DNA from: Actinomyces massiliensis 4401292
Lineage (GTDB): Bacteria > Actinomycetota > Actinomycetes > Actinomycetales > Actinomycetaceae
Direction of reading: 5' to 3'
NCBI RefSeq assembly: GCF_000269805.1
Contig: NZ_JH711483.1
Span: 439,808-503,807, forward strand
DNA: 64,000 nucleotides
The position numbers were made by a program, and so were the translations under genes. Shown here one piece after another: positions 1 through 64,000 of this stretch. The notes beneath the pieces were generated by a model, which had not been told where the DNA came from, did not search any database, and saw nothing but the letters and a program-made list of their open reading frames with translations. Positions within the stretch are counted from its first letter, which is position 1. Every line of letters begins with the position of its first letter.

Positions 1-52
1 AGTGATGGCGCACCGGGTGTGGACGCCGGCGGCCCGGGCGGGGCATACTGGT

Positions 53-87
53 GGGGAGCCACCCGGCTGTAATCCGGATGGCTCCCC
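53..87. terminator. Strong hairpin downstream of the small ORF
   Basis: Two 14-nt arms (53-66 and 74-87) pair with a single mismatch around a 7-nt loop. The hairpin lies 12 nt past the stop codon of the minus-strand small gene at 100-246, so it is probably that gene's terminator. There is no clear T-tract on either side, so intrinsic termination is inferred from stem strength and position only. Confidence 0.5.
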
Positions 88-99
88 TTGACAGGCGGC

Positions 100-246
100 T
101 CAGTCGAACCACCTGCCGAGGGCATCCGCAAGGACACTAACGGCCCGGACCAGGCGAGCGATGCTGATCAACATGGCGCTCACCTTCCGGGCCGTCTCCT
201 TGTCCTTGCGAACCTTGACGTGGTGCCTGCCCTTGGGCTTGGACAC
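100..246 (-). CDS. Small basic protein, 48 aa, function unknown
   Basis: A GTG-initiated frame of 48 codons on the minus strand. It is preceded by AAAGGAGGTGA, an almost exact match to the anti-Shine-Dalgarno sequence, 5 nt before the start codon. The product opens with a Lys/Arg/His-rich stretch (SKPKGRHHVKVRKDK) and then has an amphipathic, Leu/Val/Ala-rich half ending GRWFD. No signal peptide, cysteines or known domain are visible. A strong hairpin follows the stop. It sits beside relaxase and toxin-antitoxin relics, so it may be cargo or a regulator of a mobile element (inference). The ribosome-binding site and terminator support a real gene; the function is not recognised. Confidence 0.6.
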   Translation of the reverse strand: MSKPKGRHHVKVRKDKETARKVSAMLISIARLVRAVSVLADALGRWFD

Positions 247-564
247 GGCCCTCACCTCCTTTCCGACTCCCTATTCCTCCCCGGCAAGGACACTGGGTGT
301 TCGGGGGGGGGAGGGTGCCGAAGAAGGCCCCACCAGCATGCCACGCAGACCATCCGCCCACCGGCTCGCCGCTGTCCGAGGAGTGCGACGGGCGCGTTGG
401 GTCGCGGGCGGTGGTGCGGGCCGTCAGACCCGACGGGGCACGGCGGGCAATGTCGTCCGTGGCCGGACAGGCCGTCCGCCTATAGAGCCCCATCGGAAAA
501 GGAGGACGGCCGAGCAGAACCGCGCCCAAGGAACAGCGGCGACCTCGGCGTAGCAAACCGGTAA
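247..564. other. Non-coding or unrecognised stretch in element relic
   Basis: No frame here shows recognisable protein features. It contains the upstream region of the 48-aa minus-strand gene and a G9 run near 303-311. A GGAAAAGGAGG motif at about 497-507 has no convincing start codon after it. It is probably eroded mobile-element DNA. Confidence 0.4.
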
Positions 565-1314
565 CCGTGGATCGTGCAGCACGTCACCGATAACGGCACC
601 GTCTACGCCCGCGAAGTCGGCAGCGGAGGCAAACGTCTACGCACGGTCGCGCTCCCTGCCGAGTATGTGAGCGAGCATGCGCACTGGTCGTATGCCGCGA
701 CCGCCTACGGCGTCCAGGACGCGACCGTCTACCGTTCGCTCACGATGCTGTCCGATGCGACGAGCGTGGCAGGCGTCTACGTTTACGTTGGCATGACCAG
801 AGGCCGTCAGCAGAACCAACTGCATGTCGTCGCGGAGAACATGGACGACGCGCGGGCGCAGTTCGTTGAGGCGATGGAACGCGACCCGGCAGACCGTGGC
901 CTCGACCACGCCACCGCCCAAGCCATCGACGCAGTACGTGGCCTGGTCGTTGATGGTCCCGTGCAGCTCGTCACCGACGAAATCGCCCGCCTCGCCACCG
1001 AAGTCGAACGAGCAGAACAGCTCGCGGAGCGGTGGGAGCAGACCGCCACCCGGTTCGACGCCCAACGCGCGACACACAAGGCCAAGGACGACGAGCACGC
1101 CGATGTGCTCCGCCGCGCCGAGGCCGATCTCCGCGTGATCGACGTCGCCCAGCAGGTCGAAGCCGCCAGAGGCGACCGTGACGCGATGCGGGAGCGGCGC
1201 GAGCAGGAACAACGGCAGCAGGCACTTGCCGAGCGTGAATGGCAACTCAGCGAGCCGACCGAAGCCGACCGCCGCCACGACCCCCAACGCGACGGGCCGG
1301 CACGCGGCCTATAA
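565..1314 (+). pseudogene. C-terminal fragment of a MobF-type relaxase/helicase (TraA-like)
   Basis: The frame opens after a TAA at 562-564 with no good start or ribosome-binding site, and encodes about 249 residues. The first third (LPAEYVSEHAHWSYAATAYG, then VYVYVGMTRGRQQNQLHVV) matches the last helicase motifs of the RecD-like domain in MobF relaxases. There, the segment around the 'YVGMTRGR' motif precedes an Ala/Arg/Glu-rich tail. Here too a long charged, coiled-coil-like region follows (about residues 130-245). The relaxase active site and Walker motifs, several hundred residues upstream in the family, are missing. It is therefore a 5'-truncated remnant of a conjugative or integrative element. 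Family assignment is moderately secure. Confidence 0.6.
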
Positions 1315-1428
1315 GCATCGAGCATCGGCAGCACGTCGCGTCGGCATGACGTTCACAGCAGACCCGCAACCCGAGATACAGACAGACGTCCAGGGTGATT
1401 GTCGGCCGTTCGTCGTACAGTTGAAGAC

Positions 1429-1665
1429 ATGACACCCGACACCGCAACTCTGATCCGAGACGGCCTCGCGCTCGACGCTGACCAGCGCGCGGTCGTCGCT
1501 AACGCGTTGCTCGAAAGCCTCCATGATGCAGGCGACGCGGGCGAGGCCGATGCAGCCTGGCGTGCCGAGGCCACCCGGCGACTGGCCGAGGTGCGCTCCG
1601 GTGCGGTCGAGTTGGTGGATGCTGACGAGCACTACGACCGATTGCGCGCCTCACTCACCGCATGA
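1429..1665 (+). CDS. Addiction-module antitoxin, RelB/ParD-like (78 aa)
   Basis: The ATG at 1429 gives a 78-residue acidic protein. It begins with a Thr/Leu-rich helix (TLIRDGLALDADQRAVVANALLESLHD) and later has AWRAEATRRLAEVRSGAVELVDADE. This is the layout of the 'putative addiction module component' antitoxin family: a conserved LSxxERxxLAxxLLxSL-type helix, then a W-x-x-E-x-x-R-R motif. It overlaps the next gene by 4 nt (ATGA), the usual arrangement of a parDE-type operon with antitoxin first. It would neutralise the toxin by direct binding and probably repress the operon. It sits in the mobile-element relic beside tRNA-Arg. Confidence 0.75.
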   Translation: MTPDTATLIRDGLALDADQRAVVANALLESLHDAGDAGEADAAWRAEATRRLAEVRSGAVELVDADEHYDRLRASLTA

Positions 1666-2249
1666 CCCTGTCTCAGCGGGAGCACCCCGAAGCCGTCGCC
1701 GAGTTCGACGCCGCAGTGCGCTGGTACGAAGAGCAGGAACCAGAGATCGGCCTGGCGCTGATCGACCAAGCACGGCAAGCTCGGAAGGACCTCGACCAGT
1801 GGCCGAACGCCGCACCGCCATTCACGATCGCTGCCGATGGCACCGTGATCCGCAGCAAGGCTATTCGTGGATACCCCTACCGCATCGTCTACACAGTGGA
1901 GCCGGACACGATCCTGATCCTCGCTTGCGTCCACGAGCGCCGAGAACCGGGCTACTGGCTCCACCCTGAACAGCATGGCGGCATCGCCGAAACCAGAGCT
2001 TGGGCAAGCGGCACGAGTCACCGATACACTGGAACCTCGCAGACACGCACGATTTTCTTGTCGCCTTGCGTCTCTTCTGATCGATCTCCCGCTTGCGGGC
2101 CATGGATGCCGGCTCGCGGATGGCGGCCTGGCAGCCGTCGGGCCAGATGCGGAACCGATTGCGGGCTCCGACCTCGACGTCGATCGGGCGGCCTGCGCTG
2201 TGCGCGATTCTCAGCAGGCCCTCAATGCTCGCGTCACATCTATCGATGA
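1662..2249 (+). CDS. RelE/ParE-family toxin with abnormal C-terminal extension
   Basis: This starts at the ATG overlapping the antitoxin stop. Residues 1-105 match the ParE/RelE fold: N-terminal helix HPEAVAEFDAAVRWYEEQEPEIG, a central DQARQA helix, then beta strands with RGYPYRIVYTVEPDTILILACVHERREPGYW, which is the usual end of such toxins. Family members normally run 95-110 aa, but this frame continues to 195 aa with Arg/Ser/Cys-rich sequence of no recognisable character. The native stop codon has probably been lost or frameshifted just after the PGYW motif. Toxin activity (ribosome-dependent RNase or gyrase inhibition) cannot be told apart from sequence. It may be inactive. Confidence 0.65.
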   Translation: MTLSQREHPEAVAEFDAAVRWYEEQEPEIGLALIDQARQARKDLDQWPNAAPPFTIAADGTVIRSKAIRGYPYRIVYTVEPDTILILACVHERREPGYWLHPEQHGGIAETRAWASGTSHRYTGTSQTRTIFLSPCVSSDRSPACGPWMPARGWRPGSRRARCGTDCGLRPRRRSGGLRCARFSAGPQCSRHIYR

Positions 2250-2337
2250 TGGTGTAGCCGGTCCACGCGTCGATCACCGACCTACCGGCTACGCGGAACA
2301 CGTCAGTCGGTCAGTCGGGGGCACGGCCCTGTTCGTG

Positions 2338-2499
2338 TTACACACGACTCGGCGGAGGCTCGCGGATCATCTGGGTATCACGGGGCCGGCGGTAAGTCGC
2401 AAGATTCAGGGCACGACGGGCTGGAGCACGGAGGACCTCATCGAAACGGCGGAGTTCCTCGGGGTCGAGCCCGCCGATCTGCTTCCTCGCGGAGTCGAG
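2338..2499 (+). pseudogene. XRE-type HTH fragment abutting tRNA-Arg
   Basis: In one plus-strand frame the segment RRRLADHLGITGPAVSRKIQ, followed by TTGWSTEDLIETAEFLGVEPADLLPRG, reads as a lambda-repressor-like helix-turn-helix of the kind found in actinophage Cro/CI proteins. No N-terminal start or ribosome-binding site is evident. The frame has no stop before it runs into the tRNA-Arg gene, so it is a fragment. Its place at the 3' side of the tRNA is where integrated phages and islands normally lie. Confidence 0.45.
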
Positions 2500-2536
2500 A
2501 CAGCCCCCGCCGGGAGCGGCGGGGTCTCTGGTTCGG

Positions 2537-2609
2537 TGCCCCGGACAGGATTCGAACCTGCGACCTTCTGCTCCGGAGGCAGACGCTCTATCCACTGAGC
2601 TACCGGGGC
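2537..2609 (-). tRNA. tRNA-Arg (anticodon CCG)
   Basis: The 73-nt minus-strand gene folds as a cloverleaf: acceptor arm GCCCCGG/CCGGGGC, D arm with TAGCTCAGTGGATAGAGC, anticodon loop CTCCGGA giving anticodon CCG, and T arm with GGTTCGAATCC. The discriminator base is A, and the genomic 3' continuation is CCG rather than CCA, so CCA is added post-transcriptionally. The 3' end faces the decayed element at 1-2.5 kb, which suggests the tRNA served as its attachment site. Confidence 0.95.
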
Positions 2610-2701
2610 CCGGAGCGGAACTCTACCAGTGCGCGGCCCGCAAACCGAAACCGAGTCGAACTCCCGGCGGAGCGGATGAGACATGCCTCGAGATGAACCT
2701 T

Positions 2702-2774
2702 CGTCGAGATTGACTTTTTGGGATGAGATCGACGGTGGCGTCGTCGATCTCATCCCAAAAAGTCAATCTCGACG
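2702..2774. repeat. Perfect 33-bp inverted repeat with 7-nt loop
   Basis: The arms at 2702-2734 and 2742-2774 are exact reverse complements (33 of 33) separated by GTGGCGT. Each arm contains TTGACTTTTTGGGATGAGAT, unusually AT-rich for this region. The element lies between divergent tRNA-Arg and argS, just upstream of a TATGCT -10-like box at 2799-2804. No T-tract follows. It could be a cruciform regulatory site, a bidirectional terminator or a small palindromic mobile sequence; the sequence alone does not decide. Confidence 0.85.
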
Positions 2775-2798
2775 CATGAAACGCATGAGGGGTTCGCA

Positions 2799-2857
2799 TA
2801 TGCTCTTGCTCACTGAGCGCTCGCTCAGCGCTCACTGATGCGCACTGAGCTCAGTGC
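2799..2857 (+). promoter_or_regulatory. Candidate argS promoter and palindromic leader
   Basis: A TATGCT hexamer at 2799-2804 is the best -10 candidate upstream of argS. It is followed by two palindromes: CTGAGCG-CT-CGCTCAG (2813-2828) and GCACTGAGCTCAGTGC (2842-2857). With transcription starting near 2811, both would be in the roughly 110-nt leader as small hairpins. No -35 consensus and no T-box motif was seen. The stretch 2610-2918 otherwise holds only the 33-bp inverted repeat. Confidence 0.35.
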
Positions 2858-2918
2858 CTCGCATGCCCCACCGTCCCGAAGGAACTGCTCGTCCGTCCCA
2901 CTCCGCTACTCTGTGCTC

Positions 2919-4604
2919 GTGACTCCCGAAGAGCTCGCTGAAGCGATCCACACCGTTCTGACCACTGCCGTCGACGACGGCTCTCTCGCCCTGCCGGTCG
3001 AGGAGGTGCCGCTTCCCCGAGTCGAGCGCCCCAGAAACCGTGATCACGGCGATTGGGCCACCAATGTCGCCATGCAGTTGGCCAAGAAGGCCGGAACCAA
3101 TCCGCGCGCGCTGGCCGAGCTCCTCGTGCCCCGCCTCGCCGAGCTCGACGGCGTTGATTCCGTGGAGATCGCCGGGCCGGGCTTCCTCAACTTCCGCCTG
3201 AGTGCCGCCTCCGCCGGTGAGCTGGCCCGCACCATCGTCGAGGCGGGGGAGGCCTACGGCCGCAATGACGCCCTGGCCGGTCAGCATGTCAACCTCGAGT
3301 ACGTCTCGGCCAATCCCACCGGGCCGGTGCACCTGGGCGGGGCCCGCTGGGCCGCCGTCGGCGATTCCCTGGCACGCATCCTGGTCGCCTGCGGCGCCAC
3401 CGTGACCCGCGAGTACTACTTCAACGATCACGGCACCCAGATCGACCGTTTCGCCAGTTCCCTGCTGGCCAGCGCTCGCGGTCAGGAGATCCCCGAGGAC
3501 GGCTACGGCGGTGCTTACATCACTGAGATCGCGCAGAAGGTGATTGCCGATGAGCTCGCGGCCGGCCGTCCCGATCCCATCGGCCTGCCCGACGACGAGG
3601 CCACCGAGGTCTTCCGTGCCCACGGCGTGGATCTCATGTTCGACGCCATCAAGAGCGAGCTCCATGCCTTCCGCTCCGACTTCGACGTCTTCTTCCACGA
3701 GGAGTCCCTGCACAGCTCCGGCGCCGTGGCCCGCTCCATCGACATCCTGCGCGAGCGCGGCGTCATCGAGGACCGCGATGGCGCCACCTGGCTGCGCACC
3801 ACCGAGTTCGGCGACGACAAGGACCGCGTCCTGATCAAGTCCGACGGAAACGCCGCCTACTTCGCCGCGGACCTGGCCTACTACCTGGACAAGCGCGAGC
3901 GCGGTGCCGACTGCTGCATCTTCCTGTTCGGCGCCGATCACCACGGCTACGTCGGCCGCATGATGGCCATGTGCTCCGCCTTCGGGGATGAGCCGGGCGT
4001 CAACATGCAGATCATCATCGGCCAGTTCGTCAACCTCGTTAAGGACGGCGCCCCGGTGCGCATGTCCAAGCGCGCCGGCACCATCGTGACGCTCGCGGAT
4101 CTCGTCGATGCCGTTGGTGTGGACGCCGCCCGCTATGCCCTGGCCCGCTCGTCCATGGACTCCGCCATTGATATCGATCTGAACCTGCTGGCCTCGACGT
4201 CGAACGACAACCCGGTCTACTACGTGCAGTACGCCCACGCCCGCACCTGCAATGTGGCCCGCAACGCCGCCGAGCACGGTGTGAGCCGGGACCCCGAGAA
4301 GGCCGCCTTCGATCCCGGCGCCCTGGACGACCCGGCCGACTCCGCGCTGCTGGGCACCCTGGCCCGCTTCCCGGCCACCGTTGCCCAGGCGGCTCAGCTC
4401 CGCGAGCAGCACCGCGTGGCCCGTTACCTCGAGCAGCTCGCGGCGGCTTACCACGCCTGGTACGGCACCACTCGTGTCACCCCCCGGGGTGATGATGCGG
4501 TCAACGCGGGACACGTGGCCCGCCTGTGGCTCAACGACGCCGTCGGCCAGGTGCTGGCCAATGGCCTGGACCTGTTGGGCGTGAGCGCTCCGGATCGCAT
4601 GTGA
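2919..4604 (+). CDS. argS: Arginyl-tRNA synthetase
   Basis: This cytoplasmic class I aminoacyl-tRNA synthetase charges tRNA-Arg. From the GTG at 2919 the product is 561 aa, normal for bacterial ArgRS; the frame is open further upstream, but only junk-like sequence precedes [10 protein letters not shown]. Visible features: the N-terminal Add1 domain (about 1-110), the HIGH-like motif in [10 protein letters not shown] (about 135-145), the KMSK-like segment MSKRAGT (381-387), and the helical anticodon-binding C-terminus ending [13 protein letters not shown], a standard ArgRS ending. It heads the conserved argS-lysA-hom-thrB order and lies opposite tRNA-Arg(CCG). A 22-bp repeat array follows the stop. 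Confidence 0.97.
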
Positions 4605-4642
4605 GCGGCCGTCCTCCCGCCTGCCGAGATCCGCAAGATCGC

Positions 4643-4696
4643 CGAGATCGGTCGTAATCCGCATCGAGATCGGTCCGGTTCCGCGCCGAGATCGGT
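4643..4696 (+). repeat. 22-bp tandem repeat array, 3 units (argS-lysA)
   Basis: The core CGAGATCGGT begins at 4643, 4665 and 4687, exactly 22 bp apart. The 12-nt linkers are CGTAATCCGCAT and CCGGTTCCGCGC. The last core continues TTGA, the terminal signature seen in most arrays. A degenerate core (CGAGATCCGC) lies 18 bp before the first unit. Confidence 0.9.
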
Positions 4697-4732
4697 TGAT
4701 ACGGCCCCCGAGCCAGAGCCAGAAGGAGAATC

Positions 4733-6151
4733 ATGACTGCTGCGACCGTTCCCGCTGGAGAGTCGGCTCCGGGCACCCTGGTCTGCCCCGAGCCCGCGGA
4801 CCGTCCCGACCTGTGGCCGTGGACCGCACGACGGCGCGATGACGGGGTCCTGGAGGTCGGCGGGGTGGCCCTGACCGATATTGCCGCGGATTTCGCCACC
4901 CCCGCCTTCGTCATGGATCGCGCCGATCTGCGCGGGCGCGCCCGCGTATGGGCCACCGCCATGGCCGAGGAGTTCTGGGACGGCTACGGCATGAGCGGCG
5001 GTGACGCCTTCTACGCGGGCAAGGCCTTCCTGTGCTCGGACGTCGTGCGCACCGTTACCGAGGCCGGCATGGGGGTCGATACAGCCTCCCTGGGCGAGCT
5101 CACCCTGGCTCTGCGCGCCGGTGCCGCGCCGTCGGCGGTGGGCCTGCACGGCAACAACAAGCTCGACGCCGAGATCGAGACCGCCCTGAGCGCCGGAGAC
5201 GGCCAGGGCATCGAGCGGATCTTCATCGACTCCCTGGATGAGGTCGCCCAGATCGAGTCGATCGCCGCCCGGCTGGGCACCACCGCCCGCGTCATGATCC
5301 GGGTCAAGACCGGTGTGCACGCCGGTGGCAATGAGTACGTCTCCACCGGGCACGAGGACCAGAAGTTCGGCGTGGGCGCCTTCGACGGCCAGCTCGACGA
5401 GGTCGTGGCGGCCATTAAGGCCAGCGAGCACCTGGAGTTGCGGGGCCTGCACAGCCACATCGGCAGTCAGATCCAGGGCACTGCCGCCTTCGAGGAGGCC
5501 GCCGGCATCATCTGCGAGCTCGCAGCCAGGGTGAGTGCCAAGACGGGCGCTCCGCTGCCCGAGATCGACCTGGGGGGCGGCGCGGGAATCGCCTACTCGG
5601 GAGCTGACCCGGTCCCCACCGCTCCCATTGAGGTGGTGCGCGCCATCGCAGGCGCCGTGCGCTCGGCTTGCGACCGCCTGGGCATCAGGGTCCCGCGGGT
5701 CTCCTTGGAGCCCGGGCGCTCCATCGCTGGCCCCACCACCATCACCCTCTACCGGGTCGGCGTGATCAAGGACGCGATTCTGGACGACGGCGCCCGCCGT
5801 CGCTACGTCTCCATCGACGGCGGCATGGCCGACAACATCCGCCCGGCCCTCTACGGGGCGACCTACACCGCGGCCGTGGCCAACCGCGTCTCGCAGGCGC
5901 CGGCGGTGCGCTGCCGCGTGGTGGGCAAGCACTGCGAGTCCGGCGATGTCGTCGTGTGGGACGTGGACCTGCCCGAGGACCTCGGGCGCGGCGACCTGCT
6001 GGCCGTGCCCGCTACCGGCGCCTACGGCTACTCCATGGCCTCGAACTACAACATGCTGACCAAGCCGGGTGTCGTGGCCGTGGAGGACGGCGCCGCCGGC
6101 TGGGTGGTGCGCCCCCAGACCCTGGAGGACCTCCTGGCGCTCCAGGGTTGA
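4733..6151 (+). CDS. lysA: Diaminopimelate decarboxylase
   Basis: This PLP enzyme decarboxylates meso-diaminopimelate to L-lysine, the last step of lysine synthesis. It is 472 aa and preceded by a good ribosome-binding site (AGAAGGAGAA). Motifs of the fold III (Orn/DAP decarboxylase) family are in order: FATPAFVMDR near the N-terminus, the PLP lysine in YAGKAF (K97), GLHSHIGSQI with PLP-stacking His (about 240), DLGGGAGIAY (about 280), EPGRSIAGP (about 326), the dimer-interface Cys in GKHCESGD (C401), and GAYGYSMASNYN near the end. A 22-bp repeat array fills the gap from argS. Confidence 0.97.
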   Translation: MTAATVPAGESAPGTLVCPEPADRPDLWPWTARRRDDGVLEVGGVALTDIAADFATPAFVMDRADLRGRARVWATAMAEEFWDGYGMSGGDAFYAGKAFLCSDVVRTVTEAGMGVDTASLGELTLALRAGAAPSAVGLHGNNKLDAEIETALSAGDGQGIERIFIDSLDEVAQIESIAARLGTTARVMIRVKTGVHAGGNEYVSTGHEDQKFGVGAFDGQLDEVVAAIKASEHLELRGLHSHIGSQIQGTAAFEEAAGIICELAARVSAKTGAPLPEIDLGGGAGIAYSGADPVPTAPIEVVRAIAGAVRSACDRLGIRVPRVSLEPGRSIAGPTTITLYRVGVIKDAILDDGARRRYVSIDGGMADNIRPALYGATYTAAVANRVSQAPAVRCRVVGKHCESGDVVVWDVDLPEDLGRGDLLAVPATGAYGYSMASNYNMLTKPGVVAVEDGAAGWVVRPQTLEDLLALQG

Positions 6152-6627
6152 GGTGTGGGGCGCCTCGCGGGATCGGGGTACTGCGCTCGTCGGGTATCAG
6201 GGACTTCCCCTACTCCCCGGGTAGGAGACGGCCGGCGGGCGGAATCCTCCCCGAGGCTCTGCATTGAGGGCGGTGGGCCTCCATACGCTACGTGACATGA
6301 GCGCAGCAGTGTCCTCCCTCGAAGTGCCCCCGCCGCCGGTCCATCGCAGCGGTGATCTGGCTCTGCCCTACTCGGTAGATCTGCGCGGGGCCCTCCGCCG
6401 GGCCTGGGCCGCGATGACGCGTCGCCGGAGGTCGTGAACGGGGCGACCGGTGCCGGCTGGTACTGAACCGGTACTGAACCGGTAATGACCATGGCCTGAG
6501 CACGGCTGTCCGGAATCGATCTGCCGGGCGCGCAGCCAGGCGCGGGCCATGGACGGGCGCCGCCACCTATGCTGGACCGCGACGCAATCGCCCTTCGGCG
6601 CAACCCTCCCGAGCAAGGTGGTCCCCC
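6152..6627. other. lysA-hom intergenic region
   Basis: This 476-nt gap holds a candidate 46-codon leaderless frame (6297-6437, listed separately), a tandem GTACTGAACCG repeat near 6460-6480, and presumably the hom promoter. No riboswitch or attenuator with Thr/Ile-rich leader codons was recognised. Confidence 0.5.
6297..6437 (+). CDS. Possible leaderless 46-aa ORF upstream of hom
   Basis: The ATG at 6297 lies 7 nt after a TACGCT -10-like hexamer (6284-6289), as expected of a leaderless actinobacterial transcript. The frame has high third-position GC. The peptide is Pro-rich near its N-terminus and ends with an Arg cluster (AAMTRRRRS). It is not rich in Thr, Ile or Met, so it does not look like a classical threonine-operon attenuator peptide. 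No family is recognised; it may be chance. Confidence 0.25.
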   Translation: MSAAVSSLEVPPPPVHRSGDLALPYSVDLRGALRRAWAAMTRRRRS

Positions 6628-7965
6628 GTGACTGAGCAGCCCCAGCCGACCTTCCCTCCCCCCGGTGCCGCGCCCGTGCTGCGGGTAGGCGTTCTCGGTT
6701 CCGGCACGGTCGGCACCCAGGTCGTGCGCCTCCTGCTGGAGCAGGCCGACGACTTCGCCGCGCGCAGCGGGGCCCGCATGGAGATCACCGGCATCGCCGT
6801 GCGCAACCTCGACGCCCCCCGGGATCCTGCCGTCCCCCGCGAGCTCCTGACCGACGACGCCACCGCAGTGGCCACCGGCAACGACCTCGTCGTCGAGCTC
6901 ATCGGCGGGATCGAGCCCGCCCGCACCCTCATTCTGGCCGCCTTCAAGGCCGGGGCGAGCGTCATCACGGGCAACAAGGCCCTCATCGCCGCTCACGGAC
7001 CCGAGCTCTACGATGCTGCGGCGGCGGCCGGCACCGATTTCTACTACGAGGCGGCGGTCGCCGGCGCCGTCCCCGTCGTCTACGCCCTGCGCGAGTCCAT
7101 GGCCGGGGACCGCGTCACCAGCGTGCTCGGCATCGTCAACGGCACCACCAACTACATTCTCGACGAGATGAGCACCAAGGGGCTCTCCTTCGATGAGGTC
7201 CTGGCCACCGCTCAGGCGCTCGGCTACGCGGAGGCGGATCCGACGGCCGACGTCGACGGCCTGGACGCTGCCGCCAAGGCCGCGATCATCGCGTCCCTCG
7301 CCTTCCACACCCGTGTCGGACTGTCCGATGTCCAGGTCGAGGGAATCCGCTCCGTGACCGCGGATGATATCCGCGAGGCCCACGCCTCGGGCTGCGAGCT
7401 CAAGCTGCTGGCGATCGCCCAGCGCCGGGAGGACGAGCACGCCCACGGCGTCTCGGTGCGCGTCCATCCCGCCCTCGTCCCGGCCGATCACCCGCTGGCG
7501 AGCGTGCACGGCGCCTACAACGCCGTCCTGGTGGAGGCCGAGAGCGCCGGGCGCCTCATGTTCTACGGTCAGGGCGCCGGCGGCGCGCCGACCGCCTCGG
7601 CGGTCCTGTCCGATGTCGTCGCCGCAGCCGCTCATCGGGTCAACGGCGGCCAGGCCCCCCGCGAGTCCTCCTACGCGCGCCTGCCGATCCTGGGGCCGGA
7701 GGCGGCCGTCACCCGATACCAGATCCAGTTGCGCGTTGAGGATGCCGCGGGATCCCTGGCGGCCATGGCCGGCGTCTTCGCCGACAACGAGGTGTCCATC
7801 AACTCGGTGCGTCAGAGCGCCTATGTCACCAGTGATGGGGCGGCCGTGGTCACCTTCGTCACCCACCCCGCCCCCGTCTTCCACCTCGATGCCGCCGTCG
7901 AGGGCCTGCGGGCCTCGGACCGGGTCATGGAGGTCGTCTCCGTCCGGCGCGTCGAGGGGCAGTGA
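6628..7965 (+). CDS. hom: Homoserine dehydrogenase
   Basis: NAD(P)H-dependent reduction of aspartate semialdehyde to homoserine, the branch point to threonine and methionine. The product is 445 aa from a GTG. It shows a Rossmann nucleotide-binding motif GVLGSGTVGTQ (about 22-32), VITGNKALIAAHG with the catalytic-region Lys (K117), the conserved YEAAVAGAVPVV and INGTTNYIL-type segments, and ADPTADVDGLDAAAK. A C-terminal ACT domain (about 370-440, AGSLAAMAGVFADNEVSINSVRQ) is the threonine-feedback module of actinobacterial enzymes. It overlaps thrB by 4 nt, so the two are co-translated. Confidence 0.97.
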   Translation: MTEQPQPTFPPPGAAPVLRVGVLGSGTVGTQVVRLLLEQADDFAARSGARMEITGIAVRNLDAPRDPAVPRELLTDDATAVATGNDLVVELIGGIEPARTLILAAFKAGASVITGNKALIAAHGPELYDAAAAAGTDFYYEAAVAGAVPVVYALRESMAGDRVTSVLGIVNGTTNYILDEMSTKGLSFDEVLATAQALGYAEADPTADVDGLDAAAKAAIIASLAFHTRVGLSDVQVEGIRSVTADDIREAHASGCELKLLAIAQRREDEHAHGVSVRVHPALVPADHPLASVHGAYNAVLVEAESAGRLMFYGQGAGGAPTASAVLSDVVAAAAHRVNGGQAPRESSYARLPILGPEAAVTRYQIQLRVEDAAGSLAAMAGVFADNEVSINSVRQSAYVTSDGAAVVTFVTHPAPVFHLDAAVEGLRASDRVMEVVSVRRVEGQ

Positions 7966-8879
7966 GCATGCGCTTGGCGAATGAGCGGGCTGCCGTACGG
8001 GTGCCGGCCACCACCGCCAACATGGGGCCGGGCTTCGACTCCTTCGGCATGGCCTTCCGCTACTACGACGAGGTCGAGGTTCGCCCGGTCGCGGGCGCCA
8101 CCCGCGTGCACGTCGAGGGCGTGGGGGAGGGGAGCGTCCCGACCGGGAACGACAACCTCGTCGTGCGTGCTCTGCGCGCTGGCCTCGACGCCGTCGGCGC
8201 CCCGCAGGCGGGTTTCGAGATGCGCTGCGTCAATCGCATTCCGCACGGCGGGGGAATGGGGTCGTCCGCATCGGCGGCCGTCGCCGGTCTCATGCTCGCC
8301 CGGGGACTGCTCTCCGAGCCCCGGGCCCTGCCCGACGACGAGGTGTTCCGCATCGCCACCGGCTTCGAGGGGCATCCCGACAATGTGGCGCCGGCCGTCT
8401 TCGGCGGGGCGACCGTGGCCTGGGTGGAGGCCGATGGCACGCCCCGGGCCGCGCCCATGCCGGTGGACGGAACATTGCCGGTCAGCCTTCTCGTACCGCC
8501 GTCCACAACCCGTCTGAGCACCGAGGAGGCGCGCAAGGTTCTACCGGACTCGGTGCCGCGCGCCGACGCCCTGTTCAACACCTCGCGTGCCGCCGTTCTC
8601 ATGCTCGCCCTGGCGGGCCGCCCCGACCTGCTTCTGACCGGTACCGAGGACCGTCTCCATCAGGAGTACCGCCGCAGCGTGCTGCCCTCGTCGATGGCGG
8701 TCATGGATTCCCTGCGCGGGCAGGGCTATCCCGCGGTGATCTCCGGCGCCGGTCCCACGGTGCTGGTGCTTGCTGACGTCGCGCAGCAGACCCGCTTCAC
8801 CCTCGAGCGGCACGGCTGGACGGTCCTGCGCCCCGGAATCGACACCCGCGGAGCGGTACTGACCTCAGCGGCCTCCTGA
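7962..8879 (+). CDS. thrB: Homoserine kinase
   Basis: This GHMP-superfamily kinase phosphorylates L-homoserine for threonine synthesis. It is 305 aa, starting at the GTG that overlaps the hom stop (GTGA); an ATG two codons later is an alternative. It carries VPATTANMGPGFDSFGMAF at the N-terminus, the ATP-binding GHMP motif PHGGGMGSSASAA (about 93-105), and a C-terminal GAGPTVLVLAD loop. It is translationally coupled to hom. The threonine synthase gene expected in some actinobacterial clusters is not here. Confidence 0.96.
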   Translation: MSMRLANERAAVRVPATTANMGPGFDSFGMAFRYYDEVEVRPVAGATRVHVEGVGEGSVPTGNDNLVVRALRAGLDAVGAPQAGFEMRCVNRIPHGGGMGSSASAAVAGLMLARGLLSEPRALPDDEVFRIATGFEGHPDNVAPAVFGGATVAWVEADGTPRAAPMPVDGTLPVSLLVPPSTTRLSTEEARKVLPDSVPRADALFNTSRAAVLMLALAGRPDLLLTGTEDRLHQEYRRSVLPSSMAVMDSLRGQGYPAVISGAGPTVLVLADVAQQTRFTLERHGWTVLRPGIDTRGAVLTSAAS

Positions 8880-8958
8880 ACCGACTGAACCGATTCCTCT
8901 GAGCGGATGGTGAACGCTCCCCGTGGCCAGGCCGGAAGAGGGTTCTTACGGTGAGGCC

Positions 8959-9630
8959 ATGAGCGCACGCGATTTCAATAGTCAGCCTCAGGGGACGCAT
9001 CTGCCCGCCGGTCTCGTTCCTCCCTCGGTCGAGGAGGATGTCCGATCGGCGATCTGGAAGCAGATCGTCCTTGGTCATGCCGATGAGGCGACCCTGGCTT
9101 TTGATATTGCCGACCAGTTCTCGGATGGTCCTGCGCCGGTCGATGAGGACGGGGTTCGCGCCGCGGTCCATCACCTGCTCGCTGTTCGCCGCGGGCAGCA
9201 GGAGACCTTCGGAGAGGTCGTGACCAACCTCGACAGCGCTTTCGCCACCCTGCGCGAGCGCGGGGTCATCGCCGAGCAGGTCTTCTCCTGCTGCAACACC
9301 TGCGGTTTCGATGAGATCCGGGGTGTGTCCGATGGTCCCCATTGGGCCGGATTCGTCTTCTTCCACCTGCAGGACGCCGAGGAGCTCGTCGAGACCGGCG
9401 AGACCTACTTGTCGTACGGGATGTTCTGGAGCCACTACAAGACGCGCATGGAGTATGACGCCATGAGCGAGGACGCCAGGAGCGCGTACTGCGAGGAGCG
9501 GACCCGCGATCTCGTGCGGCTCGTCGTCGTCCCCACGCTGCGCGAGTACGGGCTTGAGGTGGACTGGAACGAGGACCTGAATACTCGCATCCTTCTGCGC
9601 GGTGCGGAGTTCTACCGACCGATCCCCTGA
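8959..9630 (+). CDS. DUF6891 family protein
   Basis: A 223-aa soluble protein from the ATG at 8959. It has a helical N-terminal half, then FSCCNTCGFDEIRGV with a CC-x2-C cluster, then HWAGFVFFHLQDAEELVETGETYLSYG and a C-terminal GLEVDWNEDLNTRILL. I recognise this combination (a CC(N)TCG motif followed by G-x-x-F(F)H-x-Q-D) as the DUF6891 family of actinobacteria, whose function is unknown. No membrane segment or signal peptide is visible. It stands alone between thrB and a monooxygenase pair. A possible enzymatic or metal-binding role of the three cysteines is speculation. Confidence 0.75.
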   Translation: MSARDFNSQPQGTHLPAGLVPPSVEEDVRSAIWKQIVLGHADEATLAFDIADQFSDGPAPVDEDGVRAAVHHLLAVRRGQQETFGEVVTNLDSAFATLRERGVIAEQVFSCCNTCGFDEIRGVSDGPHWAGFVFFHLQDAEELVETGETYLSYGMFWSHYKTRMEYDAMSEDARSAYCEERTRDLVRLVVVPTLREYGLEVDWNEDLNTRILLRGAEFYRPIP

Positions 9631-9764
9631 GTGTGCTGAGATCGAGATGCTGAGGCATACCGAGGTGTGCGAGGCATGCTGAGACATGTCGAGACGTGGG
9701 AGCGTGCGCCTGTTGCGGGCCTGTTCCGGCTCGGGCCGGCTCTGACGCCCGGGAGCAGATCAAA

Positions 9765-9807
9765 GAGATGAGATGAGCTGCGTCTCATCTCGAGTAGTTG
9801 AGAACTA
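9765..9807. promoter_or_regulatory. Two palindromes upstream of the monooxygenase pair
   Basis: GAGATGAGA...TCTCATCTC (9-bp arms, 9765-9773 and 9783-9791) is followed at once by TAGTT-GAG-AACTA (9795-9807) and an AT-rich stretch (AAATAACTTGAG). The second has the size of a MarR/TetR half-site pair and lies about 55 nt before the LLM monooxygenase start. The first could be a terminator of the upstream gene or an operator. Confidence 0.4.
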
Positions 9808-9860
9808 AATAACTTGAGGGTCGAGTTTCTCTCCGGTGAGAGCGAGAGAAAGGACCTCCC

Positions 9861-11009
9861 ATGCAGTTCGGAATCTTCACCGTCGGAGACATCACCAGCG
9901 ACCCCGCCACCGGTAAGGCCCCCAGCGAGCACCAGCGGATCAAGAACACCGTCAAGATGGCGGAGCTGGCCGACCAGGTCGGCCTCGACTTCTTCGCCAC
10001 CGGTGAGCATCACAACCCGCCCTTCGTCCCTTCCGCGCCCACGACCCTCCTGGCGAACATCGCCGCCCGCACCGAGCGGATCCTCCTGACCACCGCCACC
10101 ACCCTGATCACCACCAACGACCCGGTCCGCCTCGCCGAGGAGTACGCCTACCTCCAGCACCTGGCCGACGGGCGGGTGGACCTCATGATGGGGCGCGGCA
10201 ACACTGGCCCGGTCTACCCCTGGTTCGGCAAGGACATCCGCAAGGGGATCTCCCTGGCGGTGGAGAATTACGACCTGTTGCGCCGCCTGTGGCGCGAGAC
10301 CGGCGTGGACTGGCAGGGGGAGTTCCGCACGCCGCTGCAGGACTTCACCTCGATGCCCCGCCCGCTCGACGGCGTCCCGCCCTTCGTGTGGCACGCCTCC
10401 ATCCGCTCGCCCCAGATCGCCGAGCAGGCCGCCTACTACGGCGACGGATTCCTGCACAACAACATCTTCTGGCCCATCGACCACGTCAAGAAGATGATCG
10501 ACCTCTACCGCGAGCGCTTCGCCCACTACGGCCACGGCGCTCCCGAGCAGGCGATCGTGGGCCTCGGCGGCCAGATCTTCGCGGCCGGGACTGAGGCGGA
10601 GGCCATCTCGAGGTACGCGCCCTACTTCCGCAACTCCTACGTCTATCAGGGGGCCTCCCTGGAGGAGATGACCGCGCACACGCCGCTGGCCGTGGGGACC
10701 CCCGAGCAGATCGTGGAGAAGTACCTGACCTACCGCGACGCCATCGGCGACTACCAGCGCCAGGCCTTCAATGTGGACATGGGAGGCGTTCCGCATGCGG
10801 AGGTCATGCGTCAGATCGAGTACCTCGGCACCGAGATCGTCCCCGCCCTGCGCGCCGAGCTGGAGCCCTCCAAGCCCGCCGGGGTTCCCGACGCCCCGCT
10901 CCACCCGCGCCACCGGGCCCTGCTGGAGGGCTCCGAGCCCCCGGCGGAGGAGCCCTTCTCCATGACCAACGAATTCGACCCGCTCACGGGCCGGAAGGTG
11001 AGGATCTGA
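9861..11009 (+). CDS. LLM-class FMN-dependent monooxygenase (CE1758-type)
   Basis: A 382-aa bacterial-luciferase-like TIM-barrel protein. The N-terminus MQFGIFTVGDIT, the segment GLDFFATGEHHNPPFVPSAP, and GRVDLMMGRGNTGPVYPWFG fit the luciferase-like family described in corynebacteria as CE1758. Such proteins use reduced FMN and O2 on an organic substrate that is unknown here. The next gene, 1 nt downstream, encodes the matching FMN reductase (CE1759 type), so the two form a two-component flavin monooxygenase. The start ATG follows GAAAGGACCTCCC. The substrate cannot be inferred. Confidence 0.88.
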   Translation: MQFGIFTVGDITSDPATGKAPSEHQRIKNTVKMAELADQVGLDFFATGEHHNPPFVPSAPTTLLANIAARTERILLTTATTLITTNDPVRLAEEYAYLQHLADGRVDLMMGRGNTGPVYPWFGKDIRKGISLAVENYDLLRRLWRETGVDWQGEFRTPLQDFTSMPRPLDGVPPFVWHASIRSPQIAEQAAYYGDGFLHNNIFWPIDHVKKMIDLYRERFAHYGHGAPEQAIVGLGGQIFAAGTEAEAISRYAPYFRNSYVYQGASLEEMTAHTPLAVGTPEQIVEKYLTYRDAIGDYQRQAFNVDMGGVPHAEVMRQIEYLGTEIVPALRAELEPSKPAGVPDAPLHPRHRALLEGSEPPAEEPFSMTNEFDPLTGRKVRI

Positions 11010-11010
11010 C

Positions 11011-11820
11011 ATGACTGCCGCCGATGAGAAGAATGAGAAGGGCGAGAAGAGCGAGAAGAGTGAGATGATGATGACCGCGCCCGTCGTTCCCGCCGGGGGC
11101 ACGCAGTCCCTGGCCGGATCCGAAACCTATGACTCCTACGCCAACAGCCAGATGGGGCGGCTGACGCGGATCGTCGCCGTTCATGCCGGGGTCTCCCAGC
11201 CCTCGACATCCCAGATGCTCGCCGAGCGCCTGGCCGAGGGCGCCCGCAGGGCGCTGGAAGCGGACTCCAGGCTCACCAACGTCGAGATCATCGGGCTGCG
11301 CCCCCTGGCGGGCGACATCGCGCGCGCCGGCGTGGGCGGCCCCTTGTCGGACGAACTCCAGCGGGTCGTCGATGCCCTGTCCGCCGCCGATGGCGTCGTC
11401 CTGGTGAGCCCGGTGTTCCAGGCCTCCTATTCGGGCCTGTTCAAATCGGCCATGGATGTTCTTCCCAAGGGGACCCTCAACGGGGCTCCTGTTCTTCTGG
11501 GGGCCACCGCGGGCACGGCGCGTCACAGCCTGGTCACCGAAACGGCGCTGCGACCGCTGGCCGTTTATATGAAGGCCCTGCCGACCACCACCGCCGTCTT
11601 CGCCGCCAGTGAGGATTTCGGGGCGGCCTGGAAAACCGATCTTGCAGATCCTTCGAAGGCTTCGACCGATCTTCCGGAGGCCTCTCTGGGAGAGCGCATT
11701 GCTCAGGCCGGCCGAGAGCTCGCCGCTTTTATCGAGCGCTTCCCGCGCAGTGCCCCGGTGGATCCCCTGGCCGATTTCACGCCGATGAGCGCCCTGCTGG
11801 GAGGGGCCTCTTCCGAATAA
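11011..11820 (+). CDS. NAD(P)H-dependent FMN reductase (CE1759-type)
   Basis: A 269-aa flavodoxin-fold reductase that would supply FMNH2 to the monooxygenase immediately upstream. After a Lys/Glu-rich N-terminal tail (about 1-45) the fold begins at RIVAVHAGVSQPSTSQMLAERL (phosphate-loop region). It continues with GLRPLAGDIARAG and the flavin-contacting VVLVSPVFQASYSGLFKSAMDVLP typical of NADPH-dependent FMN reductases. The second half includes ATAGTARHSLVTETALRPL. The end, DFTPMSALLGG, is typical of the CE1759 group. The charged N-terminal extension may be an artefact of the start choice. Confidence 0.88.
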   Translation: MTAADEKNEKGEKSEKSEMMMTAPVVPAGGTQSLAGSETYDSYANSQMGRLTRIVAVHAGVSQPSTSQMLAERLAEGARRALEADSRLTNVEIIGLRPLAGDIARAGVGGPLSDELQRVVDALSAADGVVLVSPVFQASYSGLFKSAMDVLPKGTLNGAPVLLGATAGTARHSLVTETALRPLAVYMKALPTTTAVFAASEDFGAAWKTDLADPSKASTDLPEASLGERIAQAGRELAAFIERFPRSAPVDPLADFTPMSALLGGASSE

Positions 11821-11880
11821 AGTGGCATGCGCTATATGGCATGACGGGTGCGGATGCATGCGTTTGCGCTTATGTGCTGC

Positions 11881-12011
11881 TATGCTCGCCCCGTCTGCCA
11901 TGCGGATTGCACCGCACTGTAGATCGCATAAGACCCGGACATGAGGCTTCAGCCTCATCAGATACCGGCAGTGCATGACCCGCCCCGTGAATGTTCCGGG
12001 GGGAGTCCCCC
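11881..12011 (+). promoter_or_regulatory. rho promoter and structured leader
   Basis: An extended -10 element (TGC TATGCT; hexamer 11881-11886) predicts a leader of about 165 nt before rho. The leader holds ATGAGGCT-TC-AGCCTCAT (11941-11958) and a GGGGGAGTCCCCC hairpin (about 11999-12011). A long structured leader suits autoregulation by Rho, as known for enteric rho; this is inference. Confidence 0.4.
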
Positions 12012-12059
12012 AGTTGAACGTTTCCCTTCGTGGAGCGCAACCACACCGTTAGGACACTC

Positions 12060-14234
12060 GTGACCGAGACCTCCAGCGCCCAGCCCTCGCTTTCGACTAT
12101 GCGCCTGGCCGAGCTCCAGACGCTCGCCGGGACCATGGGGCTCAAGGGCATCTCCCGCATGCGCAAGAGCGAGCTCATCGCCGCCATTCGTGACGGCGGA
12201 GTAGCTGAACCCGATGCTCCTCCTGCCCGTGCTTCGCGCCGCAGCGCTTCCGATGCCGGCAGCCCCGGCAGCCCTGACAATGCCGGTAACGCTGATAACA
12301 CCGCTAACGCTGACAACGCTGACAACGCCGAGACGCCTCCGGCGAAGGAGCCGGCCGGTAAGCAGTCCCGCAAGGATGAGGGTGATGAGGGGGATCAGGT
12401 CATGAGCGCTGAGGCGCAGCCCGCCCGAGCCGAGCGGAGCGACGAGCAGGGGGACGGGGCGACCGAGGCTCGCGAGGCCCGATCCCGTTCCCGGCGTCGC
12501 CGCGCGACGACGGCGACCGGCACTCCGCAGGCTCTGCAGACTCCGCAGACTCCGCAGATAGAAGCCGCCGTCCTTGATCTGCCGACCGGCTCGGAGGAGG
12601 GCGGCGACGGTTCATCCTCCGGTGATGGCCGTGATTCCAAGCGATCCAGGGGGCGGGATGCGCAGCGCGCCCCCGAGCAGGGCTCGTCGGAGTCGTCGCG
12701 CCGCGGGCGTCGTCGCGTTCAGGCCGCTGCAGGCGCCCCTGAGCGCGTCGATCAGCATGCTGCGCGTGAGTCCTCAGACTCGCCAGAGGGCCACCTCGAT
12801 GCGAAGGCCGCCCTCATGCGCGACCTTGCTGACGCCACCGGCACCGCTGCCGTCGAGCCCAGTGAGCGCAAGCGTCGCGACGGCGGCGGACGCAACAACG
12901 AGGCCGACTGGGAGGAGGAGGGCCGTGGAGGGCGGCGCCGGCGCGGCCGCAAGCGTCGTGATCGCGACCGTGACGGCTCCCAGAACAATGAGGGCAACCA
13001 GGGGCGCGGCCAGCAGTCGCGCGAGGAGGAGGTGCTTCTGCCCGTTGCGGGCATCCTCGACGTCTCCGACCATCAGCACGCCTACCTGCGCACCTCCGGC
13101 TATCTTCCCGGCCCCAAGGACGTCTACGTCTCTGCCCATCAGATCAAGGACAACGGCCTGCGTCCGGGTGACGCCATCACGGGCTGGGTCCGCGAGGGCG
13201 GCGAGACCTCCCACCCCGGCGGCCAGGGGCGCAACAACCGCCGCCAGAATCGCTCTGCCCGTCAGAAGTACAACCCGCTGGTCAGCGTCGAGACCATCAA
13301 CGGGATGGATCCCGAGCGCGCCAAGCGGCGTCCGGAGTTCTCCAAGCTCACCCCTCTCTACCCCCAGGAGCAGCTCCGTCTGGAGACCACGCCCAAGGCC
13401 ATGACGCCGCGGGTGATCGACCTGGTCGCCCCCATCGGCAAGGGGCAGCGCGGGCTCATCGTCTCCCCGCCCAAGGCCGGTAAGACGATCGTCCTCCAGC
13501 AGATCGCCAACGCGATCTCCGTCAACAATCCCGAGGCCCACCTCATGGTCGTGCTCGTCGACGAGCGACCCGAGGAGGTCACCGACATGCAGCGCACCGT
13601 CAAGGGGGAGGTCATCGCCTCGACCTTCGACCGCCCCGCCTCAGACCACACGACTGTCGCCGAGCTCTCCATAGAGCGCGCCAAGCGGCTGGTCGAGCTC
13701 GGGCAGGACGTCGTGGTGCTGCTCGACTCCATCACCCGCCTGGGCCGTGCCTACAACCTGGCGGCCCCGGCGAGCGGCCGCATCCTGTCCGGCGGTGTGG
13801 ACGCCTCCGCCCTCTATCCGCCCAAGCGCTTCTTCGGGGCCGCACGCAATATCGAGAACGGCGGATCCCTTACGATTCTGGCCACCGCCCTGGTGGAGAC
13901 CGGCTCGAAGATGGACGAGGTGATCTTCGAGGAGTTCAAGGGGACCGGCAATATGGAGCTGCGCCTGTCTCGCCAGCTGGCGGAGAAGCGCATCTTCCCG
14001 GCGGTCGACGTCGCCGCCTCCTCGACTCGCCGTGAGGAGCTTCTCATCGACCCCGCTCAGCTCAAGATCATGTGGCGTCTGCGCCGCTTGTTCACGGGCC
14101 TGGAGCAGCAGCAGGCGCTCGAGCTGGTGCTCTCCAAGCTCAAGGACACCCAGTCCAACGCCGAGTTCCTCATGGGGATCGCCAAGACCACGCCGGCCGG
14201 CACCTCCCTGGCCGATTCCGGCGACGACGAGTAG
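12060..14234 (+). CDS. rho: Transcription termination factor Rho
   Basis: A hexameric RNA helicase ending transcription. From the GTG at 12060 (AGGA 7 nt upstream) it is 724 aa. Domains: N-terminal SAP-like helix-loop-helix ([30 protein letters not shown]); a roughly 260-residue disordered, highly charged insertion with Asn/Asp/Ala repeats and Arg/Gly/Glu-rich tracts; the cold-shock RNA-binding domain ([21 protein letters not shown]); then the RecA-like motor with Walker A SPPKAGKT (about 468-475), Walker [11 protein letters not shown], the RNA-binding Q/R loops, and [22 protein letters not shown]. The insertion is normal for high-GC Gram-positives, where it adds RNA affinity. A second GTG start 10 codons upstream is possible. 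Confidence 0.97.
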
Positions 14235-14255
14235 GCGACGAATACCACACCCCGC

Positions 14256-14291
14256 GCGAGGCGCTGCACGACCGGTCGTGCAGCGCCTCGC
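14256..14291. terminator. rho terminator: 36-bp perfect palindrome
   Basis: Every base from 14256 to 14291 pairs with its mirror (18 bp per arm). The inner arms read GAGGCGCTGCACGACC and its complement. It begins 22 nt after the rho stop codon. The stem is very GC-rich and has no clear T-tract, which is common for actinobacterial hairpin terminators. Confidence 0.75.
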
Positions 14292-14580
14292 CGTCTCCTG
14301 CGCATCCCCGCTACCTCAGCGTCCCTGCATCCCCGTATCCTCCTCGCGCTTCCGATATGCGCCTCAGTCCCGCGCGAGGCCCGTGGGGTGGGCGGCGGGG
14401 CCGCCGCGCATCAGGCGCTATAGCTCGGGCAGGCGCAGACGGATGCCGATGGATGCTGATGGGTGCTGATTGGTGAGGACCTGATCACACGTCATCGTGG
14501 GCGATACGGCGGTTGGCTCCTCCAGAAGAATAGGGTGTAGAGTCCAAATCGTTACCCCCTCCCCGTCCGAAGGACCTCCC

Positions 14581-15477
14581 ATGAAGCGATCTCACATCAC
14601 CACTGGTCTGCTCGGCATTGTGCTGACCGCCGGTCTGCTCGTCTCCCCGGTGGCTGCGGCGACCGACAGCAACGGCAGCACCAGCAACGACAGCGGCGAC
14701 TCGACCCCCACCGCCACCGCGTCCCCCACGTCACCCGCATCCCCCACGCCGACATCGACCCCCACGGCGTCCGGCAAGCAGGACAGCCCGAGCGTGTCCC
14801 CGAGTGATGCTCCCAGGGATGCCGGTCAGAACGCGCCCGGCGCCACCGAGTCTCCCAAGGCGACCCCCGAGGCACCGGGCAATGCCCCGCAGGCGACTCC
14901 CAGCCAGGCGGCTTCCTCCGCTCCCCGGGTCGATGGCTCCGAGTCCGGCCAGGCTCCCACCGCCAGCTCCGCCCCCATCGAGGGCGACGAGGGCATGACT
15001 GCGGACAACACGCAGTACACCGATGAGGCCTCGATCATCTCGATCCACCGCAACGGCTGCGTCCTGACCTTCGAGGTTCAGGTCAACACCGCGGGTGCCT
15101 ACAACATCGCCGTATGGGATGACGGTGTGCAGGTCGGCACTGTGGATGTCAACGGCGGCGCCGGCGAGGTCGTGACCGCCACCTACACGATGGGCGCGAA
15201 CGTCGGCACCGAGGCCTGGGGCTACGACTTTGTCCTGAACGCCGGTGAGAACCCCGTTCAGTACGTCAACTGGGACTTCGAGGGCTCGGCCGAGGTCATG
15301 ACGCAGTGCGCAGCCGGCGGCCCCGAGGCCCCCGCTGAGGTCACCGCAACGGCCGGCGCCAAGGCCTCTGACCCCGCGCTGGCCAAGACCGGTCCCGCCG
15401 CCGGCCTGGGCGTGCTCGCCGCCCTGTCTCTGACGGGTGCGGGTGTTGCGCTGCGTCGCGCACGTCGTGAGGCCTGA
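14581..15477 (+). CDS. Secreted cell-wall protein with LAXTG (class E) sorting signal
   Basis: From the ATG at 14581 (GAAGGACCTCCC upstream) the product is 298 aa. Residues 1-28 form a Sec signal peptide (KRSHITTGLLGIVLTAGLLVSPVAAA). Residues about 30-145 are a low-complexity Ser/Thr/Pro/Ala linker, probably glycosylated or wall-spanning. Residues about 150-250 form a small beta-rich domain with two Cys (NGCVLTFEVQVN and MTQCAAGG), perhaps disulphide-linked. The C-terminus has LAKTG (267-271), a hydrophobic helix and RRARREA: a sortase signal of the LAXTG kind recognised by actinobacterial class E sortases. No sortase gene is nearby. Function of the exposed domain is unknown. Confidence 0.8.
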   Translation: MKRSHITTGLLGIVLTAGLLVSPVAAATDSNGSTSNDSGDSTPTATASPTSPASPTPTSTPTASGKQDSPSVSPSDAPRDAGQNAPGATESPKATPEAPGNAPQATPSQAASSAPRVDGSESGQAPTASSAPIEGDEGMTADNTQYTDEASIISIHRNGCVLTFEVQVNTAGAYNIAVWDDGVQVGTVDVNGGAGEVVTATYTMGANVGTEAWGYDFVLNAGENPVQYVNWDFEGSAEVMTQCAAGGPEAPAEVTATAGAKASDPALAKTGPAAGLGVLAALSLTGAGVALRRARREA

Positions 15478-15543
15478 GCCGAGTCTGGCTCGATTGTCGA
15501 GTCAATAAGTCGATAGCTGCATCCGCAGCATTGTCTTCGACGC

Positions 15544-15577
15544 TGGCGCCGTCATTCCGATCGGAATGACGGCGCCA
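15544..15577. terminator. Perfect 34-bp palindrome after the LAKTG protein gene
   Basis: Arms of 17 bp meet with no forced loop (inner part GTCATTCCGATCGGAATGAC). The sequence ACGCTTCTTGG follows. It is placed 67 nt past the stop codon and before the rpmE promoter region, so it is probably the terminator. Confidence 0.7.
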
Positions 15578-15737
15578 CGCTTCTTGGATGATTCGGACGA
15601 TGTTGTGCATGTCTCGGAGGCGGGCGTGGCTCGTCCGTTGTGCACTGCAGCGGCGGGAGGCATAATCGCCCCCGGCCTCCGGTTCACCCGCGCTGCGCGC
15701 GCGGGACCCGGCGCCCTCTGGATGCTAGGAGATACCT

Positions 15738-15950
15738 ATGAAGCAGGGGATTCACCCCGAATACGTGCCCACCACGATCACGTGCACGTGCGGCAACACC
15801 TTTGAGACTCGCTCGACCGTCACCTCCGGTGAGATTCGCGTCGATGTCTGCTCGGCCTGCCACCCGTTCTACACGGGCAAGCAGAAGATCCTCGACACCG
15901 GCGGTCGCGTGGCCCGTTTCGAGGCTCGCTACGGCAAGCGCAAGAAGTAA
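15738..15950 (+). CDS. rpmE: 50S ribosomal protein L31
   Basis: A 70-aa large-subunit ribosomal protein: [20 protein letters not shown], then [31 protein letters not shown]. It keeps the four Cys (C-x-C and C-x2-C, at about 16, 18, 37, 40) of the zinc-binding C+ form of L31. Actinobacteria replace that form with a cysteine-free paralogue under zinc limitation. A ribosome-binding site (AGGAGATACCT) precedes the ATG. The rho-rpmE-prfA-prmC order is conserved. Confidence 0.97.
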
Positions 15951-16011
15951 CCGGCCTGCACGACGCCGACGGGAGCTCCCCGCGAGCCCCGTCGGCGTCG
16001 TCGCGTTTCAC

Positions 16012-16087
16012 CGAGATCGGTCGAGTTCCGGCGCGAGATCGGTCGCAAACCGCGCCGAGATCGGTTCACTTCCGCATCGAGATCGGT
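16012..16087 (+). repeat. 22-bp tandem repeat array, 4 units (rpmE-prfA)
   Basis: CGAGATCGGT cores begin at 16012, 16034, 16056 and 16078. The linkers are CGAGTTCCGGCG, CGCAAACCGCGC and TCACTTCCGCAT. The array starts about 60 nt after the rpmE stop and ends 43 nt before the prfA start. Confidence 0.9.
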
Positions 16088-16130
16088 TCTCGACGCAACT
16101 CTCCGCCCACACCGATGCTCCGAGGACACC

Positions 16131-17219
16131 ATGAGCGAGGACTTCTCCGCCGTCGAACCGCTGCTGGCCGAGTACGCCGACCTGGAGCGGGACATGGCCG
16201 ACCCCGCCGTCGCCTCAGATCCGGGCGCCATGCGTCGCCTGGGGCGCCGCTACGCCGAGCTCGGACGGGTCGTGACGGCCCATCGCGCATGGCGGAACGC
16301 CTCGGCCGATCTCAATGATGCCCGTGAGCTCGCCGCTGACGACGCCGATTTCGCCGCCGAGCTTCCGGGACTCGCCGAGGCCGAGGCCGCCGCCGCCGAT
16401 CGACTGCGCGAGGTGCTGGTGCCCCGTGACCCCGACGACGCCCGCGACGTCATCATTGAGGTCAAGGCGGGCGAGGGCGGTGAGGAGTCGGCGCTCTTCG
16501 CCTCCGACCTGGCTCGCATGTACGCCCGGTACGCCGAGCGCATGGGGTGGGCCGTCGAGATTCTGGACGCCGCCGACTCCGAGCTCGGCGGATACAAGGA
16601 CGTGCGCCTGGCCATCAAGGCCCGTCACGCGGTGGAGCCCCAGGAGGGGGTTTGGGCGCACCTGAAGTACGAGGGCGGCGTCCACCGTGTTCAGCGCGTG
16701 CCCGTCACCGAGAGTCAGGGACGCATCCATACCTCGGCCGCCGGCGTGCTGGTCATGCCCGAGGCGGACGATCCCGGGGAGCTGGAGATCGACACTGCCG
16801 ACCTGCGCATCGACGTCTTCCGCTCATCCGGGCCGGGCGGGCAGTCCGTCAACACCACCGATTCGGCCGTGCGCATCACCCACGTGCCCACCGGCATCGT
16901 CGTCTCCATGCAGAACGAGAAGTCGCAGCTGCAGAACAAGGAGGCGGCCATGCGCGTGCTGCGCGCGCGACTGCTCGCCGAGCGCGCCGCCGCAGCCGCG
17001 GCCGAGGAGGCGGATGCCCGCCGCTCCCAGGTGCGCACCGTCGACCGCTCCGAGCGCATCCGCACCTACAACTTCCCCGAGAACCGCATCGCCGATCACC
17101 GCACCGGCTACAAGGCCTACAACCTGGACACTGTGCTCGACGGCGGCCTCGGGCCCGTCATCGCCTCGGCCATCGAGATGGATGAGGCCGAGCGCATGGC
17201 GGCGATCGGCGAGCGGTGA
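16131..17219 (+). CDS. prfA: Peptide chain release factor 1
   Basis: RF1 reads UAA/UAG stop codons and triggers peptidyl-tRNA hydrolysis. It is 362 aa, the usual length. The catalytic GGQ is at 236-238 in [20 protein letters not shown]. The preceding domain has [24 protein letters not shown], and the C-terminus has [25 protein letters not shown]. The Q of GGQ is the methylation target of PrmC, encoded next. The 115-nt gap between prfA and prmC carries a 22-bp repeat array. Confidence 0.97.
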
Positions 17220-17261
17220 GCCGGCGAGGTGAGCGAGCTCCACAGCGCGAGTCCCCTTCGC

Positions 17262-17315
17262 CGAGATCGGTCCGGTTCCGCGCCGAGATCGGTCGCAACC
17301 CGTGTCGAGATCGGT
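17262..17315 (+). repeat. 22-bp tandem repeat array, 3 units (prfA-prmC)
   Basis: Cores at 17262, 17284 and 17306 with linkers CCGGTTCCGCGC and CGCAACCCGTGT. The 5' flank is CCCCTTCGC and the last core continues TTGAGAG, so both flanking signatures of the family are present. It ends 19 nt before the prmC GTG, so it would be within or just upstream of that gene's leader. Confidence 0.9.
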
Positions 17316-17334
17316 TGAGAGCGCCGGGCCGCCC

Positions 17335-18240
17335 GTGAGTGCTCTTGATCGTTACGAACTGCGGCGCGATGTACGGGCCGCTGCGAGGCGTCTGGCGGCG
17401 GCGGGCGTGGCCTCTGCGGACAACGATGCCCGGCTGCTCGCCGAACATGCTCTGGGCGCTCCGCTGCTGCTCGCCGACGGCGCTGACCCGGACTTCTCCG
17501 AGCACTACGAAGCGCTGATTGCGCGCCGCGAGCGTCGGGAGCCGCTTCAGCACATCACCGGCGTCATGTGGTTTCGGGGGCGGGAGCTGGTGAGCAGGCC
17601 CGGAGTCTTCATCGTGCGCCCAGAGACGGAGGTGGTGGCGGGAGCCGCCATCGAGGCTGCGCGTCAGATGATCGCCGACGGCGCTGCGCCGCTCGTCGTG
17701 GACCTGTGCGCGGGGTCGGGCGCGATTGCGGCGGCGCTCGCTTGCGAGGTGCCGGAAGCCCACGTGGTCGCCGTCGAGGTCGATGAGGCGGCGGCCGCCC
17801 TGGCCCGTGAGAACTGCAGGCGCCTGGCTCCGGGGCGGGTCGAGGTAGTCCGGGGGGACGCTACTGATGCGCGGGTGCTGAATGACCTGGACGGGTGCGT
17901 CGACGTCGTTGTGTCCAACCCCCCGTACGTGCCCGCGGGAGCGGTTGAGGATGTCGAAACCGCGCGTTACGACCCCGATCGGGCCCTGTTCGGTGGGGGA
18001 GAGGACGGGCTGGCGGTGCCTCGCGCCGTCGTCCGCCGTGCAGCCGGCCTGCTGCGCCCTGGCGGTGTACTCGTTATGGAGCACGACCCTCGGCAGAGTG
18101 AGGAGTTGCGGGATGCGGCACTGACGGCCGGATTCACCATGGCCGAGACCGGCCGGGATCTCGCCGGCCGCGACCGCTACCTGCGCGGCGCAAGGCGGCC
18201 GTTTTCTTCAATACCGGGCTCCGGGACCCGCCTATCGTGA
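17335..18240 (+). CDS. prmC: Release-factor glutamine N5-methyltransferase
   Basis: An S-adenosylmethionine-dependent enzyme that methylates the GGQ glutamine of RF1 and RF2. From the GTG at 17335 it is 301 aa. It has an N-terminal helical bundle (LDRYELRRDVRAAARRLAAAG...), the SAM-binding VVDLCAGSGAIAAAL, and the catalytic NPPY (195-198) in VVSNPPYVPAG. A roughly 20-residue tail (RRPFSSIPGSGTRLS) beyond the normal end is not conserved in the family as I know it. It follows prfA as usual. The Sua5/YrdC gene that often comes next is absent. Confidence 0.95.
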   Translation: MSALDRYELRRDVRAAARRLAAAGVASADNDARLLAEHALGAPLLLADGADPDFSEHYEALIARRERREPLQHITGVMWFRGRELVSRPGVFIVRPETEVVAGAAIEAARQMIADGAAPLVVDLCAGSGAIAAALACEVPEAHVVAVEVDEAAAALARENCRRLAPGRVEVVRGDATDARVLNDLDGCVDVVVSNPPYVPAGAVEDVETARYDPDRALFGGGEDGLAVPRAVVRRAAGLLRPGGVLVMEHDPRQSEELRDAALTAGFTMAETGRDLAGRDRYLRGARRPFSSIPGSGTRLS

Positions 18241-18244
18241 TCAT

Positions 18245-18643
18245 ATGACTGCGAAACTTGGATTCATCGGGATCGTCGTCCGCGATATGCCGGCATCGTT
18301 GGAGTTCTACCGGGCTCTGGGGGTGTCCGTGCCCGAGGGGCAGACTGGTGAGCCGCATGTCGATACGCGGTTGGAGGACGGGACGGTACTGGCCTGGGAC
18401 ACGGTGGCGATGATCCGCTCTTTCGATCCTGACTACGTCCCACCCACGGGAGGGCACCGCATCGCTCTCGCCTTCGACCAGGGCTGTGGACAGGACGTCG
18501 ATGCGACCTATGCCAAGCTCACGGGAGCCGGTTTTATTGGGAAGGTTGAACCCTGGGACGCTCCGTGGGGTCAGCGCTACGCCACGGTCATGGACCCCGA
18601 CGGCAACGCCGTCGATCTCTATGCCGGGCTCGGCTCTGCTTGA
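18245..18643 (+). CDS. VOC (glyoxalase/bleomycin-resistance-like) protein
   Basis: A 132-aa vicinal-oxygen-chelate protein with two beta-alpha-beta-beta-beta halves: KLGFIGIVVRDMPASLEFYRALGV and, in the second half, GHRIALAFD...AKLTGAGFIGKVEPWDAPWGQRYATVMDPDGNAVDLYA. The closing DPDGN-x-V-D/E-L-Y/F motif is typical and includes the usual metal-ligand position (D or E). Substrate is unknown; such proteins include glyoxalases, dioxygenases and drug-binding proteins. It starts 4 nt after prmC, so it is probably co-transcribed, and a strong terminator follows. Confidence 0.85.
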   Translation: MTAKLGFIGIVVRDMPASLEFYRALGVSVPEGQTGEPHVDTRLEDGTVLAWDTVAMIRSFDPDYVPPTGGHRIALAFDQGCGQDVDATYAKLTGAGFIGKVEPWDAPWGQRYATVMDPDGNAVDLYAGLGSA

Positions 18644-18723
18644 ACCGGGGCCGTGCGGCTCTGCGCCACTAGGCGGTTCTCACAGATTCTTCGCCATGTT
18701 CTTCACCATGCAACGAAGCCTAC

Positions 18724-18762
18724 GTCCCCGTTCCCCGTGATGATGGCCCGGGGAGCGGGGAC
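18724..18762. terminator. Hairpin terminator after the VOC gene
   Basis: GTCCCCGTTCCCCG (18724-18737) pairs with CGGGGAGCGGGGAC (18749-18762) with one G-T pair and an 11-nt loop. Further palindrome GAGGCCGCGGCCTC (18789-18802) and a T6 run (18825-18830) lie beyond. The rest of 18644-18925 is comparatively AT-rich, with no gene seen. Confidence 0.6.
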
Positions 18763-18925
18763 TGAGATCGGGCGCAGTACCCGGTGACGAGGCCGCGGCC
18801 TCAATCCTTGGTGCAGTGTGTGACCTTTTTTATCGCTCCTCGTGGACGGCGGCGCTAACTCACATTAGTGATCGAAAGGTCGGTTAATAAACGGTGCCCG
18901 CAATTCTGCTGGGATCTGTTTACTG

Positions 18926-19606
18926 TCATCCGTTTCGCGGGTCGTGGATGAGCTCTCCCGATGTCATGCCGATCAGTGCGGTGAATTCCCTGGTCAGATG
19001 CGCTTGGTCGGAGTATCCGGCGATCGTCGCCGCCCGCGTCGGAGGTGTACCGCCGGCAATGAGCCGGTGTGCGCGCCGCGCCCGCACGATCCGCCTCAGG
19101 GCTGCGTAACCATAGCCGAAGGAGGCGAGCATATGCCTGCGCAGTGTGCGTTCCGACCATGACATGGCGGTGGCGGCCTCGCGGGCGGAGGCGCCGGCAA
19201 TCGCGTGCTGGCGGATCTGCGTCACCCATGACTCGGGCGCGGCGGAGGAAGCCAGAGGCGAGAGTCCGGCTGCCGGATCGGACGAGTCTCTGGCCCGCAG
19301 AAGCGCCTTGCATAAGGGTGTGGCGGATCGGCTCAGCACATCCTGGGCGTCAATGATCTGGTCTCTGACAGCGGGGAGGTCCATCGGCACGAGAGCCGAG
19401 GCCGTGCCCGGCGCCAGTCTGATCCCCAGCAGTCCAGTGGAGTCGCTGGCGCCCGCAGCGATCCAGCGGGTCTGAGGGCCGCATAGGAGTACCCGGTCCC
19501 CGCTGACGATGAGATCGACGCAGCCGTCGGCTGGGATGGTGGAGGGGGCGACTTGGCGGGAGCGCCACAGCGTCCGCCCCATCCCCAACTGCACCTCGGC
19601 GTACAT
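18926..19606 (-). CDS. AraC-family transcriptional regulator
   Basis: From the ATG at 19606 the product is 226 aa. The N-terminal effector part (about 1-130: VDLIVSGDRVLLCGPQTRWI...GIRLAPGTASALV) is of the DUF6597-like kind that pairs with AraC DNA-binding domains. The C-terminal AraC/XylS domain carries two HTH units: SAREAATAMSWSERTLRRHMLASFG and TRAATIAGYSDQAHLTREFTALIGMTSGEL. The frame remains open 70 codons upstream, but that part translates a 140-bp inverted-repeat element and is not protein-like. The regulated target is unknown; no structural gene is divergent from it. Confidence 0.85.
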   Translation of the reverse strand: MYAEVQLGMGRTLWRSRQVAPSTIPADGCVDLIVSGDRVLLCGPQTRWIAAGASDSTGLLGIRLAPGTASALVPMDLPAVRDQIIDAQDVLSRSATPLCKALLRARDSSDPAAGLSPLASSAAPESWVTQIRQHAIAGASAREAATAMSWSERTLRRHMLASFGYGYAALRRIVRARRAHRLIAGGTPPTRAATIAGYSDQAHLTREFTALIGMTSGELIHDPRNG

Positions 19607-19649
19607 GGCGCCATCATGGCACTGCTGCGGCTGCTTGCGCGGGTGGGGT

Positions 19650-19789
19650 GATCTGTCCAAAACGGAGGAGATCAGCCTGGATTCTGCGCTGCGGTGGAAA
19701 TGAAACAGCTGATATCTCCATGGTTTCTTGGGTTTCTTGAGGAGATCTGGTGAGGCCGGCGGTTTAATCTCCTCCGTTTTGGACAGATC
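19650..19789. mobile_element. 140-bp MITE-like element with 23-bp terminal inverted repeats
   Basis: Arms 19650-19672 and 19767-19789 are exact reverse complements over 23 bp (outer end GATCTGTCC, inner end GGAGGAGAT). The 94-bp centre is AT-richer than its surroundings and encodes nothing. It lies directly upstream of the AraC gene. No flanking target duplication is evident. The size and perfect TIRs are as in miniature inverted-repeat elements; a long-range operator pair is the alternative. Confidence 0.55.
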
Positions 19790-19835
19790 CGTGCTGTGGA
19801 GGCTTCTGGTCTCCAATCATGCTGCCGACTTGCAT

Positions 19836-20303
19836 CTACTGGGCCGGGTTCGGCCTGTAGTTTCGGGATGCCTTGGTCACCTGGCTGATAAGGCTTCGCA
19901 GGATCTCCAAGTCCTCGACGCCGATGGCCCGGCCGACGGCGTTCGCCCAGGCGTGCTGCTCGTCGGCCAGGGCATTAACGGCGTCGCGCCCCCGCTCGGT
20001 CAGGGTCAGGAGGTTCTGCCCGCGCCGGGCGGGGTTGGGCTGCCAGACGGCCCAGCCCTGGGCCACGACATCATTGGCCACCCGCTGCACGCTCTGACGG
20101 GTCAGGCCCAGCCCGATCCGCCGTGCGATCTCGGGCACCGGCAGTGGGGCATCCAGCACCGCTCCCAGAACCTGCCAGCGTGCTGGTGTCAGTTCGTGCG
20201 GTGCTGTGATCATCGCGGCGGCTGCCAGGAATTCCCCGTTGAGCTCGAAGACGGGGAGGACAAGGTCGGTGAGGGCGTCGCCCTCAGGAGTTCTGCCAGG
20301 CAC
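19836..20303 (-). CDS. MarR-family transcriptional regulator
   Basis: A 155-aa winged-helix regulator. The core reads LTPARWQVLGAVLDAPLPVPEIARRIGLGLTRQSVQRVANDVVAQGWAVWQPNPARRGQNLLTLTERGRDAV: recognition helix TRQSVQRVANDV, wing NPARRGQNLLTLT. The GTG start lies inside the 3' end of the DJ-1 gene (20-nt overlap), so the two are one minus-strand operon with the enzyme first. Two TGACA/TGTCA palindromes upstream of that operon are the likely autoregulatory sites. The inducer is unknown. Confidence 0.88.
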   Translation of the reverse strand: MPGRTPEGDALTDLVLPVFELNGEFLAAAAMITAPHELTPARWQVLGAVLDAPLPVPEIARRIGLGLTRQSVQRVANDVVAQGWAVWQPNPARRGQNLLTLTERGRDAVNALADEQHAWANAVGRAIGVEDLEILRSLISQVTKASRNYRPNPAQ

Positions 20304-20922
20304 CGGTGGCCTCCATGAGTGCTTCGTAATGGCGGGGATCGCCGGTCAGGTAGAGCTGCTCCCATGTCGTGATGACAGGCTCCGGTGCAAGCTGGGTGAC
20401 CCGCATGACCTCAGCGGTGAAAGGGACTGCGTAAACACCTGAAGCAGTGGTGATGCCCTGGTCGGTGATCACCGGCGCGTCGACGTAGCCGCCTGCGCCC
20501 TGGTAGCTGCTGGCCGCGAGGAACTCCGCTGCGTTCGAGGTGTGGCGGCGCTCGTCCAAGAACCCGTTGCGGGCCAGGAAATAGGTGGCCCCGCAGATGG
20601 CGGCCACGGGCACCTCTCGTGCGATCAGGCCTTCGACGGTGCCGGCCAGGCGCTCGTGCCCGCCCTCGACGTAGTGGTTCCCGCCTGGGATGACCAGGGC
20701 GGCGAGGGTCCCCTCGTCCGCCAGCGGTATCAGCTCATCAAGATCAGCTGCGGGGGACAGGGGGAGGCCACCGAGTGATCGGACCGGGGCCGGGCCATCG
20801 CCCACGAGCAGGAGGCGGAAGCGCCCGGGGCGGACCTCCTCGGCCGTGGTGATCTGCGTGGTCAGATAGGCGTACTCCCAATCGGCCATGGTCTCAGTGG
20901 TGTACAGCGCGATGGTCCGCAT
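20284..20922 (-). CDS. DJ-1/PfpI family protein (class I amidotransferase-like)
   Basis: A 212-aa alpha/beta protein: MRTIALYTTETMADWEYAYL at the N-terminus, LAALVIPGGNHYVEGG in the middle (the conserved acidic/oxyanion region), and the nucleophile elbow VAAICGATYFLARNG with the reactive Cys (about 111). The family includes glyoxalase III/deglycases, chaperones and stress proteins; the exact role is not decidable. It is first in an operon with a MarR regulator, suggesting induction by a small electrophile or stress signal (inference). Confidence 0.88.
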   Translation of the reverse strand: MRTIALYTTETMADWEYAYLTTQITTAEEVRPGRFRLLLVGDGPAPVRSLGGLPLSPAADLDELIPLADEGTLAALVIPGGNHYVEGGHERLAGTVEGLIAREVPVAAICGATYFLARNGFLDERRHTSNAAEFLAASSYQGAGGYVDAPVITDQGITTASGVYAVPFTAEVMRVTQLAPEPVITTWEQLYLTGDPRHYEALMEATGAWQNS

Positions 20923-20954
20923 GATGCAGACTCCCTTTCTGGTCTGAAACTCGA

Positions 20955-20990
20955 TGACAGCATCCTGTCAATAATGACAATATGCTGTCA
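20955..20990. promoter_or_regulatory. Twin 16-bp MarR operator candidates
   Basis: TGACAGCATCCTGTCA (20955-20970) and TGACAATATGCTGTCA (20975-20990) share TGACA/TGTCA ends, have equal length and start 20 bp apart, close to two helical turns. They lie 33-68 bp upstream of the DJ-1 start, across the expected promoter. This is the arrangement of a two-dimer MarR autorepression site. Confidence 0.7.
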
Positions 20991-21077
20991 AATATGCTTG
21001 AGGGTGATCCTGCTGCGGGGGGGATAGTCAGCTCGCACAGCGGTATCCAGGCAACCGCACTGGGCTGCGCCCCGTCT

Positions 21078-21824
21078 TCATCTGACGGCCAGCTCGCGCA
21101 GCGGTGTCCAGCCCGCGGGCAGGGGACCGCTGATGGAGGCGCGGGCGCGGTCCTGAGTCGCTGACCAGCCTTGCGCCGCTTCCGATCCCTCTGGTCCGTC
21201 TGTGCCCACCGCGCCTCGCGCGAGTCTCAGTCCTGTGCCCTCGACGACGGCGTCGGGCGCGCTGCCCCGGCGAGTCGATGCCCGGACGCTCCAAGGGGGG
21301 TCCGCCCAACTACCACCGCGGAAGACCCTGTAGTCGCCATAGCGGGCGGGATCGAGGTAGTCCCAGCACCACTCCCACACGTTCCCGAGCGTGTCGTACA
21401 GGCCGAAGGCATTCGGCTGCTTCCGCCTCACCGGTTGCGGCCCGTCGATGCCGTCGAGTGACGTCCATGCGATCTTCTGCAGGTCCCCGTAATGGGGGCC
21501 GGCCGTTCCTGCGCGACATGCGTACTCCCATTCCGCCTCGGTCGGCAGCCTGAAACCGTCGGCTCGTACGTTCCAGCGCACCCAGCGATCATTGATGGTG
21601 TAGGCGGATTGCAGTCCGTGGGCAGAGGACAACCGGTTGCACAGGTCGACGGCTTCGAGCCAGGTCATGCTGCTCATCGGACGGTCGCTCCCATTCCGGA
21701 CCAGTGCGCAGCGAGAGATGGAGAATGCTTCAAGCGTTACCGTACGGCGGATGTCGCGGCGGGCGTCGTGAAGTTCTACGGTCCCTGGGGTAATGTCCGT
21801 CATTTCACCGATCTCGTAGTCCAC
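21078..21824 (-). CDS. SUMF1/formylglycine-generating-enzyme-like protein
   Basis: A 248-aa protein with the C-type-lectin-like FGE-sulfatase fold: RPMSSMTWLEAVDLCNRLSSAHGLQSAYTI, FRLPTEAEWEYACRAGT, NAFGLYDTLGNVWEWCWD, then YRVFRGGSWADPPWSVRASTRR. FGE proper converts Cys to formylglycine in sulfatases using a Cys pair near the R-R/GFR end; here that end reads GTGLRLARG without such a pair. It is more likely a lectin-like or ergothioneine/hercynine-type paralogue than a true FGE. No sulfatase or radical SAM gene is near. The GTG at 21824 has AGGATCG upstream; an ATG at 21803 is an alternative start. Confidence 0.8.
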   Translation of the reverse strand: MDYEIGEMTDITPGTVELHDARRDIRRTVTLEAFSISRCALVRNGSDRPMSSMTWLEAVDLCNRLSSAHGLQSAYTINDRWVRWNVRADGFRLPTEAEWEYACRAGTAGPHYGDLQKIAWTSLDGIDGPQPVRRKQPNAFGLYDTLGNVWEWCWDYLDPARYGDYRVFRGGSWADPPWSVRASTRRGSAPDAVVEGTGLRLARGAVGTDGPEGSEAAQGWSATQDRARASISGPLPAGWTPLRELAVR

Positions 21825-21853
21825 CGCTCGATCCTATCGGTCCGTCGTCGATG

Positions 21854-21865
21854 CATACCGGTATG
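21854..21865. promoter_or_regulatory. CATACCGGTATG palindrome upstream of mazE
   Basis: A perfect 12-bp palindrome 26 bp before the antitoxin ATG. A second TACC...GGTA pair (TACCGTGTGGGGTA) follows just before the start. Ribbon-helix-helix antitoxins bind short palindromes like these for autorepression. Confidence 0.5.
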
Positions 21866-21891
21866 GGATGCAAAGTGCTACCGTGTGGGGT

Positions 21892-22125
21892 ATGACGACG
21901 CAGATCGCTGTCCGGCTTCCTGATGAAATGGTCCGTTTCCTCGATGATTCTGTCGCGGCGGGCGTTGGCTCCAGTCGTGCTGCAGTCGTCACCGGTGCGC
22001 TCGAACGTGAGATCCGCCGGCAGGCGGCCTTGAAAGATGTCCGCATCCTCGCTGAGGCGGGGGCTGCCGATGATCTTGATGGTCTTGTGGCCTGGAGTGC
22101 TCAAGAACTGCCAGTGGAAGACTGA
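21892..22125 (+). CDS. Ribbon-helix-helix antitoxin (MazE-like)
   Basis: A 77-aa protein. The N-terminus MTTQIAVRLPDEMVRFLDDSVAAGVGSSRAAVVTGALEREIRRQ is a ribbon-helix-helix DNA-binding domain. The acidic tail (LAEAGAADDLDGLVAWSAQELPVED) would wrap the toxin. It is 5 nt upstream of a PemK/MazF toxin gene. The ATG at 21892 fits the RHH start; the frame is open 8 codons further upstream. Likely autoregulated through the CATACCGGTATG palindrome. Confidence 0.85.
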   Translation: MTTQIAVRLPDEMVRFLDDSVAAGVGSSRAAVVTGALEREIRRQAALKDVRILAEAGAADDLDGLVAWSAQELPVED

Positions 22126-22130
22126 AGATC

Positions 22131-22445
22131 TTGAGGGAGATCGTACTGGCCCGGCTCGATAAGACCCGACCGGTTCTCGTCCTGACCCGTGAAGCGGCCC
22201 GGACTGCCATGACCAAAGTGACGGTTGCCCCCATCACGACGACTATCAAGGGCCTATCGAGCGAAGTGGTGCTGGGTCCGAAGAATGGATTGGATCATCG
22301 ATGTGCGGCCTCGATGGACAATGTTGTGACGATCCCGGTAGCGCGTTTGGGGAGGACTGTGGGGTTCTTGACGGATGCTCAGGAGCGCGATCTTGCCGAA
22401 GCGGAAATACTTGCCTTCGATCTCGATGTGCCCTTTTATTCCTGA
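22131..22445 (+). CDS. MazF/PemK endoribonuclease toxin
   Basis: A 104-aa toxin starting at TTG 22131. It shows the MazF fold: REIVLARLDKTRPVLVLTREAA (the conserved R-P-x-V/L-V-L/V-x), KVTVAPITTTIKGLSSEVVLGPKNGLDHRCAASMDNVVTIPVARLG, then a final helix. The Arg of DKTRPVL and the T-T-x-x-x-x segment are the usual catalytic neighbourhood for cutting single-stranded RNA. It pairs with the antitoxin upstream. Its end overlaps the convergent MarR gene by 10 nt. The length is normal and no lesion is visible, so the module is probably functional. Confidence 0.88.
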   Translation: MREIVLARLDKTRPVLVLTREAARTAMTKVTVAPITTTIKGLSSEVVLGPKNGLDHRCAASMDNVVTIPVARLGRTVGFLTDAQERDLAEAEILAFDLDVPFYS

Positions 22446-22948
22446 GATTCCGATTCCGGAGATGGGTGCGCGATTTTATCCGTAAATTCTGTAAGTTCTG
22501 TAAATTCCGTGAATGCGGCAACGATGCTGCTGGCCTCGGTCAGGAAGTGAACGAGTGCGGTCAGCTGAACAGGATCCCAGGATTCTAGAAGGCGCGTGAG
22601 ATCCTTATTGGCCCGCGCGTACGTGTTGACGAGGCGCTGGGCTCCCGTGGCGTGTATCTGCATGGAGCGCCGGTCGGTGTCGTCGTGGCGTCGTTCGATC
22701 CAGCCGTCGCGTTCCAGCCTGGTCAGAATCCCGGTCATCGTCGCGACATGGGTGTGCGTCCTGTGTGCCAGCTCCGTCGGGGTCTGCGGGCCTGCCTGGC
22801 TGAGGGCGTCGAGGACCACCAGGTCGCTTCCCTTTATCCCCAGAGCCGCGCCGACTGCTCGGTTGCTGACAGCAAGCGCACTGTTCAACCGGCGCAGAGC
22901 CAGGATGGCCTCGCCTGCTGTCGGCGGATTCGACACCTCTGCGGTCAT
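22436..22948 (-). CDS. MarR-family regulator with (T/E)-F repeats at C-terminus
   Basis: From the ATG at 22948 (GGGAGTGACC upstream) it is 170 aa. The winged helix reads LDALSQAGPQTPTELAHRTHTHVATMTGILTRLERDGWIERRHDDTDRRSMQIHATGAQRLV, with the D-x-R-R-S wing arginines of classical MarR proteins. Long helices flank it for dimerisation. The C-terminus has a short repeat AFTEFTELTEFTDK. It is divergent from a quinone-reductase-like gene; a nested palindrome sits between them. A GTG four codons upstream is an alternative start. Confidence 0.88.
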   Translation of the reverse strand: MTAEVSNPPTAGEAILALRRLNSALAVSNRAVGAALGIKGSDLVVLDALSQAGPQTPTELAHRTHTHVATMTGILTRLERDGWIERRHDDTDRRSMQIHATGAQRLVNTYARANKDLTRLLESWDPVQLTALVHFLTEASSIVAAFTEFTELTEFTDKIAHPSPESESQE

Positions 22949-22959
22949 GGTCACTCCCA

Positions 22960-22996
22960 CTACTATGAAACTCGTAATATCTGAGTATCATAGTAG
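22960..22996. promoter_or_regulatory. Nested palindromic operator between marR and oxidoreductase
   Basis: CTACTATGA (22960-22968) and TCATAGTAG (22988-22996) are exact complements, and ACTC...GAGT lies nested between them. The site straddles the divergent start region of the MarR gene and the oxidoreductase, so binding could control both. Confidence 0.65.
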
Positions 22997-23077
22997 CTGT
23001 CGATGGCGTTTACAACGCGCGTGCGCACGGCTCACCGCGCCGTCGTCGCGATGGTCGTAGAGATGAGGGGGAATCCG

Positions 23078-24103
23078 ATGAGTCGAGCGATTCAGTACCG
23101 TCAGTTCGGCGGTCCGGGCGTCTTGGAGATGGCCGAGGTTGCCGAGCCGGCTCCAGGCGCCGGCGAGGTCCGCGTCGTTGTCAGAGCGGTAGGGCTCAAC
23201 CCGGTGGACTCGAAGACGTTCGGCGGGGATGCGCGTCTCAGGGTTGTTGGGTTCCTTCGTCGTCTTGTCGATCCGAAACGCTGGTTCGGCAAGGAAGGCT
23301 CCCGGTTCCCCCGGGGAGTTGCGCGTGATTTCGCGGGCGTCATCGATGCCGTCGGCAGGGATGGCAGGGATGTCAGTAGTGCCAGTGGCGTCGGGGATCT
23401 CGCTGTCGGTGATGCCGTACTGGGAACGTTGAGAAGCGCGCCGGGTCTGGGTGATAAGCGGGGGGCGCTGAGAGATCATCTGGTGGTTTCTATCGACGAT
23501 GTCATCCGCAAGCCCGAGTCGCTGAGCTTCGAGACGGCGTCATCGCTTGGCGTCGCGGCACAATCCGCCAGTGGGGCACTGCGCCAGTTGGGTCTGAACG
23601 GGAGCGACGTCATCGTCATCAGCGCGGCAGCGGGAGGCGTGGGCTCCCTTGCCGTCCAACTCGCCGTGCATCAGGGGGCGACGGTGATCGGCATTGCCGG
23701 AAAGCATAACGCCGACTATCTGCGGTCCTTGGGGGCGATACCTGTTGTCCATGGCGAAGGAGTGAAATCACGCATTCTTGAGGCTGCGCCCGAACCGGTC
23801 ACCAAATTTCTCGACTGCTACGGAGGCGAGTATGTGAAACTGGGATTCTCCCTCGGCCTTTCCGGAAAGGCTATCGGTACGCTGGTCCCATCCCCGGGCG
23901 CCATTATCCGAGGGGCTCAGTTCACCGGTTCGCGGCATGCCCGGCCGGGTGATCTTCAGGAGGTTGCCGGCCTGGTCGCTGATGGCGCCATCAAGGTCGC
24001 CATCGCCCGCGCATACCCCTTCGACGTCGAATCCGTGCGCGACGCCTACGCCGAACTGAACAAAGGGCATGTCCGTGGCAAGCTCGTCGTCGCCCTGTCC
24101 TGA
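23078..24103 (+). CDS. MDR/quinone-reductase-type NAD(P)H oxidoreductase
   Basis: A 341-aa zinc-independent medium-chain dehydrogenase. The N-terminal GroES-like domain begins SRAIQYRQFGGPGVLEMAEVAEPAPGAGEVRVVVRAVGLNPVDSKTF. The Rossmann domain has VIVISAAAGGVGSLAVQLAVHQGATVIGIAG, an A-A-G-G-V-G NADPH loop. The catalytic and structural zinc ligands of alcohol dehydrogenases are absent, pointing to the QOR/enoyl-reductase branch. The ATG at 23078 has GAGGGGGA upstream. It is divergent from, and probably regulated by, the MarR gene at 22436-22948. Likely role: reduction of quinones or reactive enones. Confidence 0.87.
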   Translation: MSRAIQYRQFGGPGVLEMAEVAEPAPGAGEVRVVVRAVGLNPVDSKTFGGDARLRVVGFLRRLVDPKRWFGKEGSRFPRGVARDFAGVIDAVGRDGRDVSSASGVGDLAVGDAVLGTLRSAPGLGDKRGALRDHLVVSIDDVIRKPESLSFETASSLGVAAQSASGALRQLGLNGSDVIVISAAAGGVGSLAVQLAVHQGATVIGIAGKHNADYLRSLGAIPVVHGEGVKSRILEAAPEPVTKFLDCYGGEYVKLGFSLGLSGKAIGTLVPSPGAIIRGAQFTGSRHARPGDLQEVAGLVADGAIKVAIARAYPFDVESVRDAYAELNKGHVRGKLVVALS

Positions 24104-24202
24104 TGGCTCGCGGGCGGAGCCTCTGAATCACGACAATGCCCGAGGCCGGCCCGTGGTCTGAGCGGACGCTCCCGTGGATCGATCATCTAGGCTGGCCCTG
24201 AG

Positions 24203-27175
24203 ATGAACGCGACGAACTCCCTCTTCGGTGCCCTGCCCATGCCCGGCCACGGCTCCGATCCCACACCCCCGCCCGAAGCGGCACTGCCCACGCTATCGCC
24301 CGCCGACGACTGGCCCGAGGATTCCTGGGCCGACACCGAACCGCCCGACGCGGACGAGGGCGACGGCTACGACGACCCGGACGTCTTCGTCCCCTCCCAG
24401 CAGGACCAGGCCGAGGCCGATGCCTGGGAGAACCGGCAGCACGAGGCCGCCGCGCTCGTCGCCCGCGCCCAGGCGAGTGCCGCGGCGGCTCGCGCTCGCA
24501 GCGGCGAGGCCGGAACTGTGCCGTCGTCGCCGTCGTCGTACGGCCCCGGCTCACCGGCCCGGGGCGTCACCGTGACCGACCCCGCCGACCTCCTGACCGG
24601 CCTCAATCCGGCCCAGGGCCGGGCCGTCACCCACTCCGGCTCCCCGCTGCTCATCATCGCCGGCGCCGGCAGCGGCAAGACCCGGGTCCTGACCCATCGC
24701 ATCGCCCACCTCATCGCCACCGGTCGCGCCCGACCCGGCGAGATCCTGGCCATCACCTTCACCAACAAGGCCGCCGCCGAGATGCGCGAGCGCGTCACCG
24801 CCCTGGTGGGCCCCGCGGGGGAGCGCATGTGGGTCTCCACCTTCCACTCCGCCTGCGTGCGCATCCTGCGCCGTGAGCACGAGGCCGCCGGCCTGCGCTC
24901 CACCTTCTCCATCTACGACGCCGCCGACTCCACCCGCCTGATCACGCTCATCGTGCGCGAGCTCGGCATCGACCCCAAGCGCTTCACCCCCAAGACCTTC
25001 GCCCACCGCATCTCCGACCTCAAGAACGAACTGGTCACCCCCGCCGACTATGCGGACAGGGCCATCACGTCCAACCCGTTGGAGCGCCACCTCGTCGAGG
25101 TCTACCGCGCCTACGCCGCCCGCCTGGCCGCGGCCAACGCCCTCGACTTCGACGACCTCATCATGCGCACGGTCCAGCTCCTCCAGACCCGACCCGCCGT
25201 GGCCGAGATGTACAGGCGCCGGTTCCGCCACGTGCTCGTCGATGAGTACCAGGACACCAACCACGCCCAGTACGTGCTCGTGCGCGAACTCGTCGGCGGC
25301 CCGGGCACCTCCGGCGCCGGCAGCCCCCTGCCTCCCAGCGAGCTCACCGTCGTCGGCGACTCCGACCAGTCCATCTACGCCTTCCGCGGCGCCACCATCC
25401 GCAACATTGAGGAGTTCGAGCACGACTACCCCAGTGCTCGCACCATCCTGCTGGAGCAGAACTACCGCTCCACCCAGAACATCCTCTCGGCGGCCAACGC
25501 CGTCATCTCCCGCAACTCCGGGCGTCGGGAGAAGAACCTGTGGACGGACTCCGGCGACGGGCCCAAGATCACCGGCTACGTGGCCGACTCCGAGCACGAC
25601 GAGGCCCGCTGGATCAGTCAGGAGATCGACCGCCTGTCCGACGTCGAGGGCGTGTGTCCCCGCGACGTCGCCGTCTTCTACCGCACTAACTCCCAGTCCC
25701 GCGCCCTGGAGGAGGCCTTCCTGCGCTCCGGCCAGCCCTACAAGGTCGTGGGCGGTACGCGCTTCTACGAGCGCAAGGAGATCAAGGACGCCATCGCCTA
25801 TCTGCGCGCGGTCGACAACCCCGACGACGACGTCAACTTGCGCCGCATCCTCAACGTCCCCAAGCGCGGCCTGGGGGACAAGGCCGAGTCGGTCCTGGCC
25901 GAGCACGCCGCCCGCCACCGCGCCTCCTTCGGGACCGCCGTCGCCGACGCCGCCGGGGCACTGCGGCCGGCCAGCGAGGGCGACGCCGCCGGTGACCTGG
26001 ACGCGCCGGGGCACGAGCCGCCCGTTGTCGAGGGCCTGACCTCCCGGGCCCGCACGCAGGTGACCCGCTTCCATGAGCTGCTCGCCTCCCTGCGCGGTCA
26101 GCTCGCCGAGGGCGACGGCGTTGCGGATCTCCTGGACTCCGCCCTGGACGCCTCCGGCTACCTCGCCGAGCTGCGGGCCTCCGATGACCCGCAGGACGCC
26201 ACGCGCGTGGAGAACCTCGCCGAGCTGCACTCGGTGGCCAGTGATTTCCAGGCCGCCAACCCCGACGGCACCCTGGCGGACTTCCTCGAGCGGGTCAGCC
26301 TCGTGGCCGACTCCGACCAGTTGCCGCAGGCCGCCGATCTCGCTGCCATGTCCGAGGGCGAGCGGGCGGCCGCGGTCGCCGCCGAGGAGCAGGGACAGGT
26401 CACCCTCATGACCGTCCACACCGCCAAGGGTCTGGAGTTCCCGGTCGTCTTCGTCACCGGCTTGGAGGACGGCACCTTCCCGCACTCCCGCGCCCTGGCC
26501 GAGGACGTCGAACTCGCCGAGGAGCGCCGCCTGGCCTACGTGGCCCTCACCCGGGCGCGCCAGCGCCTCTACGTCACCCGCGCCGCCGTGCGCTCGGCGT
26601 GGGGCGCCGCCAACGCCATGGCCGCCTCCCGGTTCCTGGACGACATCCCCGCCGAGACCATGGAGTGGAAGCGCATCGCCTCCTCCATGGATGCGTTGCG
26701 CGGCGGCGGTACCGGTTGGGGAAGCAGTTGGGGTGAGGGCGGTTTCGGCTCCGGGCGGGGCTCCTACGGGGGCCGAAGCGGTTCGGGTGGGAGCGAGGCG
26801 GATGATGACGATTTCGCCCCGCCCATCGGTGCGGGGCGGCGACGCGGCGAGCGGACCGGGAAACTCGGGCGGGTCGAGACCCCCAAGGATCGGGCCGAGG
26901 CCAGGCGCGCCAAGCGCCTGGCCGCGCGCGGCAAGCCGGTCAAGCTCGGCGGGGGCGGCGAGGCCCCCGAGGACGCGGGCTCCGAGGCTCTGCCGGCGGC
27001 AGTCGCCGGCCTCAAGACCGGCGACCAGGTGCGTCACACGTCCTACGGGCTGGGCACCGTCGTCGGCCTGGAGGGATCGGGCCGCTCCACGGTGGCGCGC
27101 GTCGAATTCACCATCGACGGTGCTGTCACCACCAAGCGCCTCATGCTGCGCCTGGCTCCGATCACCAGGGTCTGA
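24203..27175 (+). CDS. pcrA: ATP-dependent DNA helicase UvrD/PcrA
   Basis: A superfamily 1A 3'-5' DNA helicase of nucleotide-excision repair and plasmid or replication functions. It is 990 aa, longer than typical PcrA (700-850) through an acidic Pro/Asp-rich N-terminal tail (about 1-125) and a Gly/Ser/Arg-rich linker near 830-890. Motifs: Q-motif GLNPAQGRAV, Walker A IAGAGSGKTRVLTHRIA (about 151-167), VDEYQDTN (about 346-353), GDSDQSIYAFRGA, EQNYRSTQNIL, TVHTAKGLEFPVVFV and RRLAYVALTRARQRLY. The end (GDQVRHTSYGLGTVVGLEGSG) is the Tudor-like domain that binds RNA polymerase in PcrA. It is monocistronic here. Confidence 0.96.
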   Translation: MNATNSLFGALPMPGHGSDPTPPPEAALPTLSPADDWPEDSWADTEPPDADEGDGYDDPDVFVPSQQDQAEADAWENRQHEAAALVARAQASAAAARARSGEAGTVPSSPSSYGPGSPARGVTVTDPADLLTGLNPAQGRAVTHSGSPLLIIAGAGSGKTRVLTHRIAHLIATGRARPGEILAITFTNKAAAEMRERVTALVGPAGERMWVSTFHSACVRILRREHEAAGLRSTFSIYDAADSTRLITLIVRELGIDPKRFTPKTFAHRISDLKNELVTPADYADRAITSNPLERHLVEVYRAYAARLAAANALDFDDLIMRTVQLLQTRPAVAEMYRRRFRHVLVDEYQDTNHAQYVLVRELVGGPGTSGAGSPLPPSELTVVGDSDQSIYAFRGATIRNIEEFEHDYPSARTILLEQNYRSTQNILSAANAVISRNSGRREKNLWTDSGDGPKITGYVADSEHDEARWISQEIDRLSDVEGVCPRDVAVFYRTNSQSRALEEAFLRSGQPYKVVGGTRFYERKEIKDAIAYLRAVDNPDDDVNLRRILNVPKRGLGDKAESVLAEHAARHRASFGTAVADAAGALRPASEGDAAGDLDAPGHEPPVVEGLTSRARTQVTRFHELLASLRGQLAEGDGVADLLDSALDASGYLAELRASDDPQDATRVENLAELHSVASDFQAANPDGTLADFLERVSLVADSDQLPQAADLAAMSEGERAAAVAAEEQGQVTLMTVHTAKGLEFPVVFVTGLEDGTFPHSRALAEDVELAEERRLAYVALTRARQRLYVTRAAVRSAWGAANAMAASRFLDDIPAETMEWKRIASSMDALRGGGTGWGSSWGEGGFGSGRGSYGGRSGSGGSEADDDDFAPPIGAGRRRGERTGKLGRVETPKDRAEARRAKRLAARGKPVKLGGGGEAPEDAGSEALPAAVAGLKTGDQVRHTSYGLGTVVGLEGSGRSTVARVEFTIDGAVTTKRLMLRLAPITRV

Positions 27176-27329
27176 GTCGGTTCTGGCTGGGCCGCTGGTG
27201 AGCTGCCGACATGCCGAGAAGCTGCCGAGAATCGGTCTCAGAAGATCGAGCGGGGGTGGTGCCAGCACCATGCCGATTCCGGGTGGCAGCACCATGGAAA
27301 GGCGATGTGCCGTGTGATGCAATTGCCCG

Positions 27330-28373
27330 GTGACACGCCATTCTTCTTCCAGTCTTTCTCCCGGCCTTTCTTCCGGTGCCCCTCTCGCCGGACGTGATCG
27401 GGCGGGTCGCCCTGGAGCCTTCGACCGACTGCTTCCACCGGCAGTCGAGTCGGCGCGCACGGTCGAGGGCGGCGCGCGGCTCTGGGGCGTCCAACTGCCC
27501 TTGGGGATACTGCTGTATGTCCTGGTGCAGATGATCGGCTTCGGGACGGGTCTGGCCCTCAGCCTTCTTCTTGGCGAGACGACGATGGACGCGATCGCCG
27601 GAGCGGGCGGACATCGGATCATGCTCGTGCCTGTCGGTCTGCTCGTCGGTTCGCTCATGGCCGCCTCCGTCGGACTCGCCGGGTACTGGAAGTTGATGCG
27701 GCTCGTTCGCGGGCGGGCGGTCTGCGAGCTGGCCGGTCCGGGCCGGCTTCGAGAGCTCGGCGCCGGCCTGGTGTGGGGGACGGCGCTCATATGCGCGGTC
27801 TTCGCCGTCCTGGCTGCGATGGGTGCTTACCGGATTGCGGCGGTCGGCTGGGACAAGGGCATTCTGATCGGGCTGGTGGCCGGGATCATGGGCGGTGTCG
27901 GCGAAGAGCTCCTGTTCCGGGGCGTTCTGCTGCGCCTGCTGGAGGCGTGGCTCGGTTCGTGGTGGGCGCTGGCCGTGACCGCGGTCCTGTTCGGCGTCAT
28001 GCACCTGAGCAATGCGGGTGCCACTCCTATCGGGGCGGCGGCCATTGCTCTGGAGGCGGGCATTCTGCTGGGGGCGTGCTATCTGGTGACGCGGCGCCTG
28101 TGGCTCGCCATTGGTCTGCATGCGGCCTGGAACTTCGTCCAGGGCGGTATCTTCGGCTCCGATATCTCGGGGGCGGTCAATAGTCGGGGCCTGTTCGAGG
28201 CGTCCTTCAGCGGACCGGACCTCCTCACCGGGGGCAGTATGGGCGTGGAGGGCTCCATCGTCACAGTGGTCGTGTGCACGGCTGCAGGTGCGGCCATGGC
28301 ATTCGCCGCGCATAGGCGCGGGTTCATCATCCCGCCCGTCTGGCGGCGCCGTCGGCAGGAGCGGGAGGCTTGA
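27330..28373 (+). CDS. CPBP-family intramembrane glutamic protease
   Basis: A 347-aa membrane protein with about eight hydrophobic segments. The Abi/CAAX-protease motifs are present: GEELLFRGVLLRLLE (catalytic Glu pair and Arg), LFGVMHLSN (His) and GLHAAWNFVQGG (His/Asn). Family members cleave prenylated or bacteriocin-like peptides, or give self-immunity. The substrate is unknown here. The N-terminal 45 residues are polar and may be cytoplasmic. The GTG start lacks a strong ribosome-binding site, so the true start may be further in. A second CPBP gene lies at 40936-41694. Confidence 0.85.
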   Translation: MTRHSSSSLSPGLSSGAPLAGRDRAGRPGAFDRLLPPAVESARTVEGGARLWGVQLPLGILLYVLVQMIGFGTGLALSLLLGETTMDAIAGAGGHRIMLVPVGLLVGSLMAASVGLAGYWKLMRLVRGRAVCELAGPGRLRELGAGLVWGTALICAVFAVLAAMGAYRIAAVGWDKGILIGLVAGIMGGVGEELLFRGVLLRLLEAWLGSWWALAVTAVLFGVMHLSNAGATPIGAAAIALEAGILLGACYLVTRRLWLAIGLHAAWNFVQGGIFGSDISGAVNSRGLFEASFSGPDLLTGGSMGVEGSIVTVVVCTAAGAAMAFAAHRRGFIIPPVWRRRRQEREA

Positions 28374-28376
28374 ACC

Positions 28377-29096
28377 TTACGACCGGGGCGGCACCATCTG
28401 CACGGGCCGACGCTCGGCCCGGAACTCGTTGATCTTGGCGTCGGAGGCGTAGCCCAGTGCGAAGCCGGTGATGAGGTTGTAGTTGCCGGGCACGTCGAAC
28501 TCGGCGTCGAGCGGGCTGCGCCAGGCGGCGAGGACTCCGATGGGGCAGGAGTCGACTCCATGGGCCTTGGCTGATAGGAACAGCGTTTGGAGCATGAGGC
28601 CGGCGTCGAGGGCCGCGAAGGGCAAGAAGTCCTTGTGGATGAGGACGAAGCCCATGACGGGCGCGCCGAAGGCCCGGCAGTTGCGGCGGTTCACCTCGTC
28701 GCGCTTGGCCCGGTCCCCACGGGCCACTCCGGCATGCTGATAGAGGGCCTTGCCGACGGCGAATGAGTGCCGACGCAGGTCCTCGGGGTACGGAGCCCAG
28801 ATCTTGTAATCGCCGTCGGGAAGATTGCCGGACAGCGCCAGTTTCGCTACAGCACCGCGTTCCTTGTGCTGGACGCCCAGGGTCTTGTCGAACTCCTGTA
28901 CGTAGGCCGCGCGCAGTCGGTCGGCCCGTTCCCCGGTGGCCAGTGCCAGCATGAAGGGGCGCGTGTTCGACCAGCTCGGCGCCGTCCGGGCGTCGTCCAG
29001 GATCGCATTGAGGACGTCGTCAGGAACCGGATCGGGTCGGAAATCGCGAACGGAATGCCGGGAGGCGGCCAGGTCTGAGAAGGCGCTGGGGTCCAT
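28377..29096 (-). CDS. Nitroreductase-family FMN oxidoreductase
   Basis: A 239-aa flavoprotein of the nitroreductase fold. The N-terminal ASRHSVRDFRPDPVPDDVLNAILDDARTAPSWSNTRPF is the FMN-phosphate and ring-contact motif (R-x-S-x-R-x-F ... A-P-S-x-x-N). GVDSCPIGVLAAW in the C-terminal half is the second flavin contact. It reduces nitroaromatics or quinones with NAD(P)H; the natural substrate is unknown. It converges on the CPBP gene with only 3 nt between stops. A 22-bp repeat array lies just upstream. Confidence 0.92.
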   Translation of the reverse strand: MDPSAFSDLAASRHSVRDFRPDPVPDDVLNAILDDARTAPSWSNTRPFMLALATGERADRLRAAYVQEFDKTLGVQHKERGAVAKLALSGNLPDGDYKIWAPYPEDLRRHSFAVGKALYQHAGVARGDRAKRDEVNRRNCRAFGAPVMGFVLIHKDFLPFAALDAGLMLQTLFLSAKAHGVDSCPIGVLAAWRSPLDAEFDVPGNYNLITGFALGYASDAKINEFRAERRPVQMVPPRS

Positions 29097-29148
29097 GGGG
29101 CGGCTCCTTGATGTCGTGATGCTGATGGTGCGATGGGCCGATCACTGA

Positions 29149-29202
29149 ACCGATCTCGATGCGGAGATCGACCGATCTCGGCGCAGAACCGGACCGATTT
29201 CG
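29149..29202 (-). repeat. 22-bp tandem repeat array, 3 units (maa-nitroreductase)
   Basis: Cores on the minus strand occupy 29149-29158, 29171-29180 and 29193-29202 (the last with one change, ACCGATTTCG as read on plus). The terminal signature (core then TTCA) is at the low-coordinate end, 53 nt upstream of the nitroreductase start. Confidence 0.88.
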
Positions 29203-29213
29203 GCGTTGATTCT

Positions 29214-29846
29214 TCAGTGGCGCGGGGCGAAGGTCGAGTCGTCCAGCGTGCGGATGACGCGCGCCGGACTGCCCACCGCCAGGGACGCCGGCGGAATGTC
29301 CCGAGTCACCACCGAGCCGGCCCCGATGACGCAGTCGTCGCCGATCGTCACGCCTGGGCACACGATGACGCCGCCACCGAGCCAGACATTGTTCCCGATG
29401 ACGATCGGGTCGGCCGACTCCAGCCCGACCTTCCGCGGCGTCGGCTCCAGGGAGTGGACCGGAGTGAGCAGCTGGACGTTGGGACCGATCTGGCAATGCG
29501 CCCCGATGGTGATCGGAGCGACGTCCAGGGCGGTCAGCCCGTAGTTGGCGAAGGTCCCCTCGCCGACGAGAACGTTCTCCCCGTAGTCCACGCGCACCGG
29601 CGGCAGCAGGCGCGCGTCCGGTGCCAGGTTGGGCAGGGCCGAGCGCAGGTGCTTGTCGGCGTCGTCCTCGCCCATGGCGAAGGCACGTTCGTAGAGATAG
29701 AGCTCGCGGCGCGCGTGCGCGGCGATTCTGGCGTTGTCCGGGTCATCCGAGACGTACCAGTCGCCGGCGAGCATACGTTCGCGGTTGGTGCGTGCGTCGC
29801 CGGCGAAATAGGGCTGCGCCTGGGCGAAGGGGATCTCCTCGGTCAT
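29214..29846 (-). CDS. maa: Maltose/galactoside O-acetyltransferase family protein
   Basis: A 210-aa left-handed beta-helix acetyltransferase. The N-terminal maltose-acetyltransferase helix region has RERMLAGDWYVSDDPDNARIAAHARREL. Hexapeptide repeats start near VRVDYGENVLVGEGTFANYGLTALDVAPITIGAHCQIGPNVQLLTPVHSLEPTPRKVGLE, the latter holding the catalytic His. They continue through PIVIGNNVWLGGGVIVCPGVTIGDDCVIGAGSVVTRDIPP. It acetylates maltose, glucose or galactosides with acetyl-CoA, usually for detoxification or export. It lies next to the alpha-glucoside transport genes but is transcribed away from them. Confidence 0.9.
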   Translation of the reverse strand: MTEEIPFAQAQPYFAGDARTNRERMLAGDWYVSDDPDNARIAAHARRELYLYERAFAMGEDDADKHLRSALPNLAPDARLLPPVRVDYGENVLVGEGTFANYGLTALDVAPITIGAHCQIGPNVQLLTPVHSLEPTPRKVGLESADPIVIGNNVWLGGGVIVCPGVTIGDDCVIGAGSVVTRDIPPASLAVGSPARVIRTLDDSTFAPRH

Positions 29847-29938
29847 GAGCGTGAGCCTACCGGCAGGACTGGAAATGTTGGCGGCGATGGGTCCTTGTCG
29901 ATATCCCCTGGATCGTGTGCGGATTCTGTATGGACTGG

Positions 29939-30014
29939 ACCGATCTCGACGCGGAACTGGACCGATCTCGAGCCGGAACTGGACCGATCTCGGTGCGGAG
30001 ATCGACCGATCTCG
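29939..30014 (-). repeat. 22-bp tandem repeat array, 4 units (divergent maa/ABC lipoprotein)
   Basis: Minus-strand cores occupy 29939-29948, 29961-29970, 29983-29992 and 30005-30014. One linker contains GAGATCGA next to the core, giving a local GAGATCG/CGATCTC inverted pair. The array sits between divergent maa and the solute-binding protein gene. Confidence 0.9.
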
Positions 30015-30101
30015 GGGAGAAGGTGGAAGATAACGAATTGATAACGGTCCGACTATTCGGACATCCGACGTGTGCCCCCGGGCCTACCGTGTCCCTCGGC
30101 A

Positions 30102-30125
30102 CGTTGTCGACGCGCGTCGACAACG
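30102..30125. promoter_or_regulatory. 24-bp perfect palindrome, LacI-type operator candidate
   Basis: The sequence from 30102 to 30125 equals its reverse complement; the inner part is TTGTCGACGCGCGTCGACAA. It lies 61 nt upstream of the lipoprotein ATG. A LacI-family gene closes the same transport cluster, so this is the probable operator for sugar-inducible repression. Confidence 0.7.
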
Positions 30126-30186
30126 GTTCTCCCCAATGACACACCCGTCATGCCTTCCCCATGACGTTTCAAGGAGGAAACTACAG

Positions 30187-31491
30187 ATGATTACCTCGCT
30201 CCCACGGCGTCGGTTCATCCAGGGCTCCGCCCTCGTCGCGGCTCTCGGCGCCGCTGCGGCATGCTCCAAGGGAGACTCGGGCGGAGGCGGCGCGAGCGCC
30301 GATTTCTCCGGCACGGGTCCGATCACCTGGGTCCAGGGCAAGGACAACTCAGACGGCAAGGTGCAGGCGCGCATCGACGTCTGGAACGAGCAGAACCCGG
30401 ACGAAACGGTCGAGCTCATCGAGCTGTCCTCTGAAGCGGATCAGCAGCGTCAGTCCCTGATCAACAACGCCCAGACCCAGTCCGACGCCTACGACGTCAT
30501 CTCCGTGGACAACGTGTGGGTGGCGGAGTTCGCCGCCAACCAGTGGATCCTCGAGCTTCCCATGGACGAGCTCAAGAACGATGACATCATCGAGTCGGTG
30601 TGGAACACCGGGATGTACCGGGACAAGCTCTTCGCGGTCCCCCACGCGACCGACGCCCCGATCATGTACTACCGCAAGGACTTCCTCGCCGAGGCGGGCG
30701 TGGAGGTGCCCACCACCTGGGATGAGGTCAAGGCGGCTATCGACGCCGTGCGCGCGCTCCCCGGGCACGAGAGCATCGGCGGCTTCGGAGGCCAGTTCGC
30801 CAAGTACGAGGGCCTGACGTGCTGCGCTTCGGAGTTCATCCACACCGCCGGCGGCTCCTTCTACGACGACACGAGCGGCGACAAGCCTGCTGTCGCCATC
30901 AACTCCTCCGAGTCGGTCATGGGCCTGCAGACCCTCATGGACGGCTTCAAGGACGGCTATATCCCCGGGGCTGCTCTGGAGTGGAAAGAGGAGGACGGCC
31001 GCAACGCCTTCGAGAACGGCGAGCTGCTCTTCTACCGCCAGTGGCCCTACCAGTACGCCAACAACCTCAAGGCTCTTGGTGAGGACAAGTTCGGCGTCGC
31101 CGCACTGCCGACGATCAACGGCAAGAGCTTCGTGCCCACCCTGGGCGGCCACAACTGCGGCATCTCGCCCTACTCGAAGAACAAGGCCACGGCCCTGAAG
31201 TTCGTCAAGTGGTGGATCTCCGAGGAGTCCGAGCGCTACACCCTCGAGACCCAGACCCTCGCCCCCATCCTCGGCTCCCTGTACGAGGACCCCGAGCTGC
31301 TCAAGCAGTTCCCGTACCTGACCACCCTGCGCGCCTCCCTCGACGCCGCCAAGGGCCGGCCCAAGGTGGTCTCCTACGGTGACGTGACCGCTGCGATCCA
31401 GGACGCCATCTACCCGGCCATCCAGCAGCAGACCACGGCCGAGCAGTCCATCACGGACCTTGAGGGAACCCTGAAGGGCGTCGATAACTGA
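30187..31491 (+). CDS. Sugar ABC transporter solute-binding lipoprotein
   Basis: A 434-aa extracellular binding protein (family 1, CUT1) for an oligosaccharide. The N-terminus PRRRFIQGSALVAALGAAAACSKG combines a twin-arginine motif (R7-R9) with a lipobox Cys at C26, so it is a probable Tat-exported lipoprotein. The mature part has ITWVQGKDNSDGK, NAQTQSDAYDVISVDNVWVAEFAA and LFAVPHATDAPIMYYRKD, typical of maltose/trehalose/alpha-glucoside binders. The start at 30187 has an excellent ribosome-binding site (AAGGAGGAAACTACAG). A stable hairpin after the stop probably sets higher expression than the permeases. Nearby glucosidases point to an alpha-glucoside ligand (inference). Confidence 0.93.
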   Translation: MITSLPRRRFIQGSALVAALGAAAACSKGDSGGGGASADFSGTGPITWVQGKDNSDGKVQARIDVWNEQNPDETVELIELSSEADQQRQSLINNAQTQSDAYDVISVDNVWVAEFAANQWILELPMDELKNDDIIESVWNTGMYRDKLFAVPHATDAPIMYYRKDFLAEAGVEVPTTWDEVKAAIDAVRALPGHESIGGFGGQFAKYEGLTCCASEFIHTAGGSFYDDTSGDKPAVAINSSESVMGLQTLMDGFKDGYIPGAALEWKEEDGRNAFENGELLFYRQWPYQYANNLKALGEDKFGVAALPTINGKSFVPTLGGHNCGISPYSKNKATALKFVKWWISEESERYTLETQTLAPILGSLYEDPELLKQFPYLTTLRASLDAAKGRPKVVSYGDVTAAIQDAIYPAIQQQTTAEQSITDLEGTLKGVDN

Positions 31492-31524
31492 TTCGCCCGG
31501 GCACCTCGCGGCTCCCTGTGCTTT

Positions 31525-31558
31525 CGGTGGTCCCGTCTCGAATGAGACGGGACCACCG
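31525..31558 (+). terminator. Intercistronic hairpin between binding protein and permeases
   Basis: GGTGGTCCCGTCTC and its exact complement pair around a GAAT loop, plus one more C-G pair outside. It is 34 nt after the stop of the binding-protein gene and 53 nt before the permease. In such operons an intercistronic stem usually gives partial termination or protects the upstream mRNA; this is inference. Confidence 0.65.
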
Positions 31559-31610
31559 GTGAGAGGAGACGAGCCTGCTCCCCGCAGCCGCTCGAGCGCA
31601 ACAGGAGCCG

Positions 31611-32723
31611 ATGAGGACCGGTAAGAGCCTCAGTATGAGAGAAGCACCCATGAGCACATCGTCGTCCTCACCGGAGGTCGCCAACCGCCGGTCCAAATCC
31701 AGCAGGGCGCAGTCGCGCCTGGCCTGGATACTCCTGACACCCACGGTCGTCGTCCTGACGATCGTCATCATCATCCCCGTTCTCCAATCCCTGGAGCAGT
31801 CGCTGTACGGCAAGGCGGGCCTAGACGAGAACACCGGTTTCGTCTCCAAGGTCGCGCCCTTCGTCGGCCTGAAGAACTACACCGACATCTTCACCTCCGC
31901 GGGTGAACGCTTCTGGACCGCCGCCTGGAACACGACGCTCTTCGGTGTCGTCACCGTCGTCCTGGAGACGGTTCTGGGCGTCGCCATGGCCCTCATCATG
32001 CACAAGGCCATGCGTGGGCGCGGCTTCGTGCGCGCCGCCATCCTGGTGCCGTGGGCCATCCCCACCGCCGTCTCCGCCATCCTGTGGGGATGGATCTTCA
32101 ACCAGGACGGCGTCGCCAACGCGGTCCTCGGCCAGCACATCATGTGGGCCTCGGGAGGCACCTCGGCCAAGATGGCGATCATCATCGCCGACGTGTGGAA
32201 GACCGCTCCCTACATCGGCCTGCTCACCCTGGCCGGGCTCCAGGTCATCCCGGACGAGGTCTACGAGGCCGCCAAGATCGACGGCGCGAACGCCTGGAGG
32301 CGCTTCACCAGCATCACTCTGCCGCTGGTCAAGCCCGCTCTCGCCGTCGCCGTCCTCTTCCGCGCCCTCGACGCTCTGCGCATGTTCGACCTGCCCTACA
32401 TCCTGATCGGGCCCCGGAAGGCCTCCGTTGAGACGATCTCCATGCTCGTCCAGGACGAGGCCTCCAACCTCCGCTACGGGTCGGCGGCCGCATACGCCCT
32501 CATCCTCTTCCTGTACGTCTTCATCTTCGCCTTCGCCTTCGTCAAGATCACCGGGACCGATCTCGGCGCGAGCGTGGAGAAGAGGAAGAAGAAGGGCGGC
32601 AAGCTGCCGGCCTCGGCATTCCTGCCCAAGCGGCGACCAGCGGCCACCGACTCTTCTGATTCCTCTGACTCCTCCCAGTCCGACCAGTCCACCCAGTCCT
32701 CCGACGTCAGGAGCCAGGCATGA
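31611..32723 (+). CDS. Sugar ABC transporter permease (MalF-type)
   Basis: A 370-aa inner-membrane subunit with six predicted transmembrane helices, starting with AWILLTPTVVVLTIVIIIPVL. The cytoplasmic EAA loop, EAAKIDGANAWRRFTSITLPL, contacts the ATPase. The ATG at 31611 has AGGAGCCG directly upstream; ATGs at 31635 and 31650 are alternatives. A long hydrophilic tail (about 325-370), with Lys-rich then Ser/Asp/Gln-rich sequence, is unusual for the family. It overlaps the next permease by 4 nt. Confidence 0.94.
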   Translation: MRTGKSLSMREAPMSTSSSSPEVANRRSKSSRAQSRLAWILLTPTVVVLTIVIIIPVLQSLEQSLYGKAGLDENTGFVSKVAPFVGLKNYTDIFTSAGERFWTAAWNTTLFGVVTVVLETVLGVAMALIMHKAMRGRGFVRAAILVPWAIPTAVSAILWGWIFNQDGVANAVLGQHIMWASGGTSAKMAIIIADVWKTAPYIGLLTLAGLQVIPDEVYEAAKIDGANAWRRFTSITLPLVKPALAVAVLFRALDALRMFDLPYILIGPRKASVETISMLVQDEASNLRYGSAAAYALILFLYVFIFAFAFVKITGTDLGASVEKRKKKGGKLPASAFLPKRRPAATDSSDSSDSSQSDQSTQSSDVRSQA

Positions 32724-33601
32724 GCATCGCGACCGACTCCACCTCAACCGCCGTCGGGCAGAGCACTAAGAAGAGGACCCCGTGGTCCGGCATCTGGGCC
32801 ACCGTCGGCATCGGCTTCATCGTCATCTACTGCCTGGCGCCCTTCTACTGGATGGTCGTGTCCTCCCTGCGGCCGGACACCGAGATCTTCGAGAACACCT
32901 GGTGGCCGCGCCACACCTCCTTCGAGAACTACCAGGCCGTGTTCTCGGCGAAGAACAATTTCGGCCAGGGTCTGATTAACTCCTTGGTCGTGTCGATCGT
33001 CGTCACCATTGTGGCGCTGGCGGTCGCGACCTTCGCCTCCTACGCTCTGGCCCGCCTCGACTTCCGCGGCAAGGGATTCCTGCTGCTCGTCGTGCTGGCC
33101 ACGTCGATGTTCCCCCTGGTGGCCATCATCGTGCCGCTGCTGAAGAACTTCTCCGACTGGCAGTGGATCAACACATACCAGGCGATGATCGTCCCCGACC
33201 TGTCCTTCTCGCTGCCGCTGGCGGTGTGGAATCTGACCAGCTTCTTCAGGCAGATGCCCCAGGAGCTGGAACAGTCCGCGATGGTTGACGGCTGCACTCC
33301 GGGGCAGGCCTTCCGCAAGGTCATCCTTCCGCTCGCCGCCCCCGGCATCTTCACCACCGCCATCATCATCTTCATCGGCGCCTGGAACGAGTTCCTCGTC
33401 GCCGTCACGATGATCAACAATCCCGCCATGCAGCCGGCGACCGTCCTGCTGTCGAAGTTCACCGGCGCCTCGCAGTTCAATACCCCATTCGGATCGCAGA
33501 TGGCGGCCGGCGTGGTGATGACCCTGCCGCTGGTGATCATGGTGCTGCTCTTCCAGCGCCGGATCGTCGCCGGCCTGGCAGCCGGCGGCCTCAAGCAGTG
33601 A
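32720..33601 (+). CDS. Sugar ABC transporter permease (MalG-type)
   Basis: A 293-aa partner permease, six transmembrane helices, with the EAA-like loop LEQSAMVDGCTPGQAFRKVILPLAAPG and the MalG-type end RRIVAGLAAGGLKQ. The MalG C-terminus normally inserts into the ATPase dimer. No ATP-binding subunit is encoded in the cluster. As in other actinobacteria, a shared MsiK-type ATPase elsewhere probably powers it (inference). A strong hairpin follows the stop. Confidence 0.95.
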   Translation: MSIATDSTSTAVGQSTKKRTPWSGIWATVGIGFIVIYCLAPFYWMVVSSLRPDTEIFENTWWPRHTSFENYQAVFSAKNNFGQGLINSLVVSIVVTIVALAVATFASYALARLDFRGKGFLLLVVLATSMFPLVAIIVPLLKNFSDWQWINTYQAMIVPDLSFSLPLAVWNLTSFFRQMPQELEQSAMVDGCTPGQAFRKVILPLAAPGIFTTAIIIFIGAWNEFLVAVTMINNPAMQPATVLLSKFTGASQFNTPFGSQMAAGVVMTLPLVIMVLLFQRRIVAGLAAGGLKQ

Positions 33602-33604
33602 CGC

Positions 33605-33646
33605 GGCGGGGCGGTGCGTCGATCTGATTCGGCGCACCGCCCCGCC
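33605..33646 (+). terminator. Terminator of the sugar-transport operon
   Basis: GGCGGGGCGGTGCG (33605-33618) and CGCACCGCCCCGCC (33633-33646) are exact complements with a 14-nt loop, starting 4 nt after the permease stop. It separates the transporter from the LacI gene. Confidence 0.75.
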
Positions 33647-33727
33647 TGTCCCGACCGTCCCACTGGGCACCCAGCACATCGCAAAGCCGCCGACTGAGAA
33701 AACAGACTGAAAAACTGAGGAGATGAC

Positions 33728-34804
33728 ATGCCGGCCACGCGGGCTGACGTTGCTCGCCTGGCCGGCGTTTCGCCCTCGACCGTCACGTACGTGCTCACCG
33801 GCAAGCGCGCGACCAGCGAGGTCACTCGGAACCGAGTGCTCCACGCCGTGGAGGAGCTGGGCTACCTTCCCAACCGCCACGCCTCGGTTCTCGCCGCCCA
33901 CTCCGTGCGCAGCGTCGGCGTGCTGTTCCGGATGCAGCCCCGCTCCGTCGATCTTGACGACCAGGGCTACGTCGGGGGCCTCAGGGCGCGCCTGGAGGCC
34001 GAGGGGATCCGGGTCTTCGTTCCCCTCGTACGGGCGCGGGAGGTTCGCAAGGACCTCGCCGCGCTGGTGCAATCCCGGACGCTGGATGCGGCTGTGCTCA
34101 TGGACGTGGCCCCCGACGATGAGCGTGAGAGGCTTCTGCGCAATAAGGTGCCGGTCGTGCTCATCGGGACCTCGGGTGCCGCGGTCAGCGATGAGGTGGA
34201 CGCGGACTTCGAGCAGATGCTGAACCTGGCGATCTCCCACCTGGCGGGACTGGGCCATCGGCGGGTGCTGCACCTGGGCCGTCGAATCACCCGTGATCTG
34301 GCCAATGTCTACCGTGCCCAGGGCGAGGCGATCAGCAGGGTCGCGAGCGCCCACGGCGTCGAGGTGCTGAACCGCCCCGTGGAGGACAACGCCGTTGCCG
34401 GTGCAGCCATGATGGAACACGGGCGTCTCCCCGGGCGCTGCACCGCCGTGGCGTCGAACAACCCGATGGCCATGGAGGGCCTCCTGGCGGCGGCCTGGTC
34501 GCACGGCGTGGGCGTGCCCGAAGGCCTGTCAGCGGTCACACTCGGATTGGCGGTGCCCCGGGAGCCCGGAGGGGTTCTGATCACCGAGGTCAGCGTCGAC
34601 CGGGCCGCCATGGGGCGTCAGGCCGGCGAGCTGCTTCTGCGGCGACTGGCCACGCCGAAGGCGGCCCCCGAGCACCTGACCATGGGCGCCGGGCTGGTTG
34701 ATCGCGGCTCGGTGGCCGCTGTGTCTGCTGTGCCCGCTGCGTCAGCGGCGGCCGCCGTCGGCCCGCACGGCACTCACGGCTCGCCCGACCCTCTCAGCGT
34801 CTGA
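33728..34804 (+). CDS. LacI-family transcriptional regulator
   Basis: A 358-aa repressor. The N-terminal HTH reads ATRADVARLAGVSPSTVTYVLTGKRATSEVTRNRVLHAVEELGYLPNRHAS, including the hinge that inserts in the minor groove. The periplasmic-binding-protein-like core (about 60-335) would bind a sugar. A roughly 25-residue Ala/Gly-rich tail ends the protein. It lies downstream of the ABC transporter, whose promoter carries a 24-bp perfect palindrome, so it probably represses transporter expression until an alpha-glucoside is present. Its end overlaps the convergent SDR gene by 11 nt. Confidence 0.92.
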   Translation: MPATRADVARLAGVSPSTVTYVLTGKRATSEVTRNRVLHAVEELGYLPNRHASVLAAHSVRSVGVLFRMQPRSVDLDDQGYVGGLRARLEAEGIRVFVPLVRAREVRKDLAALVQSRTLDAAVLMDVAPDDERERLLRNKVPVVLIGTSGAAVSDEVDADFEQMLNLAISHLAGLGHRRVLHLGRRITRDLANVYRAQGEAISRVASAHGVEVLNRPVEDNAVAGAAMMEHGRLPGRCTAVASNNPMAMEGLLAAAWSHGVGVPEGLSAVTLGLAVPREPGGVLITEVSVDRAAMGRQAGELLLRRLATPKAAPEHLTMGAGLVDRGSVAAVSAVPAASAAAAVGPHGTHGSPDPLSV

Positions 34805-35672
34805 AGCCGCCCTCGGAGTTGATGACCTGGCCGGTCACCCAGGACGCCTCGTCGGTCAGCAGCCAGCAGATGAGGCGGGCGGCGTCCTCGGGCCGTCCCG
34901 TGCGCCCGCACGGGAACATGGCGTCGACCATGCGCATCGTCTCGGCATCCATGTATCCGGTGTCCACCGGCCCGGGGTTGACGGTGTTGAGCCGGATGCC
35001 GCGCTCGGCCAGCCCGGCCGCGAGTGAGGGCGTGATCCCCGCCAGGGCCGCTTTGGCGGTGCAGTAGGCGATCTCCTCGGGCATGGGACCCAGATCCTGG
35101 CCGGACGTCATGAGCACGGCCGAACCCGGCATGGCCGGGAAGTCCGAGCCCCGCCCGGCCGATGCCGCCTTGCCCGGCCCGTCATGTTCGTCAGGTTCGG
35201 CCCGGTGGCGATCGGCGAAACGGTCCGCGTAGGCCTGCACGAGCAGCAGCGAGGCGCGCGCATTGACGGCCCAGTGGTGATCGAGGTCGGCGGCGTCGAT
35301 CTGCTGCAGGCCGCCATCGCGGCCGGATGACGCCTGGTTGCACACGAGCGCATCGACACCGCCGAGGGCGCGGACGGCCTCATCGATGACGGCCGGCGGC
35401 GCCGCCTGGTCGCGGAAGTTGGCCTCGACATCGACGAGCCGAGCTCCCGGAACCAGGTGGGCGCGCACCGAGTCGAGCGTCGCCTCCACCGAGTCGGCGC
35501 CCCAGGGCTGCTCGGCGTCGTGCGGGGAGAAGTGGTGGCACAGCAGCGAGGCGCCCAGGTCGGCGGCCCGGCAGGCGATGGCGTGCCCGATGCCTGCGCG
35601 GCGACTCACCCCGGTGACCACCACGGTACGGCCGGTCAGAGGATTGGCGGGGGAGGGCGTCGCAGTAGTCAT
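34794..35672 (-). CDS. Short-chain dehydrogenase/reductase
   Basis: A 292-aa Rossmann enzyme. It has the cofactor loop VVVTGVSRRAGIGHAIA (a T-G-x-x-x-R-x-G-I-G variant), VCNQASSG, the catalytic Ser region VLMTSGQDLG, and the YCTAK active-site Tyr/Lys. The S-R-R in the loop suggests NADP(H). This type resembles FabG-like oxidoreductases of unknown substrate. A Glu/Asp/Gly-rich insertion (HRAEPDEHDGPGKAASAGRG, before the Ser motif) is unusual. It converges on and overlaps the LacI gene. Confidence 0.88.
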   Translation of the reverse strand: MTTATPSPANPLTGRTVVVTGVSRRAGIGHAIACRAADLGASLLCHHFSPHDAEQPWGADSVEATLDSVRAHLVPGARLVDVEANFRDQAAPPAVIDEAVRALGGVDALVCNQASSGRDGGLQQIDAADLDHHWAVNARASLLLVQAYADRFADRHRAEPDEHDGPGKAASAGRGSDFPAMPGSAVLMTSGQDLGPMPEEIAYCTAKAALAGITPSLAAGLAERGIRLNTVNPGPVDTGYMDAETMRMVDAMFPCGRTGRPEDAARLICWLLTDEASWVTGQVINSEGGFRR

Positions 35673-36109
35673 GCGCCCAAGTATCTCGTCAGTACCTCAT
35701 CCTCGACGAGTGCTTTCGAGTCTGGTTTTGTGCGTGCAGTGCTCGGGGCGGGCCGTTCCGGGCGGGTTGCACATGGGAGAGCGGGGCGGTGGCGAAACGG
35801 AAGGATTTTTGGGCGGAATTCTAGGGATTCCGAGTGGCGTCATGATCGCTTGAGCGGCTCCCATGTGCGTTGAGGGGGGTCTATGCACATGGGAGAGCGG
35901 CCGCGATGTTTGTTGGATTCCTGTTTCCGCATGATTCAGCGGTTCTACTCGGTGCGGGTCGCCCCCGAGTGTGCAATGACCCTGATCCGGCACGCACGAG
36001 CCCGGCCGAGCCTGCGATGAAGGCCTTCCGCATGCGCAACAGCCTTCGAGGACCGACTCACCTGGCTCATCTGGGCCTTCTCCTGCATGCCTGAACGCCC
36101 TGGCCGGTC
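35673..36109. other. Intergenic region with GCACATGGGAG repeats
   Basis: No convincing gene. The 11-mer GCACATGGGAG occurs at 35769-35779 and 35885-35895 (both extending to GAGCGG) and inverted at 35858-35868. The last two make a hairpin with a 16-nt loop. These could be operators for the SDR promoter or relics of an element. The remainder to 36109 shows nothing recognised. Confidence 0.5.
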
Positions 36110-38695
36110 TCAGGCGACCTCGGCAACGGCCGCCAGTACGTCGTCGGGGATGCCGGCCGCCCGCAGGCCCCCCAGGAGCTCGCCGCCCCTCGCCCCCGAG
36201 GCGACGACCTTCCAGGCCGCGTCCTTTGCCTCATAGGCGATCTGGACGGGTTCGAGAATGGAGAACACCTCGTCGGCCGGTGGCGGCGGGCTGGTGCGCA
36301 CCCCGGTCAGGACGAGTTCGCCGCCGTCGGCGGGCCGAATGGCGCCCAGGGCGATATCGGTGCCCGCGCCCAGCGTGAAGGCGTCCGCCTCCCGATGCGC
36401 GACGACCGGCTCCTGCTCCGCGTCGCCGGCGGTACCTGATCCGCTCCAACTCGCATGCAACTCATCACCGCCCGCGGACAGGAGACGGACCGTGACTTCG
36501 CGCTCGGCGGGGACGACGCCGTTGGGACCCTCCTGCACGATCGTCAGGCGGGCGGTGGCGTCCTGCTCGTCCCAGGCCAGTGAGAAGCGGGTGCGCACCA
36601 CGGCCCCGGGGCCGGGCTCGGGTGAACCGTCGTCCTCCTCCAGCACGAACTCGCCATCCGCGCCAGGCACGACCAGGACCGACAAGCGACGGGGATTGTC
36701 CCCGGCGGCCTCATCGATGTCCGCGGCGCTGACGAGCAGGCTCCCCGCGCGGGCGAGGACCGGGATGCGGTCCAGAGGCCGGCACAGGACCAGAGTCCGC
36801 CCGTCATCGGCCGGTGCCTCGTAGCGCCTCCCGGTGGGCAGATCGAACCAGGTGCCTCGGGGCAGCCACGCCCGCTCCTGAGCCAGGGCGCTGACCGGGT
36901 CGGCCTTGTGGACGATGGGCACGACGAGCAGATCCCCGAAGAGGAACTCGGTGCGATTCGCATAGGCCCCCAGCGCCCAGGGCTCATCGTGGTAGACGGG
37001 GCGCACCGGTCCGATGCCCTCGGCGTGGGCGCGGCGCGCCCAGGTGTACAGGTAGGGAACCAGGCGGTGGCGCAGCCGCAGGTGGGCCTCCATGGTGGCG
37101 CGGGCGTCGCGGCTGTAGCGCCACGGCTCCTTGGAGTTGAACACCGAGTCCGTCGAGTGCAGGCGGTTGATGGGGGAGAAGCAGCCGAGCTGGACCCAGC
37201 GGGCCGCCATCTCATCGTCCCTGACCCCGAACATGTGACCGCCGATGTCGTTGGACCACCAGTAGTAGCCGATATTGGCGGCTGTCGCCGTGAACTCGGG
37301 CTGGAAGCGCAAGGAGTCCCAGGTGGTGATCGTGTCCCCGGAGAAGCCGATGGGCGTGCGGTGGCTCGAGGCGTCGGCGAAGCGGGAGAAGGTTACGGGA
37401 CGGCGGCGCGCGGGGGAGCCGGGGGCGTCGGGCCCGACGGGTTCGGCAGGGCCGGGGCCGGCGGGTCCGGCAGCGTCATCGGGATCTGTGCGCTCGCGCC
37501 CGGAGTCCAGGTAGTGCACATGGTTGAGCATCCACAGGGGATCCAGCCCCGGGATGTCGGTGTCGCCGCCCTGCTGCCAGTCCAGCCACCAGAAGTCGAC
37601 GCCCTCCTCCTCCAGGGGATGGTGGGCGTGCTCCAGGTAGGCGGCTGTGAAGTCCTTGTCACCGATATTGAAGGCGATGGCCTCGCCCGAGGCCGGGTCG
37701 CCGCCCAGCCTGCGCATCATGGGGGCATAGGCGTCCTCGTGGCGCCGGATGCCGGCAGCGGGATGGAGGTTGAGGGTCACCTGCATGCCGCGGTCGTGCA
37801 GGGCCTTCAGGAAGCGCCCGGGATCGGGGAAGAGCTCGCGGTTCCAGGTGTAGCCGGTCCATCCGTTGCCGATCGCCGGGTCGATGTCCACCAGGTGCCA
37901 GTCCATGTCGAGCACGGCCACCGAGAAGGGCAGGTCCTCGGCCGCGAAACGATCCATGAGGGCCAGGTAGGACTCCTCCGTGTAGCGGTGGTAGCGGCTC
38001 CACCAGTTGCCCAGGAGCGCCCGCGGGATCAGGGGAGTGGGGCCGGTGAGGCGGAAGAAGTCCCGCAGCGCGCGGCGATAGTCCTGCCCGTAGCCGAAGA
38101 GGTACAGGTCGTGATCCGGGGACGAGCCGTCCACGGGGCTCGCGCTCGGGCGCGGCCGGACCCACTGGTCCTCCTGGAGGAGCAGGGATGCGGAGTCGTC
38201 GATGACGGCAAGGCCGTGCAGGGCCAGGATTCCGGGGTTCAGGCGCGCCCGGCCGTCGACGTCGTCCAGGGTGCGGCAGGTGCCGCCCAGGTTGGTCGGA
38301 AAGGTCTCGTCGGGGTCCCACTCGTCCCCGAACCGCCAGGTCCCGCCGTGCAGGTTGACGACGGCGGTGCGCATGGCCACGCTCAGCCCCGAGCGGGAGA
38401 ACCCCCGGGAGGGCTGGTAGGTGAGGTGAAGATGCTCGGTGAGGATCTCGACGCGGTCCTCGCCGCGGCGCACATCGAAGGCGGGAGCCTCTCCCAGGTC
38501 GCGGGAGACGACCAGCTGGGTGGCGGCGTCGGTGAAGCTGCCGGACTCGGAGCACTCCATGCGGATGAGCCGGTCCGTCAGGATGGTGAAGCGGACCCGG
38601 TCGCCCACATGGACGACGGTCTCCGGGCGGGCGGGGGCGGGACGGAGCTCCGCCGGTGAGCAGGAGAGGGGGGAGGATGAGGACAATGGCTTCAA
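36110..38695 (-). CDS. GH31 alpha-glucosidase/alpha-xylosidase-type hydrolase
   Basis: An 861-aa glycoside hydrolase of family 31. The N-terminal beta-sandwich (about 1-215) precedes the TIM barrel. It contains VAVLDMDWHLVDIDPAIGNGWTGYTWN, the catalytic-nucleophile segment WWLDWQQGGDTDIPGLDPLW (D about 372), and FSGDTITTWDSLRFQPEFTATAANIGYYWWSNDIGGHM with the acid/base Asp. C-terminal beta domains and a small helical bundle (ELLGGLRAAGIPDDVLAAVAEVA) close the protein. No signal peptide is clear, so it is probably cytoplasmic, acting on imported alpha-glucosides. The TTG start is uncertain. It is divergent from the GH13 gene. Confidence 0.93.
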   Translation of the reverse strand: MKPLSSSSPLSCSPAELRPAPARPETVVHVGDRVRFTILTDRLIRMECSESGSFTDAATQLVVSRDLGEAPAFDVRRGEDRVEILTEHLHLTYQPSRGFSRSGLSVAMRTAVVNLHGGTWRFGDEWDPDETFPTNLGGTCRTLDDVDGRARLNPGILALHGLAVIDDSASLLLQEDQWVRPRPSASPVDGSSPDHDLYLFGYGQDYRRALRDFFRLTGPTPLIPRALLGNWWSRYHRYTEESYLALMDRFAAEDLPFSVAVLDMDWHLVDIDPAIGNGWTGYTWNRELFPDPGRFLKALHDRGMQVTLNLHPAAGIRRHEDAYAPMMRRLGGDPASGEAIAFNIGDKDFTAAYLEHAHHPLEEEGVDFWWLDWQQGGDTDIPGLDPLWMLNHVHYLDSGRERTDPDDAAGPAGPGPAEPVGPDAPGSPARRRPVTFSRFADASSHRTPIGFSGDTITTWDSLRFQPEFTATAANIGYYWWSNDIGGHMFGVRDDEMAARWVQLGCFSPINRLHSTDSVFNSKEPWRYSRDARATMEAHLRLRHRLVPYLYTWARRAHAEGIGPVRPVYHDEPWALGAYANRTEFLFGDLLVVPIVHKADPVSALAQERAWLPRGTWFDLPTGRRYEAPADDGRTLVLCRPLDRIPVLARAGSLLVSAADIDEAAGDNPRRLSVLVVPGADGEFVLEEDDGSPEPGPGAVVRTRFSLAWDEQDATARLTIVQEGPNGVVPAEREVTVRLLSAGGDELHASWSGSGTAGDAEQEPVVAHREADAFTLGAGTDIALGAIRPADGGELVLTGVRTSPPPPADEVFSILEPVQIAYEAKDAAWKVVASGARGGELLGGLRAAGIPDDVLAAVAEVA

Positions 38696-38799
38696 CAGGA
38701 GTAGCCCCTTTGCTGCTGGTGTCGCGGCGCCTGTGCCGAGGCGCGTCTGGCTGATGAGGCGACGATACAGGCGGTGGACGATCGTGGTCCTCCTTCGCC

Positions 38800-38875
38800 G
38801 AGATCGGTCGGCTTCCGCATCGAGATCGGTCCGGTTCCGGCTCGAGATCGGTCCGGTTCCGGCTCGAGATCGGTC
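38800..38875 (+). repeat. 22-bp tandem repeat array, 4 units (GH31/GH13 divergent)
   Basis: Cores at 38800, 38822, 38844 and 38866. Linkers CGGCTTCCGCAT, CCGGTTCCGGCT and CCGGTTCCGGCT; the last two are identical, a sign of recent unit duplication. The 5' flank is CCTTCGC. The array ends 47 nt before the GH13 start. Confidence 0.9.
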
Positions 38876-38922
38876 GTGGGCCGCGGTCCGCTTTCATCTT
38901 TCATCCCGTAAGGTTCGGCATC

Positions 38923-40779
38923 ATGAATCACCCTTCCCTCGTTCTTTCGCCCCGCCACGCTGGTGACGACGCCGACTGGTGGCGGCGCGCCGTCGTCTAC
39001 CAGATCTACCCGCGCTCCTTCCAGGACACGAGCGGCGACGGCGTCGGCGACATCCCCGGCATCACCCGCCGCCTGGACCACCTCGATGCGCTCGGTGTGG
39101 ACGTCGTCTGGCTGAGCCCCGTCTACCGCTCGCCGCAGGACGACAACGGCTACGACATCTCCGACTACGAGGACATCGACCCGCTCTTCGGGAGCCTCGA
39201 CGACCTCGACGAGCTCATCGCGGGCCTGCACTCGCGCGGCATGCGCCTGATGATGGACCTGGTGGTCAACCACACGAGCGACGAGCACGACTGGTTCCGC
39301 TCCTCCCGCTCCTCCAAGGTCGATCCCAAGCGCGACTGGTACATCTGGCGCCCCGCTCGTCAGGTGCCCGGTCTGGAGCCCGGGCAGCCCGGAACCGAGC
39401 CCACCAACTGGGGCTCCTTCTTCTCCGGATCCACCTGGGCCTGGGACGAGGGCAGCGGCGAGTTCTACCTCCACCTGTTCTCCACCAAGCAGCCCGACCT
39501 GAACTGGGAGAACGAGGACGTCCGCCGTGCCGTCTACGAGATGATGGGGCGGTGGCTGGACCGCGGCGTGGACGGCTTCCGCATGGACGTCATCAACTTC
39601 ATCTCCAAGACCTACCCGCTGGCCGACGGCCTCAAGCGCGATGGCGATCTTTACGGCGACGGCGCCTCCCTGGTGGTCAACGGCCCCCGCATTCACGAGT
39701 TCCTTCACGAGATGAACGAGACGGTCTTCGCGCCGCGAGCCGCGCACATCGTCACGGTAGGCGAGATGCCGGGGGTCACCCTGGCCGAGGCCCAGCGCTA
39801 CACCGACCCGGCGCGCGCCGAGCTCGACATGGTCTTCCAGTTCGAGCACGTGAGCCTGGCCGAGGGACCCGGCGGCAAGTTCGATCCCCGGCCCGTGGAT
39901 CGCGTCGTCCTGAAGCGGAACCTCGCCGACTGGCAGGCGGCCCTCGCCCCGGCCACGGATGAGTCCGGGCGCATCGCCGGGGAGAGGGGGTGGAACTCCG
40001 CCTACTGGGACAACCACGACCAGCCCCGCGCCGTCTCGCGCTATGGCGACGACGACCCCGCCTGGCGGGCGATCAGCGCCAAGACTCTCGCCTCGATCCT
40101 CCACCTGCACCGGGGCACGCCCTACGTCTACCAGGGCGAGGAGATCGGCCAGACCAACACGGTCTTCACCGGTATCGACTCCTACCGCGACCTGGAGACC
40201 ATCAACCACTATCGCGAACGTGTGGACGTGGGCGACGATCCCGAGGCGGTGCTGGCGGGTCTGCCGGCGAACTCCCGCGACAACGCCCGCACACCCGTTC
40301 AGTGGGATGCGGGTCCGCAGGCGGGCTTCACCACGGGGACGCCGTGGATCGACGTCACCCCCAACTACACCGAGATCAACGCCGCGAGCCAGGTCGGGGT
40401 GCCGGGGTCGGTCTTCGAGCACTACCGGGCGCTCATCGCTCTGCGGCACGCCGACGACGCCGTCGCGCTGGGCACCTTCCGCCTGTTCGACGCCGAGGAC
40501 GCCGGGTCCTGGACGATCCTGCGCGAGTTCGTGAACGCCGATGGCGAGCGCCAGCAGGTCCTGCTGCTGGCCTCGTGCGCGCGCGAGGGCCTGGAGACGG
40601 GGGAGGGCTCGGCGCTGCGGCAGCGGCTCGCGGCCGAGGGGCTCGACCTGGGACAGTGGGCCGACGCCGAGCGGGTGCTGGTCGCTTCCCTGCCGGTTGA
40701 GGATGCCGGGAGCTCGGGTGCGGGCGCGCCCGAGCAGTTGGGCGGCTGGGACTCGGTCATTCTGCGCCGCACCGTGTGA
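38923..40779 (+). CDS. GH13 alpha-glucosidase (oligo-1,6-glucosidase/MalL type)
   Basis: A 618-aa intracellular family 13 enzyme hydrolysing short alpha-glucosides. It begins WWRRAVVYQIYPRSFQDTSGDGVGDIPGI. Conserved regions: region I MDLVVNHTSDEH; region II DGFRMDVIN with nucleophile D222; region III HIVTVGEMPGV with acid/base E281; region IV NSAYWDNHDQPRAVSR with transition-state D366. The QPDLNWEN segment is typical of alpha-1,4/1,6-glucosidases. Together with GH31 and the ABC importer it completes an alpha-glucoside uptake and cleavage route. A 22-bp array lies on each side. Confidence 0.95.
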   Translation: MNHPSLVLSPRHAGDDADWWRRAVVYQIYPRSFQDTSGDGVGDIPGITRRLDHLDALGVDVVWLSPVYRSPQDDNGYDISDYEDIDPLFGSLDDLDELIAGLHSRGMRLMMDLVVNHTSDEHDWFRSSRSSKVDPKRDWYIWRPARQVPGLEPGQPGTEPTNWGSFFSGSTWAWDEGSGEFYLHLFSTKQPDLNWENEDVRRAVYEMMGRWLDRGVDGFRMDVINFISKTYPLADGLKRDGDLYGDGASLVVNGPRIHEFLHEMNETVFAPRAAHIVTVGEMPGVTLAEAQRYTDPARAELDMVFQFEHVSLAEGPGGKFDPRPVDRVVLKRNLADWQAALAPATDESGRIAGERGWNSAYWDNHDQPRAVSRYGDDDPAWRAISAKTLASILHLHRGTPYVYQGEEIGQTNTVFTGIDSYRDLETINHYRERVDVGDDPEAVLAGLPANSRDNARTPVQWDAGPQAGFTTGTPWIDVTPNYTEINAASQVGVPGSVFEHYRALIALRHADDAVALGTFRLFDAEDAGSWTILREFVNADGERQQVLLLASCAREGLETGEGSALRQRLAAEGLDLGQWADAERVLVASLPVEDAGSSGAGAPEQLGGWDSVILRRTV

Positions 40780-40787
40780 TGCTCCGT

Positions 40788-40885
40788 CGAGATCGGTCCG
40801 GTTCCGCGCCGAGATCGGTCGCACTCCGCGCCGAGATCGGTCGAGTTCCGGCTCGAGATCGGTCGTAATCCGCGTCGAGATCGGT
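40788..40885 (+). repeat. 22-bp tandem repeat array, 5 units (convergent genes)
   Basis: Cores at 40788, 40810, 40832, 40854 and 40876 with terminal TTCA. The array starts 9 nt after the GH13 stop and lies between convergent genes, so it is downstream of both and not a promoter element here. Confidence 0.9.
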
Positions 40886-40935
40886 TCAGGGCGACGACGT
40901 CGGACAGCGCGCGGGAGAACCGGACGGTCAGACGA

Positions 40936-41694
40936 TCACGTTGCGCTGATGCGTCGCTTTCCCAGGTGCGCCACGAGCAGTGCGCACAGGGTGAACTCGG
41001 CTCCGGTCAGGATGGCGCTGCCCCATGTCAGGGACGTCCAGCCGTCATCCGGGGCGAGCGTGTCCAGGAAGACGGCGACGAGGTTGCCTCCCAGGTGCAT
41101 GCCCAGGGCGAAGAACAGGGATCGCAGTCGTACCACGGACCATCCCGCCACTAGGCCGAACAGCAGCTTGTCGGGAACCTGGAAGGCGTAGACCTGAGCA
41201 GGAACCTCTGAGCTGATCCAGGTGGGCAGGTGCATGGCGGCGAACATCAGCGCTGTGACCCCGACGGCGATCCCGGCGCCCCGACGCTCCTGGAGCGGAG
41301 TGAGGATGATGCGCCGCAGGGTGATCTCCTCGGGAATCGCGTTGAGGCAGCCGCCTATGAGGATCGCCACGAGTGTGGTGATGAGCAGTTTTGAGGGCGC
41401 GGCGTCCGCGATCGCGGCTCCGACGTCGGGCCTGGACTGCATGTGAATGAGGACGGTGCCGACCGCCGGCGCTGCTGCGCCCAGTCCAAGGAGCGCCCAT
41501 GGACCCCACGGCCCGTCGGAGTAGAGCAGGGCGCGGAACGGCCGGCGCTCCACAAGGCGCCAGTAGGCGAGCGCGCCCGGATGGAGCAGGAGCATGAGCT
41601 GCCACGGGCCGCCCACCAGGGCCAGCCCCGTCATGGCCACTGGGACCAGCAGGGCGAGAAGGAAGCAGATGATTCTCAGGTGGCGACGGGGCAT
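40936..41694 (-). CDS. CPBP-family intramembrane glutamic protease
   Basis: A 252-aa membrane protein with about six to eight hydrophobic segments. The catalytic motif is AIPEEITLRRIIL (EExxxR), followed by MFAAMHLPTW (His) and FALGMHLGGNLVAVF (His/Asn). It is unlike the CPBP gene at 27330-28373 outside these motifs. Possible roles are prenyl-protein-type processing or bacteriocin immunity; no bacteriocin gene was found nearby. Repeat arrays lie both upstream and downstream. Confidence 0.85.
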   Translation of the reverse strand: MPRRHLRIICFLLALLVPVAMTGLALVGGPWQLMLLLHPGALAYWRLVERRPFRALLYSDGPWGPWALLGLGAAAPAVGTVLIHMQSRPDVGAAIADAAPSKLLITTLVAILIGGCLNAIPEEITLRRIILTPLQERRGAGIAVGVTALMFAAMHLPTWISSEVPAQVYAFQVPDKLLFGLVAGWSVVRLRSLFFALGMHLGGNLVAVFLDTLAPDDGWTSLTWGSAILTGAEFTLCALLVAHLGKRRISAT

Positions 41695-41787
41695 GGGACG
41701 GGGCTCTCAAAGGGGTGGGTGATTGTGTGAGCCGCGTCATTATAGGGCGATCGGATCAGCTTTCGCCGCGTCTCGATGCGGAATCGG

Positions 41788-41863
41788 ACCGATCTCGAGC
41801 CGGAGATGTACCGATCTCGGTGCGGGTTACGACCGATCTCGGCGCGGAGAACGACCGATCTCG
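41788..41863 (-). repeat. 22-bp tandem repeat array, 4 units (overlaps clcA 3' end)
   Basis: Minus-strand cores at 41788-41797, 41810-41819, 41832-41841 and 41854-41863, plus a decayed fifth at 41766-41775 in phase. The ClC stop codon lies inside the array, so one and a half units are translated as the ClC C-terminus. Confidence 0.9.
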
Positions 41864-43140
41864 GCGAAAGAGGAAAAAGAAGAGGAGGTCAGCCACCAGC
41901 AGCCCGCCGCGACCACCGCCATGAGCGCCAGCACCCACAGCCCGGGCCGCACGAGCTCCCACACGAAGAGCGTGCCGAACACGGGAGCGCGCTGGGTCAT
42001 GGCCAGGACCGCCCCCGCTCCCACCAGTGCGAGCGCCGGCACGCTCGCGTCCCAGCCCGCCAGACCCGCCAGTCCCGCCGCCGCGGCCCCCGCGCTGCCG
42101 CCCAGGGCGAAGGACGGCGCCAGCAGCCCGCCCGTGGCCCCCGCTCCCAGCGTCAGCCCGGTCAGTACCGGCTTGAGCACCATGACGCCGCCCAGCGCCA
42201 CCAGCGCCGCCCCCGTCGTCGGCGATGCCAGCGCCGCCTCCAGGGCGTCCCGACCATTGCCCGGCAGGACGGGCAGCCACAGCGACGCCGCGCCCGTGAG
42301 CAGGCCCGCCGCAGCGATGCCCGGCGGGAGTGCCCAGCTGTTCGGGAGCCTGTGTGCCTTGAACCAGCCCCACAGTCTGCGTGCGCCCACGCCGAGCGCC
42401 ATGAGCCCCGGCGCCATCGCCAGCGCCGTCAGCACTGTGGCGGCCGTTGGCCCGCTCACCGTCACCTCGAAGGTCGGCAGGCCGCGGGAGTGCAGCCACG
42501 AGACGACCGTCGCGATCGCACTCACCGGCAGCGCCAGCCACACCCCGCGGCGCCGCGCCCCCGCCGTCAGGGTGATCTCGACGGCGAACGCCGCCCCGCC
42601 CAACGGCACGTTGTACATCGCTGCCAGACCGGCTCCTGCCGCCGCGGCGACGAGCAGGGTCGTGGTGCCGGCCTCCAACCCCAACCACCGCGCCAGCCGG
42701 GCGGCGACGGCGCCCGACATGAGGCGCGGCGCCCCTTCACGACCCACGGAGTTGCCGGCGCCCACGACGAGGACCTGCAGCGCGCCGTCGGCGAAGGGAC
42801 GCGTCAGCCCCATTCGCGCCGCCGCGGTTCCTGAGCCGTCCGCCACGGCGTCCTCAACGCCGACCACACCGCCGGTGGCCCGCTCCCACCACCACAGCGC
42901 CCCCGCCGCAGCACCGCCGAGGGCGGGTGCGAGCACGCGACGCCACGGCGGAGCGGCCTCGACCCGCTCAGGCAGCGTCCCCTCAGCGATCCCGTAGAAG
43001 AGCCACTCGAAACCCTCGAGAAGGTAGGCCATGGCGATGCCGATCAGCCCGGCCGCCGTGCCCGCCAGCACGACGGCGATCACAAGGCGAGCCGTCCGAC
43101 CCGCGCGGCCGCGCGGCGAAGGAGGGGGTGGGGGTGTCAT
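41827..43140 (-). CDS. ClC-family chloride channel/antiporter
   Basis: A 437-aa membrane protein with about 10-12 helices. The ClC signature segments are GNSVGREGAPRLMSGAVAARLARWLGL (the G-x-E-G-P-like selectivity helix, here REGAP), AGAGLAAMYNVPLGGAAFAVEI, and LTLGAGATGGLLAPSFALGG. It moves chloride or fluoride, perhaps for acid resistance; the E that gates proton exchange sits in GREGAP, so an antiporter is possible. The ATG at 43140 is preferred over an upstream start that adds a non-conserved 45-residue leader. The last residues (AEIGRSPRRDRS) are translated from the intergenic 22-bp repeat. Confidence 0.88.
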   Translation of the reverse strand: MTPPPPPSPRGRAGRTARLVIAVVLAGTAAGLIGIAMAYLLEGFEWLFYGIAEGTLPERVEAAPPWRRVLAPALGGAAAGALWWWERATGGVVGVEDAVADGSGTAAARMGLTRPFADGALQVLVVGAGNSVGREGAPRLMSGAVAARLARWLGLEAGTTTLLVAAAAGAGLAAMYNVPLGGAAFAVEITLTAGARRRGVWLALPVSAIATVVSWLHSRGLPTFEVTVSGPTAATVLTALAMAPGLMALGVGARRLWGWFKAHRLPNSWALPPGIAAAGLLTGAASLWLPVLPGNGRDALEAALASPTTGAALVALGGVMVLKPVLTGLTLGAGATGGLLAPSFALGGSAGAAAAGLAGLAGWDASVPALALVGAGAVLAMTQRAPVFGTLFVWELVRPGLWVLALMAVVAAGCWWLTSSSFSSFAEIGRSPRRDRS

Positions 43141-43413
43141 CGGGGAGACGATATGACGAGACCGCCTCGCGGCGCTCCTGCATCGGCCCCAGGCGGTAGC
43201 GCCGAGGCCCAAGGATGCCAAGGCTGCCAAGACGGCCAAGGCTGCTCGAATCAGCGGGCCCTTGCACCCTCGCACGGCGTCAGGGACTAGTATTCAGCGC
43301 GTCCCCGCGGTACTGCGGTCGTATGCGGGGCCCGCCGTCGGGCCTCATCAGTCGGGCTGGTGGACTCGGTCCGATCACGGCCCCGCCGTTGCTCCCTCAA
43401 CCTCGGAAGTCCC

Positions 43414-45147
43414 ATGCTCGTCAGTCTTCTGCGCACCCATCTGCGCCCCTACCGGACCCTGCTGGCGGGGGTCCTCATCCTGCAGATCGTGCAGGTGATG
43501 GCCTCCCTCTACCTGCCGAACCTCAATGCCAGAATCATCGACACCGGTCTCGCGCAAGGCGATACCGGCTATATCTGGCGCATCGGCGCCCTCATGCTCG
43601 GCGTCTCCGTGCTCCAGGGCGCGGGCACCATCGGGGCCACCTGGCTGGCGGCCCGCTCGGCGCTGGGCATGGGACGCGATCTGCGCGCTCTCATCTTCCG
43701 GCGGGTCGGAGACTTCTCCGAGCGGGAGGTCTCCGTCTTCGGGGCGGGCTCCCTGATCACCCGTACCACCAACGACGTTCAACAGGTCCAGATGCTCGTG
43801 CTCATGAGCTGCACCATGCTGGTGACCGCGCCGCTGCTCGCCGTCGGCGGCGTCGTCATGGCGGTGACTCACGCCCCCTCCCTGTCCTGGCTCATCGCGG
43901 TGGCCGCGCCCGTGATCCTCCTGGTCGTGGGCTCGACCGTGCGGCGCATGGTTCCGCTGTTCCGCTCTTTCCAGGAGCGCCTGGACACCATCAACCGCGT
44001 GCTGCGCGAGCAGCTGACCGGGATCCGCGTCGTGCGCGCCTTCGTGCGCGAGCAGGCGGAGACCGAGCGCTTCGAGGAGGCCAATCGGGACATCTCCCGG
44101 GTGGGGGAGAGAGTCGGCCAGCTGTTCGTCTTCCTGTTCCCGGCGACCATCCTGGTGCTGGACGTGACCATGACCGGCGTCGTCTGGTTCGGCGGCCATC
44201 AGGTGGGGGCGGGCCAGGTGGAGGTCGGCACGCTCGTCGCCTTCATGAGCTACCTGCTGCAGATTCTCATGGGCATCGTCATGGCCAGCTTCATGACCAT
44301 GAGCATCCCGCGCGCCGCCGTATGCGCCGAGCGCATCAGCGAGGTCCTCGCCACCGATCCCTCCCTGACCGTGGCCTCCGACGCCGTCTCGGACTTCCCC
44401 CGGCCGGGCACCGTGGAGATGCGCGACGTCGCCTTCACCTACCCCGGCGCCGAGGAGCCCGTCCTGACAGGGATCTCCTTCACCGCCGGTCCCGGGCAGA
44501 CGGTCGCCGTCGTCGGCTCGACCGGTTCGGGCAAGACGACCCTGGTCAATCTCCTTCCCCGGCTCCTGGATGCCTCCGACGGCCGGGTGCTGGTCGGCGG
44601 CACGGATGTGCGCCGTGCCGAGCCCGAGGCCCTGTGGGCCCAGCTGGGGTTGGTGCCGCAGAAGCCCTTCCTCTTCGCCGGCACTGTCGCCTCCAATCTG
44701 CGTCTTGGGCGCGAGGAGGCCACCGATGAGGAGCTGTGGGAGGCCCTTGAGATCGCCCAGGCGCGCGACTTCGTGACCGAGATGGATGGCGGGCTCGAGG
44801 CGCCCATCGCCCAGGGCGGTACGAACGTCTCCGGCGGGCAGCGCCAGCGCCTGGCCATCGCCCGCGCCCTCGTACGCCGCCCGGCGGTGCTCGTCTTCGA
44901 CGACTCCTTCTCCGCCCTGGACGTCGCCACCGATTCCCGTCTGCGTGCGGCCCTGCGCCCGGCCACGACGGGGATCACCAAGATCATCGTCGCCCAGCGC
45001 GTCTCGACGATCACCGACGCCGATCTCATCCTCGTCCTGGATGAGGGCAGGCTCGCGGCCAAGGGCACGCACGACGAGCTGCTGGACACCAGCAGGACCT
45101 ACCGAGAGATCGTCACCTCCCAGCTCGGAAGCGAGGCCGCCGCATGA
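43414..45147 (+). CDS. Heterodimeric ABC exporter subunit, degenerate ATP site
   Basis: A 577-aa ABC exporter half-transporter: transmembrane domain (about 1-310, six helices) and nucleotide-binding domain. Walker A is VGSTGSGKTTL (about 367-377), the Q-loop is LVPQKP, and the signature is VSGGQRQRL. Walker B is AVLVFDDSFSALD, in which the catalytic Glu is replaced by Asp. That substitution marks the non-catalytic member of heterodimers such as TmrAB, EfrCD or BmrCD. The partner overlaps by 4 nt. The start at 43414 fits MLVSLLRTHLRPYR. Likely substrates are drugs, peptides or lipids, unresolved. Confidence 0.93.
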   Translation: MLVSLLRTHLRPYRTLLAGVLILQIVQVMASLYLPNLNARIIDTGLAQGDTGYIWRIGALMLGVSVLQGAGTIGATWLAARSALGMGRDLRALIFRRVGDFSEREVSVFGAGSLITRTTNDVQQVQMLVLMSCTMLVTAPLLAVGGVVMAVTHAPSLSWLIAVAAPVILLVVGSTVRRMVPLFRSFQERLDTINRVLREQLTGIRVVRAFVREQAETERFEEANRDISRVGERVGQLFVFLFPATILVLDVTMTGVVWFGGHQVGAGQVEVGTLVAFMSYLLQILMGIVMASFMTMSIPRAAVCAERISEVLATDPSLTVASDAVSDFPRPGTVEMRDVAFTYPGAEEPVLTGISFTAGPGQTVAVVGSTGSGKTTLVNLLPRLLDASDGRVLVGGTDVRRAEPEALWAQLGLVPQKPFLFAGTVASNLRLGREEATDEELWEALEIAQARDFVTEMDGGLEAPIAQGGTNVSGGQRQRLAIARALVRRPAVLVFDDSFSALDVATDSRLRAALRPATTGITKIIVAQRVSTITDADLILVLDEGRLAAKGTHDELLDTSRTYREIVTSQLGSEAAA

Positions 45148-47183
45148 GTACTGCTGATTCCGCCGCCCCCACCACTCCTGCCGGCGTCGATGAGCTCAGC
45201 GAGGAGGATCTCGCGCTGGCGGCCAGCGCCCAAGCCTCCTCTGACGACTGGAGCGCCGGACCGCCTCCGGGCAAGGCCAATGCCTTCTGGCCCTCCTTCA
45301 CCCGCATGCTCGCACTTCTGGCTCCCTTCAGGATCCAACTCGCGGTGGCGGGGCTCGCGTCCGTCGTCTCCGTCGTGCTGGCCGTGATCGCCCCCAAAGT
45401 CCTGGGCCGTGCCACCAACATCGTCTTCGAGGGCGCCATCAGCTCCCGCCTGCCGGCGGGCGCGACCAAGGAGCAGGCGATCGAGAGCCTGATCGCCTCG
45501 GGCCACGGCGAGATGGCGGACATGGTCCGCGCCATGGATCTCCTGCCCGGCGCGGGCATCGATTACGGCGCTCTGGGCCGGGTCCTGCTGCTCGCCCTGG
45601 CGGTCTACATCGGTTCGGCCGTGCTGTCCTGGCTCGAGGGCTTCATCCTCAACCGCATCACGATCAGGGCGATGCTCCGGCTGCGCGCAGACGTCGAGGC
45701 CAAGATCCACCACTTGCCGCTGTCCTACTTCGACCGCGTCCAGCGCGGCGAACTGCTCAGCCGCGTCACCAACGACATCGACAACATCACCAACACGCTT
45801 CAGCAGTCGCTGTCCGGCGCGCTGAGGGCCATTCTGACCGTGCTCGGGGTGGTGGCCATGATGCTGTCGATCTCGTGGAAGCTGACCCTGGCGGCGCTGG
45901 TCATCCTGCCGCTCATGGCCGTCATGTTCGGTGTCATCGGGCCGCGCTCCCAGAAGGCCTTCACCGTGCAGTGGGCCAAGACCGGGCGTTTGAACGTGCG
46001 TGTCGAGGAGTCCTTCTCCGGTCACGCCCTGGTGCGCACCTACGGTCGTATGCGGGACTCGCGCGAGAGGTTCGACGCCGAGAACGAGGAGCTCTACCGC
46101 GCCGGCCTGCGCGCCCAGTTCCTGTCCGGCCTCATGATGCCGATCATGCAGGTCATCGGGAATCTGGCCTATGTCGTGATCGCGGTCCTCGGCGGGTTCA
46201 TGGTCGCGGGCGGCAGCCTGCGCCTGGGCGACGTGCAGGCGTTCATCCAGTACTCCCAGCAGTTCTCCCAGCCCCTGGGGGAGCTCGGCGGGATGGCCAC
46301 CGCCGTCCAGTCCGGCACGGCCAGCGCCGAGCGGGTCTTCGAGCTTCTCGACGCCGAGGAGGAGCGCCCCGATGACGTCAATGATGCGGGCTCGGCGCCC
46401 CAGGAGGCACCGAGGCCCGCGCACGGCGGAGTGATCGAGATGGACCGCGTCCGCTTCTCCTACGACCCCGACGTCGAGCTCATCCGCGACCTGTCGCTGC
46501 GCGTCGAGCCCGGCCAGACTGTCGCCATCGTGGGGCCCACGGGGGCCGGCAAGACCACCCTGGTCAACCTCCTCATGCGCTTCTACGACGTCGATGGCGG
46601 TCGCATCACCCTCGACGGCGTGGACATTTCCGCCATGCGCAGGCGCGACGTGCGGGCGCGCACCGGCATGGTGCTGCAGGACCCGTGGCTCTTCCAGGGC
46701 ACGATACGCGAGAACATCCGCTACGGGCGTCCCGGCGCCTCGGACGAGGAGGTGGAGGCGGCCGCGCGCGCCTGCTACGTCGACCACACCGTGCGGGCGC
46801 TGCCCGAGGGCTACGAGACGGTCCTGGAGGAGGAGGCCGCCAATATCTCGGCCGGCGAGCGTCAGCTGCTCACCATCGCCAGGGCCTTCATCGCGGATCC
46901 CGCCGTCCTCATCCTGGACGAGGCCACCAGTTCGGTTGACACGCGAACCGAGCTCCTGGTGCAGCGGGCCATGGGGGCGTTGCGGCGTGGCCGCACGAGC
47001 TTCGTCATCGCCCACCGTCTGTCCACCATCCGCGACGCGGACACGATCCTGGTCATGGAGCGTGGCGACATCGTCGAGCAGGGCAGCCATGCAGAGCTGT
47101 TGGAGCGCGGCGGCACCTATGCGCGCCTTCATGCCGCGCAGTTCGCCCGCGCTCTGGCTGAGAACGAGAGTGCGCCGGACTGA
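45144..47183 (+). CDS. Heterodimeric ABC exporter subunit, catalytic
   Basis: A 679-aa half-transporter co-translated with the upstream gene (ATGA overlap). It has a hydrophilic N-terminal tail of about 50 residues. A long extracytoplasmic loop-like insertion between the first helices (about 95-140: ISSRLPAGATKEQAIESLIASGHGEMADMVRAMDLLPG) is typical of this actinobacterial ABC group. The nucleotide-binding domain has Walker A GPTGAGKTTLV, Q-loop MVLQDPWLF, signature ISAGERQLL (non-canonical against LSGGQ) and complete Walker B AVLILDEATSSVD with the catalytic Glu. Together they form one exporter with a single competent ATP site. Confidence 0.93.
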   Translation: MSTADSAAPTTPAGVDELSEEDLALAASAQASSDDWSAGPPPGKANAFWPSFTRMLALLAPFRIQLAVAGLASVVSVVLAVIAPKVLGRATNIVFEGAISSRLPAGATKEQAIESLIASGHGEMADMVRAMDLLPGAGIDYGALGRVLLLALAVYIGSAVLSWLEGFILNRITIRAMLRLRADVEAKIHHLPLSYFDRVQRGELLSRVTNDIDNITNTLQQSLSGALRAILTVLGVVAMMLSISWKLTLAALVILPLMAVMFGVIGPRSQKAFTVQWAKTGRLNVRVEESFSGHALVRTYGRMRDSRERFDAENEELYRAGLRAQFLSGLMMPIMQVIGNLAYVVIAVLGGFMVAGGSLRLGDVQAFIQYSQQFSQPLGELGGMATAVQSGTASAERVFELLDAEEERPDDVNDAGSAPQEAPRPAHGGVIEMDRVRFSYDPDVELIRDLSLRVEPGQTVAIVGPTGAGKTTLVNLLMRFYDVDGGRITLDGVDISAMRRRDVRARTGMVLQDPWLFQGTIRENIRYGRPGASDEEVEAAARACYVDHTVRALPEGYETVLEEEAANISAGERQLLTIARAFIADPAVLILDEATSSVDTRTELLVQRAMGALRRGRTSFVIAHRLSTIRDADTILVMERGDIVEQGSHAELLERGGTYARLHAAQFARALAENESAPD

Positions 47184-47363
47184 AGCTGACTCGCTGACTC
47201 GCTGAATAGCAGCCGGGCTGTGCTGCTTGCTCTGCTTACTCCGCTTGCTACTTACTACGCCTCTTTGATCCTTACTGGATGGGGAAGAGGAGCGTGCTCA
47301 AGGGGGAAGGAGCGTAGTGAGCGCGGGTAAGCGCAGGTAAGCGTCATGGGCGTAGCTATCGCG

Positions 47364-49691
47364 TCACTCGGAGGGCGCCGCTGCGGCGCTCACCGCCGCG
47401 CCGAAGTCGGGGATGTCCTCCATGGGGATGACGCCGCTGTTCTGGCTGACCAGGCTGATGGCCTCGCGCAGCCCCATCCACCACTGATGGAGGGGCCTGC
47501 GCGAAGCCAGGTCCAGTTCGTCGTTCATGCGCTCCAGCCGGTGGTGGGAGATCCGTCCGCCCGTCAGGCCCACATAGCTGGAGTGGTAGGTGCCCGCCTC
47601 CAGCTGCTCCGCAAGCAGATCCAGGGCGTGGGCTACGAGCTTGGTGGCCATGATGCGGTCGAAGGCGGACGGGTCCCCGCCCTGCTGCAGGTGGCCGATC
47701 GCCGCATGGCGCACGTCGTACAGGCCGTGCCCCTCCTGGGAGAAGATCTTGGCGAGCACATCCAGGGTGTAGTTCTTGCTCGCCCGCTCGTTGCGGATCA
47801 CCAGGTAGAGCTGGCGGCCCGAGCGGAAGGAGTCCACCATGCGCGCTGAATCCTGGGCCAATTGGGCCAGTGTGAGGCCGTCCTCGTTGAGGTAGACGCG
47901 CTCGGCGCCGGTGGCGATACCGCTCATGAGGGCGAGGTATCCGCACTTGCGGCCCATCGACTCGGCCACGAAGCAGCGGTGGGAGGCGGCCGCCGACTGC
48001 TTGATCGAGTCCAGCGCACCCACGGCGTTGTTCAGGGCGGTGTCCGCTCCGATGCTCAGCTCGCTGCCCGGCAGGTTGTTGTCGATCGAGGCGGGCACGC
48101 AGATGATCGGGATCTTGAAGGCGGGGTAGCGGTCCCGCTCCGAGACCAGCTCGTATGCGGACAAGTAGGCGTTGAACCCGCCGATGATGAGCAGGGCGTC
48201 GATTCGGTGGGATTCGATGGCGCGTCCCAACGAGTAGAGTTGCTCGATGGTGGGGATTTCGCGCCGCGTGCCCAGCTCGGCGCCGCCGTCGCCCACCCAG
48301 CCCTCGACGTCGTCCCAGCTCAGCTCTCGCACGTCGCCGTCCAGGAGGCCGGGGAAGCCCCCGTAGACCCCGAGCATGGTGAAGTCGTGATCCAGGCCGA
48401 GGCGCACTGCCGCTCGCGCCGCCGTGTTCATGCCGGGGGCGAGACCGCCCGCGTGGATGATGGCGACCCGCTTGGACTCCGCGCTCGGCGACTGGTCCGA
48501 GGCGGCGTCGGGGTCGAGCTCGGGGGGAGTGGACATGGTCTCGAAGATCCGCAGCATCTCCCCGAAGCTCGCGCCGCGGGCGGCCACCGCCCCCTCGTAG
48601 TCCCCGCTGGCGACGAGGTCTTTGACGGCGCGGGTGGCGCGGATCTGCTCCATCATGGGCAGACGGCTGATGCGGTTGTGTCGCTCGGCGATGATGACCG
48701 GCTCGGACTCCGGGGTGGCGGTGACCGCCTCGTGGGCGGCCGCGCAGCCAAGCAGCGTCGACATCCACCGGTCGTAGGCGCTCGGCTTACCACCGCGCTG
48801 AACATGGCCGAGGATCGTGACGCGGGCGTCCTCGCCCAGCCGTTCGGACAGGACGCGCTTGACGTCGTCGGCGGAGATGGGGTTGCCGGATCGGTCGGTG
48901 GCGCCCTCGGCGACGACGACCATGGACTCGCGGCGCCCGGCCTCACGGCCCTTGGCGAGTTTGCGGCACATGTCCTCCTCCCAGCCGCCGGCGGGCGGGA
49001 GCTCGGGCACCAGCACGTAGTCGCACCCTCCGGCGACGGCGGCCATGAGCGCGAGGTAGCCGCAGTGCCGTCCCATGACCTCGATGATGAAGGTGCGCTG
49101 GTGGGAGGCGGCGGTCGAGGAGATGTCGTCGATCGCCTCGAGGATGCGATGCAGGGCGGAGTCCGTGCCGATGGTCATGTCGGCGCCGACGAGGTCGTTG
49201 TCGATGCTCCCGACCAGGCCGGTCACCATGAGCGCGGGGTGGGCGGCGGCCTTCTCGGGCGAGATCTCGCCGCGCTCGGCCAGCTCGGCGACGAGTCCGG
49301 GCCAGTTCGTGCGGAATGCGTCGGTGCCGGTGAGCGAGCCGTCTCCGCCGATGACGACAAGACGGTCGATGTCGTGCTCCAGGAGGTTGCGGGCGGCGGC
49401 CAGCTGCCCGTCGCGCTCGCGGAACTCCGCGGAGCGGGCGGTGCCGATGACCGTGCCGCCGCGGTGGAGGATCGAGCCGACCGAGTCCCAGTTGAGCGGG
49501 CGGATGCTGTCGCCTCCGGCGACGGCGCCGGCCCACCCCTCCATGACGGCGTAGGGCTGGGCGCCCATGCGCAGGGCTGCCCGGACGACGGCGCGCACGG
49601 CGGCGTTCATCCCCTGCGCGTCACCGCCGGACGTCAGGACACCGATCCTCACCGGTGCGTCAGTAGGGGCGTTGGCGGGCGCGGCGGTCAT
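47364..49691 (-). CDS. pfkA: Fused double-domain 6-phosphofructokinase, eukaryote-like layout
   Basis: At 775 aa this is two PFK domains in tandem; ordinary bacterial PfkA is about 320-350 aa. The N-half (about 15-390) is catalytic: LTSGGDAQGMNAAVRA, IGGDGSLTGTD (Gly, not Asp, in GGDGS marks ATP rather than pyrophosphate use), GLVGSIDNDLVGADMTIGTD (base Asp retained), MGRHCGYLAL. The C-half (about 400-775) has lost these: HAGGLAPGMNTAARAAV, IGGFNAYLSAY in place of GGDGS, and ASIDNNLPGSE with Asn for the second Asp. It is therefore probably allosteric, as in animal and fungal PFKs. The ATG at 49691 has GAGAGGGAC upstream. Confidence 0.92.
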   Translation of the reverse strand: MTAAPANAPTDAPVRIGVLTSGGDAQGMNAAVRAVVRAALRMGAQPYAVMEGWAGAVAGGDSIRPLNWDSVGSILHRGGTVIGTARSAEFRERDGQLAAARNLLEHDIDRLVVIGGDGSLTGTDAFRTNWPGLVAELAERGEISPEKAAAHPALMVTGLVGSIDNDLVGADMTIGTDSALHRILEAIDDISSTAASHQRTFIIEVMGRHCGYLALMAAVAGGCDYVLVPELPPAGGWEEDMCRKLAKGREAGRRESMVVVAEGATDRSGNPISADDVKRVLSERLGEDARVTILGHVQRGGKPSAYDRWMSTLLGCAAAHEAVTATPESEPVIIAERHNRISRLPMMEQIRATRAVKDLVASGDYEGAVAARGASFGEMLRIFETMSTPPELDPDAASDQSPSAESKRVAIIHAGGLAPGMNTAARAAVRLGLDHDFTMLGVYGGFPGLLDGDVRELSWDDVEGWVGDGGAELGTRREIPTIEQLYSLGRAIESHRIDALLIIGGFNAYLSAYELVSERDRYPAFKIPIICVPASIDNNLPGSELSIGADTALNNAVGALDSIKQSAAASHRCFVAESMGRKCGYLALMSGIATGAERVYLNEDGLTLAQLAQDSARMVDSFRSGRQLYLVIRNERASKNYTLDVLAKIFSQEGHGLYDVRHAAIGHLQQGGDPSAFDRIMATKLVAHALDLLAEQLEAGTYHSSYVGLTGGRISHHRLERMNDELDLASRRPLHQWWMGLREAISLVSQNSGVIPMEDIPDFGAAVSAAAAPSE

Positions 49692-49965
49692 CGATGTCCC
49701 TCTCTCGTGGTCCGGCTGGTCCGGTGCCCTCATTGTCTCCCGCCAGTGGGGTCTGCGTCACGTGGACGACGGCGCTTCTTGCGGTGAGGCGGGTGGTTTC
49801 GGGGAGGGGGTGAGGCGGGTTCGGCCTGCCTCGGCATCGACGGCGGTCGGCCTCATGAGTGTGCTTTTCTCGCAACCGCCTCTGGGACGCGGAGCGAGTG
49901 GAGAAAAGCGCGTGCACGCGCGAAAGTGTGTTCTGGAGTCCTCGAACTGCCCTAGAGTCGGAGCC

Positions 49966-50271
49966 CTAGAGCCGCGGGCCGTCTCCCTGGCGGTAGCCGA
50001 ACCATGCTGCCGCTGCTCGGCGCATGCTATCGGTGAGCTTGGAGTAGGGCAGTGGGGTCTTGCCCTCCTCGCGCACGGCGTCCTCGATGGTGTCGCGCAC
50101 GAGCCACACGTCGGCCGGGTCCATCACCGCGTTGACCTCGAGTGCGGCCTGGAACCGTTCCGGAGGCAGACCGGTACGTTCTCGCACCTGCGCCCGGGTG
50201 AGGCCGGTCAGGGCGAGATTGTTGTCGAGCTCGCGAGCGGTGGTTTCGCGTTCGCGGCGGTTCAGGCTCAT
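49966..50271 (-). CDS. DUF2316 family protein
   Basis: A 101-aa protein from the ATG at 50271: SLNRRERETTARELDNNLALTGLTRAQVRERTGLPPERFQAALEV, then DPADVWLVRDTIEDAVREEGKTPLPYSKLTDSMRRAAAAWFG. This is the DUF2316 family of small predicted HTH proteins found in Gram-positives. The TRAQVRERTGLPPERFQAAL portion looks like the helix-turn-helix. Function is unknown. It is transcribed in the same direction as pfkA, but 274 nt apart. Confidence 0.82.
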   Translation of the reverse strand: MSLNRRERETTARELDNNLALTGLTRAQVRERTGLPPERFQAALEVNAVMDPADVWLVRDTIEDAVREEGKTPLPYSKLTDSMRRAAAAWFGYRQGDGPRL

Positions 50272-50308
50272 GATGCTGATGCTACTCGTGATACTGCCTG
50301 GTCGCCTG

Positions 50309-50426
50309 CGTCCTCGAGTGCCGTCCATGTGGATCGGCGGAGGCCGACGCGGAGCCGCGTAGGTCGACGTATACCGGCATAGGCCGGCATGGGCCGGCAT
50401 GGGCCGATGGGCGGCACTCGAGGACG
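50309..50426. repeat. Nested inverted and decamer repeats upstream of DUF2316
   Basis: CGTCCTCGAGTGCCG (50309-50323) and its exact complement (50412-50426) enclose 88 nt. Inside are GGCCGACGCGGAGCCGCGTAGGTCG-like inverted segments and three CCGGCAT(A/G)GG decamers in tandem near 50374-50404. It lies between the VOC stop and the DUF2316 start, both on minus. It may be a structured leader or terminator. Confidence 0.55.
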
Positions 50427-50454
50427 ATGGGGTGTGGCGAGGCGGGATCGGGCG

Positions 50455-50823
50455 TCAGGACTTGTCGTGAACGGTGATCGCGTAGCCGTCGGGATCGGCG
50501 AAGGTGAAGGTGAGGCCGAAGGGGCCGGGCTCCGGGGCCCGCAGTACGGTGACCCCCGCTTCGCTCAAGGATTCGTGCAGTTCGGCTACGGCGTCGCAGT
50601 GCATCCACAGTGCCACTCCCAGTCCGGGCTGTCCCCCGGCGTCGAGCTCGACACCGGGAAGCGGCTCGCGCACCGCGAAGGGAATGGGGGCGGTGTCGAA
50701 GACAACCGCGCCAGGAGGTGCGGCGGGGAGTCTGCGCAGCTTGAGCTGCGACTCGTAGAACTGCGCCGACCTGCCCAGATCGCGGACCTGCAGGGCGATG
50801 AAATCAGGGCCGGAGACTGTCAT
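50455..50823 (-). CDS. VOC (glyoxalase/bleomycin-resistance-like) protein
   Basis: A 122-aa vicinal-oxygen-chelate protein. DFIALQVRDLGRSAQFYESQLKL begins the first module; GLGVALWMHCDAVAELHESLSEAGVTVLRAPEPGPFGLTFTFADPDGYAITVHDKS forms the second, with the DPDGY-x-I-T/E-x-H ending. It is divergent from a MarR regulator and separated from it by two strong palindromes, so it is probably the regulated gene. The substrate is unknown; an antibiotic-binding or detoxifying role is possible. Confidence 0.87.
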   Translation of the reverse strand: MTVSGPDFIALQVRDLGRSAQFYESQLKLRRLPAAPPGAVVFDTAPIPFAVREPLPGVELDAGGQPGLGVALWMHCDAVAELHESLSEAGVTVLRAPEPGPFGLTFTFADPDGYAITVHDKS

Positions 50824-50851
50824 GGGATTCCTCTTGTCTCGTTCGTTCTTG

Positions 50852-50899
50852 CATGTCAGGATCCTGACATGTGCGACCGTATGTCATCATACTGACATG
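50852..50899. promoter_or_regulatory. Two ATGTCA/TGACAT MarR operators between divergent VOC and marR
   Basis: CATGTCAGGATCCTGACATG (50852-50871) is a perfect 20-bp palindrome. ATGTCATCATACTGACAT (50881-50898) shares the same ends. The centres are 28 bp apart. The second overlaps the marR ATG, so binding would block both promoters and marR translation initiation or leaderless transcription. Confidence 0.78.
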
Positions 50900-51409
50900 T
50901 CGCAAGATGATCGCCGCCCCGGCTCCGGCGAGCCCGGCGGTTCCGGCAGCCCAGACATTCCCGGCAGTCCCGGTAGCGCCGAGGCCGTCGGCGACCTCGG
51001 CGCTCTGGTCGGCTACCAGCTCAAACGAGCGCAGTCGGCATTGCGGACGCAGATGGATGAGGCCCTGCGGCCCATGGGGCTGACTGCTCCGCAGTACGCG
51101 TGTCTGGAGCTGCTGAGCCGTCACCCGGGCGCCTCGAACTCCGACCTCGCTCGCGGAGCATTCGTGACTCGTCAGAGCATGAACGCACTGCTCCGAGGCC
51201 TCACGCAGCGGGGGCTGGTGGCGCGTGCCAGCAGTGCGCCGAGCGGGCGGGCGCTGCCGGCTGCGCTGACCTCCGAGGGGGAGCGGCTTCTCCGTCGTGC
51301 CGAGCGCTGTGTTGGGGCCATCGAGCGGCGCATGGTCGCCGGTCTCACCGACGACCAGTGCGAGGCGCTGCGTCGGGCGCTGTCCCAATGCGCCGATGCC
51401 CTGCAGTGA
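50897..51409 (+). CDS. MarR-family transcriptional regulator
   Basis: A 170-aa regulator beginning with a disordered Gly/Pro/Ser-rich tail (about 1-35). The winged helix is LTAPQYACLELLSRHPGASNSDLARGAFVTRQSMNALLRGLTQRGLVARASSAPSGRALPAALTSEGERLL, with recognition helix TRQSMNALLRGL. Long terminal helices give the dimer interface. The ATG at 50897 lies inside an operator; there is no Shine-Dalgarno, so the transcript may be leaderless. It is divergent from the VOC gene, the likely target. Confidence 0.87.
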   Translation: MSQDDRRPGSGEPGGSGSPDIPGSPGSAEAVGDLGALVGYQLKRAQSALRTQMDEALRPMGLTAPQYACLELLSRHPGASNSDLARGAFVTRQSMNALLRGLTQRGLVARASSAPSGRALPAALTSEGERLLRRAERCVGAIERRMVAGLTDDQCEALRRALSQCADALQ

Positions 51410-51509
51410 GGGGTCGGACGGCGACCATCAGGAGCTCCCGGGAACTGTAGCCTCGGCGGAATCCCGATGCTGCCATGTCGCTGATTCGCTGAATCTCTGC
51501 ATGAAGTGA

Positions 51510-51629
51510 ACCGATCTCGACGCGGAACCGGACCGATCTCGACGCGGAACCGGACCGATCTCGACGCGGAACTGGACCGATCTCGACGCGGAACCGGACC
51601 GATCTCGGTGCGGAGTACGACCGATCTCG
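51510..51629 (-). repeat. 22-bp tandem repeat array, 6 units (marR-sucC)
   Basis: The longest array: minus-strand cores at 51510, 51532, 51554, 51576, 51598 and 51620 (10 bp each), terminal signature TTCA at the low end. Linkers GACGCGGAACCGG-like are nearly identical between units. It runs opposite to both flanking genes (marR and sucC are both on plus). The rest of the 51410-51837 gap holds decamer repeats (GAACTGCCA) near 51764-51790 before sucC. Confidence 0.92.
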
Positions 51630-51837
51630 GCGGGTGGACGGCGCGTACGTCCGACGCGTGGGCCCACTACCTCCGACGCGCAGGTCCGCCGGGATTGCGC
51701 GCGGCGGCGCGCTGGGACGTTAGGCTCAGCCGTGGAGGCGCTGGCGGTCGGCCCTGGTCGGCAGAACTGCCAGAACTGCCAGAATTGCCGGCGAACCGTC
51801 ATGAGCGGCTGGAGAACGATCCCGAGAGGACGAGCGC

Positions 51838-53067
51838 ATGGATCTGTACGAGTACCAGGCGCGGGAGCTTTTCCGCGATCACGGGGTGCCCGTGCTCGGC
51901 GGTGCGATTGCCACCACCCCCGCCCAGGCCCGTGAAGTGGCTGCGGAGCTGTTCAATGCCGGCTCGTCACTGGTCGTCGTCAAGGCCCAGGTCAAGACCG
52001 GCGGGCGCGGCAAGGCCGGCGGCGTCAAGCTCGCGCGCAGTGAGGCCGAGGCCGAGCAGCGCGCCTCCGAGATCCTCGGCATGGACATCAAGGGGCACAC
52101 GGTGCGCACCGTCCTGATCGCCGACGGCGCCGAGATCGACTCCGAATTCTACTTCTCCATCCTCCTGGACCGCGCTGAGCGTCGCTACCTCGCCATGTGC
52201 TCGCGCGAGGGCGGCATGGATATCGAGACTCTCGCCAAGGAGCGCCCCGAGGCGCTCGCCCGGGTCGCCATCGCCCCCCTGATCGGCCTGAGCGGCGATG
52301 TCGCTGCGAGCATCGTCGAGGCTGCGGGCTTCGAGCCCGGCTCCACCGCCGACCGGATCGCCGAGGTGATCACACGGCTGTGGGAGGTCTTCACCGCCGA
52401 GGACGCCACCCTCGTGGAGGTCAACCCCCTCGTGCTCACCACCGACGGCACCGTCCTGGCCCTGGACGGCAAGGTCACGCTCGATGACAACGCGGCGTTC
52501 CGTCACCCCGAGCACGCCGCTCTCAAGGACACGGCGGATGTCGACCCTCTCGAGGCCCGCGCCAAAGAGGTCGGCTTGAACTATGTCCGCCTGACCGGTG
52601 AAGTCGGTGTGCTCGGCAACGGGGCCGGACTGGTGATGTCCACCCTCGACGTGGTCGCCGGGGCCGGCGAGCGTCATGGCGGCATGCGACCGGCCAACTT
52701 CCTGGATCTGGGCGGCGGCTCGTCCGCACAGGTCATGGCCACCGGTCTGGAGACCGTCGCCTCGGATCCGCAGGTGCGCGCGATTCTCGTCAACGTCTTC
52801 GGCGGCATCACCTCCTGCGACACCGTCGCCCAGGGGATCGTCACCGCCGTCGGCTCCCTGGAGGACTTCGACAAGCCCATCGTCGTGCGTCTGGACGGCA
52901 ACAACGCCGAGCCGGCGCGCCGGATCCTCGCCGAGGCGGCTCTGCCGGGCGTCACCATCGTCGAGACCATGGACGGCGCCGCCGATGTCGTCACCGAAAT
53001 CGCCCACAGCGCCCAGAACGCCCAGAACGCCCACGGCGCCTATGACACCGACAGGCAGGGAGCCTGA
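51838..53067 (+). CDS. sucC: Succinyl-CoA synthetase (ADP-forming), beta subunit
   Basis: A 409-aa subunit with an ATP-grasp domain. It starts MDLYEYQARELFRDHGVPVL, has VVKAQVKTGGRGKAGGVKLA (nucleotide-binding loop), LVEVNPLVLTTDGTVLALDGKV (metal-binding Glu/Asn/Asp), and GNGAGLVMSTLDVV, GGSSAQVMATGLE and VNVFGGITSCDTVAQGI in the C-terminal CoA-ligase-like domain. It interconverts succinyl-CoA and succinate with ATP formation in the TCA pathway. sucD begins 3 nt later. The C-terminal Gln/Asn/Ala repeats (AQNAQNAHG) are a small lineage-specific tail. Confidence 0.97.
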   Translation: MDLYEYQARELFRDHGVPVLGGAIATTPAQAREVAAELFNAGSSLVVVKAQVKTGGRGKAGGVKLARSEAEAEQRASEILGMDIKGHTVRTVLIADGAEIDSEFYFSILLDRAERRYLAMCSREGGMDIETLAKERPEALARVAIAPLIGLSGDVAASIVEAAGFEPGSTADRIAEVITRLWEVFTAEDATLVEVNPLVLTTDGTVLALDGKVTLDDNAAFRHPEHAALKDTADVDPLEARAKEVGLNYVRLTGEVGVLGNGAGLVMSTLDVVAGAGERHGGMRPANFLDLGGGSSAQVMATGLETVASDPQVRAILVNVFGGITSCDTVAQGIVTAVGSLEDFDKPIVVRLDGNNAEPARRILAEAALPGVTIVETMDGAADVVTEIAHSAQNAQNAHGAYDTDRQGA

Positions 53068-53070
53068 GCC

Positions 53071-54021
53071 ATGAGCATCTTCCTCACCGAGAATGACCGC
53101 GTCATCGTCCAGGGCATGACCGGCTCCGAGGGCCGCAAGCACACTCGGCGCATGCTGTGCGCCGGCACGAAGGTCGTCGCCGGAGTCAACCCGCGCAAGG
53201 CCGGCACCGCCGTGGCCTTCGACGTGGCGCCCCTCGGTCCGGGCGCCGAATCCCTCGGCGTCACCGCCGGCACCGTCAAGGTCCCGGTCCACGGCACCGT
53301 GGCCGAGGCCAAGGAGGCGACCGGCGCCGAGGTCAGCGTCGTCTTCGTGCCGCCCGCCTTCGCCAAGGACGCCGTGGTGGAGGCCGTGGACGCGGACATG
53401 CGCCTCATCGTCATCATCACCGAGGGCATCCCCGTGGCCGATGCGACCTGGGCCCGCGCCTACGCCGCCGAGCACGGTGCGCAGATCATCGGCCCGAACT
53501 GTCCGGGGATCATCTCTCCGGCCAAGTCCAACGTGGGCATCACTCCGCCCGACATCACCGGTCCCGGACCCATCGGTCTGGTTTCGAAATCAGGCACGCT
53601 GACCTATCAGCTCATGCACGAGATGCGCGATCTCGGATTCACCACGTGCATCGGCATCGGCGGCGATCCCGTGATCGGCACGACCCACATTGATGCTCTG
53701 GCGGCCTTCGAGGCGGATCCCGACACTGAGCTGGTCGTCATGATCGGTGAGATCGGGGGAGACGCCGAGGAGCGCGCCGCCGCCTACATCCAGTCCTCCA
53801 TGACCAAGCCCGTGGTCGCCTACGTCGCCGGTTTCACCGCCCCGGAGGGCAAGACCATGGGGCATGCCGGCGCCATCGTCTCCGGGTCCTCCGGAACCGC
53901 CCAGGCCAAGAAGGCAGCTCTGGAGGCTGCGGGCGTGCATGTGGGGCGCACGCCCAATGAGACCGCGGCTCTCGCCCGTGAGCTGCACCGAGAGGTCGCC
54001 GGCGCGGCGGGGCAGATGTGA
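53071..54021 (+). CDS. sucD: Succinyl-CoA synthetase, alpha subunit
   Basis: A 316-aa subunit. The CoA-binding Rossmann domain begins [28 protein letters not shown]; then [17 protein letters not shown]; the active-site His is in [21 protein letters not shown]. It is the phosphohistidine subunit partner of SucC. The following DUF6350 gene overlaps by 4 nt (GTGA), so the three genes are one operon. Confidence 0.97.
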
Positions 54022-55676
54022 GCGCGGGGGACGGTCAGGCGCGACGGGGCCGAGTGGTCTCGGACGCCGATGAACTCACCCGTGCAGGCGGGCTTCGCCG
54101 TGTGGTGCCCGCCGACTGGCCCTTCGCCGTGCGCACAGGCATCGAATCGGTACTGGCGGGCTGGCTGCTCGTCGTCGTTCCCACGCTCGCCGTCTTCGCC
54201 TCCACCTCCTCCATGGACGCCGCCGCAGCGCTGTCCGCGGGCACCGCTCTGCGCGCCGGCACCGGCCTGTGGGGCCTAGGACTGGGCGGGGTGTGGGGGA
54301 GCGCCTCGAGCTCCGATGGCGCCGTCGGCCTGCCGCTGCTGGGACTGACGATCCTTCAGGCGCTCATCATCCGATGGTCGGTGCGCCGCTCACGACTGGC
54401 GCGCCCGCTGTCGGGCGTGTGGACCGTTCTGACCGCGATGGCGATCGGGGCCGTCATCGTCGTCGCCTCGGGCCCGGCCGGTTCACGCATGTGGACGGCG
54501 GTACTGGGGCTCGGAGCGCTGACGGCGCTCATCGTCTTCGGTCACCTTCAGCATCGCGATCGGGGCATGCCGGGCGTGGAGCGCTGGTGGGCGCGCCGTC
54601 CGCGGTGGGCGGATCCGGCTCTCGCCCTGGTGCGCGGTACAGCCCTCGCCATGGCGGGACTGGTCGCCGTCGTCGCCCTGGTCGCCGTCGTCATGGGCGC
54701 CGGACGCGTCGGACGCCTTCATGATGCGCTGTCCGCCGGCGGGATCACGGCATCTCTCGGGCTGGTCCTGCTGCAAGCCGGATGGGTTCCGACCATGCTC
54801 GTATGGGCACTGTCGTGGCTGGCCGGCCCCGGCTTCACAGTGGGAACGGGCAGCCTTTTCTCTCCGGACGTCGTGATGGCCGATGCCGTTCCCTCCATGC
54901 CGCTGCTGGGGCTGCTGCCCACCGCGCCCCTGGGGACTGCGGGCGTCTACCTGCCCATGGTCATCACGCTGGTCGCCGTGGGGGCCGCCTGGCACCGGCG
55001 CCGTGAGCTCATCGAGTTGGAGCTCCTGGAGTCTCTCCTGGCCGCCGTCGCCGCAACCATCATCATCACGCTCGGCTGCCTGATCCTGTCCCTGGGGGCG
55101 TCCGGGCCGATCGGCCCCGGCAGAATGGCCGAGGTCGGCCCGTACTCGGCGTACCTGTGCGTCTTCATCGCCCTGGAGGTCGGGATCGGATTCATCGTCG
55201 TGGCGGTTCTGACCCATCCCACCACTCGTCGGTTGACCACTCGTGGACTGGCGGCGACCGCTGATGCCTCCAGCGCCTCTGCCCAGAGCATGCGCGACCG
55301 TCTGGGAGCCGCTGCCAAGGCGGCTCAGGGACGGCGCGCCTCCACCGACGAGGCGCGCCGGGCTCGCGGCAATCCGGACGAGGGCGGGGGCGCCGAGCCG
55401 GCCGCACCCGAGGAGCGCGGTCGCACGGCGCCGGCGGACGCCGCTCCACAGCGCCGGACGCGGGCGGCGACTGCGCCGTCGGACCGGGATGAGACCGCGG
55501 CGGTGGGGCGATCGGCGCCCCGCCGCGAGAGCGCCGAGCCGGCAACCGCGCCCGAACCCGGGAGGACCCCCGCTGTCAAACGCACTGCCTCCGGGCGGAG
55601 CCCTTTCGCCGGTTGGCGCGAGCGGGCCGCGCAGACCTCGGAAAGCGCCGATTCCGGGGCCGAGGGCGAGGACTGA
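54018..55676 (+). CDS. DUF6350 family membrane protein
   Basis: A 552-aa integral membrane protein with about nine hydrophobic helices in the first 400 residues. A disordered Ala/Arg/Pro/Glu-rich cytoplasmic tail fills about 400-552. It fits the DUF6350 family that in actinobacteria regularly lies between sucD and the purN-purH genes; function is unknown. The overlapping GTG start implies coupling to sucD. In the tail, repeated RxxAxTAP(S/D)R-like segments suggest nothing specific. Confidence 0.82.
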
Positions 55677-55765
55677 AGCAACCCCAACAACTCCCGTCAA
55701 CTCCGGCAACTCCGGGAACTTGGCAACTCTGTAATCACTGCATAATCACTGCATTGTGAGCACTG

Positions 55766-57691
55766 ATGACCTCATCAACTCCACTGACCTCATCTGAACG
55801 CATCCACGGCCGCACCGCAGAGGAATGGGCCGGGGCCCTGCCGCTGCTGAAGCCGCTGACCGCGATGACCGAGACCAGCTGGTTCAATCCCGACATCCGC
55901 GGCGCCGCCGAGGGCCTCGCCGACGTCGGGCTCGCCCGGGCCGACATCGAGGACGCCGCGGCGCGTCTGAAGCGCTTCGCGCCGTATCTGGCCGCCGTCT
56001 TCCCCGATACGCGTGCAACCCTGGGCATCCTGGAGTCGCCGCTCGTCGCAATCCCCTCGATGCAGGCCGATATGGAGCGCGACTGCGGCCATGCCGTTGC
56101 CGGTCGCCTCTGGCTCAAGCTCGACTCCGAGCTGCCGATCTCCGGATCGATCAAGGCCCGGGGCGGGATCTACGAGGTGCTCAAGCATGCCGAGGACCTC
56201 GCCGTCTCGGCGGGCCTGATCGGCTATGACGACGACTACGCGGTCCTGGCCGGGCCGGAGGCCGCAGACTTCTTCTCGGGATACTCGGTCGCCGTGGGCT
56301 CCACCGGGAATCTCGGGCTGTCGATCGGCGTGATGAGCGCCGAACTGGGTTTCAGGGCCGTCGTCCACATGTCCGCCGATGCGCGGCAGTGGAAGAAGGA
56401 CATGCTGCGAGCCCACGGCGTCGAGGTGGTCGAGCACGCGTCGGACTACTCCGAGGCCGTCAGGCGGGGGCGCGCACAGGCGGAGGACGACCCGACCTGC
56501 TTCTTCATCGACGATGAGAATTCCCGCAACCTGTTCCTCGGCTACTCCGTGGCCGCCCACCGGCTCGCCGGGCAGCTCCAGGCCCTCGATATCACGGTCG
56601 ACGAGCGGCACCCCCTTCTCGTCCACCTGCCCTGCGGGGTCGGCGGCGGCCCGGGCGGGGTCGCCTTCGGCCTCAAGGTCGAGTTCGGCGATGCGGTCCG
56701 GGTGGTCTTCGCCGAGCCGACGCACTGCCCGTCGATGTTCCTGGGCGTCTACACGGGTCTCCACAGCGCCATGAGCGTGCAGGACTTCGGCATCGATAAC
56801 GTCACTGCTGCGGATGGGCTCGCCTGCGGACGCCCTTCGGGCTTCGTCGGTCGGGCCATGCAGCACCTCATCGATGGCTTCGTCACCGTCGATGACGATC
56901 ACCTCTACACCCTGCTGGCGCAGTTGCACGAGGCCGAGGGGATCGACGTCGAGCCCTCCGCGACAGCCGGCCTCCTGGGACCCGTGCGCGTGGCCGAGGA
57001 CGCGGACTACCGGGCGCGTCTCGGCCTGGACGATCGGACCCTCGAGCGCGCCACCCATATCGTCTGGGCTACCGGCGGCAGCATGGTGCCACGACCTGAG
57101 ATGAGCGAGTACGTGCGCAGAGGTCAAGAACTGCTCCGGGCGGCTCGTCGGGCGGGGTGCCTCATGTCAAGGTGCCCGCGAAGTGTCTTCGGTGCCTCAT
57201 GTAGGAATGCCCGCCAGGTTGAGGGGTGGTTAGGAGGCTTTCCTGACTCGTACGCCTTTGTGGACGTCGGGCAGGATGCTTGGGATCTGGGCGAGGTAGA
57301 GCTGGTCGGTCTTGTCCTTGGCCAGGCGGATGAGAACGTCCTGGAGCTCGATGATGCGGCGGGTGATAGAGGCGGGGTTGAGCTGGTTGCGGTACGAGAC
57401 CAGGTCAGTCTTCTGGGCCTTGGTCAGGGCGCTGGTGTCCAGCAGCCGGTCCAATGGGGTACGAGGAGCGTCGTAGAGGCGCTTGCGCCTGCCGGCCTTA
57501 TCGGTGCCCCATCCGATGGGCTTGCGGGTGGGGGTCAGGAAGTTGAGCTTGACGTTGACCTGCTCCCAGAGACGGCCCAAGACCTCGCGCTCCTCGCTGG
57601 TGTCGTAGCGGTAGTAGAAGGCGTAGCGGCGCACCAGGTGGTTGTTCTTCGACTCGATGGTGGCCTGGTCGTTCTTCCTGTAGGGGCGTGA
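55766..57691 (+). CDS. dsdA: D-serine ammonia-lyase, 3' end disrupted by an IS
   Basis: A PLP enzyme deaminating D-serine to pyruvate. Residues 1-460 are Dsd[17 protein letters not shown], the PLP-Lys motif [22 protein letters not shown], phosphate-binding [11 protein letters not shown], and the family's closing [22 protein letters not shown]. At about 57143-57156 the frame enters an insertion sequence and continues antisense to its transposase to a stop at 57689-57691, adding about 180 foreign residues. Across the IS, the frame resumes and ends TAG at 58608-58610, reconstructing a 471-aa original protein ending LLRAARRGAEPRKRSG. The catalytic body is intact, so the fused product may still work or misfold. 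Confidence 0.88.
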
Positions 57692-58572
57692 GCGGGTGAA
57701 GTAGATGTCCAGGTCCCCGGCCCAGCGCACCACGCTGTGGTTGATGAACTCTGAGCCGTTATCGAAGTCCATGCCCAAAACGGGGAACGGGACGCATCCC
57801 ACGGCGGCGTCCAGGGCGGAGATGATGTGCTTCTCAGCGTTGTTTCGGATTGAGCGAGTGAAGGTCCACCCCGTGAGCACGTCTGTCATGTTCACAGTCC
57901 GGGTGAACTCTCCTTTGAGGGTCGGCCCGCAGTGGGCGACGGTGTCGACCTCGAAGAACCCAGGCTCAGCCTCGATCTCGTCACCAGCCTTGCGGATCTT
58001 GATGGAGCTGCGCAGCAACGGACCGGCCTTGGTCGTCGACTTGCCCCGCAGCTGCTCGGTAGCCCGCACCGGGGCGAGGTAGCGGTCAATGGTCGCCGCG
58101 CTCATGGCCACCAGCTCGTCTCTGACGGCTGGGGTGTAGCGCGGCTCGTCGTCGAGCTCACCGCTCGCCTCCAGCAGGTCCAGCAGCAGCGGCATGGACT
58201 CCTTGAGGTACTTGCCGCACTGCCCGCCGCTGGCGGCCCACACTCGCTGGAGCACCTTCAAGGCGTCGTAGGAGTACCTGCGGGCTCTAGCCCTGCGCTC
58301 CGCCGACTTTCGGCGACCCGGTGGGCGCCTGGCTGCGGCCACCAGGCGTCGGCGCGCGTTGTCCCGACTCCAGCCAGTGACTGCGCAGACCTCATCAAGG
58401 ATCCGTCCCTTGTCCTTCTTCGACGCCCTGGTGTACACCCTGGCGTACTTTCCCGTGATCTCGGCCCTGGCCCGCATCGACAACCCACTTCCCATGCCCA
58501 CCACGGTCCACGAGCTTCGCGGGCAGTCCTACATGAGGCACCGACCCTCTTACGCGGGCATCCTTCATGAGT
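57156..58572 (-). mobile_element. Insertion sequence with doubled terminal inverted repeats
   Basis: About 1.4 kb. Each end carries two copies of a GGTGCCTCATGTAGGA-TGCCCGC-like motif: left outer 57156-57180 and inner 57191-57215; right inner 58519-58542 and outer about 58554-58572, inverted. The inner copies match almost perfectly; the outer pair is more diverged. CTCGTCG flanks both sides (57144-57150 and 58573-58579), a possible target duplication, though 5-8 extra bases separate the left copy from the repeat. One transposase gene fills the element. It is inserted at the dsdA 3' end. Confidence 0.85.
57230..58504 (-). CDS. IS transposase with rve/DDE integrase core
   Basis: A 424-aa transposase. 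The N-terminal HTH region reads [39 protein letters not shown] (about 16-54). The DDE integrase core has [28 protein letters not shown] (first D), [19 protein letters not shown] (second D) and [26 protein letters not shown] (E). This resembles the integrase-core transposases of the ISNCY/IS1202-like type; the exact IS group needs database comparison. The frame is full length with no lesion, so the element may be active. The GTG start is tentative; an ATG three codons in is an alternative. Confidence 0.9.
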
Positions 58573-58617
58573 CTCGTCGCGGGGCTGAGCCGAGAAAACG
58601 GAGCGGTTAGACTGGGG

Positions 58618-58706
58618 TCGGCCGCGACTGGCGAGGGTGGGTCACCACCGGGGAGCGGTCACCGATCATGAGCAGGGGACGTCGCCCGCCTGGGCGTCCC
58701 CGGACC
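58618..58706 (+). ncRNA. ZTP (pfl) riboswitch upstream of purH
   Basis: The leader has the ZTP-aptamer signature: CGCGACTGGCG at the 5' side, GGGTCACCACCGGGGAGCG in the middle, then, after a variable linker, CCCGCCTGGGC forming the pseudoknot. A GGGGACG/CGTCCCC helix closes the 3' domain. It lies directly before the purH start (58726). These aptamers sense ZTP/ZMP, which accumulate when 10-formyl-THF is short, and switch on purine and one-carbon genes. A -10 hexamer TAGACT at 58608-58613 would start transcription just before it. Confidence 0.85.
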
Positions 58707-58725
58707 GATCGAACCAGGAGCGCCT

Positions 58726-60495
58726 GTGGCCAAGCAGCCCGAGTCCGCCGTCCCCACCCAGCACGTCCCCACGGAGGGGCTGATCAGCCCGGAGCGGGTA
58801 CCCGTGCGCCGGGCCCTGATCTCCGTCTACGACAAGACCGGTCTGACCGACCTGGCCGCCGCCCTCGTCGAGGCCGGTGTCGAGATCCTGTCCACGGGCT
58901 CCACCGCCGCCACGATCGCCGGTGCGGGTCTGCCGGTGGCGCGGGTCGAGGACGTCACCGGATTCCCCGAATGCCTCGAAGGGCGGGTCAAGTCCCTCCA
59001 CCCCGCCATCCACGCCGGTATCCTCGCCGACCGTCGCAAGACAGCGCACATGAGCCGGCTGGCGGAACTGGATATCGCCCCGATCGACCTGGTGGTGGTC
59101 AACCTCTACCCCTTCTCCGACACTGTCGCCTCGGGCGCCCCCTTCGACGCCTGCATCGAGCAGATCGACATCGGCGGGCCCGCCATGGTGCGAGCTGCCG
59201 CCAAGAACCATCCCGGTGTCGCCGTCGTCACCGATCCCGCCGTCTACGACGAGGCCGCTGCAGCCGTGCGCTCCGGAGGCTTCACCCTGGCCCAGCGCCG
59301 GGCTCTGGCCGCCCGGGCCTTCGCGCATACGGCGGCCTACGACGCCGCCGTCGCCACGTGGCTGGCCGAGCAGGTTGAACAGGTCGAGAACGACGCAGCA
59401 GACTCCGCTGCGGGGGCCGGAGCCTCCATCTCCGCTCCGCCCGCCTATGTCGGCGTGGGCTACGAGCGCCTCGCGAGCCTGCGCTACGGGGAGAATCCGC
59501 ACCAGGCCGCGGCCGTCTACCGCATCCCTGGCGAGAGCGGGGGAGTGGCCGGAGCCCGCCAACTGCATGGCAAGGCCATGAGCTACAACAACTACACCGA
59601 CACCGATGCCGCGCTCCGGGCCGCCTACGATCATGGCGATGCCGTCACGGTGGCGGTCGTCAAGCACGCCAACCCCTGCGGTATCGCCGTCTCCGCCGCC
59701 GGCGATGCCGCCGAGGCCCATCGCCGGGCTCACGCCTGCGACCCCGTCTCCGCCTACGGCGGCGTCATCGCCACCAACACCACCGTCACCGCCGCGATGG
59801 CCCGGCAGATCAAGCCGATATTCACCGAGGTCGTCGCCGCCCCCGCCTTCGCCGAGGAGGCCCTGGAGATCCTGTCTGCCAAGAAGAACCTGCGCCTGCT
59901 CGTGGTCTCGCCGCCGAGGCGCGAGGGCTATGAGATCAAGCAGGTCTCCGGCGGCGCCGTCATCCAGCAGCGCGACTCCTACCAGGCCGGTGACGCCGAC
60001 CCGTCGACCTGGCGGCTCGTGGCCGGCCGGGCGGCCGATGAGACGACTCTCGCCGACCTGCGCTTCGCCTGGGAGGCCGTCCGCTCGGTGCGCTCCAACG
60101 CCATTCTGCTGGCCAAGGACGGCGCGACCGTGGGGGTCGGCATGGGGCAGGTCAATCGCGTCGACTCCTGCCGATTGGCCGTCGAGCGCGCCAATACTCT
60201 CGGCGCGCGATCCACCGGCGATGCAGCCGCCTCGGACGCGACGGCGAAGGGCGCCGTGGGCGGCGGCGACGCCGCTGACATCCTCCAGGCCGCGCCGCCC
60301 GAGCGCGCTCGCGGCGCAGTGGCCGCCTCCGACGCCTTCTTCCCCTTCGCCGATGGCCTCCAGGTCCTCGTCGACGCCGGTGTCACCGCTGTCGTCCAGC
60401 CCGGTGGATCCATCCGCGATGATGAGGTCATCGCCGCCGCCCAGGCGGCGGGCGTCACCATGTACCTCACCGGTGCCCGTCACTTCGCCCACTGA
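58726..60495 (+). CDS. purH: Bifunctional AICAR transformylase/IMP cyclohydrolase
   Basis: It performs the last two steps of IMP synthesis. At 589 aa it is longer than usual (about 520) because of Ala/Gly/Asp-rich insertions, notably about 495-525 ([19 protein letters not shown]). The N-terminal MGS-like cyclohydrolase domain has [32 protein letters not shown] and [15 protein letters not shown]. The transformylase domain has [31 protein letters not shown] (catalytic Lys-His), and [12 protein letters not shown]...[18 protein letters not shown]. The GTG follows AGGAGCGCCT. The purN gene often found just upstream in actinobacteria is missing here. Confidence 0.96.
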
Positions 60496-60659
60496 CGCCG
60501 CGTCCGCAGCGGCGAAGCAGTCGCACCGGCTGATCGCCGTCGTCCCGCGGCTACGCCTGCCGTTCTGCTCTGCCCCTGTTTTTCTCGTGCGCCTACTGCG
60601 GCTCTTGCGGTCTTCGACGATGCTTCGACGATGCCGGATCCGCAGTATCGACGACTACG

Positions 60660-61058
60660 ATGATGGCTGTGAGCCAGGACCAGACCATGCCGAAGAGCTC
60701 CGATGCCGATCAGCCTGAGGATGAGGGGCGGAGTGCGGCAGAGGACGCCTGGGCGCAGGCGGGGCTGCCCGCCGCCCGGCCGCCCGCCAAGCACAAGGAG
60801 CCCTATCGGACGCTGGCGGTCCTCGCTGTGGCCGTCGGCTTGATGATGGTTCCCGCGATATCCCTGCTGGGTCATCGACGGCTGGCGGTTATGTGGCTCG
60901 GCGCAGGAGTGCTGCTGCTCGCACTCCTGCGTCTGCAGCGGCCCGAAGGAACATGGATCGCCGCCCGCGGCCGCGTCTTCGATGTCGTCTTCGGGATTCT
61001 TCTGGCGGCCGCACTGTTCGCATTGACGTACTACGCGGGCTTGCCGCGGGTCGCCTAG
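60660..61058 (+). CDS. DUF3017 small membrane protein
   Basis: A 132-aa protein: acidic Ala/Pro-rich N-terminus (about 1-50), then three hydrophobic helices (LAVLAVAVGLMMVPAISLLG, LAVMWLGAGVLLLALLRL, VVFGILLAAALFALTYYAGLP). This matches DUF3017, which actinobacteria usually encode next to purH or folD; function is unknown. A second ATG follows at once and an internal GTG at 60669 is possible, so the start is uncertain. No ribosome-binding site is obvious. Confidence 0.75.
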   Translation: MMAVSQDQTMPKSSDADQPEDEGRSAAEDAWAQAGLPAARPPAKHKEPYRTLAVLAVAVGLMMVPAISLLGHRRLAVMWLGAGVLLLALLRLQRPEGTWIAARGRVFDVVFGILLAAALFALTYYAGLPRVA

Positions 61059-61139
61059 CACCGGCGCTGCTGAGCCGAGTGCCCGCCGGCGCCGGGGTGA
61101 ATCGGCGGCCGGGCGGCGATCGGCGAGCGCTCAGTCACA

Positions 61140-61171
61140 GATACAATTGTAGGTACAGTCGCAGGTACAAT
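61140..61171 (+). promoter_or_regulatory. Candidate promoter/operator of the symporter
   Basis: An AT-richer stretch holds the palindrome ACAATTGT and two direct GTACA repeats, ending in a TACAAT hexamer (near 61166-61171) that is a good -10 box about 85 nt upstream of the symporter GTG. Confidence 0.4.
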
Positions 61172-61254
61172 GGCGGGCCGTCGCCCGTCCTATGGCATGC
61201 TGCGCTCTGGCAGTGGCGGTTCCCAGCCGCCTTCCCCGGCCGAAAGGCAGTTCC

Positions 61255-62595
61255 GTGTCATATCTTCGCAGGGCGCTCTCAGCCAGTGGCATCCTCGTGT
61301 GGGTACTCGCCGCGATCGTTCTCGCTCTTGTTCTGGGCAGTATCAAGATCGGTGGGAGCCCGTTCATCCCGCAGGCCGCCGGCCGTATTTTCGCCACGTT
61401 CTCCGACCTTTTCAGCCAGTTCCTGTCGTTCGCCATCCCGCTGATCATCATCGGCCTGGTGACGCCGGCGATTGCCGATCTCGGGAGGGGCGCGGGCAAA
61501 TGGCTCGGCATCACCACGGCCATCGCCTATGCCTCGACCCTCTTCTCGGGGTTCCTGACCTATGTCGTGTGCGCGGGATTCCTTCCGCGCCTGCTCGCGG
61601 GAACTGCCCTGTCCGACGTCGAAGAGCCCGGAAGCGCGCTGGAGACCTACTTCAGCATTGAGATGCCGGCGCCCGTTCCGGTCATGACGGCGCTGCTGCT
61701 GTCCTTCGTCCTCGGGATCGGCCTGTCGATGGTGCCGCGAGGCGTTCTGCGCAAGGGCTTCATCGAGTTCCGGGCGATCATCACCAGACTCATCGAGCGG
61801 ATCATCATTCCGCTGCTGCCGCTGCACATCTTCGGCATCTTCCTGAACCTCACCTACACGGGCGAGGCCTGGTCCGTCATGCGCGCCCTGATGCGAGTGG
61901 TGGTGGTCGTCCTCGTCCTGGAGGTCGTCATCCTCGGCGTTCAGTACGTCGTGGCCGGATTCATCGGCGGGAAGAACCCCGTGCGCGCAGCAGCCACCAT
62001 GATGCCCGCCTACCTCACCGCGCTGGGCACCTCCTCATCGGCGGCGACGATTCCGGTGACGCTGGCCCAGACCAAGAAGAACGGCGTGTCGGACGCCGTC
62101 GCCTCCTTCACCGTTCCACTGTGCGCCACTATCCACCTGGCCGGCTCGACCTCGAAGATCTTCGCCTTCGCCTTCGCGATCGTGCTCACCCAGGGGCTGA
62201 GCGTCTCGACCGTGCAGTGGGTGGGCTTCATCTTCATGCTCGGCATCACCATGGTTGCCGCTCCGGGCGTGCCCGGCGGGGCCATCATGGCGGCCACGGG
62301 CCTGCTGTCGTCCATGCTCGGCTTCGACGACGCGCAGGTCGCCCTGATGATCGCCACCTACATCGCCATGGACTCCTTCGGCACCGCCACCAATGTCACC
62401 GGCGATGGCGCCATCGCCATCGTCATCGATCGTCTCGCGGGCGGACAGATCCGCGATGACGGCGATCCGGAGAATGCCCGCGAGCTCGCCTTCGACGGGA
62501 TGAAGTACCTCGACCGCGTCAGTGTTGAGGGCGTGGTGAGTCCCGAGGAGCTGGAGTCCTCCGCTGAGACGGCCGGAGCCGATGCCGCGCGCTGA
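61255..62595 (+). CDS. Dicarboxylate/amino acid:cation symporter (DAACS family)
   Basis: A 446-aa sodium- or proton-coupled carrier of the GltP/SstT/DctA family with eight transmembrane helices and two re-entrant hairpins. Key segments: SFAIPLIIIGLVTPAIADLGRGAG, the serine-rich hairpin TALGTSSSAATIPVTLAQTK, TVPLCATIHLAGSTSKIFAFA, and the substrate/Na+ site MDSFGTATNVTGDGAIAIV. A true DctA/GltP has N-M-D-G and R/D contacts at these positions; here ATIHLAGS and SFGTATN suggest a serine/threonine or other amino-acid carrier rather than clear C4-dicarboxylate use. GAAAGGCAG precedes the GTG. A palindromic terminator follows. Confidence 0.9.
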   Translation: MSYLRRALSASGILVWVLAAIVLALVLGSIKIGGSPFIPQAAGRIFATFSDLFSQFLSFAIPLIIIGLVTPAIADLGRGAGKWLGITTAIAYASTLFSGFLTYVVCAGFLPRLLAGTALSDVEEPGSALETYFSIEMPAPVPVMTALLLSFVLGIGLSMVPRGVLRKGFIEFRAIITRLIERIIIPLLPLHIFGIFLNLTYTGEAWSVMRALMRVVVVVLVLEVVILGVQYVVAGFIGGKNPVRAAATMMPAYLTALGTSSSAATIPVTLAQTKKNGVSDAVASFTVPLCATIHLAGSTSKIFAFAFAIVLTQGLSVSTVQWVGFIFMLGITMVAAPGVPGGAIMAATGLLSSMLGFDDAQVALMIATYIAMDSFGTATNVTGDGAIAIVIDRLAGGQIRDDGDPENARELAFDGMKYLDRVSVEGVVSPEELESSAETAGADAAR

Positions 62596-62598
62596 GGC

Positions 62599-62617
62599 GC
62601 CGGCCGTCCCGGCCGGC
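62599..62617. terminator. GC-rich hairpin after the symporter gene
   Basis: GCCGGCC and GGCCGGC pair around GTCCC, 4 nt after the stop codon. No T-tract follows, so termination is inferred from placement. Confidence 0.45.
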
Positions 62618-62640
62618 GGTCGCGCGATCCCTCCGTATGA

Positions 62641-63750
<1,110 letters not shown>

Positions 63751-63790
63751 CGGTCTCGTTGACCGATGCGCATGCGCGCATAGACGAGAT

Positions 63791-63817
63791 GCCCCCGGCA
63801 GCACCGCTGCCGGGGGC
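63791..63817 (+). terminator. mdh terminator
   Basis: GCCCCCGGCAGC (63791-63802) and GCTGCCGGGGGC (63806-63817) are exact complements around an ACC loop, 40 nt after the mdh stop codon. Confidence 0.8.
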
Positions 63818-63868
63818 GTCCCTCATGGTGAAGCCGGTGAACCGACGTGGCCTTATGGCCTGCATAGT

Positions 63869-63904
63869 CGGCACTGACTGGCACGGCCGGCACTGACTGG
63901 CACG
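63869..63904. repeat. Two tandem CGGCACTGACTGGCACG copies
   Basis: The 17-bp sequence occurs at 63869-63885 and 63888-63904, a 19-bp period. Related CGGC/CTGG fragments continue to about 63930. It lies in the space downstream of mdh, and the window ends soon after, so its partner gene is not visible. Confidence 0.6.
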
Positions 63905-64000
63905 ACCTGCACGGCCGGCGCTGCCGGTACTGGCCGTCACCGTGGACCGGTCGGCTGATCACGTCTCGCCGTCCTCCTTGGAGCCGATTCGGACGCTGGG

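Follow-up and report, generated by a model that had tools for sequence, protein, structure and literature searches.

Intergenic arrays of a 22-bp tandem repeat with a conserved core in Actinomyces suggest docking strips for a putative DNA-binding factor

Results

Nine arrays of a 22-bp unit in a 64-kb window of A. massiliensis

We analyzed a 64-kb stretch of Actinomyces massiliensis DNA, hereafter the window, in which a first-pass annotation had reported nine arrays with 36 units and a period of 22 bp. These numbers were reproduced: all 36 units keep a step of 22, 35 carry an exact core and one has a mismatch. We counted 37 copies of CGAGATCGGT in the window, where shuffles predict 0.55; 35 of them lie inside the nine arrays and two are solitary (21807 and 32556). 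When spacings from 12 to 60 were scanned, window 10-mers recurring at least three times were found only at 22 and 44, and the top 10-mers at spacing 22 were the core and its complement, or shifted copies of these two. The semi-conserved 12-bp linker described in the annotation is correct and can be refined to C, a five-base word, CCG and a three-base word.

Three units at 4643–4696 (plus strand) lie after the arginyl-tRNA synthetase gene (end 4604) and before a pyridoxal-dependent decarboxylase gene (start 4733), in sense orientation to both, and the matching site in A. gerencseriae carries a two-unit row in the opposite orientation. Four units at 16012–16087 (plus) are found between the ribosomal protein L31 gene (end 15950) and the peptide chain release factor gene (start 16131), followed by three units at 17262–17315 (plus) between the release factor gene (end 17219) and a prmC-like gene; each of these sites has a two-unit ortholog in A. 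gerencseriae. A GC-rich, terminator-like inverted repeat precedes the array at 16012, and thus the array is not necessarily what terminates transcription at this site. The three units at 29149–29202 (minus) are situated between hexapeptide-transferase and nitroreductase genes, sense to both, and the outermost of them bears the mismatched core CGAAATCGGT. By eye, A. gerencseriae has a decayed row at this site, with the core CGGGATCGGT twice, 22 apart; our synteny caller, which requires one exact core, reported no A. gerencseriae array there.

Two four-unit arrays occupy divergent regions, one at 29939–30014 (minus) and one at 38799–38874 (plus) ahead of an alpha-amylase-family gene, where the A. 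gerencseriae counterpart has three units. The latter had been placed at 38800–38875, off by one, and the remaining array coordinates of the annotation stand. Five units at 40788–40885 (plus) lie 8 bases past the stop of this alpha-amylase-family gene and face inward toward a four-unit partner at 41788–41863 (minus). This partner overlaps the end of a chloride-channel gene call (41827–43083, minus), to which it is sense, and is the exception to an otherwise intergenic placement of the window arrays (eight of nine), as the annotation had noted. Finally, six units at 51510–51629 (minus) between MarR-family and ATP-grasp/CoA-ligase genes, both plus, are antisense to both, making this array an exception to the orientation tendency described below.

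Arrays are abundant and nearly rigid in step

The annotation had anticipated a genome-wide system, and a whole-genome search agreed, with 544 exact core-N12-core pairs in A. massiliensis and 0 in a reversed-pattern control. A related pattern at step 23 gave a single match in this genome, compared with the 544 at step 22. Over 864 kb, with one mismatch allowed, 329 of 331 neighboring cores no more than 60 bp apart were at 22 and the others at 29 and 34, so that the claim of a period with no exception is exact in the window and only very nearly so in the genome. Exceptions also occur in A. israelii (30 of 33 at 22; also 15, 21 and 32) and in the genus genomes G169 (15 of 18 at 22, 3 at 23) and G163 (16 of 17 at 22).

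Arrays consist of two to nine units, and 106 were called in the 864 kb with up to 2 core mismatches allowed; fixed core patterns instead give 101. Of 438 cores, 378 were exact, a count in which core variation is bounded because the array definition allows up to 2 core mismatches, and 138 different linkers were found among 332. Single exact cores outside arrays numbered 11 in the 864 kb, where window shuffles predict about 7 by chance. Linker variation around a kept core, together with the scarcity of lone cores, is what cooperative recognition would be expected to produce.

The core is shared across the genus and the arrays turn over

As the annotation had proposed, we searched related Actinomyces and found that relatives carry arrays: the core CGAGAYCGG at step 22 was present in 25 of 49 Actinomyces genomes, 15 of which hold at least five pairs; among 164 other genomes of the family, 1 has it. 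Of 393 other genomes of the class, 3 had one match each to a three-core pattern, which is about the reversed-control level, and 0 array matches were found in the scanned viral contigs. Between species the linkers differ and the core and step are mostly constant, and distant Actinomyces clades have the same core with different linkers. At orthologous sites, for example 16012, 17262 and 38799, the core is kept and the number of units and the linker words vary; conservation of the core at such sites and across clades depends less on the array-calling definition. The tree was built from one gene and covered 30 of the 49 genus genomes. Five of 10 placeable arrays of relatives are without an A. massiliensis counterpart. 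The arrays turn over fast, and this high turnover also fits a dispensable element.

Two further candidates were set aside. For a 20-bp analogue in other clades, one G175 pattern proved confined to one place (3 matches). A replication-terminus or origin domain seems unlikely for the one linker class mapped, whose 88 matches are distributed along both C1 and C3; this class has no match between 474 and 608 kb of C1, and dnaA lies at 565 kb of that contig.

Arrays tend to follow gene ends in sense orientation

In two of the three samples, arrays were located preferentially behind a gene and in sense with it. The enrichment between genes supports the intergenic placement claimed earlier. In the A. 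massiliensis genome, tandem gaps held 32 arrays on the same strand and 14 on the opposite strand, and in convergent gaps the 5′ side of the array was nearest the gene end in 31 of 35. Named loci from other species (76, minus a Streptomyces locus and 2 overlapping loci) gave 30:12 and 26 of 31, respectively, a signal that appears only with the better of two gene callers (31 in convergent gaps against 19.0 expected), as with the first caller convergent gaps were not enriched (18 against 16.0) and the tandem gaps were unbiased (13:17). Combining both samples yields p values of 1.6 × 10−4 (tandem) and 1 × 10−9 (convergent). The first caller, which mis-called the ATP-grasp/CoA-ligase gene at 51838, underlies the 106-array, pair-orientation and single-core counts, and the better caller underlies the polarity, stop-distance and start-codon counts. 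Arrays without a gap of 30–2000 bases, including mostly intragenic ones, were excluded (7 of 101 own, 13 of 113 named and 2 of 25 contiguous).

Sense arrays lie a median of 34 bases from the stop, 50 of 68 within 60, and 30 of 98 A. massiliensis arrays are antisense to the preceding gene. In the third sample, 394 contiguous kb of A. gerencseriae and A. israelii with 23 arrays assigned, polarity was absent (tandem 8:6; nearest side 12:11) and convergent gaps counted 1 against 2.6 expected. The named loci that show polarity come largely from these same two species. Among the window arrays, two are in divergent gaps and one is antisense to both neighbors. Pairs of arrays face inward rather than outward at 23:1, 15:0 and 2:1 in the three samples. 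Neither this inward pairing nor the polarity would be expected of a purely structural nucleoid site.

Array pairs, flanks and known elements

Inward pairs in A. gaoshouyii and A. denticolens form near-perfect palindromes, with at most 1 mismatch in 17 of 18 pairs at selected sites and linkers that match in both arms. None of 26 inward pairs in A. massiliensis shares an identical linker (shuffled mean 1.4; not significant). The bodies between listed pairs measure 18 to 1263 bp, one contains an ordinary gene (40936–41694) and some pairs enclose other dispersed sequences; because sizes and contents vary, we rejected the idea that the bodies are one transposon. No target duplication was noticed by eye in the printed flanks, and a profile of the 40 bases that follow the last core showed no −10-like consensus.

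An RNA hairpin in direct arrays was also rejected, since 84 arrays of at least three units had a mean z of −0.48 in sense and +0.37 in antisense, and this result favors recognition as DNA. The consensus for RNA-polymerase pausing has GG at −11/−10, T at −3, C at −1 and G at +1. Tandem pause sites were discarded on the grounds that this consensus fits the A. massiliensis unit and, by eye, not the units of genus genomes G163 or G168. Neither the window nor any of four 20-kb stretches gave an array match to Rfam at gathering score, and our literature search returned no description of a 22-bp Actinomyces array family, in line with the annotation, which had recognized no described family.

Discussion

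The arrays combine a near-rigid step, a core kept across species, at least two units as a rule, an intergenic place, inward pairing and turnover, together with, in two of the three samples, a polarity relative to gene ends. These properties suggest that arrays are docking strips for a putative DNA-binding factor. Our preferred explanation, put forward tentatively, is that an array is a platform for a putative cooperative, sequence-specific factor that would act polarly at gene ends. One factor, most likely a DNA-binding protein, would then read the core CGAGAYCGG at the two to nine successive sites of an array. Its binding would be cooperative and head-to-tail, with a single copy or dimer for every 22 bp, or two helical turns. 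The two variable linker words would be tolerated within limits and could drift between species by unit exchange. The factor would act on transcription at gene ends, where a sense row behind a gene might form a polar boundary, either as a roadblock or helper for transcription end or as an insulator between neighbors.

The main rival, which we consider possible though rather doubtful, is a selfish REP/BIME-like extragenic repeat with no host function, spreading through some enzyme or through template switching at hairpins during replication; it would settle behind genes as insertions are tolerated there, and the core would be conserved as the target of the spreading machine. Published accounts describe REP and BIME elements as having many extragenic copies, enrichment behind genes and in convergent gaps, inverted pairs and species-specific sequence (PMC3733652, PMC2817692). 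The arrays are likewise extragenic, behind genes and often in opposed pairs, although placement behind genes is absent in the one small contiguous sample. The palindromes with matching linkers, the presence/absence differences between orthologous gaps, the pairs that enclose other dispersed sequences and the preference for convergent gaps, as reported for REPs (PMC3733652), all favor such a repeat. However, a REP is a palindrome of 20–40 bp, whereas the arrays are 22-bp direct repeats in 2–9 copies with a conserved core and free linkers. Each REP unit is a short palindromic stem with an unpaired GTAG or CGTC tag; direct arrays gave no fold signal, and palindromes were seen only from opposed arrays in some species. 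The annotation had imagined REP/BIME-style spread by a dedicated enzyme, yet the usual one, the REP-associated transposase Y1_Tnp (PF01797), was detected in 0 of 49 genus genomes, with control genomes positive in 5 of 14. The scanned viral contigs without a match, the printed flanks without a target duplication noticed by eye and the own inward pairs without a shared linker also speak against a selfish repeat, the last not significantly.

The sense orientation and closeness to stop codons would suit a 3′ untranslated RNA element, in which transcribed cores are bound by an RNA-binding protein or small RNA that sets mRNA stability. We find this improbable, as the palindromes of two species would bury the core in a stem, direct arrays have no fold signal, 30 of 98 arrays are antisense to the preceding gene and a constant two-turn step is unnecessary for RNA. 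Multiple 22-bp boxes resemble response-regulator sites, and 7 of 9 window arrays lie within 100 bases before a same-strand start codon, as promoter-side operators of one global regulator might. Such operators are nonetheless quite unlikely, given that just 13 of 98 arrays in the 864 kb lie so near a start, 7 of them in the window, that divergent gaps hold fewer arrays than expected (13 against 25.8 in the own genome, more weakly 27 against 30.9 at named loci) and that the 40 bases profiled past the last core have no −10-like consensus. Tn7-like elements have ends at which the transposase binds tandem 22-bp sites, and the inward pairing (23:1 and 15:0) would agree with transposon ends, most copies being solo ends. 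The variable bodies, one with an ordinary gene, and the printed flanks, in which no target duplication was noticed by eye, make this reading very improbable.

Other repeat systems share part of this architecture. BOX elements of Streptococcus pneumoniae are described as repeats scattered between genes, with a tandem portion whose copy number varies (PMC3049150). The arrays are likewise dispersed, intergenic, tandem and variable in copy number. BOX follows a boxA-boxB-boxC order with distinct end modules around a tandem unit of about 45 bp, whereas the arrays have 22-bp units, no end modules apparent in flank profiles and a core common to the genus. The seven 22-bp direct repeats of the plasmid R6K iterons are similar in unit and suit one protein per two turns, but iterons sit at one replication origin and the arrays at hundreds of dispersed chromosomal loci. 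CRISPR, with identical repeats and unique spacers, does not match a 10-bp core with 12-bp linkers from a shared vocabulary at many small loci. The TTF-I/Sal-box terminator rows of mammalian rDNA are also tandem rows of oriented sites directly behind a gene; the arrays differ in being bacterial and genome-wide, and for them a protein and termination are only proposed.

More speculatively, and with greater doubt than the docking-platform explanation itself, Actinomyces may mark many gene ends with oriented rows at which a putative dedicated cooperative DNA-binding protein would stop or insulate transcription one way. Such a system would be a bacterial, genome-wide equivalent of protein-bound terminator rows, with linkers that drift fast between species and a core and two-turn step that are held. 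If a protein reads the rows, one factor would touch many gene boundaries (106 arrays in 864 kb) and those of relatives, and natural site variants would exist between species. If there is no such protein, the arrays would be a large REP-like family in a genus without a detected known REP enzyme, and the question of how such repeats spread would be reopened. In both cases, the array family offers a simple pulldown bait and a genome-wide prediction set.

Arrays of a fixed 22-bp step throughout the genome

The 10-bp core CGAGATCGGT had 37 matches in the window compared with 0.55 expected from dinucleotide shuffles. Rows of this core separated by 12-bp linkers form nine arrays, at 4643-4696, 16012-16087, 17262-17315, 29149-29202, 29939-30014, 38799-38874, 40788-40885, 41788-41863 and 51510-51629, with the exact core in 35 of the 36 units and CGAAATCGGT in the remaining one. 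All steps inside these arrays are 22 bp, which bears out the nine arrays, 36 units and invariable period of the first-pass annotation; its shared core at 22 bp also stood, and one of its coordinate pairs (38800-38875) was off by a base. Across spacings of 12-60, 10-mers with at least three matches in the window occurred at 22 and 44 only. The window also contains a ZMP/ZTP riboswitch (58614-58702) and an L31 ribosomal-protein leader (15672-15715).

In the whole genome of this strain (3.37 Mb, 13 contigs) we found 260 forward and 284 reverse core-N12-core pairs, against 0 for the reversed-pattern control, confirming the genome-wide system that had been proposed; a related pattern at step 23 matched once. 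A closer look at 864 kb, made up of the window and two 400-kb stretches from contig 1, gave 106 arrays with 2 to 9 units each. Successive exact cores on the same strand less than 200 bp apart were separated by 22, 44 or 66 bp and, with one mismatch permitted, 329 of 331 neighboring cores within 60 bp were at step 22. Units are seldom solitary, since the 11 lone exact cores outside arrays, nine of them inside called genes, are near the chance level of about 7 implied by the shuffle expectation. CGTACT-type unit pairs were absent from about 134 kb around dnaA (contig 1, about 474-608 kb; dnaA at 565 kb).

The core contains AGATCGG, which is the beginning of a widespread sequencing adapter. A sequencing artefact is unlikely to be the source of the cores, because they occur in several assemblies, single-contig ones included, with a fixed step and varied linkers.

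Core and linker anatomy

Exact cores made up 378 of 438 in the called arrays, a figure bounded by the definition of an array, which allowed at most two core mismatches. The 332 linkers comprised 138 distinct sequences with the layout C, a 5-base word, CCG (present in 313) and a 3-base word. Positions within a word are strongly interdependent, the strongest pairs sharing 0.4 to 0.8 bits, and every one of the 22 strongest pairs lies within a word. Coupling between a linker's two words is weaker (0.85 bits vs 0.62 shuffled, reached in 0 of 500 shuffles), and words across a core showed no clear association (60 of 500 shuffles reached the observed value). Twelve first words cover 267 linkers and seven second words cover 304. 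The within-word dependence, weak between-word link and limited vocabulary fit old word lineages shuffled through unit exchange, with the core and CCG held. Identical linkers were more common at distance two (30/142) than adjacent (16/226). Ahead of their 5′ ends, arrays have a stretch rich in pyrimidines that mostly finishes in CGC.

Placement and polarity relative to genes

Just 3 of 101 arrays lay mostly within called genes despite a coding fraction of 0.83, in agreement with the intergenic placement noted initially. By gap length, arrays of this strain were in excess in convergent gaps (35 vs 18.8 expected) and depleted in divergent ones (13 vs 25.8), with 46 vs 49.4 in tandem gaps. Tandem gaps held 32 arrays running with the genes and 14 against, and of the 35 arrays in convergent gaps 31 had their 5′ side nearest a gene end. 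Sense arrays began a median of 34 bases past the stop codon (50/68 within 60); 30 others ran antisense to the gene behind them. A same-strand start followed within 100 bases for 13 of 98 arrays, 7 of which are in the window, so the window looks more promoter-like than the remaining sequence. Neighboring arrays separated by under 1.5 kb faced inward 23 times and outward once.

A sample of 73 non-overlapping named loci, picked by a three-core pattern and thus enriched for longer arrays, gave 31 convergent (19.0 expected), 27 divergent (30.9) and 42 tandem (50.1) placements, a 30:12 ratio with vs against genes in tandem gaps, 26 of 31 convergent arrays with the 5′ side nearest a gene end, and 15 inward and 0 outward neighbors. 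The orientation and placement bias was absent from the 23 arrays of a small sample of contiguous A. gerencseriae and A. israelii sequence, where 2 neighbors faced inward and 1 outward.

Distribution and turnover

Related Actinomyces carry the family too. Among 213 genomes of the family, CGAGAYCGG-N13-CGAGAYCGG occurred in 25 of 49 genomes of the genus (at least five pairs in 15) and, outside the genus, in 1 of 164. Pair counts include 321 in A. israelii DSM 43320, 245 in A. gerencseriae, 197 and 143 in genomes G163 and G186, 84 in A. denticolens, 80 in A. gaoshouyii and 69 in G038. A freer three-core pattern matched once in each of 3 genomes among 393 others of the class, which is chance level since the reversed control also matched in 2. 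Scanning 84,980 species genomes gave at least 76 matching stretches; among the matches listed, 75 were named Actinomyces (A. israelii, A. gerencseriae, A. denticolens, A. gaoshouyii, A. ruminis and A. glycerinitolerans) and 1 Streptomyces. Linkers are lineage-specific around the shared core, as in the types CGAAAATAGGAG, CGAAAACGTCAT, AGTAATAACCAC and GACATATGTACCG. In the stretches read, step 22 accounted for 30/33 in A. israelii, 19/19 in A. gerencseriae, 15/18 in genome G169 (the other 3 at 23), 16/17 in G163 and 7/7 in G186; six genomes in which pairs were few or missing gave no obvious excess at 22 in the stretches examined. Two genomes, G175 (L117, 8748-13278) and G124 (L119, 13810-13914), have local tandem arrays with a period of 20 and unrelated units, some of them facing each other as opposed pairs, and the period-20 pattern tested was restricted to one place in G175.

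In a one-gene tree of 30 genomes, bearers were scattered over several clades, and a single eight-member clade had practically no pairs. The family therefore probably dates far back in the genus, with loss or reduction in parts of it. We compared the 106 arrays with 394 kb of A. gerencseriae and A. israelii, requiring matching flanks. Nine were placeable, two of them sharing an interval, with a same-orientation array in 5, any array in 7 and none by the caller in 2; one of these two, the 29149 site, nevertheless has a decayed row visible by eye in the relative. Conversely, 10 of 28 arrays of the relatives were placeable, two again sharing an interval (4 same orientation, 5 any, 5 none). The 16012 array, behind the ribosomal L31 gene, has the same flanks and cores in A. 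gerencseriae, with 4 units in this strain vs 2 there and different words between the two.

Palindromes and intervening sequences

At 20 sites in A. gaoshouyii and A. denticolens, 19 of which were chosen for listed opposed pairs, 17 of 18 inward pairs with gaps under 40 had arms differing by at most one mismatch, and their linkers vary from site to site. Such joint change of both arms points to one of two processes, selection that maintains pairing or copying from one arm to the other. Linker-matched pairing is not general, because 0 of 26 inward pairs in this strain share a linker (shuffled mean 1.4).

Many arrays are adjoined or separated by a dispersed non-coding element roughly 225 bp long, which has TGTTGCACATGGGAG and TGTGCAACA as its ends and CTCCCATGTGC...GCACATGGGAG as an internal hairpin (for example contig 1, 2023-2375, stretch L031; partial copy at window 35859-35976). 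There are 12 near-complete copies in the 864 kb and more matches in A. israelii, and six additional genomes of the genus have just the hairpin or one end. Rfam gave no match in four stretches. Separately, a body of 109-111 bp, alike by eye, with an array on one side and an inverted 2-unit array on the other, recurs at seven places on contig 1 (71544, 119712, 232099, 260424, 350095, 362382 and 1553432); the 350095 and 362382 copies are mutually inverted with matching flanks.

A putative factor behind genes

Neither Rfam, searched with the window and four stretches, nor the viral contigs scanned gave an array match. Searches of open-licence PubMed Central papers for Actinomyces repeats found no description of the family, and no title listed there for the core string concerns the arrays; the initial impression that this unit belongs to no described family thus holds for Rfam and that literature. 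No RNA-fold signal was found in direct arrays.

Three features, a conserved core beside variable linkers, a step of two helical turns and the scarcity of solitary units, point to a putative sequence-specific cooperative binder that would recognize the arrays, and the polarity of the arrays at gene ends suggests a connection with transcription. On these two grounds we tentatively favor a model in which the arrays would be an oriented platform for a putative factor, serving as a boundary behind genes. Ranked next, and somewhat less probable, is that the arrays are a selfish REP-like repeat. The REP/BIME-like spread suggested earlier found no support as regards the REP enzyme family, because Y1_Tnp occurred in 0 of 49 genomes of the genus. 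The arrays are a new family of dispersed extragenic repeats and, if the factor of the platform model is found, they would be more than that.
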